A stretch of DNA of 64,000 nt from Rhipicephalus microplus (taxonomy: Eukaryota > Arthropoda > Arachnida > Ixodida > Ixodidae). The stretch spans positions 2,679,501-2,743,500 of the forward strand of contig NW_027464588.1 in assembly GCF_043290135.1 (NCBI RefSeq), given 5' to 3'. Below the pieces are notes generated by a model. That model did not search any database and was not told where the DNA came from. It saw nothing but the letters and a program-made list of their open reading frames with translations. Every line of letters starts with the position of its first letter. The first letter of the stretch is position 1. Below are positions 1 to 64,000 of the stretch, piece by piece. The position numbers and the translations under genes are program-made.

Positions 1-241
1 TATGCAATAAAAGCACATAGAAAAAGCAATTACGCAGAAAATTTAGAAATCATAAGTTTAATTATGCAAGAAAATGAGTGTCCACATATGTAGACAGTGA
101 GAACACTAGTTACAATAGGTGAAACCGTTCAAAGCAGTTTGTGGGACCATCTTCCTCAATGCACAGGTAGACTTTGCATTTTTTGCCCTGTATGCGGGTA
201 TTCTGTTTAGATTCTGGAATTTTGCAGCGTTGAGCATTCGA

Positions 242-1906
242 CTAAGCAATCTTTATGGGAAAGTGATTGATAGAGTCATACCGTACTGCGCCAGGAATAT
301 CCGAGGCCCTGTTGGAGAGTCTAGTGCAGCGAAATACCCTCTGCTCTTCAATATTTCCTATGGCTTGCTCGGCTTTCATCAAACTTAATGCAATTTGAAG
401 CTTGTAGTGAGCCAGCTGCATTGTTGATCCTTTTGTGGCATGATATAGCAGCCAGCTGCTGGCGACGGCTAGATCAAGTAAGTGAAATATTACTCTTTCG
501 TAGCACTTCTTCGTCTTCAGGTCGTTCCTGTAGAATGCAAGCAGATGGTCTGCCCTATCTACGCCACCCGTACTTTGGTTGTACACTTTCACAATGCTAG
601 CTTTTGCACTTCAACGAATGAGTTCTGCTTTCGGTCATATCTCCGGCAGGACTCAATAGGTTTCACACTATGTTTGTTTGACCCAACTGTAACAGTTCGA
701 TTGTCGTACCACTGACAAATCAGCTGGTCGTTTTCTTTTTTCCGGCGAAAATCAGATGAGACGCGACTTCCAGCGTTCAGCTCCTTTTTATTTTGCAATG
801 GACAGTTGCCAGTCCTCCCGCTTCTGAGAGTTAAAGTGCAGCCGAACCCACGCCGCTTCATTTCAGCGAGGAGTTCTGCAGATGCAAAAAAGTCGTCACA
901 AAACACTTCTTTTCCTGAGCAGCCTTCTGTCAAACGGACCACTATCTTCCCACTTATATAGAGTATAGAGTATATAGGGTATAGAGTGCTACAGTGTCGT
1001 CAATTACATTCTCAATTCCTGTCAGCTCCGAAACAAGATTGTCACCGTATAGCTCAAGCTTATACACGTAGCCCGACCTACCAGCGAGTGTACACACTTT
1101 ATAGCCACATTTTTTGTTTTTGTTTTTTCATCATGTAGACTTTTAGGCTGTGCCTACCTTTGAAAGGGATTATCATTTCATCAACTGCCAGACATGGTTC
1201 CATCTCAGCGGCACCCGAAATTTTTTTGTTTAGGCGTTGCAAAACTGGGCCCACTCTTTAGAGACAATCATACCCATCTTCTTTTTTTTTCATATTATCA
1301 TTGTTTGCGGCATGAAAGAGGTAATAATTTCATCAAATTGGTTTCGGGGTATGCAATCTGCAACGTGTTGCTGACGCAGTAGTCGAGATCAATACATGCG
1401 CCTGAATGGTAGACACACAAGTGACATGTAGAGAACCACCCATAGAAATTTTCTGATCTCATCTATTCTTACGTGTTTCACTTCTGTCCTGTTGTTCTGA
1501 ACACGAAGGCGATTAGTTTTGAATGTCAAATGTTCAAACAACTCCTCATTGACGAGCTTTGAAAACATGTGAAGTGGCGTTTTCGCCTCTTCAGGAGTCA
1601 CCAGCGGGACAAGTTCGCTCGCAGGAAAGCCTTCATTTACAGGGACATCTTTTTTCACCCAATGCCAAATATTTTTCGTCTTGTTTTTTACTGTGGACGA
1701 TCTTCATCTGATGAGTCATCTACATACTTGTCGATGGGACCTTTGCTCGATGGCTCTGCCTCAACGCGCTCGTCATCGGAGCTGTCCATATCGAAACATT
1801 CGCTTCCACTGGGCCATTCAAAACGTATGGCCTGTATGTCATCGTCGCTTAGTTCACGTCTGAAACGAACAAAAGAAAGACTAAACGCAAGTTTCAAAAT
1901 ACTCAT
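242..1906 (-). pseudogene. Degenerate piggyBac-family transposase
   Basis: Several minus-strand blocks together resemble one piggyBac (DDE_Tnp_1_7) transposase. In transposase order: an acidic N-terminal segment (1906-1688), an N-terminal domain block (1658-1389), a block with FKGRHSLK (about 1175-1150), a block with GYKVCTLAG and SGYVYKLELYGDN (about 1110-1035), a block with VFCDDFFAS and WYDNRTVTV (942-589), and a block with YNQSTGGVDRADHLL (592-242). The order and the GGVDR motif are typical of the family. The frame is broken by stops and by a short tandem expansion near 960-990. I could not identify terminal repeats or TTAA target sites, so element ends are unknown. Catalytic competence is lost. 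Confidence 0.85.
950..990. repeat. Short TATAGAGTATA tandem repeat inside piggyBac remnant
   Basis: Irregular repeats of the unit tatagagtata interrupt the transposase reading frame. About 23 bp looks inserted relative to the flanking coding blocks, which puts the upstream and downstream blocks in different frames. Confidence 0.6.
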
Positions 1907-2275
1907 TTCACCACGTTACAGAGAAACAAACGTTTGTGCATAGCCGCACAGCAGCAACGCGTCCCTTATTACCATGCAACGTTCCCCTGACACTTCACTG
2001 AACTCTGTAGGCCTGCTGTCCACACACGTGGACGCCGCCACAACGACTTGTGTTACTGAACGTGAAGCACTCGGATTGCAACAAAACTTGCATAAAAACA
2101 AGATACACTCTTTCTTCTTAAGAATAACACCAAATAATAAAAAAAAATTTACGGCCTATATCCCAAACTTATAAAGAAAAGGCAGGCACCTACTACAGTG
2201 GCTAGAAGCCACTGTACATTTACCTCCACGGAAGAACCCCTCCATGCTTACCTCGAAGCACGAATTGTGTAGCAC

Positions 2276-2298
2276 CATAGAGAAATAAAAAAAAAAGG
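2276..2298 (+). mobile_element. 23-bp micro-insertion with 7-bp target duplication
   Basis: The insert reads CATAGAGAAATAAA, then an A-run, then GG. It is flanked exactly by gtagcac at 2269-2275 and 2299-2305. The same core with its own different flanking duplication occurs at 36856 and 40506. Confidence 0.55.
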
Positions 2299-2595
2299 GT
2301 AGCACGCCATCTTTATGTGCTCGTTTGCCGGTGCGACTTGGAAAGCTGTTGCCTTCTGGTGGCGTTTTTATAAAACATCACAGTAGCGCCAATTTTTGAA
2401 CTCAGTTTTATGGTGAAGCGTTCGCTAGAACAGTCTCACTTTGCTCGTATGTTTTTTCCACATATGTGGACGCTGGGATACGAAGGGTTACGAGAGAGTT
2501 GCATGTGACATTATTCTAGTTGGCATGTGTACTTTGTGTGTTCTGTTGTGTGGCATGACTAAGGAGTACTTTGGTTTGGGCTAGCTGCTTCATAT

Positions 2596-2697
2596 CATTT
2601 TCAAAGGGAAGCACAAAGACAAAGGAAAAAAAATGACAGCGCTCTTTGTCTCCGAGTCTTTTTTTTTTTCCTGTGTCTGCGCTGCCCTTTCAAAATG
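2596..2697. repeat. Imperfect inverted repeat (small foldback element)
   Basis: The left arm starts CATTTTCAAAGGGAAGC and the right arm ends GCTGCCCTTTCAAAATG. The arms pair imperfectly over about 35 bp, including A-rich and T-rich tracts. It looks like a small foldback or MITE-type repeat. No clear target duplication was found. Confidence 0.5.
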
Positions 2698-2829
2698 AGT
2701 CAACGAATGAAAGCTGAGAAAAATAAAACACGCAAGCAGAACGCAAGCTTCTTGTTGCTTTTATTTTTGTTTTCAATGGCCGCCAGATGCTATACACTAA
2801 TCGGCCCTCTTCTCGCTTCCGCCTCGGTG

Positions 2830-3050
2830 CTAGGGTGCTTCGCTGCTGACGCGAATGCCACGGGTTCGATTCAGGTGGTGGTGGTCGCATCTAGATGGAG
2901 GCTAAAAGGTAGGTGCCAGCGTACTGCGCGATGTTAGTGCACGTTAAAGGGCACCAGATCGCCGCAATTCCCGGAGATCTCCACTACGGCATTCCTCGTA
3001 ATCATGGCGTTTTTTCACGTAAAACCACATATACTACCACTACTACTACA
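2830..3050 (+). repeat. Divergent tRNA-headed tick SINE
   Basis: A B-box-like gggttcgattc is followed by a body with gtactgcgcgatgttagtgc, acgttaaagg and a tract matching the ccggagatctccactacgg segment of the other SINEs. It is clearly related to the copies at 4477, 6341 and 21951 but much diverged. The closest relative in the window is the copy at 21136. Ends are approximate. Confidence 0.7.
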
Positions 3051-4476
3051 GCTACTATATGCTATGACTACTACGCCCCTATTTTGCTCGCGTTCGTCTT
3101 CTCGTCATTCCTGCATCGTGTCTTTGCCAACTCTGACAACGCTTAGCCTGTGTTTGGTGCCTCGTCTCCGATCGCAGTTTCAGCGGAGCGACGTCGTGTG
3201 TCGCGGTCACGATACATGATCCATGCCAGCCTCTCCTAAAGTACGCGCACTGACTGATCCATTCCACAGAAGCGGGCAATGCACAACAGAGAACGCTGAA
3301 ACGACACAACATCGATGGCGTATGCGCGCACGTAGGCTAGGGCACGTACGTCATGCGAGCGTGACCTTGCTAACGCACGATCTTCTTGGTGCGTATGCAT
3401 CATGCGATCCTCCAGCTCCGACACCGAAGAGAGCAGGGAAGGAATTAGACTCGAGATGGCTACGTGGGGCGATCGGACGGGATCCAAGCTTGCCTTTTCG
3501 CATCATGGTTTTGTGGCTCGTAGGAAACCAATGTGAAAAATCGCCGTGGTAGAACCCTTTTCATTGGTCACGCAAGAACTTCTAGTGTCTAACTACAACT
3601 TCTTATGTCAGCTAAAGAGGGGTGTTTAAAGAAGTAAATTACAAACAAAACAAAAGCCGTGTGCACATCACATTTTTTACCCGAAGGTGCTGCAGCGGGT
3701 GGGTTACAATGCAAAAAAAAAACACACATTCATAGATACAGCACGCTTCTTCTCTTCACAAGCCATTTCATTCAGCCATGAATGCAACAAAAACCGAAAT
3801 AATATAAATATTAGATCTGATGCATACTAAAATCTCAAAACAATTACCATTGCGCGAAGAGGACTGTTTAGGTTCATTCATTTTAGAACGCGAGTTTTAC
3901 CGTTAAACCCTTGGCATAGAAGCTTTAACCGCAGTTTCATTCGATGCAATGATAAATTTCCATACTAGTTCAGTTTTAATATTGGTGCAGCTGTCATTTT
4001 TTGAAGAATGGCTTAGGGCAAACCTTGCAGCCCTCTTCTGTATTTCTTAATATTTTTCACCTACAGATATATACCAAAGAATCTCGTACGGCACAAGCGT
4101 ATTCAGGCATAGGGTGAATGTATACTAAATACATTCACCCTATAATTTTAAACATGCCGGCACCTTCCTCGGACTCCTGCGACCGTCCCTATCTTCTCCT
4201 TACTTCCGTCGTTCGCTGTCACTGCGCCTCGTTCTTTCCTTCCTCTCTCTCTCTATCTCTTTACCTTTTAAGCCTATCCTTTTAATCCCTCCTTTACCCC
4301 CATTCCTCGTGAGCTACTTTGAGGTGTCCTCCCCCTGAGAGACAGTTACGAGGCTCACTTTTATCTTCTTTTCATTTAGGGTCACTTCCCCCATGCCGGC
4401 ACCCATCTCAGGCTGTATAGTACATATAACGATTTGGCGGCCTTCACCACCACTGAATCAATATGAGCATTCCATG
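3051..4476. other. Intergenic, no gene recognised
   Basis: Open frames here are short and overlap on both strands without recognisable motifs. The stretch holds a 15-bp perfect hairpin (listed separately), a pyrimidine-rich tract around 4200-4330 with a short CT repeat, and A-rich tracts. Confidence 0.5.
4109..4143. repeat. Perfect 15-bp-arm hairpin
   Basis: ATAGGGTGAATGTAT, a 5-nt loop actaa, and the exact reverse complement. No flanking direct repeat was seen. It could be a foldback insertion remnant like those near 37.4 kb. Confidence 0.6.
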
Positions 4477-4720
4477 ATTGACAGATGGCTTATTTGTGGG
4501 GTTTAACGTCCCAAAACCACCATGTGACTATGAGAGACGCCGTAGTGGAGGGCTCCGGAAATTTCGACCACCTGGAGTTCAACGTGCACCCAAATCTGAG
4601 CACATGGGCCTACAACATTTTTGCCTCCATCGGAAATGCAGCCGTCGCAGCCGGGATTCGATCCCGCAACCTGCGGGTCAGCAGCCGAGTACCTTAGCCA
4701 CTAGACCACCGTGGCGGGGC
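4477..4720 (-). repeat. Ruka-type tRNA-derived SINE
   Basis: Read on the minus strand, the element begins with a tRNA-like head (A-box region ggtggtctagtggctaagg, B box near gaatcccggc) and ends near ccccacaaataagcc. It is flanked by an exact 12-bp duplication, gagcattccatg, at 4465-4476 and 4721-4732. The short open frames across it are SINE sequence, not genes. Confidence 0.92.
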
Positions 4721-4935
4721 GAGCATTCCATGTGTGGCCCTCCATGGTTTTTCATTCGTTCTCCCTCTACCCGTGGCTGCACAGAAAAACCTGCTGTTTC
4801 TTTCTTACCGCAACACCTAGGTTTTTTAGGGCGGTTCTTCCGTTCCTTCAGGACACTGGACAACTGACTGTGGAAGACGGTCGCCACGTCCTCGCCCATA
4901 GACGCTGCTCTTATTTCATATCACATCTTCCACTC

Positions 4936-5183
4936 CGATTGATATGTGGTGTTTAACTTCCCGAAACCTCCAGATGATGATGAGAGTCGCCGTAGGGGAG
5001 GGCTCCGGAAATTTCGACCACCTGGGGTTCTTTAACGTGCGCCCAAATCTGAGCACACGGGCCTACAACATTTCCGCCTCCATCGGAAATGCAGCCGTCG
5101 CAGCCGAGATTCGATCCCGCAACCTGCGGGTCAGCAGCCGAGTACCTTAGCCACTAGACCACCGCGGCGGGCCCCCCCCCCCC
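4936..5183 (-). repeat. Ruka-type tRNA-derived SINE
   Basis: Same family and orientation as the copy at 4477. It is flanked by catcttccactc at 4924-4935 and 5184-5195. A homopolymer run of C lies at the tRNA-head end (5171-5184), which is unusual compared with the other copies. Confidence 0.92.
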
Positions 5184-6340
5184 CATCTTCCACTCGTTAA
5201 CCTCCTTCCCCTGCGGACGCTGAGATATATGCTTCCACTTAGGGCAGCAGAAACAGCGTCTTTTGCATTCCTCATGCTCCTCCTCCAATCGCTTGGAGCA
5301 TGTCAGCTCTGTGGCGTAAGGTGGCCAGCGAGTGCCATTTCACTGCGGTTAGCGTTTTTTTTATTTTTTTGCAGAAGTTGTTAGAAATAGAGGATGTTGT
5401 TGAACCTCATAGTGGTTGAAAATACCAATGTTGTCTTTTTTACATAAATAACGGTTTTATATTGAGCTCGAAAACAAAATTTGGGCATAAATAGCGCTCA
5501 TACAGGTGCTAATTAGGAAAATAAGCATTTATAGGTACTTATAGGCATTTAGGCTACAACACCCGAAATATGCATTTATAGGCACTATAAAAACATCATA
5601 AAAGTTCTTATTATAACCTCTAATTCATGCACGCATATCAAAATGGCACGGTAGGAACGCAAGGAACAAAACTGGGATTTGCCTATAATCCGGTCTCTAT
5701 AAATTAAAGTAACATCACACTTTGCCCTGTTTTGTTTCTTTTGAAGGCTTCCATACACTTTAACTTCAATCCTATTTCTTCTTTTCCGATGATACTGACT
5801 GATGTGAAAACAGGGGCGCAGAGCCTTTGCAGCGCAGAGGGAAGTTCCACCATGTAGTGCCTGTAGAAAGTAGACTGCCATGCTCGCACAGCAAGCCATT
5901 GAAGCCTGCCTCGACCCTTTTGACCGCTGTAGACACGTCCGCACGTCAAGGTAATTTCTTACGTACCACTGCGCAGCAAAAGCTCTGGCTGCGCCCCCAA
6001 TTTCAAATCAGTCAGTGTCATTGGCAAAAGAAGAAATAAGATCAAAGTGAGCCTTGTGAAACCTTCGAAATAAAATAACAGAAACAAGGTAAAGCGTGGC
6101 GTTTTTTTTTGTTTTTTTCTGGCGAGAGCCAAACGCAAAAACTAGAGCTAGGCTAAATTTTACAGAAGTGTAAATCGCGTCTGAGTAACTTTAGCTTCTA
6201 AAACAGTTGGAATCGAAATGGGCCGTCGCCGACTATTACACAGACTCAAAAAGAGATTTTGTAGTAGGAAATGAGCTGAACATTGCAACTGCTTCAAACT
6301 GAGCCTCATTCATTAAATCGGCACGTCGTCAACAATTGCG
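5184..6340. other. Intergenic, no gene recognised
   Basis: I see only short overlapping open frames and A/T-rich tracts, with no recognisable coding motif or repeat boundary. Confidence 0.5.
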
Positions 6341-6580
6341 GCCCCGCCAAGGTGGTCTAGTGGCTAAGGTACTCGGCTGCTGACCCGCAGGTCGCGGGAC
6401 TGAATCCCGGCTGCGACGGCTGCATTTTCAATGAAGGCAGAAATGTTGTAGGCCCGTGTACTCAGATTTGGGTGCACGTTAAAGAACCCCAGGTGGTCGA
6501 AATTCCCGGAGCCCTCCACTACGGCGTCTCTCATAATCATATGGTGGTTTTGGGACGTTAAACCCCGCAAATCAATCAAA
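6341..6580 (+). repeat. Ruka-type tRNA-derived SINE
   Basis: The tRNA head gccccgccaaggtggtctag is followed by the shared body. It is flanked by tcaacaattgcg (6329-6340) and tcaacaatagcg (6581-6592), a 12-bp duplication with one mismatch. Confidence 0.92.
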
Positions 6581-9500
6581 TCAACAATAGCGACCAAAAC
6601 TATCAACGAGGTCTCATCCAATTTTTTTATTTGTGTACTAGTTGCTTTGCTATCGTGCTTACGTTTCACAATTAGTTTTATAAGGTGAGTTACCACTTAC
6701 TCAAAAACATGATGTTCTAAGACGAAACTCGAATATGAAAAGTCAGAAGCCGACTTTCGCACTTTTCTTTTTGCCTCTGAAGTGATTTTTGTTTTTGTTT
6801 TTCCGAGTATAAAGTGCTGTAGTGTCATGACCTCCGCTTGCTCCAACACGGTATACTTGAAATAAAATACTGCCATGGGGTCATGACGTAAACAAAGACC
6901 GCAGACTCGATGCTAAAATGAAACTTTATCCGGCTAGAGTCGCGGCCAGGAAGCTGAAGCTCAGATTACAGCAATACGCGGGCACTGAGAGCGGCGAACA
7001 GAGCGTCGGCTGTCGATCAACTGAGAATCGCTGAAGCATGGCAGGATTTATCCATGTGTTGTCGAATGTTCCAGCTCTATCACTGGTCTTAGTGCAAGAC
7101 CTGGAATAATCAGCGCCTTGCGGACACTGCTCAAATGGCCCATTTACGCATGCGTGCGCAGCTTGTTCATATGCGTGTGCATGGGGACTTTAATGGTTGA
7201 ATATTTAAAGACAATTCCTGCACTTGTGCTGTCCGGTTCCTTCGTCGTCTTCGTGTTTTTGGTTGGTTTCCTCTTAAGTACAACGTTCTTCTTAACTCAT
7301 CTCAATAATCGTCATGCGTGCGTAGCAACCTCCTCTCATCGGGTGGGGAGGCGGGCACTTCGTCTCAAGTTGGGGCTTGGCAGGGTAGATGTGGCCAAGT
7401 GTCAATTAAGTTATAATCTGTATGCTATGTCAAAAAAATAAATCTTTCGGGGTGCGGTGGGAGCACAGGGCCCGTGTATGAGTATGCCACTGGGCTTTGC
7501 CCTGTTGCAGTGGTCGTAGTAAGGATGGTGATAATGAAGTCAACACGTGCACCAAAGGCTTCAGTTAAAGAAATGTTCTTTTTTTTTTCAAGACCACCGC
7601 TAACTCTTCGGAGTGGTATCCTTACGCAAGATATCGAACGCCACTGGTAACAAGAGCATCAAAGAGGTGCACCACAAAAATGAACCAATAGTTTTTTTAT
7701 ATGAGTCTCTGAAGTGGACATCGGCAGCAACTAATTTATAGCAAGAAATGAAATTTATAAGTGCGTATGAGCTAATACGGTAAGGCAATTATGTATTTAA
7801 GCTGTCTTATCATATAGCGAGCACAAAGAATGAACTGTAAATGCCAGCACTGAATTTCAAAGAATATGTCGGTATTATAACGACAGGGAGTAATTTATGT
7901 AGTTTTAATGCCTAATTGACAATATTGACCTTTTTTCGGGTACGTTGACGCGGCTTCACACACTTGATCTTGATGAACCACTTGAAAAACAGAGCCAGAT
8001 TGCCAGAGCATATTCGCAGGAGTGCAGACACCACCTGACGAATTTCATCTCTGGGACACGCTGACACGCGAGACGAAAATCCATCGTGCAGACTAAAACT
8101 ATAAACAAGCGTTTCGGTGTTCGCCAACAAATTCGCAGTACGGCCCGAAAAAGCTCGATGCAAAGTTACGTGCAGGGAACGAAGTGCAGGGTTGGATATG
8201 CAAAGTTACTGACGCAAGGAGAGGAAAGGTCACAATGGACGAACGTCCTCGATCTGAGGCATGACCAGGTGCAGGAACATTATGTACCAGAGGCCAAGGT
8301 GAAATCCCAAACCTGAAACTATAAAGGCATTGTCTGATCAAAGACAAAAAAGAGAGGAAAGCGGGTACCCACCATGATTATCACTTTCGCAGACATGATC
8401 TGGTCCGAGATTGGTATCGTGTCTAGTGACTAAAACATGCGGTGGCACGACACAAGTGACATAGGGACGGAAGAAAACAATGGCCGGCCCAGATACTGTA
8501 GCCGCAGCACACTGGGCGCGCTGTGGGCCGATAGTAACGTCCATTCTTTAGTGCCGACCTGCGAGTGTAAAACTAACATTCCATATGCCCTTTACTTTCA
8601 CGACATTTCACGCCCGGGCGCGCATCAGCGCGAGTGCACCGTCGTGCAGGAACGACATGAGGACCGGGCCAATATCTTTACCGCAAGCGGAAAAGGCCGC
8701 TTTTTGCTGTTGCCCATCTAGCGCTAGCTAGGCCACAACATCCCAACCAGTCCTGTCCGCTTCCGCCATGACGATGACCCGATGGGGTCATGGCACGTCG
8801 TACCGAATTGAATGCAACAATTGCGCCCATTTGGCCAATCAGGTTTACAACTACCACTTTTGCAGCTAACGAAATTCAATGGCCGTGCCATGGCATAAGT
8901 GTGTGGGGCCCACCTCAAACAGTTGCCGAAGCTATTGAAGCTTCCTCGTTGACGCACGGGGTAGTTCCACGAGCAGATCTTTGTTTATGTTTGACCTACG
9001 GGATTGGGAAGACGCATAACAGATGTCAACGGCATTGAAACGCGTACGTTCACAAGTGGGTCGTTCGCGCATACTGGTCACACCTCTCCAGCATCAAAAT
9101 GGCGGATATGGTACCTGCTGCATTCACTAGATGGCACTTTTAATTTCGCATATTGCCTATAAAACGTACGCAGCAACTCTCAGGGCGTCATACACAAGGC
9201 TTAAAATCACTTACTTAAGAAGGGCTTGAAACAGCTGCCACATCTAGGTGTGGTATGCGGCCTCCTGTGACGATGTTACAGGACAGGTCGCCAATGGCCG
9301 CTCTTTTATACATCGCATTTGCGCTGCCCACGCATGCATCCTTGCGCCTGCAGAAGTTTTTCCTTCGTGCACCGTTATCACGATTCACCGCTGGTTCATC
9401 AAAATCGACAAAGCTGACTCCCGTATGCAGTTCCATCAATAATGGTATATGTCAGTAACTGCTTTTAGTAAAAGGCGCCCATTTCTTTATTCTAGCGTGC

Positions 9501-10621
9501 GCATACAACTACAAATTCAGTGAATTTTAGTGTGCGTTTACAATCGCAACAGTGCAGTGAACGATTGAACGGTGTTAACAGGTGCGTGCGTAGTATTGGA
9601 AGAGCTAGAGGAGGAATGTTCAGAGTGAAATGTGTAGTCGGTAGTTGAGTAGCTTCCTTCGAACCAAGTTTCGACCTTACGACCCTATCGTATTTAGCGA
9701 ATGGGGCCGAACACGCAAGGTTTATCCTGACTAGCTTCTTTTTCTGTTCTCTCGGGATTCATGTACGCCCAAACGGGAAATCTCAAAAGGTATCCTCTCC
9801 AAGCGGAACGTTCTTGCGATGAATGTGTGCTGACACCTCTCACAAAGTGCCGTAAGTAGGTTACACTGAGTAGGTTATAACTTAAAATAAACGATCAAAA
9901 GTCGGAAACGTGTTTTCTATGCCAAAGGGATCCGTGCTAATGCGTCAATTAGTTACATGTTTCTGAGACGTCATGGCGGAGGAGAACTTGCAGCATCGGC
10001 GGTTCTCGGAAAGTGTTCTAAGTCGTAAAAGCCACTATCTGTGAGTGATTAGAGGCTTTTTATGGCTGGACCTTTAGTGAAAAAAATAATTATATCTATA
10101 CACTAATTCCACTGAACACACATCATAAAAATGCGGTAACGACACGGTAAAGGCCTAGAACGGATATTGTGTTGCTGCCTCATTTGAGAGTGCATTTAGG
10201 GGGTGACGCATATTTAGAACATCACGGAGGAGATCAGGCGGCAACTGGGAAGCTTTGGTTGAGAGGCTGCTGTGTTTAGTCTAAAATATATTGAATAAGT
10301 TAAAAAAAGGAAGCAGGGGGCATGTCAAGTGCCCGTGAAAGTGGCGCTGATTTTGTGAAAGTGTCTGAAACCAGAAATCAAGGAGCATTTGCACTACTCG
10401 CCATGTCAATAGATTCATCGAATCCATCCCAAATGTCATATTGTTTTCTTGCGTTACAGTGCTTAGCACAGACGGCGTGTTTAAAGTACAGGAAACATCC
10501 ATAATCTCTAAGGGGTTTGCCTCCTAGCAAACTGCAATTGCACGCCCGTTTTTAATGATACCCAGCCATGAAGTGCAAGAGGAAATTTTATTTAAGCATA
10601 TGAAATGCGAAAAAGAAATCA
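6581..10621. other. Long intergenic stretch, no gene recognised
   Basis: Open frames are short and none shows family motifs. A segment at 7330-7450 (gggtggggaggcggg..., then AATAAA at 7437-7442) could be the 3' end of a retroelement or transcript, but I cannot place it. No further structure was found. Confidence 0.4.
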
Positions 10622-10861
10622 CAGTATATTCACGGAGTGAATGTTGATGAGTGGGGCGAAGCGTCCATGCGTCCGTTTGTCCGCCCGGGCATCCATCTAT
10701 GCGTCCTGCCATCCGTACATCTGCCTGCCTGTCTTTCAGTCTGTCCATCCATCCGTCCGTCTATCTAGTGAACACTCCAAATACTGCCATCTCGCATCTT
10801 TTCATCATATATTCATCAATAATTATATGCAAGTACCGCCATCCAGCGGACATTCTAAGGA
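10622..10861 (-). repeat. Minisatellite-cored dispersed repeat, copy A
   Basis: Read on the minus strand, it shares unique flanks with the copy at 17635-18071: gaatgtcc(g)ctggatgg, then aaagatgcgagatggc, then ttggagtg, then a degenerate GGAC/GGAT tetranucleotide array, then gacgcttcgccccactcat and actccgtgaatat. The array here is about 90 bp, against about 310 bp in copy B. The long open frames on both strands are a by-product of the array. Confidence 0.75.
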
Positions 10862-11079
10862 CTAAGCGGGAAGTTGCAACTACGGCGACACGGGACGTAC
10901 AACCCACGGCGTAAGGAACTTCACCCCTAACAAAAAACATGAACTCAATGGTTTACTTTACATACAGTTCTCATTAAAATAGCTTGAACCTTTTTCTATT
11001 CAAGGTATCATGTGCTGTGTTTCTACCTATCCGGTTTTTGCAGTAGATGGACGTTTTGATGATTATTATTGCATTGTCT

Positions 11080-11617
11080 ACTGTCTGATCGTACCGGCTT
11101 AAAGCCGGTACGCACCGATGATCTCACCAGAGAAGGATTGGCCACCCTGGTGCAGTATCTGGCCACCCCCTCCCGTAGGCATTCGTCAATTAACTCACGG
11201 CCCTCAGTCTCCACCAGCTGCGGAGCAACTGACCACGGCGGCGGTCAGATCTGCAAAGCAGCAGAGGGTGCTAGGAATTTCTGGATACGGACAGGCCACC
11301 ATTGGAACTTGAACTTAGCAACGTTTAACGTTAGAACGTTATCTAGTGAGGGAAGTATAGCTGTATTATTCGAGGAGCTAGAAGGCATTAAATGGGATAT
11401 AATAGGGCTGAGTGAGGTTAGGAGGACAGATGAGGCCTATACTGTGCTACAGAATGGGCACGTCATTTGCTATCGGGGCTTGGCAGACAGAAGAGAACTG
11501 GGAGTAGGGTTCCTAATTCACAGAAACATAGCTGGCAACATAGAGGATTTCTATAGCATTAATGAAAGGGTGGTAGGCATTGTAATTAAACTGAATAAAA
11601 GATACAAAATGAAGGTA
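11080..11617 (+). CDS. RTE LINE ORF, 5' part (APE endonuclease N-terminus)
   Basis: The frame is open from the element's 5' end but has no in-frame ATG before the domain, so the start is unresolved. It encodes the first endonuclease motifs: LATFNVRTL (motif I asparagine region), GLSEVRRTD (catalytic glutamate region) and GVGFLIHRN. Coding stops at the insertion point after codon gta (11615-11617). The sequence resumes at 14530 in the same frame once the nested element is disregarded, with the gta triplet duplicated on both sides. The product is an endonuclease that nicks target DNA in LINE retrotransposition. This copy is split, so it should not be functional. Confidence 0.8.
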
Positions 11618-14526
11618 CACTCTTAAAAAAAATGGAGTGACGTACTCTCCATTTAGGGAGGAACGGTGATGTCCCCAATGTTCGTCTTCAAATAGAGAAA
11701 CGTTGCTCCCTCATCCACGGAGAAACACGTTCCTCCTTATGAAAATCAACATGGCTGCCCCCCGGCAAAGCGAGTAGGCTTAGCAAATGCAACGATTCTC
11801 GACTGGTAAGGAGTACACGGCACTGAAAGTTACAAAAAACGGTCCCGCTGAGCTTGATATTGAACGAAATGATTATAAAAACAAGCAGACGAACCTGTGG
11901 CAGTGAACACATCGCGAAAGAGAACGATGGAGCAAGTACGTTTCGTTCGGTCAGCGAAGCCACGTTCACTCCGAAAGACACGGTTTCTGCAGAGCCCTCA
12001 CCTGAAGAGTGCATGCTAGGCTTGATGTATTTATTTCTCGCAGATTCACATAGTGTAGCGACGTTATCCATGCGCTTACGGGTCCGCAGGTCACGAGTTG
12101 TGCCTCCAAGCCGTACACTCGATCGCACCGAAACCATTCCGAATCCGTAGTGCAGCTTTGATAGATAGATGTTCAACGATATATAAATGACTGGAGGTAT
12201 GAGAGCGTCATAGCAATGAAGTAGGTGGTGGCGCCATCTGGAGGAATTGAACAAAATTAAAAAAAGTTGACTGCCGCGACGTTTGTTTGCTGTTACTACC
12301 CACTATCACGGCTCCCTTGCGGATTGTTTACGCATCAACCCATTCAAGACCACTTACGGACACCGAAAGCCTATTATGTGCTGATGCAATCCATATAGCT
12401 ACACATGCACACATGGTCACAGAGTACACAAATAGTACGCAATAAGTACACTTGCGTATACGCTAATAAGTACACAACAACAGCACAATCAACCATCCAA
12501 AACCAATGGCTCACACCTCGACGTGTTTACTCACACTCTACCATGGAAGCGCGCCAGCTTATATAGCGATGAATTTCAACTGACCTGAGTGGCACAGGTA
12601 CAAGTAAGTTTTCTTACACTTTTTTTACGTTTTTTAACAATACCACAACATGCGCACGCGTAAATATATTGTATCTGATGCTTAGGCAAACCTTAGTTAA
12701 GAAATGGTTGCACAATAATGAACGGATTAATTACTAGAGCTTATCAGGTTTTCACGAAGTTGGATGCCCCAAGCCGTGCTTAGAATGCCCACGGCCTTTC
12801 GAACGCTGCGCCATCTGTCGACCACTGCCACAGTTACTTTTTTTTTCTTGAAGCCTCTGAGAGAGCAAACACTTGCTACGCGTTAGCTATTTCGGAGGTC
12901 ACGTTTTTTTTTCTTCTTGTTACTTGGAGAGGGCGCAGCATGCAGACCAAACTTTTTGTTCTGTGGTCACGTCGACCTCGTTTAGTTGTTTCGTCTTAAC
13001 GTTTGCTTATATTCTTTTTACGTGCGTGCCACAAGTGTGACCGTTAGCCATGGATATAATACACCACTAGCCCTTCAATGACAATGTTTTTGATGCGGTA
13101 ACGACCGTCCTAGCAGTGTATACGTACGTTACAACGCGGGTCTTGCGAGATAAATAAGCGATGACCTCGCATCCGACGGTATTTTTTCGTGAGCCATGAC
13201 AGTGGCTGTTGGCACCGCGGCAGCTCTCATACTTGAGTGGAGGAACTATCGCTGCAGTGCGCAAGTTTACTATAACTTTATAGAATGTTGTGCCTGCATA
13301 CTTTTCTGCTTCAGATGCTTCTCGCGATTCGCTTCGCGTGTCAACTTGCAATCATAGTGCGTGGCACAATTTTGTTGTTAGCGCTGTGGCTGTGGTGGTT
13401 ATTACTCTGGATTCGGAATACTCTTTTCACAAAGGTGAGTGAGCGTTAGTACTTACTTGCTGTGCACAGCTGCTACTAGAAGTGCATTTTGTGTTGAGTT
13501 TCTCACGACAAAGGAGAATCATGGACGAGAAAGACGTACTGCTCGCGTGCATAATTCCTTCCTACTTCTCAGTGCTGGCATGGGCAATTCAAAACGAATG
13601 CGATAGAGAATTTGGTTTAACCTACAGAAGTCATTGGTTCACTTTTCACAAAAGTTTAGTTATGGTGATGTTTAAAAAGTTTCTGATGGTTGTAATCTAG
13701 TCTGGCGAATAAACGTTCGGTGAAACTTCGCAGCCTGTTTCCCTTTGTGCTTTCACCTGCCGTGGTAGCATAGCCTTATTGGGGGTCGTGTGACTATGCT
13801 AATGGACGCAGGTTCGACTTCCTGCCACGGCGGCCGTATTCGAACTGCAAAGAACATCCATATGGTGGTAGTGACACGTATAACTCTATCAAATGTATAT
13901 GATCGTACTTTCACGCATGGACTGTAGAGTGGTATCAGGTTTCCTACACTATTGAAAAAATAGGTGGGATGCTTTTTTACGCACCTCGTTGAATTCATGA
14001 GTGCTGTTGGTGCCGTGCGAAACTAAAAATGCGTGGGCTTACCAAGTATGTCGACACCAAAAAAATCATTATTTTTTTACACTCTAAGGTAATCGATAAA
14101 GCAAGACTGCTTGGGAAGCAGAGCTCCTTGTATTCGTGACAAATTGGTAGTATGAAACAACACGAGACACACATGGAAGTGTGCGGAGCATCGTGCGAGT
14201 GCCTGACGATAAAAAAAAAGAGAGGCTTTTACTCTAAACTAATAAAACAAAAGAAAACGTCATTCCTGCCTTGCTTACTACAATCTTAGGTAAAAGCAAT
14301 CGCTCGCGACTGGCCGTGGCCGGCTATAGGCTTGGCGTGCGCATGCGCGCGAGCAAGACCCCCGTGATTGAGGAGAAACTTGAACGCTGAAGGAGGAACG
14401 TTGCTCCTTTGGTCTTTGCCACGAGAGGGCGCGACGGGTAAAGCGCCCGAAAGGGAGGAAGTCGCTGCGCCGAAGGAGGAACGGAGCCCGTTTCTCCATT
14501 CTCGCTCCCTTTTTTTTTTTAGAGTA
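11618..14526. mobile_element. Nested 2.9-kb terminal-inverted-repeat element
   Basis: The ends are cactcttaaaaaaaatgg on the left and, reverse-complemented, tactctaaaaaaaaaaggg on the right. Both are followed by ggag/ggaac-rich subterminal tracts with short inverted segments. The 3-bp sequence gta is duplicated at both junctions and the interrupted LINE frame is restored by joining across it. The CAC-type end and 3-bp duplication are compatible with a CACTA-like element, but the TIR is short and the family is uncertain. No transposase domain was recognised inside, so it is probably non-autonomous. Unidentified short frames (13351-13067 minus, 13519-13700 plus) could be captured sequence. Confidence 0.7.
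13759..13831 (+). repeat. tRNA-like sequence (SINE head?)
   Basis: 73 nt with a perfect 7-bp acceptor stem (gccgtgg/ccacggc), an A-box-like tggtagcatagcc and a B-box-like ggttcgacttc. The T-arm is irregular and the following sequence resembles a SINE body only weakly. It is more likely a tRNA-derived repeat than a working tRNA gene, and lies inside the nested 2.9-kb element. Confidence 0.5.
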
Positions 14527-14529
14527 GTA

Positions 14530-17025
14530 CAGGCTTACGCGCCTACATCCAGCCATGATGACGCTTCAGTTGAAAGCTTCTATGAAGACGTGGAATCTGC
14601 AATGAGTAAGGTGAAAACACAGTATACTATAGTAATGGGCGACTTTAATGCAAAGGTAGGGAAGAAGCAGGCTGGAGACCAGGCAGTAGGAGATTATGGC
14701 ATCGGCACTAGAAACGCCAGAGGAGAGCTACTAGTAGAATTCGCAGAACGCAATAATCTGCGTATTTTGAGTACCTTCTACCGAAAACGAGAAAACCGCA
14801 AGTGGACATGGAGGAGCCCTAATGGCGTAAATAAGAACGAAATAGACTTTATAATGACTGCACACCCAGGAGTCGTGCAGGATGTGGAAGTGGTTGGCAA
14901 GGTAAGATGCAGTGACCATAGAATGGTACGGGCTCGAATCCGCCTAGACTTGAAAAAGGAACGACAGAAACTGATACGCAAGAAGCCAATCAATGAGCTA
15001 GCACTGAGAGGGAAAGTACAGGAATTCAGAGTGTCACTGCAGAACAGGTACTCTGCTCTTAGCAAGGAAACCAACCTTAGCGTAGATACAATGAATGATA
15101 ATCTGATGAGTATCATCACGGAGTGTGCAGTGGAAGTCGGAGGCAGGGCAGCTAGACAGGACACCGGCAAGCTTTCCCAGGAAACGAAGAACCTAATTAA
15201 GAAGCGTCAAATCATGAAAGTGTCAAGTACAACAGACAAAATAGAACTGGCAGAGCTTTCGAAGCTGATTAACAGACGTAAAGTATGCGATGTAAGAAGG
15301 TATAACATGGAGAGAATTGAGCACGCTCTGAAAAACGGAGGAAGCGTCAAAGCAGTGAAGAGGAAACTTGGGATAGGCAAAAGGCGGATGTATGCACTAA
15401 AGGACAAAGAAGGCAAATTAACTACCAATATGGATAGGATAGTTAAAATAGCGGAGGAGTTTTACAGAGATCTGTACAGTAGCCGAGACAACCACGACCT
15501 TAATACTATAAGAACTAGCAGTAACCCTGACGATACCCCACCGGTAATGATAGAAGTAGTCAGAAAAGCTTTGGAGAGCATGCACAGAGGCAAAGCTGCT
15601 GGTGAGGATCAAGTAACACCAGATCTGCTGAAAGATGGAGGACAGATTGTGTTAGAAAAACTAGCCACTCTATTTACGAGGTGTCTCCTGACGGGAAAAA
15701 TACCAGAGTCTTGGAAGAACGCTAACATCATCTTAATACATAAGAAAGGAGATGACAAGGACTTGAAGAATTACAGGCCGATCAGCTTGCTCTCTGTAGT
15801 ATACAAGCTATTTACAAAGGTAATTGCTAGCAGAGTAAAGAAAACATTAGAATTCAATCAACCAAAGGAACAAGCAGGATTTAGAACAGGCTACTCAACA
15901 ATTGACCACATTCATACTATCAATCAGGTAATAGAGAAATGCTCAGAGTATAACCAACCACTATACATAGCCTTCATAGATTACGAGAAGGCGTTTGATT
16001 CAGTAGAAATATCAGCCGTCATGCAGACACTGCGGAATCAGGCCGTAGATGAAATATATATAAACATTCTGGAAGAAATCTACAGGGGATCAACTGCTAC
16101 CATAGTGCTTCATAGAAAAAGCAACAGAATACCAATAAAGAAGGGTGTAAGGCAGGGGGACACAATCTCCCCGATGCTATTCACTGCGTGCTTACAGGAC
16201 GTTTTCAGAAGCCTAGAATGGGAACAGTTAGGGATAAGAGTTAATGGAGAGTACCTCAGTAACCTGCGCTTCGCCGATGACATTGCATTGCTGAGTAACT
16301 CAGGGGACGAATTGCATTTCATGATTACGGAGTTAGACAAGGAGAGCAGAAAGGTGGGTCTTAAAATTAATCTGCAGAAAACGAAAGTAATGTACAACAA
16401 CCTCGGAAAGGAGCAGCGCTTTGCGATAGGTAATAGTGCACTTGAAGTTGTAAAAGACTATGTCTACTTAGGGCAGGTAATAACCGCAGAGCCTAACCAC
16501 GAGATTGAAGTAACCAGAAGAATAAGAATGGGGTGGAGCACATTCGGCAGGCACTCTCAAATTATGACAAGTAGATTGCCACTGTCCCTCAAGAGGAAGG
16601 TATATAACAGCTGTATCTTGCCGGTACTTAGCTACGGAGCAGAAACCTGGAGACTCACAAAGAGGGTTCAACTTAAATTGAGGACGACGCAGCGAGCAAT
16701 GGAAAGAAAAATGGTAGGTGTAACCTTAAGAGACAAGAAGAGAGCAGAGTGGATTAGGGGACAAACGGGAGTTAAGGATATCATAGCTGCAATAAAGAAG
16801 AGGAAATGGACATGGGCCGGGCATGTAGCACGTAGACAGGATAACCGCTGGTCATTAAGGGTCACCAACTGGATTCCCAGAGAAGGGAAGCGGGGTAGGG
16901 GGAGACAGAAGGTTAGGTGGGCAGATGAGATTAAGAAGTTTGCGGGTATAAATTGGAAACAGCAAGCACAGGACCGGGTTAACTGGCGGAACATGGGAGA
17001 GGCCTTTGTCCTGCAGTGGACTTAG
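14530..17025 (+). CDS. RTE LINE ORF, 3' part (endonuclease C-terminus and reverse transcriptase)
   Basis: About 830 uninterrupted codons. The endonuclease continues with QAYAPTSS, MGDFNAKVG, NEIDFIM and CSDHRMV. The reverse transcriptase follows: AAGEDQVTPDLL, NYRPISLLSVVYKLFTKV, QAGFRTGYSTIDHI, FIDYEKAFDSV, GVRQGDTISPMLF and the catalytic LRFADDIALL. The C-terminal region carries KRKWTWAGHVARR and GRGRQKVRW, usual in RTE/BovB-type proteins. The stop TAG (17023-17025) is followed within 10 bp by the (TGA)n tail. The open frame extends upstream to 14368, but that part belongs to the nested element and is not LINE sequence. In gene databases such ORFs are often mislabelled as craniofacial development protein 2-like. 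Confidence 0.9.
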   Translation, partial: QAYAPTSSHDDASVESFYEDVESAMSKVKTQYTIVMGDFNAKVGKKQAGDQAVGDYGIGTRNARGELLVEFAERNNLRILSTFYRKRENRKWTWRSPNGVNKNEIDFIMTAHPGVVQDVEVVGKVRCSDHRMVRARIRLDLKKERQKLIRKKPINELALRGKVQEFRVSLQNRYSALSKETNLSVDTMNDNLMSIITECAVEVGGRAARQDTGKLSQETKNLIKKRQIMKVSSTTDKIELAELSKLINRRKVCDVRRYNMERIEHALKNGGSVKAVKRKLGIGKRRMYALKDKEGKLTTNMDRIVKIAEEFYRDLYSSRDNHDLNTIRTSSNPDDTPPVMIEVVRKALESMHRGKAAGEDQVTPDLLKDGGQIVLEKLATLFTRCLLTGKIPESWKNANIILIHKKGDDKDLKNYRPISLLSVVYKLFTKVIASRVKKTLEFNQPKEQAGFRTGYSTIDHIHTINQVIEKCSEYNQPLYIAFIDYEKAFDSVEISAVMQTLRNQAVDEIYINILEEIYRGSTATIVLHRKSNRIPIKKGVRQGDTISPMLFTACLQDVFRSLEWEQLGIRVNGEYLSNLRFADDIALLSNSGDELHFMITELDKESRKVGLKINLQKTKVMYNNLGKEQRFAIGNSALEVVKDYVYLGQVITAEPNHEIEVTRRIRMGWSTFGRHSQIMTSRLPLSLKRKVYNSCILPVLSYGAETWRLTKRVQLKLRTTQRAMERKMVGVTLRDKKRAEWIRGQTGVKDIIAAIKKRKWTWAGHVARRQDNRWSLRVTNWIPREGKRGRGRQKVRWADEIKKFAGINWKQQAQDRVNWRNMGEAFVLQWT

Positions 17026-17597
17026 ACAGGCTGATGATGATGATGATGATGATTGCATTGTCTCATGCTCAGCGCTTTCATCAGTGCTGCGCTTTGTAGG
17101 GCGCGCCGTAGCGCTAAAATTTAAGAAACGTAACGGAAAAAAAAGTACAGAAAACGACTGCAGGCGCGTAACTTTAACTGGTTTTTAATCGCAGAAATCT
17201 CACGCAAAAAAAATCAATATGCCACTACAGCAAAAACTAGCCTAATAATAAAAGAAAGTGCAAAACATTCTACTATCTGAATATTAGAGAGGAACGTGCA
17301 CCCCCAGCGTGACTGTAAACAACCTTGCTGCATCACGCGCATGCCAACACCTTGTAAAACAAGTGGCACAATCGTTGTCTGTGCCAGAGACGACTGACCG
17401 ATGCATGACCTTTCATGTTCATTTATCTAGTACGCTCCTGCCACTTCACGTGCCTTCTGCTTTTTTTATGACGAAAGGTTACGGAAGTTTCACCGAAGAC
17501 CAGAGCAAGTTATTTGCAAGTTGACGCCCTATCCTGTCCCTTCCTTTTTCTAGGGGCAAAGTTCCTTAAGCCGTGGGTCATGCGTCCGCGATGTGTG

Positions 17598-17613
17598 TAG
17601 TAGTAGTAGTAGA
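17598..17613 (+). repeat. (GTA)n microsatellite
   Basis: Five tandem gta units just upstream of the minisatellite-cored repeat copy B. Confidence 0.7.
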
Positions 17614-17634
17614 AGGTAGCCACCTCTCGTTTAT

Positions 17635-18071
17635 TCCTTGGAATGTCTACTGGATGGTGGTAGTTCTATATGATTAAAGATGCGAGATGGCGGTACTTGG
17701 AGTGCTCATTAGATGAACAGACGGACGGACGCACGGATGGACAGACAGTCAATCAGACGGACGGGTGTACGGACGCGCGAACGGCCGGACAGACAGACAG
17801 ATGTACGGATGGACGCACGGGCTGACAGACGGGCGCACAGACGGACGCGCGGACAGATGGACGGACGGACGCTTGGATGGCCGGTGCACGGACGGACGGA
17901 TGAACGCAGGGACCGAGGCACGGATAAACACACGAATGTACGTACAGACGAATGGACGCGCGAACGGACGGACGCACGGACGGACAGTCACACTTACGGA
18001 CGGACAGAAGCAAGAACGGACTGACGGACGCTTCGCCCCACTCATCATCACTCACTCCGTGAATATGCTGT
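17635..18071 (+). repeat. Minisatellite-cored dispersed repeat, copy B
   Basis: The left flank ccttggaatgtctactggatgg and aaagatgcgagatggcgg, and the right flank gacgcttcgccccactcat and actccgtgaatat, match copy A at 10622 in inverted orientation. Between them is a degenerate tetranucleotide array (GGAC, GGAT, GCAC variants) at about 17713-18030. Arginine/aspartate-rich and serine/proline-rich frames on both strands are array artefacts, not proteins. Confidence 0.8.
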
Positions 18072-18310
18072 TGTAGAGAGGAAGAAGATTATGTGCCGCA
18101 GTGGGTCACGCTTTTAGCGAGAGGAGCCGAGCGCGAGCTGTGGCCCGAGCGCTGCGATTCCTGTGTCGGTTGCTACCGCCCGCTTTCCGTATCAATAGAC
18201 CTGCTGTACGAGTATACTACATACGCCAATAAACCCCGTTTCAGAGTGGTGGAGGTGCGGGGTAACTCAACCTGAAACTCCGCAACAGGAAACTACCTGC
18301 CATCCCTGAA

Positions 18311-19243
18311 ATGGCTGATGAAAACACCCAGCAAGGTACGACCCAGCCTGCGATGGCCATCATGCCCACTGCTCTACGCGTGCGCGATCCGCCTTTTTTC
18401 GACGGTACCGATGAGCAAGACGTAGAAGATTGGCTGTCGACATTTGAAAAGGTAGGCGCAAGCAACAAGGGGGACAACCTTTCGAAGCTGCAATACGTAC
18501 CCTTCTACCTGAAAGGTGTTGCGAGTCTCTGGTTTAACAACCACCACTCGGAATTGGCCACTTGGGGTGCTTTTAAGCTACGCATTACCGATGTGTTCGG
18601 TCACCCCGAGGCACGCAAGCTTCGTGCCGAACAGCGCCTACGGGAACGTGCACAGCTTCAAGGGGAAGGCTTCACAAGCTACATCGAGGATGTGCTGAAC
18701 TTGTGCAAGCGCCTTGACCCTGCAATGATAGAAGCAGACAAGACCAAACACGTCTTGAAGGGGATAGACTACGACGCCTTCCAGATGCTGCTGGCCAAGG
18801 GCCCATTCACCGAGTCCGAGCTCGCCACTCTTTGGCAGAGCTTCGAGGAGTTGCACAAACAACAGGTCATGACACGGCGGCCAGCGGCTACCAATGAAAT
18901 TCTCGCGGCATTGCCCATCGGTGGAGACCACAACACAATAATGTCGGAAATCAAACGATATGTGCGCGAGGAGGTGGCCCGACAACTTTCGTGCCTGTCG
19001 TATCTAACGGCAACGGAACCCTCATCTGAGCGTCTCGCGCCCGCCATCAAGCAAGTAATACAGGCGCAGGTCTCTGAGGCACTGCCGTCCGTCTCTCAGA
19101 CAACACCTGTCACCGCGCCATTGACATATGCTGCTGTCGCTGCTACTCTGCCACGACCTCCGCTTGGGCCGACTCCTCAGCCTGTACGAGTACCAACGAC
19201 GCCATTTCCAGCAACCCAGCAGCGCTATAACGGAAACCCTTAG
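18311..19243 (+). CDS. Retrotransposon gag polyprotein (truncated by frameshift)
   Basis: 310 codons from ATG 18311, 70 bp after the putative primer-binding site. The region FFDGTDEQDVEDWLSTFE followed by LQYVPFYLKGVASLWF matches Retrotrans_gag/capsid organisation (an early FxG...W motif, then an ALxW-like segment), with a proline/threonine-rich C-terminus. Gag packages element RNA in the cytoplasm. The stop at 19241 is followed in another frame by a zinc knuckle (19267-19310), so a frameshift separates capsid from nucleocapsid. It is one of many tick gypsy-type gags; host function is unlikely. Confidence 0.8.
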   Translation: MADENTQQGTTQPAMAIMPTALRVRDPPFFDGTDEQDVEDWLSTFEKVGASNKGDNLSKLQYVPFYLKGVASLWFNNHHSELATWGAFKLRITDVFGHPEARKLRAEQRLRERAQLQGEGFTSYIEDVLNLCKRLDPAMIEADKTKHVLKGIDYDAFQMLLAKGPFTESELATLWQSFEELHKQQVMTRRPAATNEILAALPIGGDHNTIMSEIKRYVREEVARQLSCLSYLTATEPSSERLAPAIKQVIQAQVSEALPSVSQTTPVTAPLTYAAVAATLPRPPLGPTPQPVRVPTTPFPATQQRYNGNP

Positions 19244-19249
19244 CGCACA

Positions 19250-19570
19250 GTTGATAATCGCCCGATCTGTTACGCATGCGGATCTCCAGGTCACGTGGCG
19301 CACTTCTGTCACCGGCGCTTCGCAACGGGCCCGGCTGCAGCTTCGAGGTACTCTGACTACTCTTTCCCGGCCCTGTACAACGCGCAACGAGAACTGCCCC
19401 GTCAATACGACCGACAATCAGTGGAACGTGACCCGTCACCAACCGAACTACACCACCACCCTGCTGCCGACTACCGACTATTCAGTCCCCGTCGCTCATC
19501 CTCACCACGCCGCTACCGTTCTCCGTCCGCTGTGCGTCGCCGACCGAACCCCGTAGAGACGGAAAACTGA
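19250..19570 (+). pseudogene. Gag nucleocapsid remnant with CCHC knuckle
   Basis: Encodes CYACGSPGHVAHFC (a C-x2-C-x4-H-x4-C knuckle) followed by an arginine/serine/proline-rich tail (SPRRSSSPRRYRSPS). It is in a different frame from the upstream gag, so it is separated by a frameshift. The tail runs into the duplicated 78-bp segment and stops at 19570. Confidence 0.7.
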
Positions 19571-19738
19571 CTGCCGCAGCTCCGGAGGCACGAGCTGCGA
19601 AATTGTCACCATGTAGAAGTCCTCGCCCGTCCATGTAGAAGTCCCCTCTGCGTCTCCGATCGAACCCCGTAGAGACGGAAAACTGACTGCCGCAGTTCCG
19701 GAGGCACGAGCTGCGAAATTGTCACCATGTAGAAGTCC
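19545..19738 (+). repeat. 78-bp direct duplication (period 116 bp)
   Basis: 19545-19622 and 19661-19738 are identical except for one c/t difference. Both run from cgaaccccgtagagacgg to ccatgtagaagtcc. It is a local tandem duplication within the retrotransposon remnant. Confidence 0.85.
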
Positions 19739-19739
19739 A

Positions 19740-19940
19740 CTGGCGTTGGCCTGGGAGCAGTACTCGCGCAACGAAATCCCCGTATTCTAGAGTACGTCGT
19801 CGCATATATGCAAGAAGTGCACTCACGAAAGCAGAAATGAACTACTCAGTAACTGAGAAAGAATGCCTCGAAATGGTTTGGGCGTTAAGCAAGTTTTGTC
19901 CTTACTTGTACAGACAGAGTTTCGACGTTGTGACCGTTGT
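19740..19940 (+). pseudogene. Pol RNase H fragment
   Basis: Frames here encode [12 protein letters not shown] and [20 protein letters not shown], matching the RNase H region of Ty3/Gypsy pol, where the aspartate and ECLA-type motifs lie. They sit directly after gag-derived sequence, so the protease and reverse transcriptase are deleted. The similarity ends near 19940. Confidence 0.75.
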
Positions 19941-20004
19941 TTGTGAGCGCAAAATCGAGAAGGGAGCAAATAAAATAAAGAACAAAATTTTCGGTCCCAT
20001 TTCG

Positions 20005-20029
20005 CTCCAACCACAGCGCGTGGTTGGAG
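20005..20029. repeat. Perfect 10-bp-arm hairpin
   Basis: ctccaaccac, loop agcgc, gtggttggag. No context indicates a regulatory role. Confidence 0.5.
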
Positions 20030-20849
20030 TGCTCACCGCATCAAGGTGCCACGCGCTTCGAGATTTCTCTCAAGTGTGCAACAGCATACCCATGAAACCG
20101 GCGGTGGCGGCAGCCTCCCAAAAATCCACCAGCGCAGAAACGTGCTGCACTCATTCAAGAACCCTCTTTTCCCAAAGCTGACGCGCACCGAACATATAAG
20201 AAATAAAGTAAATAATATTTTTCTGCCTACCCATGGTCCTATCAACTATATTTCACAATTACTATCAGCCTTACCTGACTTCACCTATATATTCATGTTT
20301 ACTCACATGTATTCCAAAGCAGTATCATTTATACACCATTTAAATATTTGTTTACCAGAAGCGTGAATAACGTAGATAAGTGTCTCGACTTCCCTCTCCA
20401 CTGCCAACTTTTTCAGATAAGTTCCTGATGAATTAACGTTATCTTTTTCAAAGAAAAAAAAAATGTCTCTACTGAAACTAGTCATAACTCGTACACGGAG
20501 GTACTTCATCAAAAGGTGCCAAGAAATGCGCCGTTTGCGTGAGATAGTGGGGTTAAAGAACATTGACACTATGATTGAAAAAGTTATTTCTAGGTAAACA
20601 GACTCAAGATTCGACTCAGCCGGCCTCAGATAGAGCCATGAGTTGAAGTGAGCCCGCGTGTGAGTAACATTTTGGGTAGTTTGAGTCCGATTAAGTCTGG
20701 CTGAAGAAAATTTTTGTGAGTGTGAGTGCGAGTGAGTCCAGCTTAGGAAAACATTGGTGATTCTGAGTCAGAGTGAGTCCAAAGCTCAAAAGACATTTCA
20801 CAAGCGAGCCTGAGCGAGCTCCGCAAGTTTTGCCGACCTATGAATACGA

Positions 20850-21030
20850 GTAACGCTGTAGTGGAGAAATCTCAAAACCTGTACAGTTGGGTGTTTTTTA
20901 TTTAACAGGCCCCTAAATCTAAGTACATTTCACCTCCATCGAAATGTAGCCGCCGCGGTCAGAATATGATCCCGAGACCTCTGGGTCAGCAGTCGATCAC
21001 CCTAGCCACTACACCACACACCACTGCGAT
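20850..21030 (-). repeat. Divergent tRNA-headed SINE
   Basis: On the minus strand: gtgtagtggctagggtgatc, ctgctgacccagaggtc, then a body with gcggcggctacatttcgatgg and a decayed 3' part. It is clearly of the Ruka superfamily but old. Ends are approximate. Confidence 0.7.
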
Positions 21031-21135
21031 GGGTGCGCTAGTGTTTAGCGAGAGTAGTTTTGAATTTCAAGCGCTTATTCGGACAAACACATTGGATGCA
21101 CCTGTGCACTAAATGCAGATTATATTTTTGATAAG

Positions 21136-21373
21136 TCCACCGCAGCGGAGCAGTGATTAAGGTGCTTGGCTGCTTAGACCTGAAGACGGTGAGTTCGATC
21201 ATGGCTGCGGTGGTCGCATTTTGATGGACCCGAAAAGGTAGAGGCCCGTGTACTGTGCGATGTTGGTGCATGTTAAAGAATACTAGATGGTCGATATTTC
21301 CGGAGCCCTCCACAACAACATCTCTCATGGTCATGTCGTGGTTTTTGAACATAAAACCCCAGGTGTTATATCG
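21136..21373 (+). repeat. SINE of a second subfamily
   Basis: The head ccaccgcagcggagcagtg is followed by the shared body (gaggcccgtgtactgtgcga, acgttaaag-like, ccggagccctccac) and a cataaaacccc end. It is flanked by tatttttgataa at 21123-21134 and 21374-21385. The diagnostic gtgcgatgttggtgc segment differs from the copies at 4477, 6341 and 21951. Confidence 0.85.
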
Positions 21374-21950
21374 TATTTTTGATAAAGCACCTAGTACGCT
21401 TCAGCACAGAGATACTCGCTGCACGTATACCATATGCTGCAAAACTTTTCTTGTTTTAGCGATTTATAATTGAGACCAAACAATCTAATTAACTACTTTA
21501 GGTAGAATATAAAGGTGTTTTGTTAATCATCGAAACAAGCAAAAAACAGAAGTCTGCATGGTTGTCTTCCATTTGCTTAAGATTCTTGGTCTGAGAAGGT
21601 AAGTCAACTTAGAAGGGCAGGGGCTGACAGGATACTCTAAGTTGTAATCAAAGAACAAGAGCCATGTTTATGGCTATGGGAAATCTCTAACTTCACAGTT
21701 ACTACATTGTTTTTTAGCACAACAAAAGAAAAGTGAAAATAAAGTTCGATGTGGCATACCAAATTTCAAAAATTCAACTTCAAATTTAGAACAAACAGGC
21801 CTGCTTGCGCATCAAACCACATTACGAATGAAACAGTCCTTCAAAGCCCCATATTGCTAATTTTCATTACACACCAGATATTGCAAGTTGTGAGGAAACG
21901 TTTCTGTCGGGTTCATTCTCTGTTTAAGGAGAAAGAAAAGACTGAGCAGT

Positions 21951-22183
21951 GCCCCGCTGCGGTGGTCTAGTGGCTAAGGTACTCGGCTGCTGACCCGCAA
22001 ATCGCGGGTTCGATTCCCGGCTGCGGCGGCTGCATTTCCGATGGAGGCGGAAATGTTGTAGGCCCGTGTACTCAGATCTGGGTGCACGTTAAAGAACCCC
22101 AGGTGGACAAAATTTCCGGAGCCCTCCACTACGGCGTCTCTCACAATCAAATGGTGGTTTTGGGACGTTAAACCCCACAAATC
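21951..22183 (+). repeat. Ruka-type tRNA-derived SINE
   Basis: Starts gccccgctgcggtggtctag and ends ttaaaccccacaaatc. It is flanked by the exact 13-bp duplication aagactgagcagt (21938-21950 and 22184-22196). With its intact A and B boxes it looks like a recent insertion. Confidence 0.93.
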
Positions 22184-22196
22184 AAGACTGAGCAGT

Positions 22197-24406
22197 TTTC
22201 TGCTTCTGCGAGCTTCAGTCCTAACTGCCAGCCCTCTTGCCTAAACTGGAAAGATTGCGGTGGTGCTTTTTGCCTACGTTCTCCCACAATCAAGAAGAGA
22301 GACCCTGTCACCTTCATGTGATGTACAAGAGCACAAGTTCTGCATTCCTCCTTTCTATTATCCTTTTCCTTCTACACACTGCTTTTCAAAAGCACACTGC
22401 ATTAGATGATTGACCCATGTCATGTGCAACGATCTTCGACGTATCAAGTAGCATGGATTGCATAAAGCCTTTGTATGTGTCAGCTTGAATCTTGCTGAAA
22501 ATGTAGCTCCCTCAGAGAGAGAGTACCGCCTTCTCTTTAAATCCGCAAGTTCAGCTGTTTTCAGCCCACACAGCGGTACATTGTAAAAACAAACGGCCAC
22601 TCCATCAATCTATGCACTGCATTTGTTTTCAGTACTAAACCCAATGAGGCCCTTCTAAACTATAAAGCATATCATCAACCTGCTTGCCAGCATTATTAGA
22701 TCCGTGAGTGCCATGATGCATATGCTATAAGAAAGAAACCACTTTCATTTTCTCATATGGCCGAGTTTACAGAAAGCTGTGTCAGTAAGCTAAATGTACA
22801 AATAGAAACAGGTGATGTAGAACACTGAAAGTTACGGGCTCGATGAATGCACACACATTTTGACTAATACCATGCTGTTTCAAACAATAGAAAAAGAGTG
22901 ATATTTCTGGATACTCAAATGAAACTAAGTGTGATGAGCGAGTTGCTCACTAGGCACCTGCACTGTAGCACCAATCATCATACCATACACCTCAGACGAA
23001 CAAATTAACGAACCACAATAATTTTATTGCTGCCATTCCTATCTCAACAGCAGATGCCAACAGTATTGATCGACCAGACGGTAGCAAATTTTTTTTTTTA
23101 CAATCCAAAGCACAACATACTCTAGAAACACCGCAATACAACATTTAAGCTCACTACAAAGTACTAAAATCACTGCTTTCAGAAGCTCTGTGTTGCTCAA
23201 CTACCAATTTGTGAATTGTTCAAAAACCCCAACTTGAAGCTGTACACTGCGGCAGAATGATTTCTTGGGCATCGAAAAGTGCACTTCAAGATTGTCCAAA
23301 CTGATAACTTACTTTGGCATATAAGCACGTCTCCCAATGATGCAATATATTCATCTACACTACTGATTACAGGACAAGGTTCCGTACTGTTCTTGCCTGA
23401 ACACAGGTCACCCTCAGAACAACAATGCCTCACTCATGCGACCTCGGTAACTGCACAAAAGTAGCAGCATTTCGAAAATTTTGGATGGTGACCTAAAATG
23501 TCAAGACTATCTGAACTTTGGACTTGACCGGCTTATTTCATTGACGCTAACAGCTATACTGTCATGAGCATGACTAGTGCCTTATCTTTCAGAAGTGAAT
23601 GAAACATAGATGAGATGAAGGGCTGCAAACGTAGTTTTGATTGCATGAAATTCATTGTTACAGGCTGACTACTTTGTTTACTTTCATCATAGCACGCTGG
23701 TTGCTTGGTTCACTCTAAATACTGCCACCAATTGAATGGAGCATTGTTGATAAGGTTGACCTGCTATGTGCCAGTACAACACATGCTGCAGTCCATCACA
23801 AAAGCCAATGAACCTCGACAACATCTCCATAACACTAGCAGTTGAAGAGCCCACAATGTTGTCTGTACCTTTAACTAAGCCACTTAAATACGCAACAAAA
23901 GTATGTATAACAGACAGTAGTTGCAAAAGCCTTCATTCCTTTAAGAAAAAAAAAAACTATCTTTTGGGCTAGTAACACAGCAGCCTACAGCATCAAAACA
24001 TGGTTCAATATTTTTTGGGCTAACGAGGCTACTGTACACTTCAAACAGTTTTTTAAAAACCTAAGGCTATGTACAAATATTTACAACGAATGGTAAATAT
24101 ACAGAGCTGTAGCGGGGTGCGTGACACTTGCTAAACACACGGAAAACTTAAAACCAACACAGAAGTGTCTCAATACACATAGTGCTTCACTCAACCCCAT
24201 GATGACAAAGAGCATTTAAAGGCCATTTGGTGTAAATAAATAAATACTCCAAAACTTGTATTTGCGAGTAGATAAATTTGGGCAAAATAAAAACAAACTA
24301 CACGTGCATTTAACAAACTACATATAAGGGCGAGCAAAAGACTTGCATAATAATAATTTCCCATCAATAAAAAAGTTAATAGAACGTGGGAAACTAAAAC
24401 CAAGTA
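22197..24406. other. AT-rich, no coding gene recognised; possible DNAJB9 3' UTR end
   Basis: No credible coding frame. A minus-strand poly(A) signal (AATAAA as tttatt at 23023-23028) could end a long 3' UTR of the upstream DNAJB9-like gene. This is a guess, because other AATAAA motifs lie closer to the stop codon. Confidence 0.3.
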
Positions 24407-24577
24407 TACACTCTAACCTCACTATAATGAAGCTGCATCGTAGATGAAAATATGTTTGTTATATGTGAAGATTTGTTATAAAGGTTCATTCCTAATACAA
24501 TTGTAAGACTATTCATTTATTTTGTTATAACCGATATTTCACTATATCTGGGTTCATTATATAAAGGTTTGAGTGTA
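24407..24577. mobile_element. MITE with TA-type termini, copy 1
   Basis: The ends tacactctaacctcactata and, reverse-complemented, tacactcaaacctttatata form terminal inverted repeats. TA lies at both sides, as expected for Tc1/mariner-derived MITEs. The interior has gttataaccgatatttca, shared with the copy at 24966. Confidence 0.65.
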
Positions 24578-24965
24578 ATTGTTTATCTAACTTATTTTGT
24601 TTTGTTGTTACTTTTTATTTTTATGTTATCACCAGTGCTGTGTAGCAAAGCCACCCACAACAGCGGCGCCTGAATGAGAGCTAAACTATTGACACAGTAA
24701 CAAGGAATGGAAATGTTGAACTGGATCGTTGAAAGTACGACCCAATAATCTAAGAATAACACAACACACCTCACCGAGCACCGAGCGTGCAAGAGCCTTC
24801 AACAGGCACAATTGTCTCTCCAGCATATATAGTGTGGCTACTACACGAAGTGGCACTGTAGAAAAACTGCGATGCGGTTCATAGTTACGATGAACCAATG
24901 TGCAAATTATATGCAGTAGTCCAACTACAAATCTTCCTGTTGGCTGCACAGTGCTGCACATAACA

Positions 24966-25139
24966 TCACACTCGGACCTCGTTATAACAACAATGCATCT
25001 CACAAGAAAATAAGTTTGTCATATCCGAAAATTCATTATGAAGGTTATTTATAATGCTGTATTCATTGCAAGACAATTTTTCGTTTCGTCATAGCCGATA
25101 TTTCGTTAGACCTATGTTCATTATATTGAGGTTTGAGTA
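24966..25139. mobile_element. MITE of the same family, copy 2
   Basis: Starts cacactcggacctcgttata and ends with attatattgaggtttgagta. It shares catagccgatatttcgtta-type interior sequence with copy 1, about 390 bp away in the same orientation. Termini are more decayed. Confidence 0.6.
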
Positions 25140-27266
25140 GTCAAACCTAACTTCAGAAAACAAAAGCCCCAACCTGATGACAAGTGTGCCAGCCAGTTGG
25201 CTCTGTGACCAAAAAGGTAGCCCTGTCCTTTTACTCCATGACATTCTGCGACAGCGAGTTCACAAACCATCTCGCTTGCAACATTCTAGGGTGCACGCTC
25301 AGTGGCGCACAAGTGTGTATTCACCTTTGAGGTCGAAACATCGCTGCCTTCTCAAGTTGTACATGACTATAAGATGCAATGAAAAATCTGGCCAATGATT
25401 ATCATATGATTGATAATACTAGACAATAGGCCATGTTCAGAAGTGACATCGTAGTGTCTCTCAAGGTGCTATGTGAATTCACAGAAGTAAAAAAAACTCC
25501 TGCAGGCTGCAATTTTCCCAAACTGAGATACTGCTGTCAGTATCACCTACATTTGGTCAATTGATTACCAACTCTTTGTAGTTTCACAGCACTCGCCCTC
25601 AGGAGATTACAAGCTGCTTCAGCTAAGCATTAGTTCTCAATAATTATTTTTTGACAATGACGTTAAAACGGTGCCAGCTCAACACCTTTGAATCTCAACG
25701 ATTGGTGTATACCCCAACTATGTTTAAAAAGCACAACCATTTCATACTAGCACTGCAGTTTCCAGAAAAATCTAGAAGAAATTGACGGCATTACCCAGAT
25801 GTCAAACTCATTAGATAGGCCATCTGACAGGGCCAAACTTATCCTTCAGTTTTTTTGCTAAATTACATCAACCTAGCATCATCAGCATACAACCATCTCA
25901 ATCTTGTCCCAATAATGTGTTATAATGCGTCAAACATAAATCAAAGTGCACATCTACAACATCTCCATAGCAAGTCTACAACAGACCTGCCTGTAGTAAG
26001 ACATTCATAAGACCTACATAAGTATTAAATTTATCTTTCCAGCACTTTCCGAAATTTCAAACCAAAACCCTTCTTGCTTGCACCTTGGCTGCCCAACAAA
26101 CCTACCATTAGACTCTCCAAAGTACTTTCCAGTCTACGACCGATTATTTAGCAACATGTCATTGCCGCAAGGACTACTAGCTAACACTCTTCCTTAGTGC
26201 TCAAATTACGTAGTCTATCTAATGAAAACAGACTTAAACTTCCACTGCGTTAGATAATGCAACAGTCTTACATTGCCTGGATTACTTGAAGAAACAGACA
26301 CTGCATGGATATTTAATAGCACTGTGATATCTGCCAGTTACCTCAGCTTACAAATTATCTTTCTAATTAAATCACACACAGGTACTATTAGTAGTGCAAC
26401 AGCCAAGCAGTACAGAAATTACCGTCCACGACATAGAAATTATGCACGAATCATCGGTTATAATAAATAATGTCTTCAAAATGCATGGTAAAAAAAAAAA
26501 AAACATCTATGTTCCAGGCAATACTTGCAAGCTCTCTATTACTGCTTGGATTCAGATTACGTAATAGGGCCCTACAACAATATAAGGCAAAGAATTGACA
26601 TAATAATGTGTGGAAGTACATTAACTGCCATCATCCAACAATATGCATCTTCACTAGCATCCACCTGTTCAAATAGACAAGGTAATGTGAGAGTTGCATT
26701 ATCTACCACAAGCAATCTTCAATATCTCTTGAAACAGATAACCTGGCGTACAACGTAGGCAGCAATTCTGCTGGCTCTACAAATACATACACAACGTGCA
26801 TGGTGAAACATCACCACTTTTGGCGATCAGCCAAGAGCCACACTAAGTTATTTCTTACTCACAATGGCTGAATTATCCAAGTACAGAAAGGCTCTGTAAT
26901 ACTCTGTGTGCTAAGAACAATATAGCGGCACCGGTCAACTATGCGTGCCTACATTCACACAGCTTAAGCTGTTAAAATTTCTTCAGCGCCATACCTAGTC
27001 AGAGCCACCATTACGCACACGATTTACTTAAAGGAAAAAAAATATTCTGAAAATAGACTTCGGTATGTACAAAATAAAAAACAACAAAACAAATCCATAG
27101 CTAGATAGCAGCAGTCGGTAGAAAACTGCAGGCCAAACATCACAGATCAGAGTAAGGCGTTCCAGTTGGCATGCTTTCTGCGAGCACATGCCGTGGGCAC
27201 CTTGAAGTTTACAGTCCTGGGTTTTGCTCAGCATCAGGAGACGCACTCACGAAGCTTCTTTGGTTC
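25140..27266. other. AT-rich stretch downstream of DNAJB9 stop codon
   Basis: No coding motifs. Most parsimoniously it is 3' UTR plus intergenic sequence of the minus-strand DNAJB9-like gene. Confidence 0.35.
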
Positions 27267-27337
27267 TTATGAGCACTGGGTGTACGTTGTCACCATGTTG
27301 CCAACTCTCTGCGTGACAGTCTTGCAGTGGCCTTGCC
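27267..27337 (-). other. DNAJB9: DNAJB9 coding exon 3 (conserved C-terminus)
   Basis: The acceptor tgtgtttag|GGCAAGG gives [20 protein letters not shown] and stop TAA at 27269-27267. A second AG 6 bp downstream would remove two residues and is also in frame. This tail is the best family-specific evidence for DNAJB9 rather than another J protein. Confidence 0.92.
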
Positions 27338-30300
27338 CTAAACACAAGAAAAGGCAGAGAAATATAGTAGAATTTGTACTAGTAAAAATATCACTCCGAA
27401 ATCTTCAACCAAATGAACTGTTTCACGCTACAGTAAACAGTTATTGGCCCTTCCAATATAGCCTGATCACGGCGTTAGAAATACAGGTGGGATCACGGAG
27501 CGTTTCCGCCACGCACATGCTGCGTCGAACTTTGGTTCCTCCGCTCCTTGATGCGGCCAGGTGGCAGGAGTAGTAACGTGGCTGAGAGCCTGCGTGCCCG
27601 ACAGCCGGGACTGGACGACTATGTGTGCCTACACCTACATTCACACAGCATCAGCTGTTAAATGTTCTTTAGTGCCACAGCCAGTTGAAACCACCAATAG
27701 GCACACGATTTACTTACAGGGAAAAAAAAAAGCAGTCCATAACCTGGCATACAATGAAACAATTGCTTCGACTCATGTCGCGCAATAGTGGCAAGTGGAC
27801 GCTTTCTAGCCAGATCAGTTGGCGCGTCCTTTCATTTTCGTTGTTATTCTCTTTGTGCAATGATAGGCTATCCTATTCCTATGAGCAAGCCGTGAAATAG
27901 GGAAGAAGTATTCTGTGCTACGGTGCCAATCTGGCGAAAAGACCTGCTTTGAAAAAGTGTCACTTTTTGCTGCACCGCGAGGAGTGGACCGCTTCAAGGT
28001 ATGGCACCATGTGGTTTCGCGCAAGGACCACGTACTGCAGCTTACAGATTACGTCTGCGCAAAGCTCCTCGAGCCAAGGTATGCAACAAAGCCATGGGAA
28101 GCTGTCTATAAAGAACGCGTTCTTGTGAGAACATCACGAAAGGCATCTTTGGCTAAAGAGGCTGCGCCAACAAAGTTTTCTGACTGCCAAGCTCAGAGAG
28201 AACAAAAAAAGTGCCTGCAGACCGTTTGAACCCTCCAGCCATCAAACGTGTCCTGTCAAACTACAAAATACAGCCATTTTTCAACAACTCGTGCCAACAG
28301 AGACCTAGCAGGAATGCGGCATGGTCTGCGAGATGAATGAATGAAGCAGTGTGGCATCTGACGCCATAGAATTCGAAGCAATGACAGTCATGGTATCAAC
28401 CCCAAGTTTGATTGAGATAGTTCTATAGAACAGTAACATACCTTCACCAAGAACAGCCTGAATGTAACACAACGTTAATGTTGATGAGTTAAGCACAATC
28501 ATTCTTTGTGAAGTTTTCATTACCTTAATTCATCTTCATTTCATTAACTTCATCTTTATGTGCATGTGATGGCTTTAATTTTGTTTCGTCTTTCATCTGT
28601 ATATTTCCTGGTGTAATAAACTTGCACACAGTTGTTCGTCAGCGCTTGTGTTGTGTAATCATTCTTTCTCCGCCTTGTTTTAGCTCTGTTAATAATAATA
28701 CCTTAATAATTACTGTACTGTGCTTCAGCAATACAGATCCCATGTTTGAATCCTGCAGAAGCATTTGGTCAGCTTTTCATTTCTCAATATTTTTTAATGC
28801 TTCATAACTTTATTTACTTATCCTGCTAGCGCATAAAAGCAGCTCACATTTTCTGCACTTTTCACTCATAATAGGGCTTTTAATGCTCAGGCAGCAAGTT
28901 ACACAAACTATAAAACCTAGCATGCCATGTATGCATCAGCTTAATTAATTCAATATGTGATTTATGGCCACATTTACCACCTTCTCTGTCGCACTAACAC
29001 CCGAATTGTGACCAAAAAAACGGGCCAAGTATCCTTTCCTAAAGACCCCAGTTGCCAACATGCTTTACTTCTGCAAAAATAAGCTGTCACGCGAGAGGAC
29101 TGCCCCACAGAATGCGTACTACCATAAATTTGAAAAATGACAACGCCTCCATGATCAAACCGACACATCTATGGTATTCCCAGAAAATGAAAAGCAGTGC
29201 AGAAAAGATGACTCCAAATATTGTAGAACAAATTTGCTTAATTTTTATAGTTTTCTGGTACTTCCACTGTTCACTTCCACTTACGCTGTGTAATATTACA
29301 TGCTGTATTATTGTAAACCGAGGGTCCCACTGCAGTCACCCGACTTTGGGACCCTCGTCTGCATACTTTGGACTGCAAACTTTATATTTTGAATGAATAA
29401 AACTGAATAAAAAAAAACCTGCAATAACAATGCATTTCGCTTGCCTGTGGCACAGAGCACATGGACGAGTAAGAGTCGTAATCTTGGAGGCCATGCAAAA
29501 GATTCACATTAGTTCTTTACATTTGGGCTCTTGCCACTCCTGGCAATCAGCCATGCTATTTTTGTCACTCTAGCGCAACCTTTCACGTGACTACCCATAA
29601 CATCATCCTCATTAGCCTTACTACACCCACAGCAAGGCAAAGGCCACTTCCATGCACCGCCAATCAGTAGCACTGACAGCTGGGCATCGTTCAAAAGCAG
29701 TTTACTGCGCCACAGGGGTTGTGTACGGGTTTCCTTTTTCTTGCGACGCTATATATATAGGACGATTAGTAGGTGTGTCAGTCTGAGATTGAGGGAACAC
29801 GAGGCCAATGTTCGCACTGATGCCCTATCACCTGTAGGCGCGCACTGCAGGGAGTGTGGGTGCGTCCCTCAATTTTAAAAAACTAGCATTATCCCCAGGA
29901 TTAAGGATCAGACAACTCGGGAAATAATAGAGGCTTTGCACATTTCCAACACTAACTCATGTAACAGCGTTCCATCAGTCCACTTGCAACAAAAGGAGAT
30001 ATCATATTTGAACAGGAATTTATGACAAACCTTTCATGCTGTTTCGCATGTTTTTTGGACCACGTGCCCGCATGTGTGAGTCGACGTGAATAAAAATTAG
30101 TTGCAAGTTCGGCGCCTGTGTAGGCGTGATTTTTTCCATCTGTGTTCGGTGTGTTTTTTATGCGCCGTTCATAACTATGTACCAACAATCAACCCAGTTA
30201 TGGCTGGGTTGCTCATTAAGCACACCACATATGCATATAAAACATATGGTTGTCTGAACTCTGTTTTGCAACACACAACCTGATGAAATGGGCACTACGA

Positions 30301-32185
30301 ATTGAGTGAGCACTTACCACCACTCCGTTGGTGGAACATGTTGGAATGGTGATTCTGTGCATGGCGCGCAAAGTGCGAACTCGCGAAGGAGTCACCGCCA
30401 CCGAAGACTTCCCCGAAGGGCTCGCCGCCACCCATCCAGTTGTCACGCTCGTCGTCGAAGTCGGAAAAGAGGTCCTCCATGTTGAACGCATTCCCGAAGA
30501 AGGAGCGTGGGCCCCCATGGTGATGGTGCTGGTGCGGCTTCTGTTGGCCAAAGCCGGGATGGCCGTGGAAGTGCGCCCTGCCATGCTGCTGCTGGTGGAA
30601 GTTGAAGGCGTCGTCGAAGTGACGGAAGAAGTCGTGCATGTCAAAGTCGTGGAACTGCGTGTTGGCCCCTTCTCCACCTTGCTTGAAGGCGGAGCTGCCA
30701 AACTGATCATACTTCTTGCGCTTCTCGGCATCCGACAAGACCTCGTAAGCTGTCGGGGCAAATGAGAAACAGAAAGAAAGATCAAACACAAGCTTCAAAG
30801 GAGCTTCAATATCTTTACTTCCTAGGAAACCTCGTACATGAGATTTAACTGCTCTTAAGCTTGACGAGAAAACACTTTCTGGAAATAGTGGACACTGCTA
30901 TGAACATCTGCGCAAATTCTGCAGTTGTACGAAGCAAAGAAAGCATACGAGTTGAATGTGAGGGTGCCATTTTCTCATGTGCCCTCTTTTTATACAGAGG
31001 CCCGTCGTCACTCCTATCAGAGCTGCCAGTGCCTACTGTTTGACAACATACAGTGTGCAGCGTGCTATTAGCCAGCCGAAAAAGTGGCATTTGGATCAGA
31101 TGCGCTTCTTGCCATGGAGTACCTACTGTCTAAGGGACCGCCATGGGGTACCGCTGGTGCAGTGTTCCATAGTGTGCCAACGCTACACAGTGAGTCACAC
31201 TCGCACAGAAGAATCACAATCAGAGAGAGCAATTAAGTTTAATCATGTGTGCTCAAGGTTATAATATGCACTAACGCCACTTATTTTGGCCATGCCATCT
31301 CTCCCAGCTTAGCTTCCAGTGTGCTCATTGGGAGAAGAGAAAAGAGAAAGTACTTGAAGTACACATCAAATCCATGTAACTCTTAAGAGATTTAAGAAAC
31401 TTTTGAAGTAATCAATTCGTGAGGCAATAAACTCAATTAGGACTAGGGTCATTTGATGGTTAATTGGGAAAATGGTTTGTGACCCCTTTCAACTTTTTGG
31501 CTGAGTGAAATATTCATGCAAAATATGAAGACCGACACATGCAGAACAGTATGAAAGTGGCTCTGCTGTATTCCTGGCAGAGCTGTACAGGAGATTTATA
31601 CAAGTTGGGCATAGGATGCTGCATCATCAGAGAAGGCAGACAGAAACCATGAAGTCCATTTCGATTCAATTTTTACGCAAATGAGTATCAGAGAATGCCA
31701 GGAAACCACAATCTCAACTGCCACCTTACGAACTCACTATGGTTACTCCAACTCTACTTCTATGCATCGGAGAGGCTTTGCAGCAGCTCGGAAGTTTGTA
31801 CAGTCTTACGGGTATCAAAAGAGCATCCAAATTCTAGTGTAACAAAACTTCCACCTAATGCAATTTCGCCAAAGACATTATGAATATGAACATTCTCCCA
31901 ATTTGATCAACTCTACAAGTACTGCAAACGTAAGTGAATGAAATACAGAGTCATGCGCGCAGACTACTTGCCTTGCGCGATATTCTTGAACTTCTCTTCG
32001 GCGTCGGGCTCCTTGTTCTTGTCTGGGTGGTACTTGAGGGCTAGCTTGCGGAACGCCTTCTTAATCTCCCGATCAGAGGCCGTGCGTTTGACGCCCAACA
32101 ACTTGTAGTAGTCTTCCTCCTCAGCCGCCGTCACTGCCATCAAGACCACTGCCCACACCAAAACAAACACTGGCCACCACTTCAT
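27267..32185 (-). CDS. DNAJB9: DNAJB9/ERdj4-like ER J-domain co-chaperone (3 coding exons)
   Basis: The coding join is 32185-31972, 30749-30318, 27337-27267 (717 nt, 238 aa plus stop; human DNAJB9 is 223 aa). Residues 1-21 are a hydrophobic signal or anchor segment ([15 protein letters not shown]). A J domain follows from about residue 25, with HPD at 53-55 (YHPDKNK) for stimulating Hsp70/BiP ATPase. Then comes a G/H/F-rich region and the conserved C-terminus [16 protein letters not shown]. In animals ERdj4 acts in the ER lumen, binding misfolded proteins and repressing IRE1. All splice phases are 1 and agree. Intron 1 uses a GC donor (gcaagt). Upstream in-frame ATGs are excluded by a good acceptor (ttcttgcag) 18 bp before the chosen ATG, implying a 5' UTR intron. 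Intron 2 (about 3 kb) holds a THAP fragment and a LINE-like tail. Confidence 0.93.
27924..28229 (+). pseudogene. THAP-domain fragment in DNAJB9 intron 2 (antisense)
   Basis: The plus-strand frame encodes [20 protein letters not shown], then [17 protein letters not shown] and ...[15 protein letters not shown], matching the THAP domain and its conserved AVPTxF end. The final zinc ligand is lost: the expected C-x2-H is CAKL. Sequence before the first Cys pair does not continue the domain properly. It is probably a decayed THAP or P-element gene fragment, with AATAAA at about 28614. No splice-consistent partner exons were found. Confidence 0.65.
29300..29420 (+). repeat. Possible LINE 3' tail with hairpin
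   Basis: A perfect 10-bp stem (gagggtccca at 29320, tgggaccctc at 29347) is followed by ttttgaatgaataaaactgaataaa and an A-run. Hairpin-plus-short-tandem endings like this occur at the 3' ends of CR1/L2-like LINEs. No protein-coding part and no clear target duplication were seen. Confidence 0.4.
30318..30749 (-). other. DNAJB9: DNAJB9 coding exon 2 (end of J domain, G/H/F-rich region)
   Basis: The acceptor ccgacag|CTTACG restores [18 protein letters not shown]. The exon ends AGTGGTG|gtaagt. It is rich in His, Phe, Gly and Asp (for example [17 protein letters not shown]). The antisense strand has a 145-codon open frame that is only a shadow. Confidence 0.93.
31330..31490. repeat. Dispersed repeat sharing sequence with 63800-63911
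   Basis: Contains aattcgtgaggcaataa followed, after 60-70 bp, by a gtgacccctttcaa-type end. The segment near 63830 has the same 17-mer and a cagggcccctttaa end. This suggests two old copies of one repeat. Ends are uncertain. It lies in DNAJB9 intron 1. Confidence 0.4.
31972..32185 (-). other. DNAJB9: DNAJB9 coding exon 1 (signal anchor and J domain)
   Basis: Starts at ATG 32185-32183 and ends ...GCGCAAG|gcaagt, a GC donor. It carries the hydrophobic N-terminus and most of the J domain including HPD. Confidence 0.92.
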
Positions 32186-35100
32186 GGTACTTGCGGAGTG
32201 AACCTGCAAGAACGTCATCGAGAAAAGCAATGCCATCATTAAAATCCTACTTTTTTGGTTTCCCACCCCTTTATTTACAGCATAATTGTCTAGTTTAACG
32301 TGGCTAACCAACCCAGTGGGCAAATTGTGTGTAGTTGCCACTGTTTAATTCACGCCCAAAACAAAGTGCACAAGCATATCTTTGCTCTACCCCATCAAAA
32401 TAAGGTACGCAAGATCGACGTCTGGCTGAGAACGTCATGCAAAGCAGGGGAGGGGCACTTAACTGTACTCATCCAAGGGGAGCAGAAATTATCTCCAATA
32501 TCTTTCATAGTTGCACTATTCACATCATTTTTATTGTGCAGGGTTATAGCTACACATGTTTTTTTACAGTAATGGTGACTACAAAACCCTTATGTATTCA
32601 AAGAACTGTCTACCTCCCACCTTTGCCTTGTAAAGCCGGGTACCAATGGCATGGCTTTATTAAAAGCACGTCATCGCTTCATTTTCATTCTCGCCCATTG
32701 ACTGCAGCTCCTTTTCTATCAGAGTGGGACTACAAAGGAAAAAGGGAGAGGGTTAACTTGCCCTTTTTCTCGTCCTAAAAGAGAACCTTGCAAACGCCTA
32801 TGCAGATGACAGAAAAAGTAATCAATCTTTTTAACTGCTCCAATCCCAGCGGGGTTCACAAAATATATGGGAGTTGGGAGAACGTTCCTTCATTTTGACT
32901 GCTAGAATACAGAAGTGAGAAAGAAATGTAATAAAAATACATGAACTACTTGAGTGCAACATTATATATCCGTATTTTAAGTAGAACACATTGTGACCCA
33001 AACATTGTATTGGTTGCTTGCCTCAGCTACCATCTGTCGAGTTCCAAGTATAAAATTGAAATCAAAGGACACATGCCACCTAGTTTAACCAGTGATGAAA
33101 TCCTACTCGCAGATTAGTGCCTAAGAATAGAACGATTTTAACCGTACAATGCAGACACTGGGGTAGCAAGGAGATGCTTTTGAGTTCAAACCTACCTCTC
33201 CAATTTTCAAAATTTCGCCCGCAGCTTTGGAACACGTTCTTATAAAGAGTAACGATACCTTGGCCCGTGAAAATACGAAAGCATACTAGTACATTAAAAA
33301 GAAGAAAGATAAGTGTCTTGCGAATACAACTGTTGCTTTGCATGGCGATAAATTCAATTTCTTGAAATATTTTTTCATTTGGCAGCTTTTTTTGTCATCA
33401 TTACTTTTTGTTGTTGTCAATCTTATCGGTCATTTTTTTACCAGAATGTGAGACGATGTGTGCGCGCATGGTTGCTACGGTTATACATTTCCCTCATTTC
33501 CCGAGAACAAAGTCAGTTGTGAGTGACGCCCTTTCTGTTCCGTCCTCAATTTTCTTCCTTGACAGTACGCGTCACTTTGTATTTTAGGAAACATATATAA
33601 AGGTGGTTGAAACCACTCCTCCAATGAAAGAAAATTACTGGAAGCACCTCTGGGTGCGGGCATCTTTTAGGTGAGACTGTAAAATCTGAACATTTTGCAT
33701 ATCCTCAGGTTTGGGGATAAATATTTCTGCTAGAAACAGAGCCCCAGCAGAAAGCTGACTACCATATGTAATGTCGATTATTAAATTATCGTATTTCACA
33801 TCTTTATTTTCTAGTGTCTCTTCTGCACTGGGCTTGTCAACGTTAATAAGCCTAAGACTGGATAGATGCAATGTATTGTTAATGTGCAGCATGGCACTTC
33901 TAATTCACACTGAAGGCACTGCACTCTAATTAATGCATAAAACGATGCATGGATGTACTATGTATAGTTGCTATATCTAACTTACATTGCTTAAAGGCAG
34001 ATTCGCTGCCAACAAACATGAACATTTTTTGAGACATATACGAGACATAATAGAACATTTATTCCTGTGCAGTTGGAAAAACAGTCAATTTTAAAAAAAG
34101 CAATAAAAAATAGATGAACTAAATGGTACATACACAGTACATAGACCATATAATACTGCATCTAGGTGACTGGTACACTAACCATTTATTCACCTTAAAA
34201 TTACTTGTGCTGTGTGAAAACAAAGTTTTCATGGCAAAACGAAACATTTTTTCTTTTCTTAATGTTTAGCTAGCCAGCACGAAGCGTAGAGCCAATGAGC
34301 AGCCGTCCGCACAAGCCGGACGCACTTTCCTATATCAAGGAGGCCTGGTCCACTTTTCTGCGAGATGACCTATTTATAGCTCCCAACAGGTTGTGCCCAC
34401 AAGTGTCCGTGCTGACGCAAGATTTAATGGGTCGGGCCCGGAAGCTCGGTCAAAACAAAGCTTGGTCAGAATTGGACTAATACGTATCTATCTATCAGCT
34501 CTCCATGATCTCCACTATGGTCTGAAAATCTCAATAAAGGTTTTTTTGCCTCAATGTGAAAGTATTTTTCTACATCTTGAAACGATTTTTTGTCCGAGAA
34601 CCAGCAACACATTATAGCATTTCTGGGGGGGGGGGGGATCAATTTAAGTAACCTCAAAAGGGAAAATCTGTACACTAAGCTATCATAAAATTTGAAATAA
34701 AAAAATTGAAATGTGCAATCGCCATTAGAGTCAAAATGATGCGCTAGTAGGAGAAGCTGGCACTGCAAGTAAATACAAAATTCATTCAAGTAGTTTATTA
34801 CGCACTTGCATAGAGAACTAAAAACTGTGCTGCACTCTGGCTGAAACAACAAATCGTGATGGAAAATGAAAAGTAATTTCTTTAGAAGTCATATTGGCAG
34901 CTATTTTTTGTTACAACAAAGCGTAATTTGTTACAACAAAGCTTAATTGTCATTAACATTAAAGATAGCAGCCTCATGTCTAACGTGCTTCAGCTGAATT
35001 ACCACACTCCTTTTGCAACAACATGTACACCGCGCTCACACTAGACATAAGGCAATGAACAGCTCATCCCTTGATAAAGTTTACGACAGGTTTTATTTTG

Positions 35101-36060
35101 AGTATTTTCTGGTACTCTCTTTTTAAACGTTACTGAAAAGCTGTAAAGAAATAGCAAGCCCCCTGCAGAAGAAGTATTAGCCTTTAAAATCACTCTTCGT
35201 GACACAAGCCTCTTCGTTTAAATAGGAAAATATCTAGACATAAGCAGTCGCACTGTAATTTGACTACACGACTAGCGATTTCATTTTCCGTTTAATTTAT
35301 ATAACGGCATACACTGGTTTGTTCAAGCTGGGTTTCATGATTTTCGGAGTAATTAACTCGCACTGCTTACGCCACGTACTACTTGCGAGACCGCGAATAG
35401 GTCACAACTGACGCTACAGGTGAGAAATTTGAAAGTGCGTTTACGACATCAAAGCTCACGGCCACTGGATGCCCGCATTCGCGTTCCCAATGCTAGCTGA
35501 CAAAGAACACGCAAATAAGCCACCGTCCCTGATAAGAAAAGCAACAGTCTTGATCTTGAATTGCCTCATCCTGCGTACATACTCCTGTACGCGGATCAAG
35601 TTACAACACGTACGGCGCCTATGTACTGGCAATGTGTTCCGCTACCCAACAAAAAACGTAAGCAGGAAACATCACAAGGCTGATGTGTTACTGACAGGTC
35701 CGAGCAAGTACACAGCACGGAAGCGGAGCTTTTTTCGGGCAACCCACCAAACGGCGGCTTCAAAAAGAACCACGAAAGCGCCGCGCGCGACAGAGAACAG
35801 TTGAATAAAACGGGATGCGCGCATTCAAACGAAGCGCGAGTCGGTCTCACCTTGACAGTACGATCAAAACAGTCCGGGGACAATCACAGCGACAATCGCT
35901 GAATGCTAAACGTATCAGGTACGCGCAGGTATTCCCGGCACGAACGACTAGGACAGGAATGCCAAACGAGTCGCGGTGTACAGGTGATATCCGCGCTGCT
36001 AAGGAGACCTTCGTAGGTACACGAAGTCTTTTCCCATTGGCCCTACGCTTCGGTCGAGAG
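32186..36060. other. Probable 5' UTR intron and flanking sequence of DNAJB9
   Basis: No coding gene recognised. Short open frames near 33635-33892, 34295-34480 and 34466-34852 lack motifs. A 13-bp G run occurs at 34625-34637. If the DNAJB9 5' UTR exon lies near 36 kb, most of this is intron. Confidence 0.4.
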
Positions 36061-36079
36061 AAAGCGGCGAGGAGAAGGG

Positions 36080-36150
36080 CGAAATATAGGCCGGCGACTC
36101 CTGGCGTAGCAAACCAAAACGCCAGAAATCGCTCGATGGTCCACGTCTCT
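36080..36150 (-). promoter_or_regulatory. Candidate DNAJB9 promoter elements
   Basis: In a locally GC/CpG-rich stretch (35.8-36.4 kb), the minus strand has agacgtgg (36148-36141), one base from the XBP1/ATF6 UPRE core TGACGTGG. About 55 bp downstream is a TATA-like cctatattt (36090-36082). ERdj4 is a classic XBP1 target in mammals. The link to the coding exons about 3.9 kb away is inferred, not shown. Confidence 0.3.
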
Positions 36151-36855
36151 TTAGTCCAGTTGCCGACAACGTCCGAGTGCGACTGGTTGCTACCGGTTGC
36201 TACAGGCGCGCAAATGCTGCGACGCTCGCGTGCGGATCGTTACGACCAAAACTGCCGAAGCTGCGGACTCGGTCACTCGCAGCTGAAAGTTTGGCGCCAC
36301 ATCAACGCTTTTGGCATCAGCTTACCGAGACTTCGGAGCTCTCGTCTCGACAATAAGTTGCCGGACACAGGGAGGAGAATTCACCGAAATACTCGAAAAT
36401 GGCACACGCGCCCACTACATTTGTTTTTCGGTATTTGCCTGGCGATATCTTTGGCGATGACGTTTTCGAACTAGCAAGGATAAGGTTTTTTTTTTTTTTT
36501 TTTTACGGTTGGCATGACAATCTTAACGATGAAGTTATAATTTTGTATAAACGGACTTAGTTTTTTCTGTCGCAGTAAAATGCGGAACAGGCATCTCAAA
36601 TAGTGGGACAGCTGATACCTAGATAGTGATGTGTTCCCTGCCTGAATTTGTAAAAGTACACTGCCTAGAGCAAAAATAATAAAATAATTTCTTGTGGAGC
36701 TCCTTGGTTTGAAGAAGAACATAAACTTTATTTTTCGAATCCAGACGATTCGAGTCCGGCGTTTTTTAGTGGGCCTGGGCACCCACCGCGGATGCGGTTC
36801 CGAGACCTTGTCTCGAAGCGGCTTCCTCGGCACGCTGGACGGCCCAGAGTTGTGC

Positions 36856-36884
36856 CATAGAGAAATAAAAAAAAGGTCTCTATG
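36856..36884. mobile_element. 29-bp hairpin micro-insertion with 7-bp target duplication
   Basis: The insert begins CATAGAGAAATAAA, has an A-run and GG, and ends TCTCTATG, so its ends are 8-bp inverted repeats. It is flanked exactly by gttgtgc (36849-36855 and 36885-36891). It belongs to the same core family as 2276 and 40506. Confidence 0.6.
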
Positions 36885-37358
36885 GTTGTGCTGTCAGGTT
36901 CGAGCTGAACAGTGCGGCCTTCCAACGCGAGCGGAAGCTGCCGGTGGAAGAGTTAGATGAATCGGCACTGTTCGAATTGTTTATTAGGCCCCCGACAACA
37001 CGGTGAAGGGAATAATCAAGGGCATCCCGTTGGAAGAAGACGCCAAGTCCATTAATACCAGCATAGTTCACGCACGTAATGGTTTGAACTTCAAAGCATT
37101 AAGGCCAAACTCCATAAGCGCGAAAATGCACGCGACAGCGACGAGCGACGCTATGAGCGACGAAACAGGGCGGTCGCGCGACGTGTCGCGTACTCATTTT
37201 CGCGCGATCGCTCGGTTCTCCAGATTTGGAAACTGTCGCTCATCGCCCGGAAGTGCTGGGCTCAAGTAGCCAATAGAAAAAAACCGGAAAAGGATATACA
37301 TCAGTGACGTACTGCCGGTTGTTTTCACGGCCAACGGCGATGAGCGCAACGCGTACAA

Positions 37359-37391
37359 CACGGAGGAAGGAAAAAGGTTCCTTCCTCCGTG
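37359..37391. mobile_element. 33-bp perfect palindromic micro-insertion
   Basis: CACGGAGGAAGGAA, loop aaagg, then the exact reverse complement. It is flanked by gcgtacaa at 37351-37358 and 37392-37399 (8-bp duplication). Its arm resembles the CATAGAGAAATAA core of the other micro-insertions. Confidence 0.6.
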
Positions 37392-37400
37392 GCGTACAAT

Positions 37401-37443
37401 CTAGGAGGATATAAAAAAAAATTTTTTTTTTATATCCTCCTAG
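37401..37443. mobile_element. 43-bp palindromic micro-insertion, adjacent
   Basis: CTAGGAGGATAT plus an A-run faces a T-run plus ATATCCTCCTAG, a 21-bp-arm palindrome. It is flanked by cgtacaat at 37393-37400 and 37444-37451. The middle flank is shared with the preceding 33-bp palindrome, giving three copies of the same 8-9 bp target. Confidence 0.6.
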
Positions 37444-37673
37444 CGTACAATGAGCGCCTCATTGATGTAATTGAACGTGGGCGCAACAAAAAATAACGCA
37501 ATGTTTATTACGCATGTGCATATAAAAAAGTGCTGCAAGGCAATAATAAACACTTTCCGTTTTATTACACAACAATATATCTTATTTTTAAATTGGAAAC
37601 CGCTCGCTACGCGGTTTTCTTGGCGCGAGTTGACGGCCTCATGCCAGCAACAGTGGAATTCGCTCGCCGAAGC

Positions 37674-40149
37674 TATGGTGGCTAGAATTGGAAGGTGACG
37701 CCAACGGGAGCTCGGAGCCGCTCCTTCGTTTCGAGCAGCGCGGCGGTGGCGCTGTCGGCGGAATGGCGATGCTAGTTACGCGCGCGCGCCTTGAGCGCGC
37801 GGACCTTTCAAAGATGCTGTTGCTGAAGCATGATTCAGATAAACTGGCGATTCAGATAACTCACTGTGACGATGGCTGATAGAACGCCATTTCAAGCATT
37901 AAAAGAAATTGGCTGCCGCTGCAAGACTTCTGTGACGTTGAATCTGCGCAAATTAAAGCTTTCGTTCGCATATCCCTGCAGTGTTTTGGAGTGCAAGGCG
38001 ACGGCGTTTCTTTAAAAAAAATATTACCAAAGTTCTGGGCGAGGAAAATAAAACAAATATTTATTGCACATCATATTATTAGGAAGATCTATTGCACATC
38101 ATGGAATACAGGGTAAAATAAAATAAAATGAAAAAATACGCACATTTACATACGCTCGGGAGTAGTTAAAAACATTGAAACATTGCACACAGACAGCGCA
38201 TCGCTTGGCACTAAGTAATAAGAGGCATACAATCACTTTCCACTCGGCAAAAAAAAATCAATAGAGCTTAAAGTTACAATATCAAACTCAGAGCAGGCGT
38301 CTAAGCTTCAGCAATTTCATTCTTTCCTGCTTAGCGTTTCGTTTGCTGTTCTGGGCTTTGACATGAAAGTGGAGCCTAGTAAGAACATAAAACTTGATAA
38401 TTTTGTTTGTGAGGGACATACTGTGGTCAGGGCAGCCAACAAGTGTAAGCTTTCTTAACTGCAAGAAGGAAACCAAGTCCATGATGCTGTCAGGTTTGAC
38501 TTCTGTAACACTGAAGCAGTGGGTAAAAGTGTTCTCGAGAGTGGTCACGAGTTCATTGAGCTTGACTGATGGGTACAGCAGGCCTCCTCGGTCAACAGCA
38601 GCCGTGAGGGATGCTGCAGCTGGAGATGGATCGTTCTCGCCTTGTAGGAGCTGCTGGCTGCACTCTGCACATTTGGTGCTTGCAACGCTTTTTCTTGCCA
38701 CATATCCAGCCATGTAGAATATGAGTCTGGCATCGCTGCTTTGCACGACCATGTCTGCATGCTCGGTGCCGTGGCCGTATTCATTGAGCACTTCATGTGC
38801 TTCGGCAAGGTTTCCTACGTCAAGAAGCTCGTCTAATTTCCTCCGAGGAGTGAGGTCCTTTCCGTTGTCAGCTCCCAGCAGACTTCTCAGCAGTCCTGAG
38901 GACACATTGCTTCCTTTCGGTGGTTTTGCCAAATTCTGGAAGCTCAAAGTGTTGACCGAGATTAGGAACTGGGAGGCAGTCGGATGATCATTGCATCCAG
39001 ACATTTGTCGGACGATTCCAAACAGCCTCTCCAGGGGGTCCTGACTCAAGCGGCATGTCATCATATAGCTGAAGTTCAACTTCATCGTCAGGTAGCGGAG
39101 AAGGTGTAGCGTGCTTGATAAGGTAACACGAAGCCCCTCGGCTGTACTGCGGCTTAGGAAACCTCCGGAGCCAGCAGCTGTTTCCCAATCGTCCAGGTAA
39201 GTCAAGAAGTTTTGAATGCACTTCTCGTGCATCCCTCCAGGCTTAAGTGCACCCGAACTGCACCTTGAAGTCATGGCCTCAATGAGCCTTCTCATTCTTT
39301 CCACAAAGCTGACTGTCGCCGCTGTGCTCCCATGCTTTTCTTCGATGGTTGCATTGTACAAGAAAAGGCCTCTGAGGACTTCATCACTGTAAAGCCGCAC
39401 TGCATAATTTACCCTCATTTTCTCAAAGCCATTGGGATGCACAACCGATTTGCTAATATGAGGCATGGCTTTGAGAGTCGTGTCATGCTGTTCATCAAGC
39501 TTCCGGGCACAGTCAATAGGGTCAACACTGGCATGGCCTTCTGGCAGTTTCACGCCCGTTCGAACAAAGGTGTTCCTCACACATTTAAGAAGGTGTGGGA
39601 AGTCCGAGATGAAGTGCAGAAAACGTTCAAGAAGTGCAAAAACGCTCAATAAACTGCTCGTCGAAATGAAGCTCACATAGCGCCGACTTCACGTCCAACG
39701 ACTTGTCGGCACGGGGTACGGCTCGTTGCCAGGCTTCGAAGAGGGCAGGGTCTTTGGGAACAGAGAAAAGAGAAGCACGCTGACCTTGCTCCCTCGATGA
39801 CACATAGCCGCTCGTGCAGCCAGGAGCAAAGCAGTGGCGTTGCCTCGCTTTCGTAGTGCTGGAGTTCATCCTAAGGTCGGCACTCACACTGTCATGTCAG
39901 CAACTAAATACATTTTGCCATAAGCGAGACATCAACGCGGAAAACTGCACACACCCAGACACGCTTCCAGGGGCGAACCAGCGAACCCAGCGGCGAGTCG
40001 ACGAGAGAGCGCGGAGCGCGCGCTTCGCCCGCATCACTATGCCGACAGGAGCGCCGTGGTGGCCGTCGCGGCGGCGCTTGAAAACGAGGATCGCGCGTGC
40101 TCGGCGAATATGCGGGCGCTGGCGTCACCTCCCAATTCTAGCCACCATA
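37674..40149 (-). mobile_element. P-element-like DNA transposon, internally deleted
   Basis: Terminal inverted repeats of about 29 bp start tatggtggctagaattgg at both ends. The 7-bp direct repeat ccgaagc flanks both sides (37667-37673 and 40150-40156), close to the 8-bp duplications of P elements. It encodes a THAP domain and the C-terminal half of a P-type transposase on the minus strand, with the central part missing. It lies inside the long-TIR element. Confidence 0.8.
38288..39869 (-). pseudogene. THAP/P-element transposase, internally deleted
   Basis: From ATG 39869 the first frame encodes a THAP zinc-binding domain (CFAPGC ... FEAWQRAVP ... CELHFDEQF, a C2CH set) and stops at 39627. 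The second frame (to stop 38288, about 455 codons) resumes at LLERFLHFISDFPHLLKCVR and holds the C-terminal transposase part, including SYMMTCRLSQDPLERLFGIV, NDHPTASQFL and FYMAGYVARK. The transposase centre, with most of the RNase H-like fold and GTP-binding insertion, is deleted and the halves are out of frame. Two near-identical 15-mers (gcgtttttgcacttc and cgttttctgcacttc) sit at the junction. In intact elements the protein binds the TIRs and catalyses cut-and-paste transposition. The N-terminal half alone could act as a DNA-binding repressor; that is speculation. Confidence 0.8.
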
Positions 40150-40505
40150 CCGAAGCCGTCGCGTGAATGAGGTTTGCCTGCGCTAGCGACTGATCGCGCG
40201 ACGCCGATCTACGTCGCGTCGCTCGTCGCTGTCGCGTGCATTTTCGCGCTTATGGAGTTTGGGCCTTAAAAGGCAGAGACTGCTCCACCGCGCGGCGCAC
40301 GAGCCAACGGCTGCTGCGCCGCACAGAAGTGACGTCGTGCATTTTTTGGTTAGGCGCTATGTTTGAATAGTCGGTAGTGTCTAGCGGTACGTCTAGACGT
40401 AACGATAAAAGCAGTTAAAATTACATCCAAACGAAAAAGTTAACAAAAATGTTAGTTAGGTTTAGCGTGACAACAATACAAAACCGGATTGTCTGCCATC
40501 TGAAA

Positions 40506-40529
40506 CATAGAGAAATAAAAAAAAAGGTG
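40506..40529 (+). mobile_element. 24-bp micro-insertion with 7-bp target duplication
   Basis: CATAGAGAAATAAA, A-run, GGTG, flanked by tctgaaa (40499-40505 and 40530-40536). It lies 13 bp upstream of the Tx1-type LINE target duplication. Confidence 0.55.
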
Positions 40530-40651
40530 TCTGAAACTGATTGGCAACTGTGGCGTAGTTCATTCTTTCGTCGGCACTCACGCGCGTCGGACGCAAGGAT
40601 CATGTGCTCCGTAGGAGCGGCGTTTGGGCACATACTAGCCGCGGTAACAGG

Positions 40652-41809
40652 ATGATCGAAGAGCAAGACGCAGGGTACGAAGTAATTTTGCCACTACTGC
40701 CCAAGGGACGCGTCGCGCAAAACACTGTAGTTTTTACACGGTGATGTGCGTGGCAGACCGTATCGAGTAGAAGATTTCCGAGACGCGCTCGAACCTACAG
40801 GACTACTGCCGGAGGTGTTGGCACTGGGGCTTACCAGATAAATCATGTCCGGGCAGTCACCATGAACAACGCGGACGCTACGAGACGCTTGCTGCACATG
40901 AAGGAGCTGAAAGTCAAGGGTCGACGCTGCATCAGCGTAGACCCCCAGCATCAGCAGGTGCGGCTGCGTCTTCATTGGCTGCTGTATGGCGTCAAGGATG
41001 AAGACGTGCGAACGGCGTTGGCGACTTGTGGGAAGGTCGTACAAGTCACCAGGGAGAATTGGCGTGTTCAAAGAGTCAGCGACAAAGGGTCAACCACACA
41101 AACTGTGCTTCTTAAGCTCAAGAGTGGCGTGAAGGTTGAAGATCTCCCGCATCAAATCAGGGTAACTGGTGAACTGGCACTTGTGGTTGCACCTGGTCGG
41201 CCAATGCAGTGTCTGCGCTGCCAAGGTACCGGCCATGTTAGAAGAGAGTGTAAGGTACCCCGATGCTCGCGCTGTCGGTGGTTTGGCCACAGCGAAGACG
41301 CGTGCATGCGCACGTACGCTTCGCCTGTAGGATCAGCTGAAGACACAGCAGAGTTGGTGATGGACGTGACCGAGGCTGAAGACGCGGCGAAAGGCGCAGG
41401 CGACGTGGTGCACCCAGAAGCTTCAACAGGTACTGCCACACCGACTGGTGGTGATGAACCAACAGTCCAAGCAGACATAGAATCTGGGGAGGTTACTCAA
41501 GAGCCAGCCGGCCAAACCGAAGAAAACTTCACAAGAACCCCATCGAAGGAGCCTGAGCCGGTGGAATTAACCGAACTTCCAGTGTCGTGTGAGAGTATCA
41601 GTGGTGGGGCGTCAAGCAAAAGACCCCACGAGCGCTCTGCAGGACGGCGTGAGGCGTCCAGTGAAAAGCATGAAGAGGGGCCACCTGCGAAGGTGACTTC
41701 GTTCAGACGCAGCAGCACAAGGCTGCGTTCCAACCCGATATTGGACAAACACTGGCCACCTTTGTCCTCCAGTGGCAAGGGTCCGCATGGAGGCTCCAAA
41801 GATGTCTAG
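40652..41809 (+). pseudogene. LINE ORF1 protein (RNA-binding, CCHC knuckles), frameshifted
   Basis: An ATG at 40652 opens ORF1. Two apparent single-base losses (in a T-run near 40735 and a G-run near 40828) break the frame before the long intact part that starts at 40862 (315 codons). The intact part has an RRM-like segment (VKDEDVRTALATCGKVVQVT), then tandem zinc knuckles CLRCQGTGHVRREC and CSRCRWFGHSEDAC, then an acidic/proline-rich low-complexity tail ending in TRLRSNPILDKHWPPL. ORF1 proteins coat LINE RNA. The knuckle arrangement is typical of Tx1/I/Jockey-like gag-type ORF1. Confidence 0.8.
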
Positions 41810-41860
41810 CGTCTATGCTAGACGCTGAAGGTAAGCATCATGCCCCGGGCTAACTTCTTC

Positions 41861-44800
41861 ATGGCTTTTGCACCGAAACTTAGAGTGGCAACGTTAAATG
41901 TTTGAGGTCTTGCCGCCAAGCGGAAACAGAGCCAAGTCTACAGGCTGCTCGTGGATCAAGATCTGGATATACTAGCTGTACAAGAAACAAAAGTAGACGG
42001 TGAGGAGGAGACCCGGGGCATGGTGCTGAGGTTTACGGCGCGTTACTACGCAATTGTAACTCTAGCAATAGGCACTTCTGCAGGCTGTGTTTTGTTCATT
42101 AAGAAGTTACCGGGTCTGGTAGTGCAAGATATCTTCTCTTGCCCGTCTGGTAGATTGGTTTCCTGTGATTTTGTATTTAATGAATGTCAGTGGCGTATAG
42201 TGTGTATTTATGCACCAACCATTTGCGAGGAACGATGACTTTTTTTTTTCAAGCCTAAAGCAGCACTTCACTTTGGAAAGGAAATATGTATTACTTGGTG
42301 ATTTTAACTGCGTCCTCAATGGGCGAGATCGAGCAAACGGACGCGCCATTTACGATAAAAGTAGTAGGATGCTAGCGGACGTAGTTACTGAATTCGAGTT
42401 AGAAGACGTGGGCAGCTGTATGGAGGTAACGCGGGATGTGCGTTTCACACATTTTCAGAGGAATAGCCATGCGCGTCTTGATCGCATTTACGTGTCGCTT
42501 GAATCAATAGCCCACTATAAGACATATGCTGTCTACCCAATACGCTTCAGTGATCATTGTTTAGTTAAATGTGATATGGGAGAGAAAACAAAAGGTCGAA
42601 CTTTCTCATGGGAGCTGTGGAAGATGAATTCCACTTTGATCACTGACGAATATTTCGTACATCAGGTAATGAACTGTATCAATGAAATAAAAATGGACGA
42701 TGAAGTTAAACTTGCAGAAGAATGGGAAGAGTTCAAGCAACGAATAAAAATAAAGGCTATTGATCGTTCTTGCGCATTGAGTTATGAAAGGAAAAAGAAA
42801 GAAAAAGAACTCCGAAAGACTTTGGAAAGAATAATAGACTTGGAGTGCAAACACCCGGGAGAGTATAAAATTGACATACGCAATATTAAGCAGAAACTTG
42901 CTCTGTTTGACGAGGAACGTTACCGCGGTGCACTCGTCCGTGCTAGGGCTGAGGCTTTAGCGGCTGGAGAGACGCCAACCAAAAGAGCGTTAGGGGTGGA
43001 GAAAACGAACGCTCGACAGAATCATATCGAAAACATAGAGAAGGATGGTCACGAAGTAACCGATATGGACAGCATTTTATCCGTATTTTCAAGTCATTTT
43101 GAAAACCATTTTGCGTGTAGACAGGTAAACCTAGAAAGATTTAAGGAAGAATATTTAGGATGCATGCCGCAAGTGAGTGAGGAAGTGAAAAATGCTTTGG
43201 AATTATCTATATCTGCATCTGAAGTTGAACGGGCGATTGATAAGTTAAATCCGGGGAAATCTCCAGGACCATATAATCTTTGTGCCAAGTGGTACAAATG
43301 TTTTAAAAGTGAATTGTCTTCAATACTTGCGAGCATTTTTAATGAGGCATATCAGGAAAAGCAATTATCACCATCCTTTGGTGAATCGCGTACCGTTCTG
43401 ATTCGGAAAACAGACGAGGTTGAAAAGCTCGGGCACGTCACAGCGTATAGGCCAATCGCAGTGACAAACGTAGACTACAAAATATTAATGAAAATTTTGG
43501 CGGCTAGACTTCAGCCAGTAATAAAAGATATCGTCGGTCCACACCAAACGTGTGGAATTAAAGGTCGGTCTATAGCTACAAACGTTCATAAAATGCGATC
43601 CGTGCTCGAATGTGTTGACACCAGTCAAGCTCGTGTGGCCATTCTCCAGCTGGATCTGGAGAAAGCGTTTGATTGCGTTGCCCACGCTCTTTTGCTTGCA
43701 GTATTGAAGCACATTAATGCTGGTAAGATAATTATTGACGGAGTAGCCATGGCATATCGGAATGGTAGTACGAGACTAATTATCAACAAGACATTGGGCC
43801 CCCCCATTAGAATTGAGCGCTCAGTGCGTCAAGGTTGCCCTGTTAGTCCACTGTTGTTTTGCATCTATATTGAAACTTTATGTCGGTCTATATTGCAGAA
43901 TGACATCATTAATGGGTTTAGAGTACAATCTTCAGAGGTCAAACTACTAGAATATGCTGATGATGTTGCGATTTGTAGCACTTCCTATGAAGGTATTGAA
44001 GAATCAATCAGAGTTTCTAAATTTTTTGCCGAAGTTATAGGAAACCTCATAAACTGAGGGTAAATGCCTCTGCTTCTGGCATGGATATTGGCCTTCAACA
44101 CCAGAATTTTTCGCAGCCATTAAATGGACAAGAACGCCAGTTAAATATCTCGGAGTACCGCTCAAGTCATACAAAAGTACTGATGAATATTGGACACAGC
44201 AAACAAAAGAAATTAAAAAGAAAGCGAATAGGTGGAATGCAACTTATCTGTCCATGTTTGCTAGGGCTACTGCATGCAACTGGTTTTTTGTGTCTAAGCT
44301 GTGGTATGTGATGCAAGTGCTGTACTCTTCCTGGGTCAATGTGCAAAAATTACATCGGGTGTTTGCAATATATGTGTGGGGGTCTAACTGGGAAAGGTGC
44401 AGTCGCACGAATTTGTTTAGATGGGTGAAGTGTGGAGGCCTTGGGCTAGGACATCTGTTTATCAAACAGTTAGTAAATAGGTTTTTCTTTTTTCGTGAGA
44501 CAGGAGATCCTTTCCTACTAACAGTGTGTCAAACAAGACTAAGTAGACTCTTGCCCGAGTTTGTTGTGAGCACCCATGTTACCACAGGGGCTGTGCAAGG
44601 ATACATGAAGGAAGTTGTGGCCAGCGTGCGGATTTTGTGTGTTCATTTTTCAACTGACTACCTGTGGTCTGTGGGAAAGAAAAAACTGTACAAAGATTTA
44701 TGTGACACGATGCTCCCCATCCCACTGTACAGAGCCCTATATACATCACGCAAGAGTCAGAATGTACTTAAACGAGTTAAAAAAATGCCAGCAGCTCCGA

Positions 44801-45211
44801 GTGTGAAAACGTTCTTTTTCAAATTACACCTGGAACACTTCCTGTAAGAACCTTCCTAGAGGAACTGGGCTTTATATGCCTTGGGGATCTCACTGTCTAA
44901 TCTGTAAGTAACCGGAAAGTATTGACCATGTTTTCCTGCACTGTTGGGAAGAAGTTTATTTTTGGGACGTATTACAAAGGACAATCAAAAAAGAGTTCCC
45001 ATTAGACCCTCATGGGATCAGGTATTTGGCAATAGAGAATGAGGATGGATTACCTTTCGATTTTATCATGATGACTGCCTTGCACAGTATATGGCGCTCT
45101 AGAATGGCTGGATTTCATTGTGACCCAGACAGAAGACCAGCAAGAGAGTATTTTAAAGAAAGCATCTCAAGATTACTTGAGGTAGTAAGAACAGAGTACC
45201 TTTATGGGTAG
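41861..45211 (+). pseudogene. LINE ORF2 (endonuclease and reverse transcriptase), disrupted
   Basis: Starts at ATG 41861 (or 41840). Endonuclease motifs in order: LRVATLNV, a stop TGA at 41903-41905 where Arg or Trp is expected, LAVQETK, VCIYAPT, a frameshift in the T-run near 42240, LLGDFNCVL, ARLDRIYVS and FSDHCLVKCD. Reverse transcriptase: AYRPIAVTNVDYKILMK, QTCGIKGRSIATNV, LQLDLEKAFDCV, VRQGCPVSPLLF and the catalytic YADDV (about 43957). Further frameshifts occur near 44050 and 44830. The C-terminus has a CCHC-type finger (CLIC...HVFLHC near 44900) broken by a stop. The spacing and NVDYKIL/KGRSIATNV motifs favour the Tx1/L1 group over RTE. Confidence 0.85.
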
Positions 45212-45379
45212 AAAGGGTAGAAGCCTTACTGACCATGAAGGAATTCTAGGACGTGATGTGTTATAGTATTGCTTGACGGGCTTAGTTATTTTTAAGTTTT
45301 TTGTATTGTTCGTTGTGAATTGTAATATATTTATTTTAGCAACCCGTTTGTGAAGTTTACCGGAAATAAAGAAAAAAAA

Positions 45380-45472
45380 GGCAACTGTGGCGTAGTTGGT
45401 TAAAGCAACACATCAACTGGTGAGGTCGGTGGTTCAAGTCCCATTGCAGTTATCGATACTTTTTTTTTTGTT
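45380..45472 (+). repeat. tRNA-like target of the LINE, split by the insertion
   Basis: Joining 5' flank sequence to 45380 onward gives a tRNA-like unit: A box tggcgtagttgg, B box ggttcaagtcc, partial acceptor pairing (aactg/cagtt), total about 73 nt, and a T10 run (about 45461-45470) that could end Pol III transcription. The stems are imperfect, so it is either a decayed tRNA gene or a tRNA-derived SINE head. An anticodon could not be assigned. Confidence 0.6.
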
Positions 45473-47901
45473 CACGCATGTATTGTTTAAACATTTGCGC
45501 CTCCTCATCAGCCCGACTTGCTGCTGGTGGTGGCCCCGTCCACAGGCCCTTTAATATTGGATCTTCGATGACTCTTGCAGGATTGACTATATTTATTATG
45601 ATAAAGTGTTTTGCGAATTAGTGCTCTTAATAGGCGAGACACAAAAAACTCAAATGCAGCTGGCTGCATTGGTTTCTTCGGCACAGGGGTCAGGAATGTT
45701 GATTTCCACGGTTTATCAAAGTTTTGATGACAGAAAGGTGCACTGCAACGTAGTCTCGGCAACTTTTTTTATGTCGCTCAGTGTATCATCACCTGACGAG
45801 GTAACCGGCAGGCCGCTTTCTTTAAAAATACTGACGTGTCACCGCAATGTTCTAGGCGATCAGCACTTGATAAACAATGCCCAAGGGCAAGTGCCGACGG
45901 CGTTAGCCCATCTAACTACAAAACAGCTTGTCTGCCTTGCTCAATAACACACGTGGCCTGTGACAGCACGGGAGCATTCACGTAGCAACGAATGAGAATG
46001 GCCGCACGTGTTCGCACTTGACAAAACAGACGGCAAGGCAGTAGCTCTGGCCTTCGTAGATCACAGGCTTTGTAAGAATATCACAATAAAGTTGTTTCCA
46101 TCCACCGTATGAACACTTCGCCGACGCACTGGGGTTTCATGCATGTGCGTCCGGTCAGTCACACGTGAACTGTGCGAAAGCATTTATTTCATCGTCGACC
46201 TTGTCTTTCGCGACAAGCAAAACTCGGCAGCAAGAACGCTTTCACCTTTGACAACACCACGCTTGGCATTGCAATCTAGAAAATGCAGTACGTCCAACAA
46301 CTGTAATCCGCACTTCATACTGAGAAACTTTATGGGGCACACATTCAGATGAAGCTGCGGTGCAGTGGATGGCCGCGCTAGCTCCAACCACCAGGTTCAA
46401 CTAAGCATCCAGCAATCACATGAAGCAGCGACGACACTCCAGTCCTCCTTGGGAGTGGCCTAGGCCATGGCCACGATTGCATCGGAGTTTTCACCACCTA
46501 ACACATCGCAGGCGGCTCATAGAGAAATAAAAAAAGGTGAAGAGTGGACACTCCCATAGTCCCCAGCGGCCCAATCGACTCTTGCACACCTAGTGGTTGA
46601 TGAGAGCAAGTGGCGTGCGCTTCCGGTTTCGGTTTCACTGGCGCAAATTTTGAATTACTTTGCATAACCGACGTTTGGCTATGACGAAAGTTCATGATTT
46701 CAGACCACTATTCATCGCCCAAATGGATAGTTTTTGTAGGTCGTTTTGATTTAGCGATTCCCTGTTTTGTTTTGTTCAGTGGTTCGTGCGAATCGGTCGT
46801 GACAGTAATTTTTATTTCGATTAAGTTATAATAAAAAGAGATGCAGGTAATGATAATTCACTACGGTTTTATTCATCGCACTTGTGTGTTTTTCTTTTGG
46901 AACAAGTGATCAATGTATATATCAGTCAAAGAAACAGAGCATCCGCAATGTTTTATTCAAAGGCAAGGTAGAGTATGAGAATATAAAAAGCACAATATGA
47001 CAAAGGTAGACAACAAATGCATCTCGCCTTACAAATAAATTGTAACAAATATTGTAACAAATACATAGAGAACACAGACAACGCACACATCGCTAGAGTT
47101 GGCAGAAGCCAAGAAGCTGGTGAAGTATGACACACCGGGCCAGTGGGTAAGTAAGGATCTATGGCAAAAACACAGCGCACAATGATGATGAAGAAGGAAG
47201 AAGTGACATATACACAGCAATGAAGTCGCGAATCACGCCTGGGCTTAACCGAAATAATGCATAGAAAAAAAGAGCGCACAGAAACCACACGACACAATAT
47301 AGCAGAAAGGCAAAGGTGCAGTGTGCTGGCTGTGCTTAAGAACAGCTAGTCCAAAATGAAAAAAAGCAGACTTGATGCCTGCTTGTCCTCAGAAAGGTAG
47401 GGCTTTGCAGCTTGCTCACTACGTGAAAGACAAACTTTATGCTACAACACTGGCAGGTCTTGTGGCTTTTGTTATGCGTCGCCTTCATCAAAAACTAAAG
47501 ATCCCAAGTGATTTGCGTCTGGGTGTTGCTGTGACGCTTGCGAGCTAAAATAGATTGTAGTCATCACTTTATCCAGAATTGTGGACTTTAATTGGTGCTA
47601 CGAGAGCGGTATTACAGGGCTAATAAATAGCAGAAGGAAACCACTTTGGCTCATTATTTTTCACAAAGGCTCTACATCGTACGTTATCACTCACAAGCTA
47701 TATAAAAATAAAATGGCAGCGTCCGCAGCCCCATCAAACGCTACAAGTTTGGGTATTCTTTTGAAAATTTTGATGGGCAAGATGAGGAGGTTGATGAGAA
47801 GCTACAATACGAAAAGCGTGATAACATGAACCGTGCCCACTTCATACTGTGTTCCTTACCCGCTCGAAGACATTTCAACAAGCGGTTTTGTTATCGATAT
47901 A
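45473..47901. other. Intergenic, no gene securely recognised
   Basis: Minus-strand fragments such as LPVTSSGDDTLSDIKK (near 45790) and SMKCGLQLLDVLHFLDC (near 46300) look like old coding debris but match nothing I can name. The small insertion at 46518 lies here. Confidence 0.35.
46518..46554 (+). repeat. CATAGAG-type short repeat, longer variant
   Basis: Begins CATAGAGAAATAAA with A-run and GG like the micro-insertions, then continues agagtggacactcc. The inverse of 51199-51232 shares both ends (CATAGAGAAA ... AGAGcGGACACTCC). No flanking duplication was found. Confidence 0.45.
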
Positions 47902-48233
47902 TTACTTGAGCTGGAGAGATAAAGCATACACAGTGACCAAGCGACCCACAGTAAAGTGTACAGTTCGCCCGTATTTGCTACAAAAAATACAGACAGGATA
48001 CCCAACATTCTTTTTAAGGTTATGCAAATCACTTCGAGCGAATACACAGTGTTCGTACTCCTCATAGCGGGTAACCAAAACAATGTATGCAACGAATGAG
48101 TGGTTAGTTTGGTGAGGCTGTCTCCGCAGTCTTTTGATAGTTTTCCGCTGTGCTGCTACTTTGGCTTGCAGATGTTTAATGGTTTGCTTGTACTTCATTG
48201 ATGGAGACATTGTCGCTGGCACACAGGAACGCA
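47902..48233 (-). other. THAP gene exon 3 (coiled coil)
   Basis: The acceptor tttattgcag precedes it and the phase fits exon 2. The coiled coil is about 25 residues. The frame ends at a stop at 47902. Confidence 0.6.
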
Positions 48234-49937
48234 CTGCAATAAACAAAAAAATGGATGTAAAAGCGAAGAACAACTAATCCCATACGAGCACTTTCCTCGC
48301 TCTTTCAGACCCAAGGTGCACAACTTTCTGTGGTGCAAAGTTTTCGATTCCACTACCTAAAAACAAACCACTCACAATGTTGACAATGCACAAAAAAATG
48401 AAAATCACTGAGAGCCCACCCCTACATTTTGTAAGTGCACACGTATTGTCCTTTTGAGGATAGTTTCCTCAGAATGTCCTAAACATAAAATAGCACATTA
48501 AAAACTGCTGCAATAAAAGCATAGTCACCATTATCTCTAAGGCACTCAGGCGTGGAGCTGTTGGCGGAGACGTCTTCTGGAGGGTCTTGTGAAGCTTGTT
48601 CAGTGCCTCGGACAGTGCTGTCGGAACAATCTTGCGAGCGGCCTGCGGAAGTCTCTATATCAATCCACTCTGGTGTTGAAGTGAACATACAACTTACCGG
48701 CCACACAGGTTCCTTTTGTGACAGCTGAACGACTGGTTAAGGTTTTCTCCGGCAAGACGAAATCAGCAAAAATTCTTTCACCCGCTACAAGGGAGCTGCC
48801 ACCTGCAGAGGTTTGGTCAACAGTCAATTTGGGTAAAAAAAAAAAAGAAATCGCGACACTGAACGCACCCTGTTCATCGGGGCACCTCAATGTGTGGGAG
48901 CCGCTTTTTGAAGCCTCTACCGCAGGTCCTGAAGAAATGAAATTACGACAATGTGTCAGTAAGAGGCTTAAAATAACACAAACTGAAGCTCATCCGCACC
49001 TTGCAGTGCAGCTTCTGCAGCCATGTCACAGTCACTACTTGAAGCGACGCTCAGAGAACCTGCATATATGTGCAGTTGGTACAAGTTACAAAGCTTGTAG
49101 CATGGGGAAACTTAAACAGCTCTTTCAAACGCATAAATTGGTCGAACGTGGAAGAAAAGAGACGGCACCAACTAGGAAACAAGTAATTTGTGATTTTTGG
49201 AATTATCAACAGTGGCAGCTTTCACTGATGAAAGGTATACGTACATGTGCACTCAGGCTTGAAAATAACGTGAAATAGCCCTTTAAAGTCTTTCAAAACA
49301 AGTTGCGCAGGTTCAGAGCATCAAAACATGACAGAAATGTAAAGCTGCTGTTAGGAAGGTAATAGCCCACAATTCACAGAATTTAAGACTTTCCAAGTGT
49401 TACTTCTGTAGTGAGGTTTCTCCATCGGCTACAAAGATCTTCACGGTTAACTGTCGCCACTGATTCAATACAAGTGGCTGCTATTGCACATATTTGAGTT
49501 TCAGTCAATCACTTACATGGTGCAGCTGGTTGCACACTGGGAACAGCCATTCTTGTAAGCCTTGTGTGCCCAGGGTCCATGAAACTTTGAGCAGTAAAAT
49601 GGTCGCTACAAACCCTGTACGTTGCGTACAATAGGCTGGCCGGCTTTCTCAGGAGATCATCGCGTCCAGCATACTGCATCCATGCTTTCATCCTGCATTG
49701 GCAATGAACTATCAGCTGAAAGGGGAAGTGCTTGAATAGTGATTTTTTATTGTTACCTTCACTTAGCAAGTACTAACAGTAAGCCTACAGACATGCAAAC
49801 CATACAAAAGCTTTAACACACCTGCCGTCCCGTGGTACGCGGAAGAAACTCGTCCCAGGCTTCTTGTGGGTTCTGCCATTGTTGAAGCACCACGATACAC
49901 AGCAGTAGCTGCCGGAGCTTGGACCGCCGGACGGCAT
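47902..49937 (-). CDS. THAP-domain protein (3 exons)
   Basis: The coding join is 49937-49822, 49692-49517, 48233-47902 (624 nt, 207 aa plus stop; all phases agree). Exons 1-2 encode a THAP zinc-binding DNA-binding domain: CCVSWC, THKKPGTSFFRVPRDGR, MKAWMQYAGRDDLL and YRVCSDHF (C2CH), then the conserved AVPSV. Exon 3 begins with a basic coiled-coil segment (YKQTIKHLQAKVAAQRKTIKRLRRQ), common after THAP domains, then a cysteine-containing tail. Splice sites: cag|gtgtg / atgcag|G, CAT|gtaagt / ttgcag|TG. THAP proteins are nuclear sequence-specific DNA binders; many in ticks derive from P-element transposases. Exon 3 is less certain than exons 1-2. Confidence 0.75.
49517..49692 (-). other. THAP gene exon 2
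   Basis: Encodes the tryptophan (KAW), CSDHF ligands and AVPSV. Ends at gtaagt. Confidence 0.82.
49822..49937 (-). other. THAP gene exon 1
   Basis: Starts at ATG 49937 (atgccgtcc) and encodes the first CxxxC-type ligand pair and FFRVPRDG. Ends with donor gtgtgt. Confidence 0.8.
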
Positions 49938-51198
49938 GGCGTCAGCGCGGTCTGAAAATGTTAGTAAGTAGATGCTTCGCTGTCAAATTACGAAAAAGAT
50001 ATGTGCACGTCATAAGTGTACCAGCAAACCCCTTTGAATGATTAGCTAATCGATGCACAATACAAAACCAGTGATACATCTCTGACCCATAAAACTCTGA
50101 CTTACAAAGATATACGTCAAGACCACGAACAAAGATCAGAAGTTTCCAGGCTGCTATCCCTTGTAATGCAATGGTATCGCGGCCTGGAAACTTTAGAACA
50201 CCTTCGTGCGTACGCAGTATCAGCAGTACATTGGGAAGAAAAATCGTAGTTGAAATTTGTGCGGTAAAATCATATAGGAAACGTAAAAAAAAAATTTGTG
50301 GGCAGCTTGCACCAGTGGCACAAGGCTAGCGAAGAAACGAAGATGATGGCCACTTGGCTAGTCCAGATTTGCCTCCGGCACACCAAGAATTATTCGTGTT
50401 CCGAGCCTTCGGGAAACGCGTCGTGAAGCATGCGAGGCCCAGCGAACTATTCTCAATATTTTGTACCGAGCCACCGAGCCTATGACCTAGCTGCCCAGCT
50501 ATGCTCAGCGCACAGACGCTCGCGTCCGTGGCAGACGCAGCACGCGTCGCCTCGGCTTGACGCCGTGCCGCCTTTGCTATACTGCATACGTTGCACAATG
50601 TTCCCGTCTAGCCGCCGCATAGAGCCACAAACTTTCTTTTTAGCGAACCTCCCAGTCCTTACAAGCTTCAGAAAAAGGTCACAACTGCGTGAATGAGACG
50701 CAACGTAAGAAACAAACTCGCACACACGAAGCGCAGCGTGTGTGTGTGCATCTTTCTATGTTTGTTGCATGGTGTCTTATTCGCGCATGTGTAATCGTTT
50801 TCTGAAAAAAATGACCCAACAAGACCAACAACATGTTATTCAACAAGCTTCGCTTGAAAACGTGCCTCACCTGTTATTTCACGCACGAAAACGCCGACGC
50901 AGCCGACGTTGACGAAAGCGACGAAAGCTTCTCGCTGTCAGTCATGCATGTGCTTGTCGCTGGGTAGATGGTGTTTATGACAGTACGGCTGAAGAAAAAT
51001 AATCGCGTAAGGTGTGTTGAATAAATCGTTTTTATGTATAAAGAACATACCAAATTTGGGCGTGTAATTATTAATTTGTGAAAACAATTTTGTTGCATTG
51101 ATTATAACTGTGTTTTTTTGCGCTTGCGCCCTCTAAAGTTTGGTGGGAGCACTAGTTCGTTACGTAGTCGTGACGCACTTCCTAAGGCCAGGTTTTGC

Positions 51199-51232
51199 GG
51201 AGTGTCCGCTCTTGTCTTCTTCTTTCTCTATG
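51199..51232 (-). repeat. CATAGAG-type short repeat, inverse orientation
   Basis: On the minus strand it reads CATAGAGAAAG ... AGAGCGGACACTCC and matches both ends of the copy at 46518-46554 with a shorter middle. Confidence 0.4.
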
Positions 51233-51963
51233 GGCGGCTATTATCTCGCAGTGTTTACCTTTCGCAGCTGCAGCGCCCATGGCGCCCCCTGTATTTAAAA
51301 TACTTGTAATATGTATTTAAATAACAAACCTAGGCTAATTGACTCGTTAAACACCTTCTTAGTAAAATTTTTGTAGGTTTAACGCATTACGCACGAATAA
51401 TTTACACATTTAGCTAGCTTTAGGTAATAATTTTTAAAGTGACGTCACTTTCGTGCGGCGCAGGGGCCAGTTCTGTGTGGGGCTGGCTGCTGCGCCGCGC
51501 TGCCTATTTAAAAAGACTCACAGGACACATTTAAAACAGTAAACCAGAGCTGGGCCAAGTCAACTACCCTTCGCTGGGAAGGTTGAAGCGTAAGTTGGAC
51601 ACTAAACAAACACTAGACAAACACAAGAAATTGCTGTAGCGTCATTGTAGCTTTCTGTAGCTTCGAGATTCCTGTGTCTTGCGTTTTTCTTTTTTTTTTG
51701 GAAGGGGGGGGTCATGCATCATCTTTGTACCTCATGCACGTGCTCAACTTAATAATAAGCATATGGTTGCTAGTTCATCATATAAAAATACAAAAACAAT
51801 GGGGTACATGAGCAGAAAGTTTGTGCTAATGCTAGGCCAGACGCAACCCTCGAGGTCTAGGCCCAGTGTTCTCAGGACTCTATTATACTAAAGCACTAGA
51901 AGGGTAGTCCGAGTCATGCGCGACTGGAAATTGCCTGCACGCAGGATCCTGTGAATAAAGACT

Positions 51964-51978
51964 TCTCTCTCTCTCTCC
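51964..51978. repeat. (CT)n microsatellite
   Basis: Seven CT units follow the sequence gtgaataaagactt. This poly(A)-signal-plus-simple-repeat ending suggests a 5'-truncated retroelement. Confidence 0.6.
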
Positions 51979-53368
51979 ACAAATTATGCACAAGAGGCTA
52001 AATTTAATTTTCAGGCTTCTATAAGTAGATAATTATCACTGTCAAACACGTATATGTAGTGCCCCTAATGTATGTCTCACTCTGTGGTTTTAAACGAAAT
52101 TACAAAACTTCTCCGTTAGCTTTCTAGTAAAGAAAGGGTGTTACAGACCACACGCATCAAGAATATTTGATCATGCCTCTGTTATTCTTACTATGATGCA
52201 AACCTTCTATGCATTGCATAACTCATCTACAATGTCTTCCAATTTATTTATTCAATTTTCATTGTGCACTACTCTGGCCATCCATGAACTTTCTTGCCGC
52301 ATGCTCAGTGCAGTGAACCTTCATTAATATAACGTTGAACCTGCAACACTGCATCAGGACGTGTGCACTTGTAGTGAAGAAAAACAATCGGACAGCGTAC
52401 ATCACATTTCTCTACTGACTCAATTCTTTGCTCTCCTCGCCCTTCCCTTCCCCACATAAAGTAATTGAGTAGGCAAGGGGATAACCGGTTAGGAGAGGAA
52501 AATTGCTAAGTCTTCTTTGCTTTGTTTGTTGGCCGCCATCACAACTGCAATTTTTCTCAAATGTTGTGTGTTACTGCGCTAAGATTATGCTCTAAGACCT
52601 TAATGCCTGATGTGCTTACCACCAGGACTACGATGTCATATATACACCTCACTGCAATTTGTACCTCGATTTTAAATTTGGTGAGCCACCTTCATTAACA
52701 TCCACCATAATGTAGATGGAGTCTACAACAAGGTATTCAACATGTTTCAAGTGGTGCAATATCTTCTTGGTTGTGAATACAGTAAACGCAGCTTTGTACT
52801 ACTTGAGGCAGCTGGCTAGTGAATTACATTCCCTCAGAAAATTAATATTGCCTGTTCCAAACCCATTCCAATTCACTGTCATTACAGCCCTCAATAAAAG
52901 CCACATTTAGTTTCACGTACGTAGAGGCTTTGTGTGCCGTAGAGCTTCTACGCGTAAGCAGTGCCTATGCGCAAAACAAAGCAGCCGTGTGCTGGTCTCA
53001 TGGACGTACATGACATTCGATTCTTTGCATGCGTTTCTTGCACACATAGACAGCTTCGTGCGGGTGCGTAAACAGGATCCCATGTCCAGCGCTTGCTTGC
53101 ATCGAAACACGGCAACAGGATGACTAGAGTGGTGCCATGCCTTCGCTATGGTACCTGCTATGCAATGTGAAGAAATGCAACCCTTTCCAGGAAAACACCA
53201 AGCACACAGTGTGGTAACATAGTGTACAACGCAAAATGCACACTAAATTGGTCTGTACAAAGTTTTATTTGCCTTGGTGGCACTTCCTGGGTCCGGAACC
53301 GACAAGGAGTACTCGGAACAAGACCAGCAGCTCAAAGAAATTTTGACGATTGAGTAAGAGAACGGATT

Positions 53369-53620
53369 TTAAATAAGAATCTTCAAGACGGCACCATTGG
53401 GCCCTGGCAGTCGAAGCAGATTAATCGTCAATAAAAGGTTTTGAGCAGATGGAGCTACGCGATAGCTCTCACCGTGCTTCACGCTTGTGTAGCTAAAAGC
53501 ATTTTTCATGTCGTGCACGTAATGTACATGAACTTTACACGTTTTCGTACCTGAAAGTCCTACATACGTGAAACTAAAACTGTCTAAAGATGCATGATGC
53601 AACTCCAAAACTAAGCTAGT
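53369..53620 (-). CDS. Unrecognised 3' exon or gene fragment
   Basis: A minus-strand open frame ends at 53369 with a good-looking protein tail (LELHHASLDSFSFTYVGL ... HDMKNAFSYTSVKHGESY ... LLLTINLLRLPGPNGAVLK). A poly(A) signal AATAAA lies 100 nt downstream (53269-53264), as expected for a terminal exon. A weak acceptor (ttgactag) is at 53616. I do not recognise the family. No upstream exon with matching features was found before UFL1. It may be a pseudogene, an exon of a nested gene or part of a mobile element. Confidence 0.4.
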   Translation of the reverse strand, partial: TSLVLELHHASLDSFSFTYVGLSGTKTCKVHVHYVHDMKNAFSYTSVKHGESYRVAPSAQNLLLTINLLRLPGPNGAVLKILI

Positions 53621-54727
53621 CAAGTACCAATTTATTTGCAGTACAATGATGCACTTTTGCGGGAACACAGTACCCAAGCAACAGGTGCTGCACATACGCT
53701 TAACCCACACAATGCTAATGTGCAAGCGCCAGCATGTGCACTAAGAGACAGAACTGGTGGTCGGGTGTTCTATGCACCGACAAATTCGTCATTATGTCTG
53801 CCTCAACTGGCTAAGCAAGGTGCCCATGTTCCTTCATTCACTGTAAATGCGTACACATACAGTGGAACTGAAAAGGGCAGTATTTGACAGCGTCCATACG
53901 TGGTCGGCCATATCTTTATGTATGCCTATGCAATGCAATGTCCGGGCGAACTGGTTTCAAACTTCCACAATCACAGCAAATTTGATGGTACAGAGAATGC
54001 ACATAGGACGCACAAAGCACCAATTGACAAGTTGTTCTATGCTCCATGAGTAGCGTGCTTTTTTCCCTGTTCAAAAATGTAATATAGCTCGAAAATAACA
54101 CAGCACTTGTCTGCATCTCTTATTTTTTTCGTCCTTCGTGTTACTTCTGTGCTACTACGTTTCTGATCATAGTGCACCAACTAGTATGATCTGCCACCCT
54201 ACTCTCTGCTGTTGTGTGTGTTGTGATCACGATGCCCATTCATATGGGTCTTGCAGGCAGGTTCACGAGAGGCATTTCCCCCTCAAGTCACATCAGCACT
54301 TTTCTGGCTACCCAAGCTACGCCAGTGGTCCCCCCTACCCCAGCGGTGATACAATACGAATTCGCACCCCCCTATATAAAATCCTGCTGATGACTACGCC
54401 TTTGCAGTTGCTGCTTGATACACATCTAACAGTCTTTCGCTCTGGGCACCATCTTAGCAAAAAAGAAGACAAACAGCAAGTGAACCAAAGTATCGCTAGG
54501 AAAGCTAGCTTTTTTATTGCGAAAGGGTTTCACTTATGCAAAAGTCTAATCCATAACACAAAAGCGGGCATAACTACATGAAATGCTAGCCTGCTTGAAG
54601 TTCTTTTGGACCATTCTTTATAGCAGCTGAAAATATGTCGTCAATCTATCGACCATTTCGATACACAGCCAGCTTTTTCTGTTCATAGAAGGCACTGGAA
54701 CAATAGTGGAAGATGTCAGGGTAGTAT
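53621..54727. other. Likely UFL1 3' UTR and intergenic sequence
   Basis: A minus-strand AATAAA (as tttatt at 54513-54518) about 210 nt past the UFL1 stop is a plausible polyadenylation signal. No coding gene recognised. Confidence 0.4.
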
Positions 54728-54864
54728 TCACTCCTCGGTCGGGCCCTGCTTCTTGTAAGTTGCACCGACCTCCTTCAGCTTTGGAACCAGCTCCTTCAAG
54801 GACGAAGCAACCGATTCTTTCTCATCAGACGAGTCGTCAAGTGTCAGGTGCCTCATGACGAGCT
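54728..54864 (-). other. UFL1: UFL1 exon F (terminal)
   Basis: Acceptor ttttgcag|AGCTC. Encodes LVMRHLTLDDSSDEKES and KLKEVGATYKKQGPTEE, then TGA. Confidence 0.9.
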
Positions 54865-57800
54865 CTGCAAAAGGCCAGAGAAATATTTGCTTGCCTCATC
54901 ATGACACCCATCACCTTTTTGTTGGCACAGTACGGAAAAAAAATAACAACAAATGTGGGGAATTTCGTGCAGCTTTTCTGGGAAAAACTTGGATATTATT
55001 GTATTCCCCAGCCTTTTGAGTCACAACTTTCTCTGCAACTACTAAGCCACTTTCTGGTAGATAACGATCTTCATGTTATTAACCTTGTTTATTTCAGCTT
55101 TGGTCCACAAAATCATTTTGCTGCATTCAACCACAATTCAAGTTCAGGCCTGTCCTCAAACTGGTGTTTTTGACCAGAAAAAGAAGAAAACCTGACCATT
55201 CGTGAATAATTTATGACTGATCCTTTCGAGACTTCAATATGCTCAAAACTGAGCGTCAACCTTAGCCACATTACATGGAGACTGACCAGTGTGAATGGCC
55301 CTTATGAGTAATAATTGTAGTCATTAAAAGAAGTTTAATTTTCTGAAGTAAATTTCACTGGTTTCATTTTCTTATTGTTAAAATTGGAAATGCACAATAC
55401 TTTCTTTGCTAAAAAAAATGGTGCAGGTTCAATTTTTAGGCAGTTTTGGCGTGAAAATATCATTTCTAAGTTAATTTTTCACTTTGAATATATAAAATGC
55501 CAGGTGCATGCTCAATGAAACGATGCCTTACTACAGAGGCCAATTCTGCCAAATAAGTTGGCAGCATGCTTTGCTACTTTTACTGCCTTTTGCTTAAAGT
55601 GACTCTCGGGATGGCATCACCAACTTTGACATTCCCTTTGGGGGTCACATTAACGGATGACCATGCTTTATAGATTTAGATTGACTCGATGTTCACTTGT
55701 AGTTTCAAAATCGTTATATCCCTGCAATGAATCAATTAATGAGTAATGCATGTGTACTTTTGTTTCGATCGTCTAAAGTTTTTGTCAAATATCAGAGTAA
55801 CACTGATACATGCACTTAGGTACATCAGTGCAAACATAAATGCTTAGTGAAGAGATTTCTGATGCAATGTGGTTATTTTGGGTAACTGTGCGCACCAGTT
55901 TATTTTATTACTTATGTGCATTGGGCAAGTTTCGATGGTGCAATTGATTTCTTGAGCACTGCAAGCGCACCCACCTTGCGCTTGGTGTAGGAGGGCAAAC
56001 GTGTCTGGTGGCAACTGTGTTCTTAGAGCAGACAGAATCTGTGGCACGAAGCGTCCCGAGGCGTGGAGTGCTTTCTGCGTCTGGGCCTGGGCCACGAGAA
56101 GCACCGCCAGGTGCAGGCACAGCGCAGCATCCTCAGCCTCCGACAGCTGCGACAGGAGAGCCTGGCGGTGGCTCAACAGCCACTGCCTGCATGACAGATG
56201 CAGCGGCACAATGAGCATACTGATGTTGTAATAATCCGGATGTGGCTGCCAAATGGACCTTGGGTTGCTCCACCGTGAGGTGGCTTGAAGTCTGAAATCT
56301 TTAAGCTAAAACGGGCAAAACATTTGTTGACTGCTCAATCACTCGACTGCTGGGGCGAGGTGTTTTTATTCAAAAATTGTTTGCCTACCACCGCCCTATT
56401 TTTCTTCTAATCCCAAACCGAATTGTACCCCCCGCACCCCCTGAAGGAACTTGCTTGTCCCAGCTGCGCAACCACAGCCCCTAATAAAAAAAATCTTGGT
56501 GCGGCCATTGCTGAACAGAGATTCAACGGACATTCATATGCTGCCATACCAGTCAATGAACTATATTTACCATCATTTAGCTAAGACTAACCACAACCAC
56601 TAGCCGACATTTGCCAGTGATAAGCCAGTATTGGCCGACATTATCTCCTTATTCAGTCAACACATCTTCCACGAGACAGCATTAACCGTCGCTGAGTAGG
56701 GTGAATACACTGATAAATTTCAGTCAGAAACATTTGTCGTACTCTGCAACAAAACATTCGTGGAAGAAGCCCGGGAGGAGACTGCCCTCAAAGAGTCCCG
56801 TTATTTAGCAGAACTGCAGTCCATTATTCAAACCCAATACCAGTAGGACAAGTCCTGCACATGGACTACTACTGCATAGACAACTACTATTTGTGTACGT
56901 TACTGGTTCATGCTGTAAAACACGACTATTTCAGGTAGCTGCACATTTGACCTAACACACTCTCACTTAAGCTTCTGTATTTAAGTTTGAGGTTACTGCC
57001 ATAATGTCAATAGCTAAAATGCAGCACCCTCGCACAACGCTGTTGTTGAGTATGTTAGTGTCACGCCTGGGAATTCGAGAACTACGATACTGAAAGAATA
57101 AAGACTCAGTTCGTTCTGGGCTTTCACAGAGCTATGTCTCATTTATTATCGAGCTCTTGATGGCCTCCTACTACCGCTTGTCTTCCAGCCATCTTCACTT
57201 GTATCAGTTATGTTCTTGAATAGATGCAATCCCGAGTGTTGTGCTGCAAAAGCCCCACCGCTTTGGACTTCTGTGCTGCGATTATTACAACTTGTTTCGA
57301 AAGCTAGTTTTTAGAAATTGGTAGACCCGCGCAAAGTTTATTGCATGTTTCATAATGCTTTCTCACGTTCCTCTGTACGTATCCACTTGGAAAAGATGAT
57401 GCAGTTAGATTGTTACCACAATGCCACAGTACTTTTCTTCCAATTTTTGATGCACTCACCTTTTAACCAGTGGACTAGCAGTGTGTGAGAAACACTTATG
57501 TATCCATAATTCATTAAATGCCACGCTTGCTCGTTTATGAGGTGCAAATGATTGTAACTATGTGAAAGACTTTTTTCTATAGTTAGAGATGAAAACCAAG
57601 TTTTTACGAATGCAACGTGGACCGAGGCTTTCAAGTTTTCAATTATTTTAAGAAATTGCAATTATACCTGCAACAGCCTTCATTACGCACTGTCCAGTTT
57701 TTTACAGTAAAAAGAAAGTTCAAAGCAGAATATTCTTTATTACATTAAACAAGCCTATAGAAAATTGGTGGATGTCAAATAACTTGCCTCTCTTTCTTCT

Positions 57801-60800
57801 TGTCGGAGCGAATAATCATGTCGCACACGCCTGGTCCCAGCACCACGTCCACATCGGCCAAGAAATCTTCCAGCGTCTGGAGTTCAAACAAGATGCTCCA
57901 TTCACTTCCCGATACACACTTCCAAATACATAAACACAAAAGATAACGTTCATTGCCCCCGTCATTATTTAACTCATTTCTCATTTTCAATGCATGACAA
58001 AGAACTCTACCAGCTATCTCCAGTCATGCCTAACTTACATGACGTGGTTCCACTTTATATGTGCAAGAATACCGATTTCATCAGACAATAAGCTACCACC
58101 ATCAGCACGTCAACATGAAATGTTTCTTTTTAATCTACAGTCCACCCCTTCACCAAGCTCCCTGCTATCACCCAGCGCACAAGTTTTTACAATGTCAACC
58201 AAGATAAGCGACTTAGCTTTGCGCTCAAATCAATAATAATTGTACTTTTCTAGCCAAAATAAATTGATGTCATCCTTTTAAAAGCAAGAGGTGCTTCACA
58301 GAGCATATACAATATTGAATATGTAGCTTTTTTCTCGTCTGCTCATACGAGTAAAATTCCAAAAATGAGGCACGCTGTAGCAGAAGACATTGGACTAACA
58401 GTACCGCTCAGGATTCCTTAACATTTGCATACCTAACCAGGTACACAAGCTTCTTTGTTAATTTGTGCTCCTCAATACGAAGCTGCAGCAAAATCTAAAA
58501 CCCAAACCTTGAGCTCAGTCATACAGAGGCAATATCGCTAGTCTACCAGACTAAGTTAATTAGCAAAAGATTCAGTGTTGCCTACCTTTGCTGATAGCGA
58601 TTGATGAAGCTTGAGCACTGGACCTCTGACGTCGGATTGAAGCTTCTGAATCAGCTTTTGCCGCACCTGTATGCACAAGAGTAATTGATTAGAGATTGAA
58701 TGTGATGTGCATTGTGGCACTTTTGCTCAGACAGCAGCGTGGCATCATATGACATATGACAGTTGAAAAGCATAAACTTTGCACGAACAAGAAGAAAAAA
58801 AAACACAAAATAAAAATAGGTATGTGCATTCTTTTACTCTACATATATATGCGCAACTTAGTTTTCATCTTCTAGCACGAATCCATGAGAACTTGTGCAA
58901 CCTTTGCTTGAAAACACGAAAGACTCGTAATGACACAGTTTCAAATACAAGCTGTACTCAAGCTCACCTAAGACATTTGTTGGATGAAACTCTCATTGAG
59001 CCATTACAGACAGGTTGCATCAAAATGTTTCCTTCAAGCGATCTTCAATCAAAATATGCTAATTCGTCAATTAGCTCCAGTGCATATATTTGCTTGGTTA
59101 TCTCGGACAACACTAGCTTGCAACCTTCACAACTTAGGTGGTCACCGTGATCTTTCCCATGCAATTCGTGCAATATCACAAAAAGATCAGCCCGTTATCA
59201 CTTTCTGACATTTGCGTCAGAAAGTCCCATCAGCGAAATCGAGCCGTTGAACAAAACTCCTGCACATGCTTATAGAATAGGTCATATCAAATTGCTCCTG
59301 ATGAGCATTTCATAGTTCTCTTCACAACGAATGCATGAATGTCTTGAGCTGCAAGCCAGCAAATATTCATATTTCTGCGACTAATGCTGCATATACAAGT
59401 TCATTATTAGTGCATGAGTGCTCACTGAAGAAGAGCACTGCCCAATAAATTTGTTTATTTCATATCCAGTAACTAGTTGTGTATGCAATTACATCGAAGC
59501 ATTGCTTCCCTCCTACACCAATAAGATACAACGGGCCCTTCTGCTAGCCTTGCATGAGATCAACATTAGAAACACCGGAGAGCATCAGTACGCCCAGTTT
59601 TCCTGCATATGCAAGGACTTTCATTTCATAAAAAGTGTTGAAGATTTTCAGGACAATCACAGTGAAATATTTTGCCTAACTGCAATGCCTTTGGCATTTA
59701 GTGCTTCTATTGATCAAACATTTGAAAAATAAACAGATTAGCAAATAAGGCACTGCCAATCAATCACAGCATAAGTCAAGTGCAATGCACTCAGTTACTG
59801 CAGTAAGAGTCCTCATAATGTTTGGCAGATTTTTACACCACTTAGTGACACCACCGATCTGGCCACTCATACCTACGCCTCCAGCACGCCAGCATTCGGC
59901 GAACACCAACTTGGTAGCCAACTAAAGCGCTTCATTGCCATGTCCCCAGGATGGACAACGGTCATCGTAATTGATTCATACCTCAGGAGCCATGCTAGCC
60001 GGTGTTTCCGCTTCCTTGGCATGCTCTGCCGCCAAGTATCCTACAACCAGGTTGGTCAGGTCCGAGCACAGCGTCTTTAGGAGATGCTTGGCCAGCTGGG
60101 ACTGAAGCTCCTCCCCTGTAAGCCACACAGGCAGAGCATCCACATTAACAATTGTGGTCAAGCAAGAGAAAGAGAGCTAGATAGGCCCAACTCGGATACA
60201 CGGCCAGTCAGTTTTGCAGAAATGCCCAAACTGGAGGAAGGTTCATGAAAGAAAGAGAAAGCGGGGTTGCATTGGGAAAAATACGGAACAATACGAACTA
60301 CATTTGAAGTGAGACAACAGTTTATGAAAGACTGTGGCAAGCAGAAGTAAGGCCTTCGATGTCCTATAGCATAGCATATGTGAAGTAACCTGATGATTAA
60401 GCCGCTGACGGGCGGCTGACCATGCTTCAACACATGTAGTATTTAAAAGGATTTTGCAGGGTGTAGTTGGTGCATATTAACAAGAATAAATTAGTGCAAA
60501 AAAACAGCACATGCAAAAGACACACAAGGGACCAGTACTTAGAACTCTTTATATGATATAACCATTGTAAGTACCACTTGTCCCTTGAGTGTCTTTCTCT
60601 TGTGTGAGTGTCTTTCTCTTGCGCTACACGTAGGATGATTACTCAAAAACGGGTACCAAATCAGCCACGTCCCATTTTGAAAGCAGAGGCCCGAATCCTG
60701 GCTTCGTGTCTCTCAATTATCCACACAAAATAAGGAGGTTTAATCTCTTTCCCGTTCCTCTAGTTGCAGAAGCATTAGTGCTAATGTGAGCCATATGTAA

Positions 60801-63444
60801 TAAAAGGGCCACTATGCGAAGCTGGAAGGCAATGAAGACATGGCTATTATTACTTGATCTGTCAATAGAAGTGCGGATGTGAAAAAAAAAGCAAAGTAGA
60901 TCGAAAGAGAATACAATGCGAGTGGAAACGAAACCTATACGGTATATTCTACGTAACACATACAATGTTGAGTGTTGTCATTCTACTTTCGTGGAGTTCC
61001 GAGAACATAGCTCGCTAAACGAAGACCAAACAAGATGAACACAGGTCAAGGGCTTGCCCCGACTTCATCTTGCGCGTTCATTTAGTGTGCTAGGGCACCA
61101 ACACATCCCACTGTCCTTCCTTCTGAAGCATCTTTTACACATCTATGTTATCTGGCCTTGAAACTGCTAATCTTACAAAATAAGATTTGACGATAACTTA
61201 TTTCGAGTGAGCTTTTATTTATTCGGCTTATTATTTCTGCATATCATGTCTAACTACAGACGATTTCTCTCATGTATTCACTGGCTACTGTCTGCCAGCT
61301 TTATGAATATGCCTCTACGGAAAAAAACACTTGCAAATGCTCTTTTTTCTCATCCAAATGGCAAGGCTTAACCTGTTAATATGCATACAAAGTGTTAACT
61401 ACCGGTGCAACTGATGTGAATCATGTTGCAACATGATCAACATAGATAGCTGCAGTATGAACAAACCCCATCAGCAGGAATTCAGTTTATGCTACACTTT
61501 GTTGCCTGAGCTAACATTTCAGTATTGTATCTATAAATTAGGAGTACAAATAAGGCATCATGGATGCAAGGCTGAAAGAAATCAGGCACCATGCTGCTAC
61601 GAGTTGCAGTTGGCAAAAAAAATTCTCCACAAGTCTTTCTAAAGTGGCAGCTGAAATCAAGAAGTTCGCAAACACCTAGATTCCATGAATCTGAATGTCC
61701 AAGTAGTGTAAGGTGAAAATTCTTCATGGTGAATGATAAGAGTGGTTTTGAAAATAGCTCCCAACATGTGCATGGTATACTGTATTTACTCGCATAATAG
61801 GCGCACTTTTTTTTTTTTTCAGGAAATCCGGCTCGAAGTTAGGGGTGCGCCGATTACGCGGGGTAAAATTTTCAAAAATTTTTTCGACTCTGTTCTTGCG
61901 CTTTAAATCTTCAGATTTGTCCCATAAAAAGCGACTTTTATGTGAGAAATGAAATACCTTTACGTGACAAACACCGATATGCCTGCTTGCAGCCCAGTTA
62001 CCGTGCTCCGGCGTGTACTGCACTGCCTTCAGTTTAAATCCAGCCGTGTAGCTTGAGTACTTCCCCATGGTGGAACCAAAGCTCAATACACGACCACAAT
62101 GTATGCACACCGCTTGCAAAATGGAGTTTATTTCTTTTTCTTTGATGGTGGTGATGGCGATCGAGCCCCCGGCGTTGTACACGTGACCTCCAAGGAGTAC
62201 GGCAATTTGGGGGTATCAGTAATTGATAGAACAGGTTTGTTTTTGTTGTTGGTCATGGACGCTTTTTTTTCCTTCATGTTTTATTTTGACAAACACGTTG
62301 GTCAGGTCGTTGCACTTCGAACTTTTTTTATTTGCTTGTCGATTTGCCTTGTTTTTTTCTTCAGGGTATGGGGACCGCGTTCCGACTGTACCGCTGAAGG
62401 GTACAATCGTTTCTGATCGCAACCAAGTTCGGGGTGCGCCTATTATGCACGGAATTCAAAAAATCAAATTTTCAGCGATCAAACTAGGGGTACGCCTATC
62501 ATGCGAGTGCACCGATTATGCGAGTAAATACGGTATATTGATGGCAACCAAAGTTGCTAAACCATAGTGGGCCTAGTGATACTACATTGTCATTAAGTTA
62601 TATCTGCTTTTTGCCTTACTTGATGCAAATCCATGCATTGGTGGCAGAGTGAGAGAGATACGATTTTGTGGAGACCACTGCACACAAACCTGCGCAGCCT
62701 CTGTCTCGCCCCTGGTTAGCCCGGTCTCACAAGTCCACTTGCTGCAACACGCTTCCGATAACGAACTGCGTCACCGCAACATCACCGGAGGCTTACACCA
62801 CCACTGGTGGCTATGAAACCCAAGCCGCCAAGCTCAGTTTCATCATTGCTCCGTTATTTCTGATGAGCGTAGTGTCACTATGCTCGATATGATGCTTTTC
62901 CTATAGATTGAATAAACAGTTACATTTTCTTGTTAGGATCCATCCTTCTGTCGACACTGCACTCTACAATCTGAAGGACGTTGATTTGAAATTAAGAATA
63001 ATGAGTGTGAACTTACTTCAGATAGACTAATCGTAGACACATTCGCACGGTATAGCAAAAATTACAGCTTCATATGACCCTGTGGAAAACAACACAGCAC
63101 TTCTTGCAGATCTGAAAAGCTGATATTGAATATTCTGACATTATTATCGTTCATATTCTACAGAGAACAACACACATCATTCTTACTAAAATTTGATGCA
63201 CATTTCCTTACTCCTTTTCAGATAACAACTGCATGTAACTCCGTGATTTCACGTGAGGAGAAGATGTGAACACCAACCTGCGGGCAGAGCCTTGAGGCCC
63301 CGGTCAAACTGCTGGATGCTGAGCAGCAGGGAGGAGACCTTCTCCTGCAGCTCGGCAAATGTCTTGCGCCGCGCAGCGCCGGACGCACTCGATGTCGCCA
63401 GGAAAATCGACCTAGCCACCTCCTGGTACTTGCGCGTCAGTGGC
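54728..63444 (-). CDS. UFL1: UFL1, E3 UFM1-protein ligase 1 (C-terminal six exons, partial)
   Basis: Visible exons on the minus strand: 63444-63278, 60115-59982, 58666-58586, 57876-57784, 56182-55975, 54864-54728 (820 nt, about 272 C-terminal residues). The 5' part of the gene lies beyond the right edge of the window. All intron phases agree and each block matches the UFL1 C-terminus in order: YQEVARSIFLATSS, SQLAKHLLKTLCSDLTNLVV, GPVLKLHQSLSAK, DMIIRSDKKKERQ, LSHRQALLSQLSEAEDAALC and LVMRHLTLDDSSDEKES. UFL1 works at the ER membrane with DDRGK1 and CDK5RAP3 to attach UFM1 to ribosomal protein uL24 and other targets, for ribosome quality control, ER-phagy and ER homeostasis. The visible part is the helical C-terminal region, not the N-terminal winged-helix repeats. 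The stop TGA is at 54730-54728. Confidence 0.93.
55975..56182 (-). other. UFL1: UFL1 exon E
   Basis: Acceptor gcaggcag|TGG (the upstream AG 4 bp earlier would break frame). Donor GCAAG|gtgggt. Encodes LSHRQALLSQLSEAEDAALC to FALLHQAQ. Confidence 0.9.
57784..57876 (-). other. UFL1: UFL1 exon D
   Basis: 31 codons, acceptor gaactccag|ACG. The donor CAA|gttatt is weak but gives the conserved KKKERQ-W junction. Encodes TLEDFLADVDVVLG and DMIIRSDKKKERQ. Confidence 0.88.
58586..58666 (-). other. UFL1: UFL1 exon C
   Basis: 27 codons, acceptor gcatacag, donor AAAG|gtaggc. Encodes VRQKLIQKLQSDVRGPVLK and HQSLSAK. Confidence 0.9.
59982..60115 (-). other. UFL1: UFL1 exon B
   Basis: Acceptor gcttacag|GGGAGG; donor CCTGAG|gtatga. 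Encodes SQLAKHLLKTLCSDLTNLVV and the following acidic loop. Confidence 0.92.
60515..60597. repeat. Imperfect inverted repeat in UFL1 intron
   Basis: The left arm aaagacacacaagggacc-agtactta pairs with the right arm taagtaccacttgtcccttg-agtgtcttt over about 25 bp. A direct repeat gtgtctttctcttg follows. It is probably a small foldback element. Confidence 0.5.
61730..62068 (-). pseudogene. Pogo-type transposase N-terminal (BrkDBD-like) fragment
   Basis: From ATG 62068 the protein begins MGKYSSYTAGFKLKAVQYT then EHGNWAASRHIGV, the helix-turn-helix start seen in pogo/Tigger and POGK-type proteins. After HIGV the expected VxxWRK helix is replaced by unrelated sequence, and the frame then runs out through the left TIR (KKKKSAPIMRVN). 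The DDE domain is absent. It cannot encode an active transposase. Confidence 0.7.
61777..62536 (-). mobile_element. Pogo/Tigger-like element remnant
   Basis: Terminal inverted repeats of about 30 bp: atactgtatttactcgcata on the left and, reverse-complemented, ataccgtatttactcgcata on the right. TA lies at both ends, as for Tc1/mariner-pogo elements. It carries the N-terminus of a transposase (ATG 62068). It is about 760 bp, so most of the transposase is deleted. It lies in the UFL1 intron between exons A and B. Confidence 0.75.
63278..63444 (-). other. UFL1: UFL1 exon A (most 5' visible)
   Basis: Acceptor cgttcag|GCC; donor GCAG|gttggt. Encodes PLTRKYQEVARSIFLATSS ... LLLSIQQFDRGLKALPA. It ends in phase 1 and joins exon B to give LPAGEELQ. 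Confidence 0.9.
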
Positions 63445-64000
63445 CTGAACGTGAATCATTGAAAGAGTGGGCAACAACTTGCATGTTTGGATAGATCTCT
63501 GGAAATTTTCTAGCATTTCTATCATTTTCTATCAGCCATTGGCTGATTTGAGCATGGCGCACTCGCTCGTTACAGAGATCGCCGTGAGAGGCCTCCACTT
63601 GTCCACGCGTGCACGCGCAATCACACTTAAAAAACAGCGCATTCGAAGAAAAAAAAAAGTGCTCAAGGTCACGAGGCGCATGAGATGTTTTACTGCGTGG
63701 CCCTGCCACCCCTCTCTGCTTTGCTTCCAGCGCTTCCGTTGGGACGAGAAAAGAGAAAATGCAATTGCAGCTTGCGACAAACCTTTGTAACTCCAATCGC
63801 ACTGGACGGATTCTTAAAAATTTTGCTGCGTTGAATTCGTGAGGCAATAAGCTTTTCCAGTGAATTCATTTCGTGGTTACTTGAAAGGGTGTTTCAGGGC
63901 CCCTTTAAAACAGCTGTCCTAATGTCAACGTGGGGCTTCTATTCTGCCCTTGTGCAACGCTGTTATTTGTACTAGTGCGAAGACAGCGGCCTTTCACATT
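63445..64000. other. UFL1 intron to the window edge
   Basis: No preceding UFL1 exon was recognised in the remaining 550 bp. It contains the second copy of the repeat with aattcgtgaggcaataa (about 63800-63911). Confidence 0.5.

Follow-up and report, generated by a model that had tools for sequence, protein, structure and literature searches.

How did three inserts of 23–29 bp come to lie within a 64,000-nucleotide stretch of the Rhipicephalus microplus genome (the window), and are they mobile elements in their own right? All three share the core CATAGAGAAATAAA-A(n)-GG, and each is enclosed by exact 7-bp repeats (Table 1). We are highly confident that they are excision footprints of a DNA transposon of the P element superfamily, left in R. 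microplus when element copies departed, and that the 23–29-bp inserts are probably not themselves mobile.

Short Inserts in the Window

An exact match search finds exactly four copies of CATAGAGAAATAAA in the window, three in the inserts and a fourth, absent from the preliminary description, at 46518. Since an exact 7-bp repeat spanning an insert of 18–32 nt occurs at 167 of 63,913 positions of the window (0.26%), the presence of such repeats at three of the four copies is far above chance. The preliminary description had reported three sites with a shared core, each with its own 7-bp repeat (GTAGCAC, GTTGTGC, and TCTGAAA), and all of this is as described. It had also read the insert at 36856 as a hairpin; the end of this insert is better understood as what is left of the other terminus, and its left and right tails have 1 nt (T) in common at the junction.

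A search for degenerate tails in the window and 20 kb on each side gave chance-like matches only, and no further copies of CATAGAGAAA were found in the same region. Pairs of CATA...TATG with 7-bp repeats at 13769–13864 and 52217–55916 were taken as chance, as no further terminal likeness was visible by eye.

Table 1. Features of the window, with the three short inserts named according to the highly probable footprint interpretation
Feature	Position	Strand
7-bp target duplication GTAGCAC, insert 2276	2269..2275 (copy 1), 2299..2305 (copy 2)	+
Probable excision footprint, left-terminus tail CATAGAGAAAT-A10-GG, opposite tail at most 1 G	2276..2298	+
7-bp target duplication GTTGTGC, insert 36856	36849..36855 (copy 1), 36885..36891 (copy 2)	+
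Probable two-tailed excision footprint, left CATAGAGAAAT-A8-GG(T), right (T)CTCTATG	36856..36884	+
7-bp target duplication TCTGAAA, insert 40506	40499..40505 (copy 1), 40530..40536 (copy 2)	+
Probable excision footprint, left tail CATAGAGAAAT-A9-GG(TG), opposite tail at most 2 nt (TG)	40506..40529	+
P superfamily transposon, 4,715 bp, internally deleted, transposase gene on minus strand	46518..51232	-
7-bp target duplication GGCGGCT, resident element	46511..46517 (copy 1), 51233..51239 (copy 2)	+
Left terminal repeat CATAGAGAAATAAAAAAAGGTGAAGAGTGGACACTCC, resident element	46518..46554	+
Right terminal repeat CATAGAGAAAGAAGAAGACAAGAGCGGACACTCC, matching the left one imperfectly	51199..51232	-
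Proposed exon 1, first part of THAP DNA-binding domain	49822..49937	-
Proposed exon 2, rest of THAP domain	49517..49692	-
Proposed exon, coiled-coil-like stretch by eye, no domain match	48102..48233	-

A Resident Element of the P Superfamily

The fourth copy of the core begins a transposon whose partner 7-bp repeat lies 4,715 bp off, past an inverted CATAGAGAAAGAAG end. The sequence CATAGAGAAA.. is found at both ends of this element, and its terminal repeats are imperfect. Exons 1 and 2, when joined, match the THAP domain PF05485 (E 4.7e-15), while the catalytic part is absent, a deletion of ~2.16 kb at 48108/48109 having taken out the catalytic exons. The element is 94.8–97.0% identical to copies of ~6.85 kb that contain pieces of a P-type transposase. 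In the footprint interpretation, it is an internally deleted relative that is still resident.

The relatives P0016 and P0023 have domain matches to PF05485, PF12017 (Tnp_P_element HTH), and PF21787 (RNase H), and the relative P0030 has the GTP-binding and RNase H C-terminal domains (PF21788, PF21789). P0023, from Dermacentor, matches the P transposase structure 6p5a with E 5.7e-18. The ~6.85-kb copies contain pieces of P0016, P0023, and P0030, and the domains are found piecewise, not in one intact protein. By these matches the family, though not its copy in the window, has a predicted P-type transposase with THAP, HTH, and RNase H domains and a GTP-binding insertion. The terminal inverted repeats also resemble known P termini; compared with the Drosophila P terminus CATGATGAAATAACATAAGGTGG (a guide target in PMC11368186), 17 of 23 bases are alike at the left end but only 12 of 23 at the right end. 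The left end is the best ungapped match to CATGATGAAATAACATAAGGTGG on both strands of the window, where six other places reach 16. The 7-bp target duplication (TSD) of the window element, the paired-end copies, and the mini-inserts fits the P superfamily, in which TSDs are 8 bp or mostly 7 bp. The tick element is a new family of a known superfamily, and its excision footprints are of an already known kind. Among the literature records listed, there was no tick family of the P superfamily and no catalogue of natural P footprints.

Genome-Wide Occurrence and Empty Sites

The exact 14-mer CATAGAGAAATAAA occurs 696 times in the tick genome, compared with 61 for the reversed control. The first 100 on the list include 67 intact left ends and 14 short TIR-like inserts flanked by exact 7-bp repeats. 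The preliminary description had suggested tabulating 7-bp duplications across the assembly and looking for longer elements with the same ends. The tabulation reveals an excess of exact repeats. A pattern for two-ended mini-inserts gives 45 matches genome-wide against 0 for its control; 40 of the 45 have exact 7-bp repeats and 5 have one mismatch, none is flanked by equal 8-mers, and a neighbouring control 7-mer is repeated at 0 of the first 100 listed places. Since left ends were searched by their initial 14 nt, any shorter left tails are invisible here. Longer elements are represented by the window element and by 10 of the first 20 listed places, where a right end 3.2–6.9 kb away is followed by an identical 7-bp TSD; two of these ten (L014 and L015) have flank and TSD in common. 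The tick TSDs lean to S-Y-N-N-N-R-S. The earlier view that constant ends with different duplications point to transposition holds; they are typical of a cut-and-paste DNA transposon. On contig C1, 3 of 75 gaps are shorter than 100 kb against 1.86 expected, and local hopping is therefore not shown genome-wide. The pattern search gave 0 matches in viral contigs.

For ten footprint queries, paralogous sites lacking the interruption were found at 88–100% identity, with matches of up to 100% over 53 bp. Empty sites, which had been proposed as a check, are thus available for several genome-wide inserts as paralogues with a single target copy and no insert. For the window inserts the check yields only a weak candidate, for 36856 at 75% identity. 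No coding homologue backs this empty site, because a protein search with the joined flanks returned one candidate and no significant match. The footprints were read from one tick genome, and a full element would formerly have occupied each footprint target.

Tail Ends and Junctions

Left tails run through all of GGT in 41 of 55 footprints (13/22 with short and 28/33 with long A-runs), and this end point holds whether it lies 17 nt or 20–24 nt from the terminus, which suggests that the inner cut may be anchored inside the element. No left tail enters the AAGAG after GGT, save for one possibly chance letter (L065). The left tails measure 14–17(18) nt with short A-runs and 17–24(25) nt with long ones, and the right tails up to 18–19 nt, partly ambiguous. 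Some junctions (L067, L072, L078, L080) can be explained only by right tails of 18 nt or more, a point against the footprint reading. Three footprints consist of CATAGAGAAATAAAGGT + CTTCTTCTTTCTCTATG and are readable as 17+17 nt.

At the junctions, 1–2 nt are in common in 34 of 55 footprints, a share not far above the possible chance level. Counted together, blunt joins and those with 1–2 nt in common make up 40 of 55, and filler or mismatched bases are found in the other 15. There are 34 distinct junction strings among the 55, the commonest recurring up to five times. Most of the recurrent junctions are spread over parental A-runs of differing length, although GCTTCTTC.. was met twice and only with A3. 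A long left tail is combined with a right remnant of 0–2 nt in 7 of 55 footprints (5 of the 14 among the first 100 listed places).

Proposed Mechanism

At each site, a copy of the element would first have inserted and duplicated 7 bp of target, as the TSDs and the empty paralogues of similar inserts indicate. A P-type transposase would then have made staggered cuts, in one strand at the boundary of the transposon and in the opposite strand at least 17 nt inside, a mode known for Drosophila P and suggested here by the tail end points. Each donor end would thus have been left with terminus sequence as a single-stranded 3′ tail. The host would have trimmed both tails unequally before end joining, mostly through blunt joins or 1–2 common bases and otherwise with short filler. 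The resulting scar would read TSD, left-tail remnant, right-tail remnant, TSD, and would look like a solo left end where the right tail was trimmed to 0–2 nt, as at 2276 and 40506. The 45 two-tailed sites have two tail remnants, intact duplications, and joins with common bases or filler, as is characteristic of P excision footprints. The common stopping point of the left tails, the bases in common or filler at the junctions, and the recurrence of identical junctions with differing parental A-runs all fit repair of excision breaks as reported for Drosophila P in PMC2895639.

We regard it as evenly balanced whether the two cuts at each end are placed independently of one another, with the terminal CATAGAG setting the boundary cut and GGT together with subterminal sequence setting the inner one. 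The A-run between the two cut points varies, and the single-stranded tail would accordingly range from 17 to ~24 nt. On this view long-A-run elements would still transpose, and the genome does contain long-A-run copies whose ends are paired and whose TSDs are identical. In two of the 33 long-A-run footprints (L062, L080) the left tail is exactly 17 nt long, which speaks against independent placement.

Comparison with Known Systems

By its domains, the transposase of Drosophila melanogaster P belongs to the same family as that of the tick element. Its excision also leaves tail remnants between target duplications, with 17-nt tails and junctions similar to the tick ones among those of PMC2895639 (Table 1 therein). 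The TSD of Drosophila P is 8 bp while that of the tick is 7 bp, and the left tail length of the tick changes with the A-run, unlike in Drosophila P. Left tails of 20–24 nt exceed the 17 nt of Drosophila P, which counts against a footprint reading. So does the right remnant of 0–2 nt beside a long left tail, which is absent from the Drosophila junctions compared; among those of PMC2895639, the nearest to this one-tailed class retains 4 nt.

Galileo, a Drosophila element of the P superfamily, has mostly 7-bp TSDs with a palindromic preference for GTANTAC (PMC4168063), compared with the S-Y-N-N-N-R-S leaning in the tick, and very long TIRs, unlike the tick element. Its solo-TIR copies are not presented as excision scars in the relevant part of PMC3573991. 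Zebrafish Pdre2/THAP9 has a P-type transposase like that of the tick, and the Pdre2 terminus, as given in PMC10983969, begins with CATA. Pdre2/THAP9 and the Anopheles P-MITEs include internally deleted derivatives, as in the tick, but their TSDs are 8 bp. The Anopheles P-MITEs, as described in PMC1562414, are longer, retain both TIRs, and form repeated families, unlike the tick inserts.

Alternative Explanations

The preliminary description had put forward as possibilities the smallest mobile derivatives of a DNA transposon or a non-standard insertion process. In the former case the inserts would be ultra-short non-autonomous elements (micro-MITEs), 20–40-bp units moved in trans by a P-like transposase. 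The two-tailed class does have both termini and exact 7-bp TSDs, and some junctions recur, but most recurrent junctions lie on different A-run backgrounds and so probably arose repeatedly. A MITE family would consist of near-identical copies with two complete TIRs, whereas the tick inserts have many distinct junctions and cut-down tails that end before the subterminal sequence, mostly at GGT, and the second terminus is missing from the one-tailed inserts. For deleted Drosophila P copies, the account in PMC1562414 puts the end sequence required at no less than 138 and 216 bp. This explanation is very unlikely. A non-standard insertion process is not supported either; the common bases and filler at the junctions fit excision-break repair. 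The inserts could also be extremely 5′-truncated retroposons on the reverse strand, with a constant 3′ end ...ATTTCTCTATG and target duplications. The likeness of one constant end, one variable end, and a homopolymer run is superficial, and this reading, which we consider extremely improbable, was discarded because the TSD is fixed at 7 bp, the other end too is a defined terminus, and intact copies have paired ends and contain pieces of a THAP/P transposase.

Coincidence between A-rich sequences and 7-bp repeats has in its favor the A-rich 14-mer, the repeat background of the window, and the 61 reversed-pattern matches, by which about one in ten of the 696 places would be background. Against the excess over every control given above, its probability is negligible. 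A rather different possibility accepts the footprints but ascribes the tail ends not to the cut position but to repair synthesis, which would have copied a few nucleotides from the sister chromatid ahead of end joining. In the data of PMC2895639, Drosophila P excision is commonly followed by synthesis and then end joining; this could lengthen left tails past 17 nt, and the two long-A-run footprints that end at 17 nt are what a fixed ruler predicts. Variable stops would be expected from such synthesis, yet most tails include the full GGT and none clearly enters AAGAG. In addition, among the first 82 places, a 7-bp repeat is found downstream in 0 of 53 intact left ends (median ~136 nt of sequence). 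We consider repair synthesis as the source of the tail ends unlikely.

Implications

P excision scars are known from laboratory flies, and here dozens are found as natural fossils in one tick genome. They suffice to read the target duplication, the likely cut site, and the style of repair without an experiment. When genomes are compared, short "insertions with TSDs" may thus mark a departure instead of an arrival, and insertion polarity should therefore be called carefully. An inner-anchored cut, if true, would be relevant to the way P/THAP9 transposases position their unusually long stagger. If the two cuts are indeed independent, the tick elements would form a natural substrate series, and the "17-nt" stagger of P would not be a ruler measured from the end.

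Short inserts and their duplications

The preliminary description had reported three inserts with a common core between exact 7-bp repeats in the window (2276-2298, 36856-36884 and 40506-40529), and its coordinates and sequences proved correct. The 14-mer CATAGAGAAATAAA has four exact copies in the window, three of which lie between exact 7-bp repeats, with insert lengths of 23, 29 and 24; the window background of exact 7-bp repeats across 18-32 nt is 167/63,913 positions. The bases shared at the junctions are G at 2276, T at 36856 and TG at 40506.

Genome-wide, CATAGAGAAATAAA has 696 exact matches and the reversed pattern 61. On contig C1 and part of C2, the first 100 listed places were classified in order as a non-random sample. 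Intact left ends, defined by the subterminal AAGAGTGGACACTCC with up to four mismatches, account for 67 of these places, and at 16 the 7-bp repeat recurs exactly at a distance of 15-74 nt. Fourteen of the 16 are TIR-like and represent 13 independent inserts, since loci L050 and L051 have common flanks, while the duplicated pair L119 and L120 has the exact repeat yet is not TIR-like. A one-mismatch repeat was found in 5 of the remaining 17 places and at 2 of the 67 intact ends, the latter presumably by chance. The neighbouring 7-mer, used as a control, was repeated at 0/100 places.

The two-ended pattern CATAGAGAAATAAA-N(0-30)-CTCTATG gave 45 matches in the genome, and its control gave none. 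Each match was read together with its flanks; the 7-bp duplication is exact in 40 and has one mismatch in 5, and equal 8-mers at the flanks were found in 0/45. The proposed genome search for the core with its flanks revealed an excess of 7-bp repeats. The duplication and flanks are common to L050 and L051, and likewise to L086 and L087, so that each pair is probably one duplicated locus. Among the first 20 listed places, read with 9 kb, there are 15 intact left ends; 10 have a right end with the identical 7-bp duplication 3.2-6.9 kb away, and for 5 no such end and duplication lay within the 9-kb reach.

The resident element and its relatives

A longer element with the same ends, which the preliminary description had suggested looking for, is present in the window itself. 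The fourth CATAGAGAAATAAA copy, at 46518, is directly preceded by GGCGGCT, and the inverted CATAGAGAAAGAAG end at 51232 is followed by GGCGGCT. On its minus strand, the THAP domain is coded in two proposed open exons separated by an intron, and the joins of exons 1-4 are consistent with the sequence of the related protein P0001. This element was compared with 10 genomic copies and is 94.8-97.0% identical to six of them, the long copies in the table. Relative to these, ~2.16 kb is absent at 48108/48109, and with this deletion the catalytic exons are gone. The transposase-piece matches of the six long copies span the THAP, HTH, RNase H and GTP-binding parts, and their near-equal length suggests recent spread.

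The protein search returned seven relatives from Rhipicephalus microplus, Dermacentor variabilis and R. sanguineus, with 84-98% identity over the aligned part; a longer joined query gave 23 matches. Tnp_P_element was detected in five of the six relatives scanned, three of which also have the RNase H N-terminal domain, and P0030 has the GTP-binding and RNase H C-terminal domains. A match at E 5.7e-18 links the Dermacentor relative P0023 to 6p5a, the structure of Drosophila P transposase. In the R. microplus annotation, several "uncharacterized proteins" are nearly identical to pieces of this transposon family.

Features of the window, long copies and uninterrupted matches (L handles are genomic loci of the tick assembly)
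Feature	Location or match	Strand	Size or identity	Remark
P-superfamily element with 7-bp duplications	46511-51239		4,715 bp	GGCGGCT on both sides
Proposed THAP exons	49937-49822 and 49692-49517	minus		joined PF05485, E 4.7e-15
116-bp tandem repeat (1.8 copies, 94% matches) and GACG-rich array	19525-19738 and 17720-18030
Long copies	L014, L015, L016, L024, L025, L026		6,838-6,862 bp	paired ends, 7-bp duplications
L067	L011 (5543-5595)		53/53 identical	uninterrupted site, within another element copy
L082	window 51244-51296		98%	across junction
L070	L005		95%	across junction
L105	L125		95%	across junction
L086 and L087	L146		94%	across junction
L023	L024		93.5%	across junction
L080	L024		92%	across junction
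L089	L146		91%	across junction
L090	L105		88%	across junction
L053	L011		78%, weaker	mismatches in target itself
Window 36856	L023		75% over 93 columns, weaker	gaps near junction

Target sites

For the joined flanks of 55 inserts and 10 full elements, matches were sought in the fetched loci, excluding the query's own locus. The suggested search for empty sites yielded uninterrupted, junction-spanning matches at 88-100% identity, with weaker ones at 75-78%; all of them lie in repeated DNA and represent paralogous sites rather than alleles. No junction-spanning match was found for 2276 and 40506 among the other fetched loci and the rest of the window. The L067 footprint itself sits within sequence belonging to this transposon family.

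Among 53 distinct duplications there is a preference for G/C at positions 1 and 7, pyrimidine at 2 and purine at 6, and 24 of them combine all four. Their outer three pairs are complementary at a rate of 0.40, where 0.257 is expected and 2,000 random sets reached at most 0.384. The Galileo target consensus is given as GTANTAC in the consulted part of PMC4168063.

Tails, junctions and probable excision

The tail set comprises 55 inserts, of which 45 are two-ended, 8 come from the first 82 listed places and 2 from the window. The strict tail count ends at GGT by design, the free count accepts any letter at the variable fourth position and requires AAGAG next, and the search reached left tails of at least 14 nt. 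With A-runs of up to 5, the whole GGT is kept in 13/22 inserts (17 nt, or 18 if the fourth base is counted as tail), and the other nine have left tails of 14-16 nt, including L071, in which GGT comes after an interrupted run. With A-runs of at least 6, the whole GGT is kept in 28/33 (20-24 nt); two of the other five, L062 and L080, have the 17-nt length that a fixed ruler of this size predicts. Only L065 matches one letter past the fourth base, adjoining filler. From these sequences we infer the position of the inner cut, which may be anchored to GGT.

The right remnant reaches 19 nt in 11 inserts and 20 nt in one, but in most of these a GT or TG could equally belong to the left tail. L067, L072, L078 and L080 require a right remnant of at least 18 nt. 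Junctions share 1-2 nt in 34/55 inserts (a raw count, not far above what could arise by chance), are blunt in 6 and contain filler or mismatch of 1-11 nt in 15. There are 34 distinct junction strings, and the most frequent are found with several A-run lengths, for example GGT+CTTCTTCTTTCTCTATG with A3, A6 and A7.

The sections of PMC7776569 and PMC10983969 consulted describe Drosophila P transposase as cutting one strand 17 nt inside and leaving 3' tails. P{wa} excision leaves tail remnants between target duplications, with shared-base, blunt or insertion-bearing junctions (PMC2895639, Table 1, in excerpt), the same structure as the tick inserts, and L053, L059 and L077 are readable as the full 17+17 product. 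In contrast, 7/55 tick inserts combine a long left tail with a right remnant of 0-2 nt, whereas the nearest Drosophila junction in that excerpt keeps 4 nt.

Clustering of the copies in the window fits "local hopping" as reported for P. Three footprints and one resident element lie within 45 kb (2276-46518), far above the genome-average density. In this window, selected because of its cluster, there are four exact CATAGAGAAATAAA copies in 64 kb where 0.0136 would be expected (Poisson 1.4e-9; multiplied by the number of 64-kb windows, 7e-5). The range of P "local hopping" is about 50-150 kb in the portion of PMC7776569 consulted, and short gaps between copies show no clear excess on contig C1. 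Local hopping stays a suggestion. The insert sequences and duplications, the control counts, the longer relatives with their domains and the uninterrupted paralogous sites are direct observations. Overall, the tick inserts appear to have been produced by excision through the transposase of their own family.
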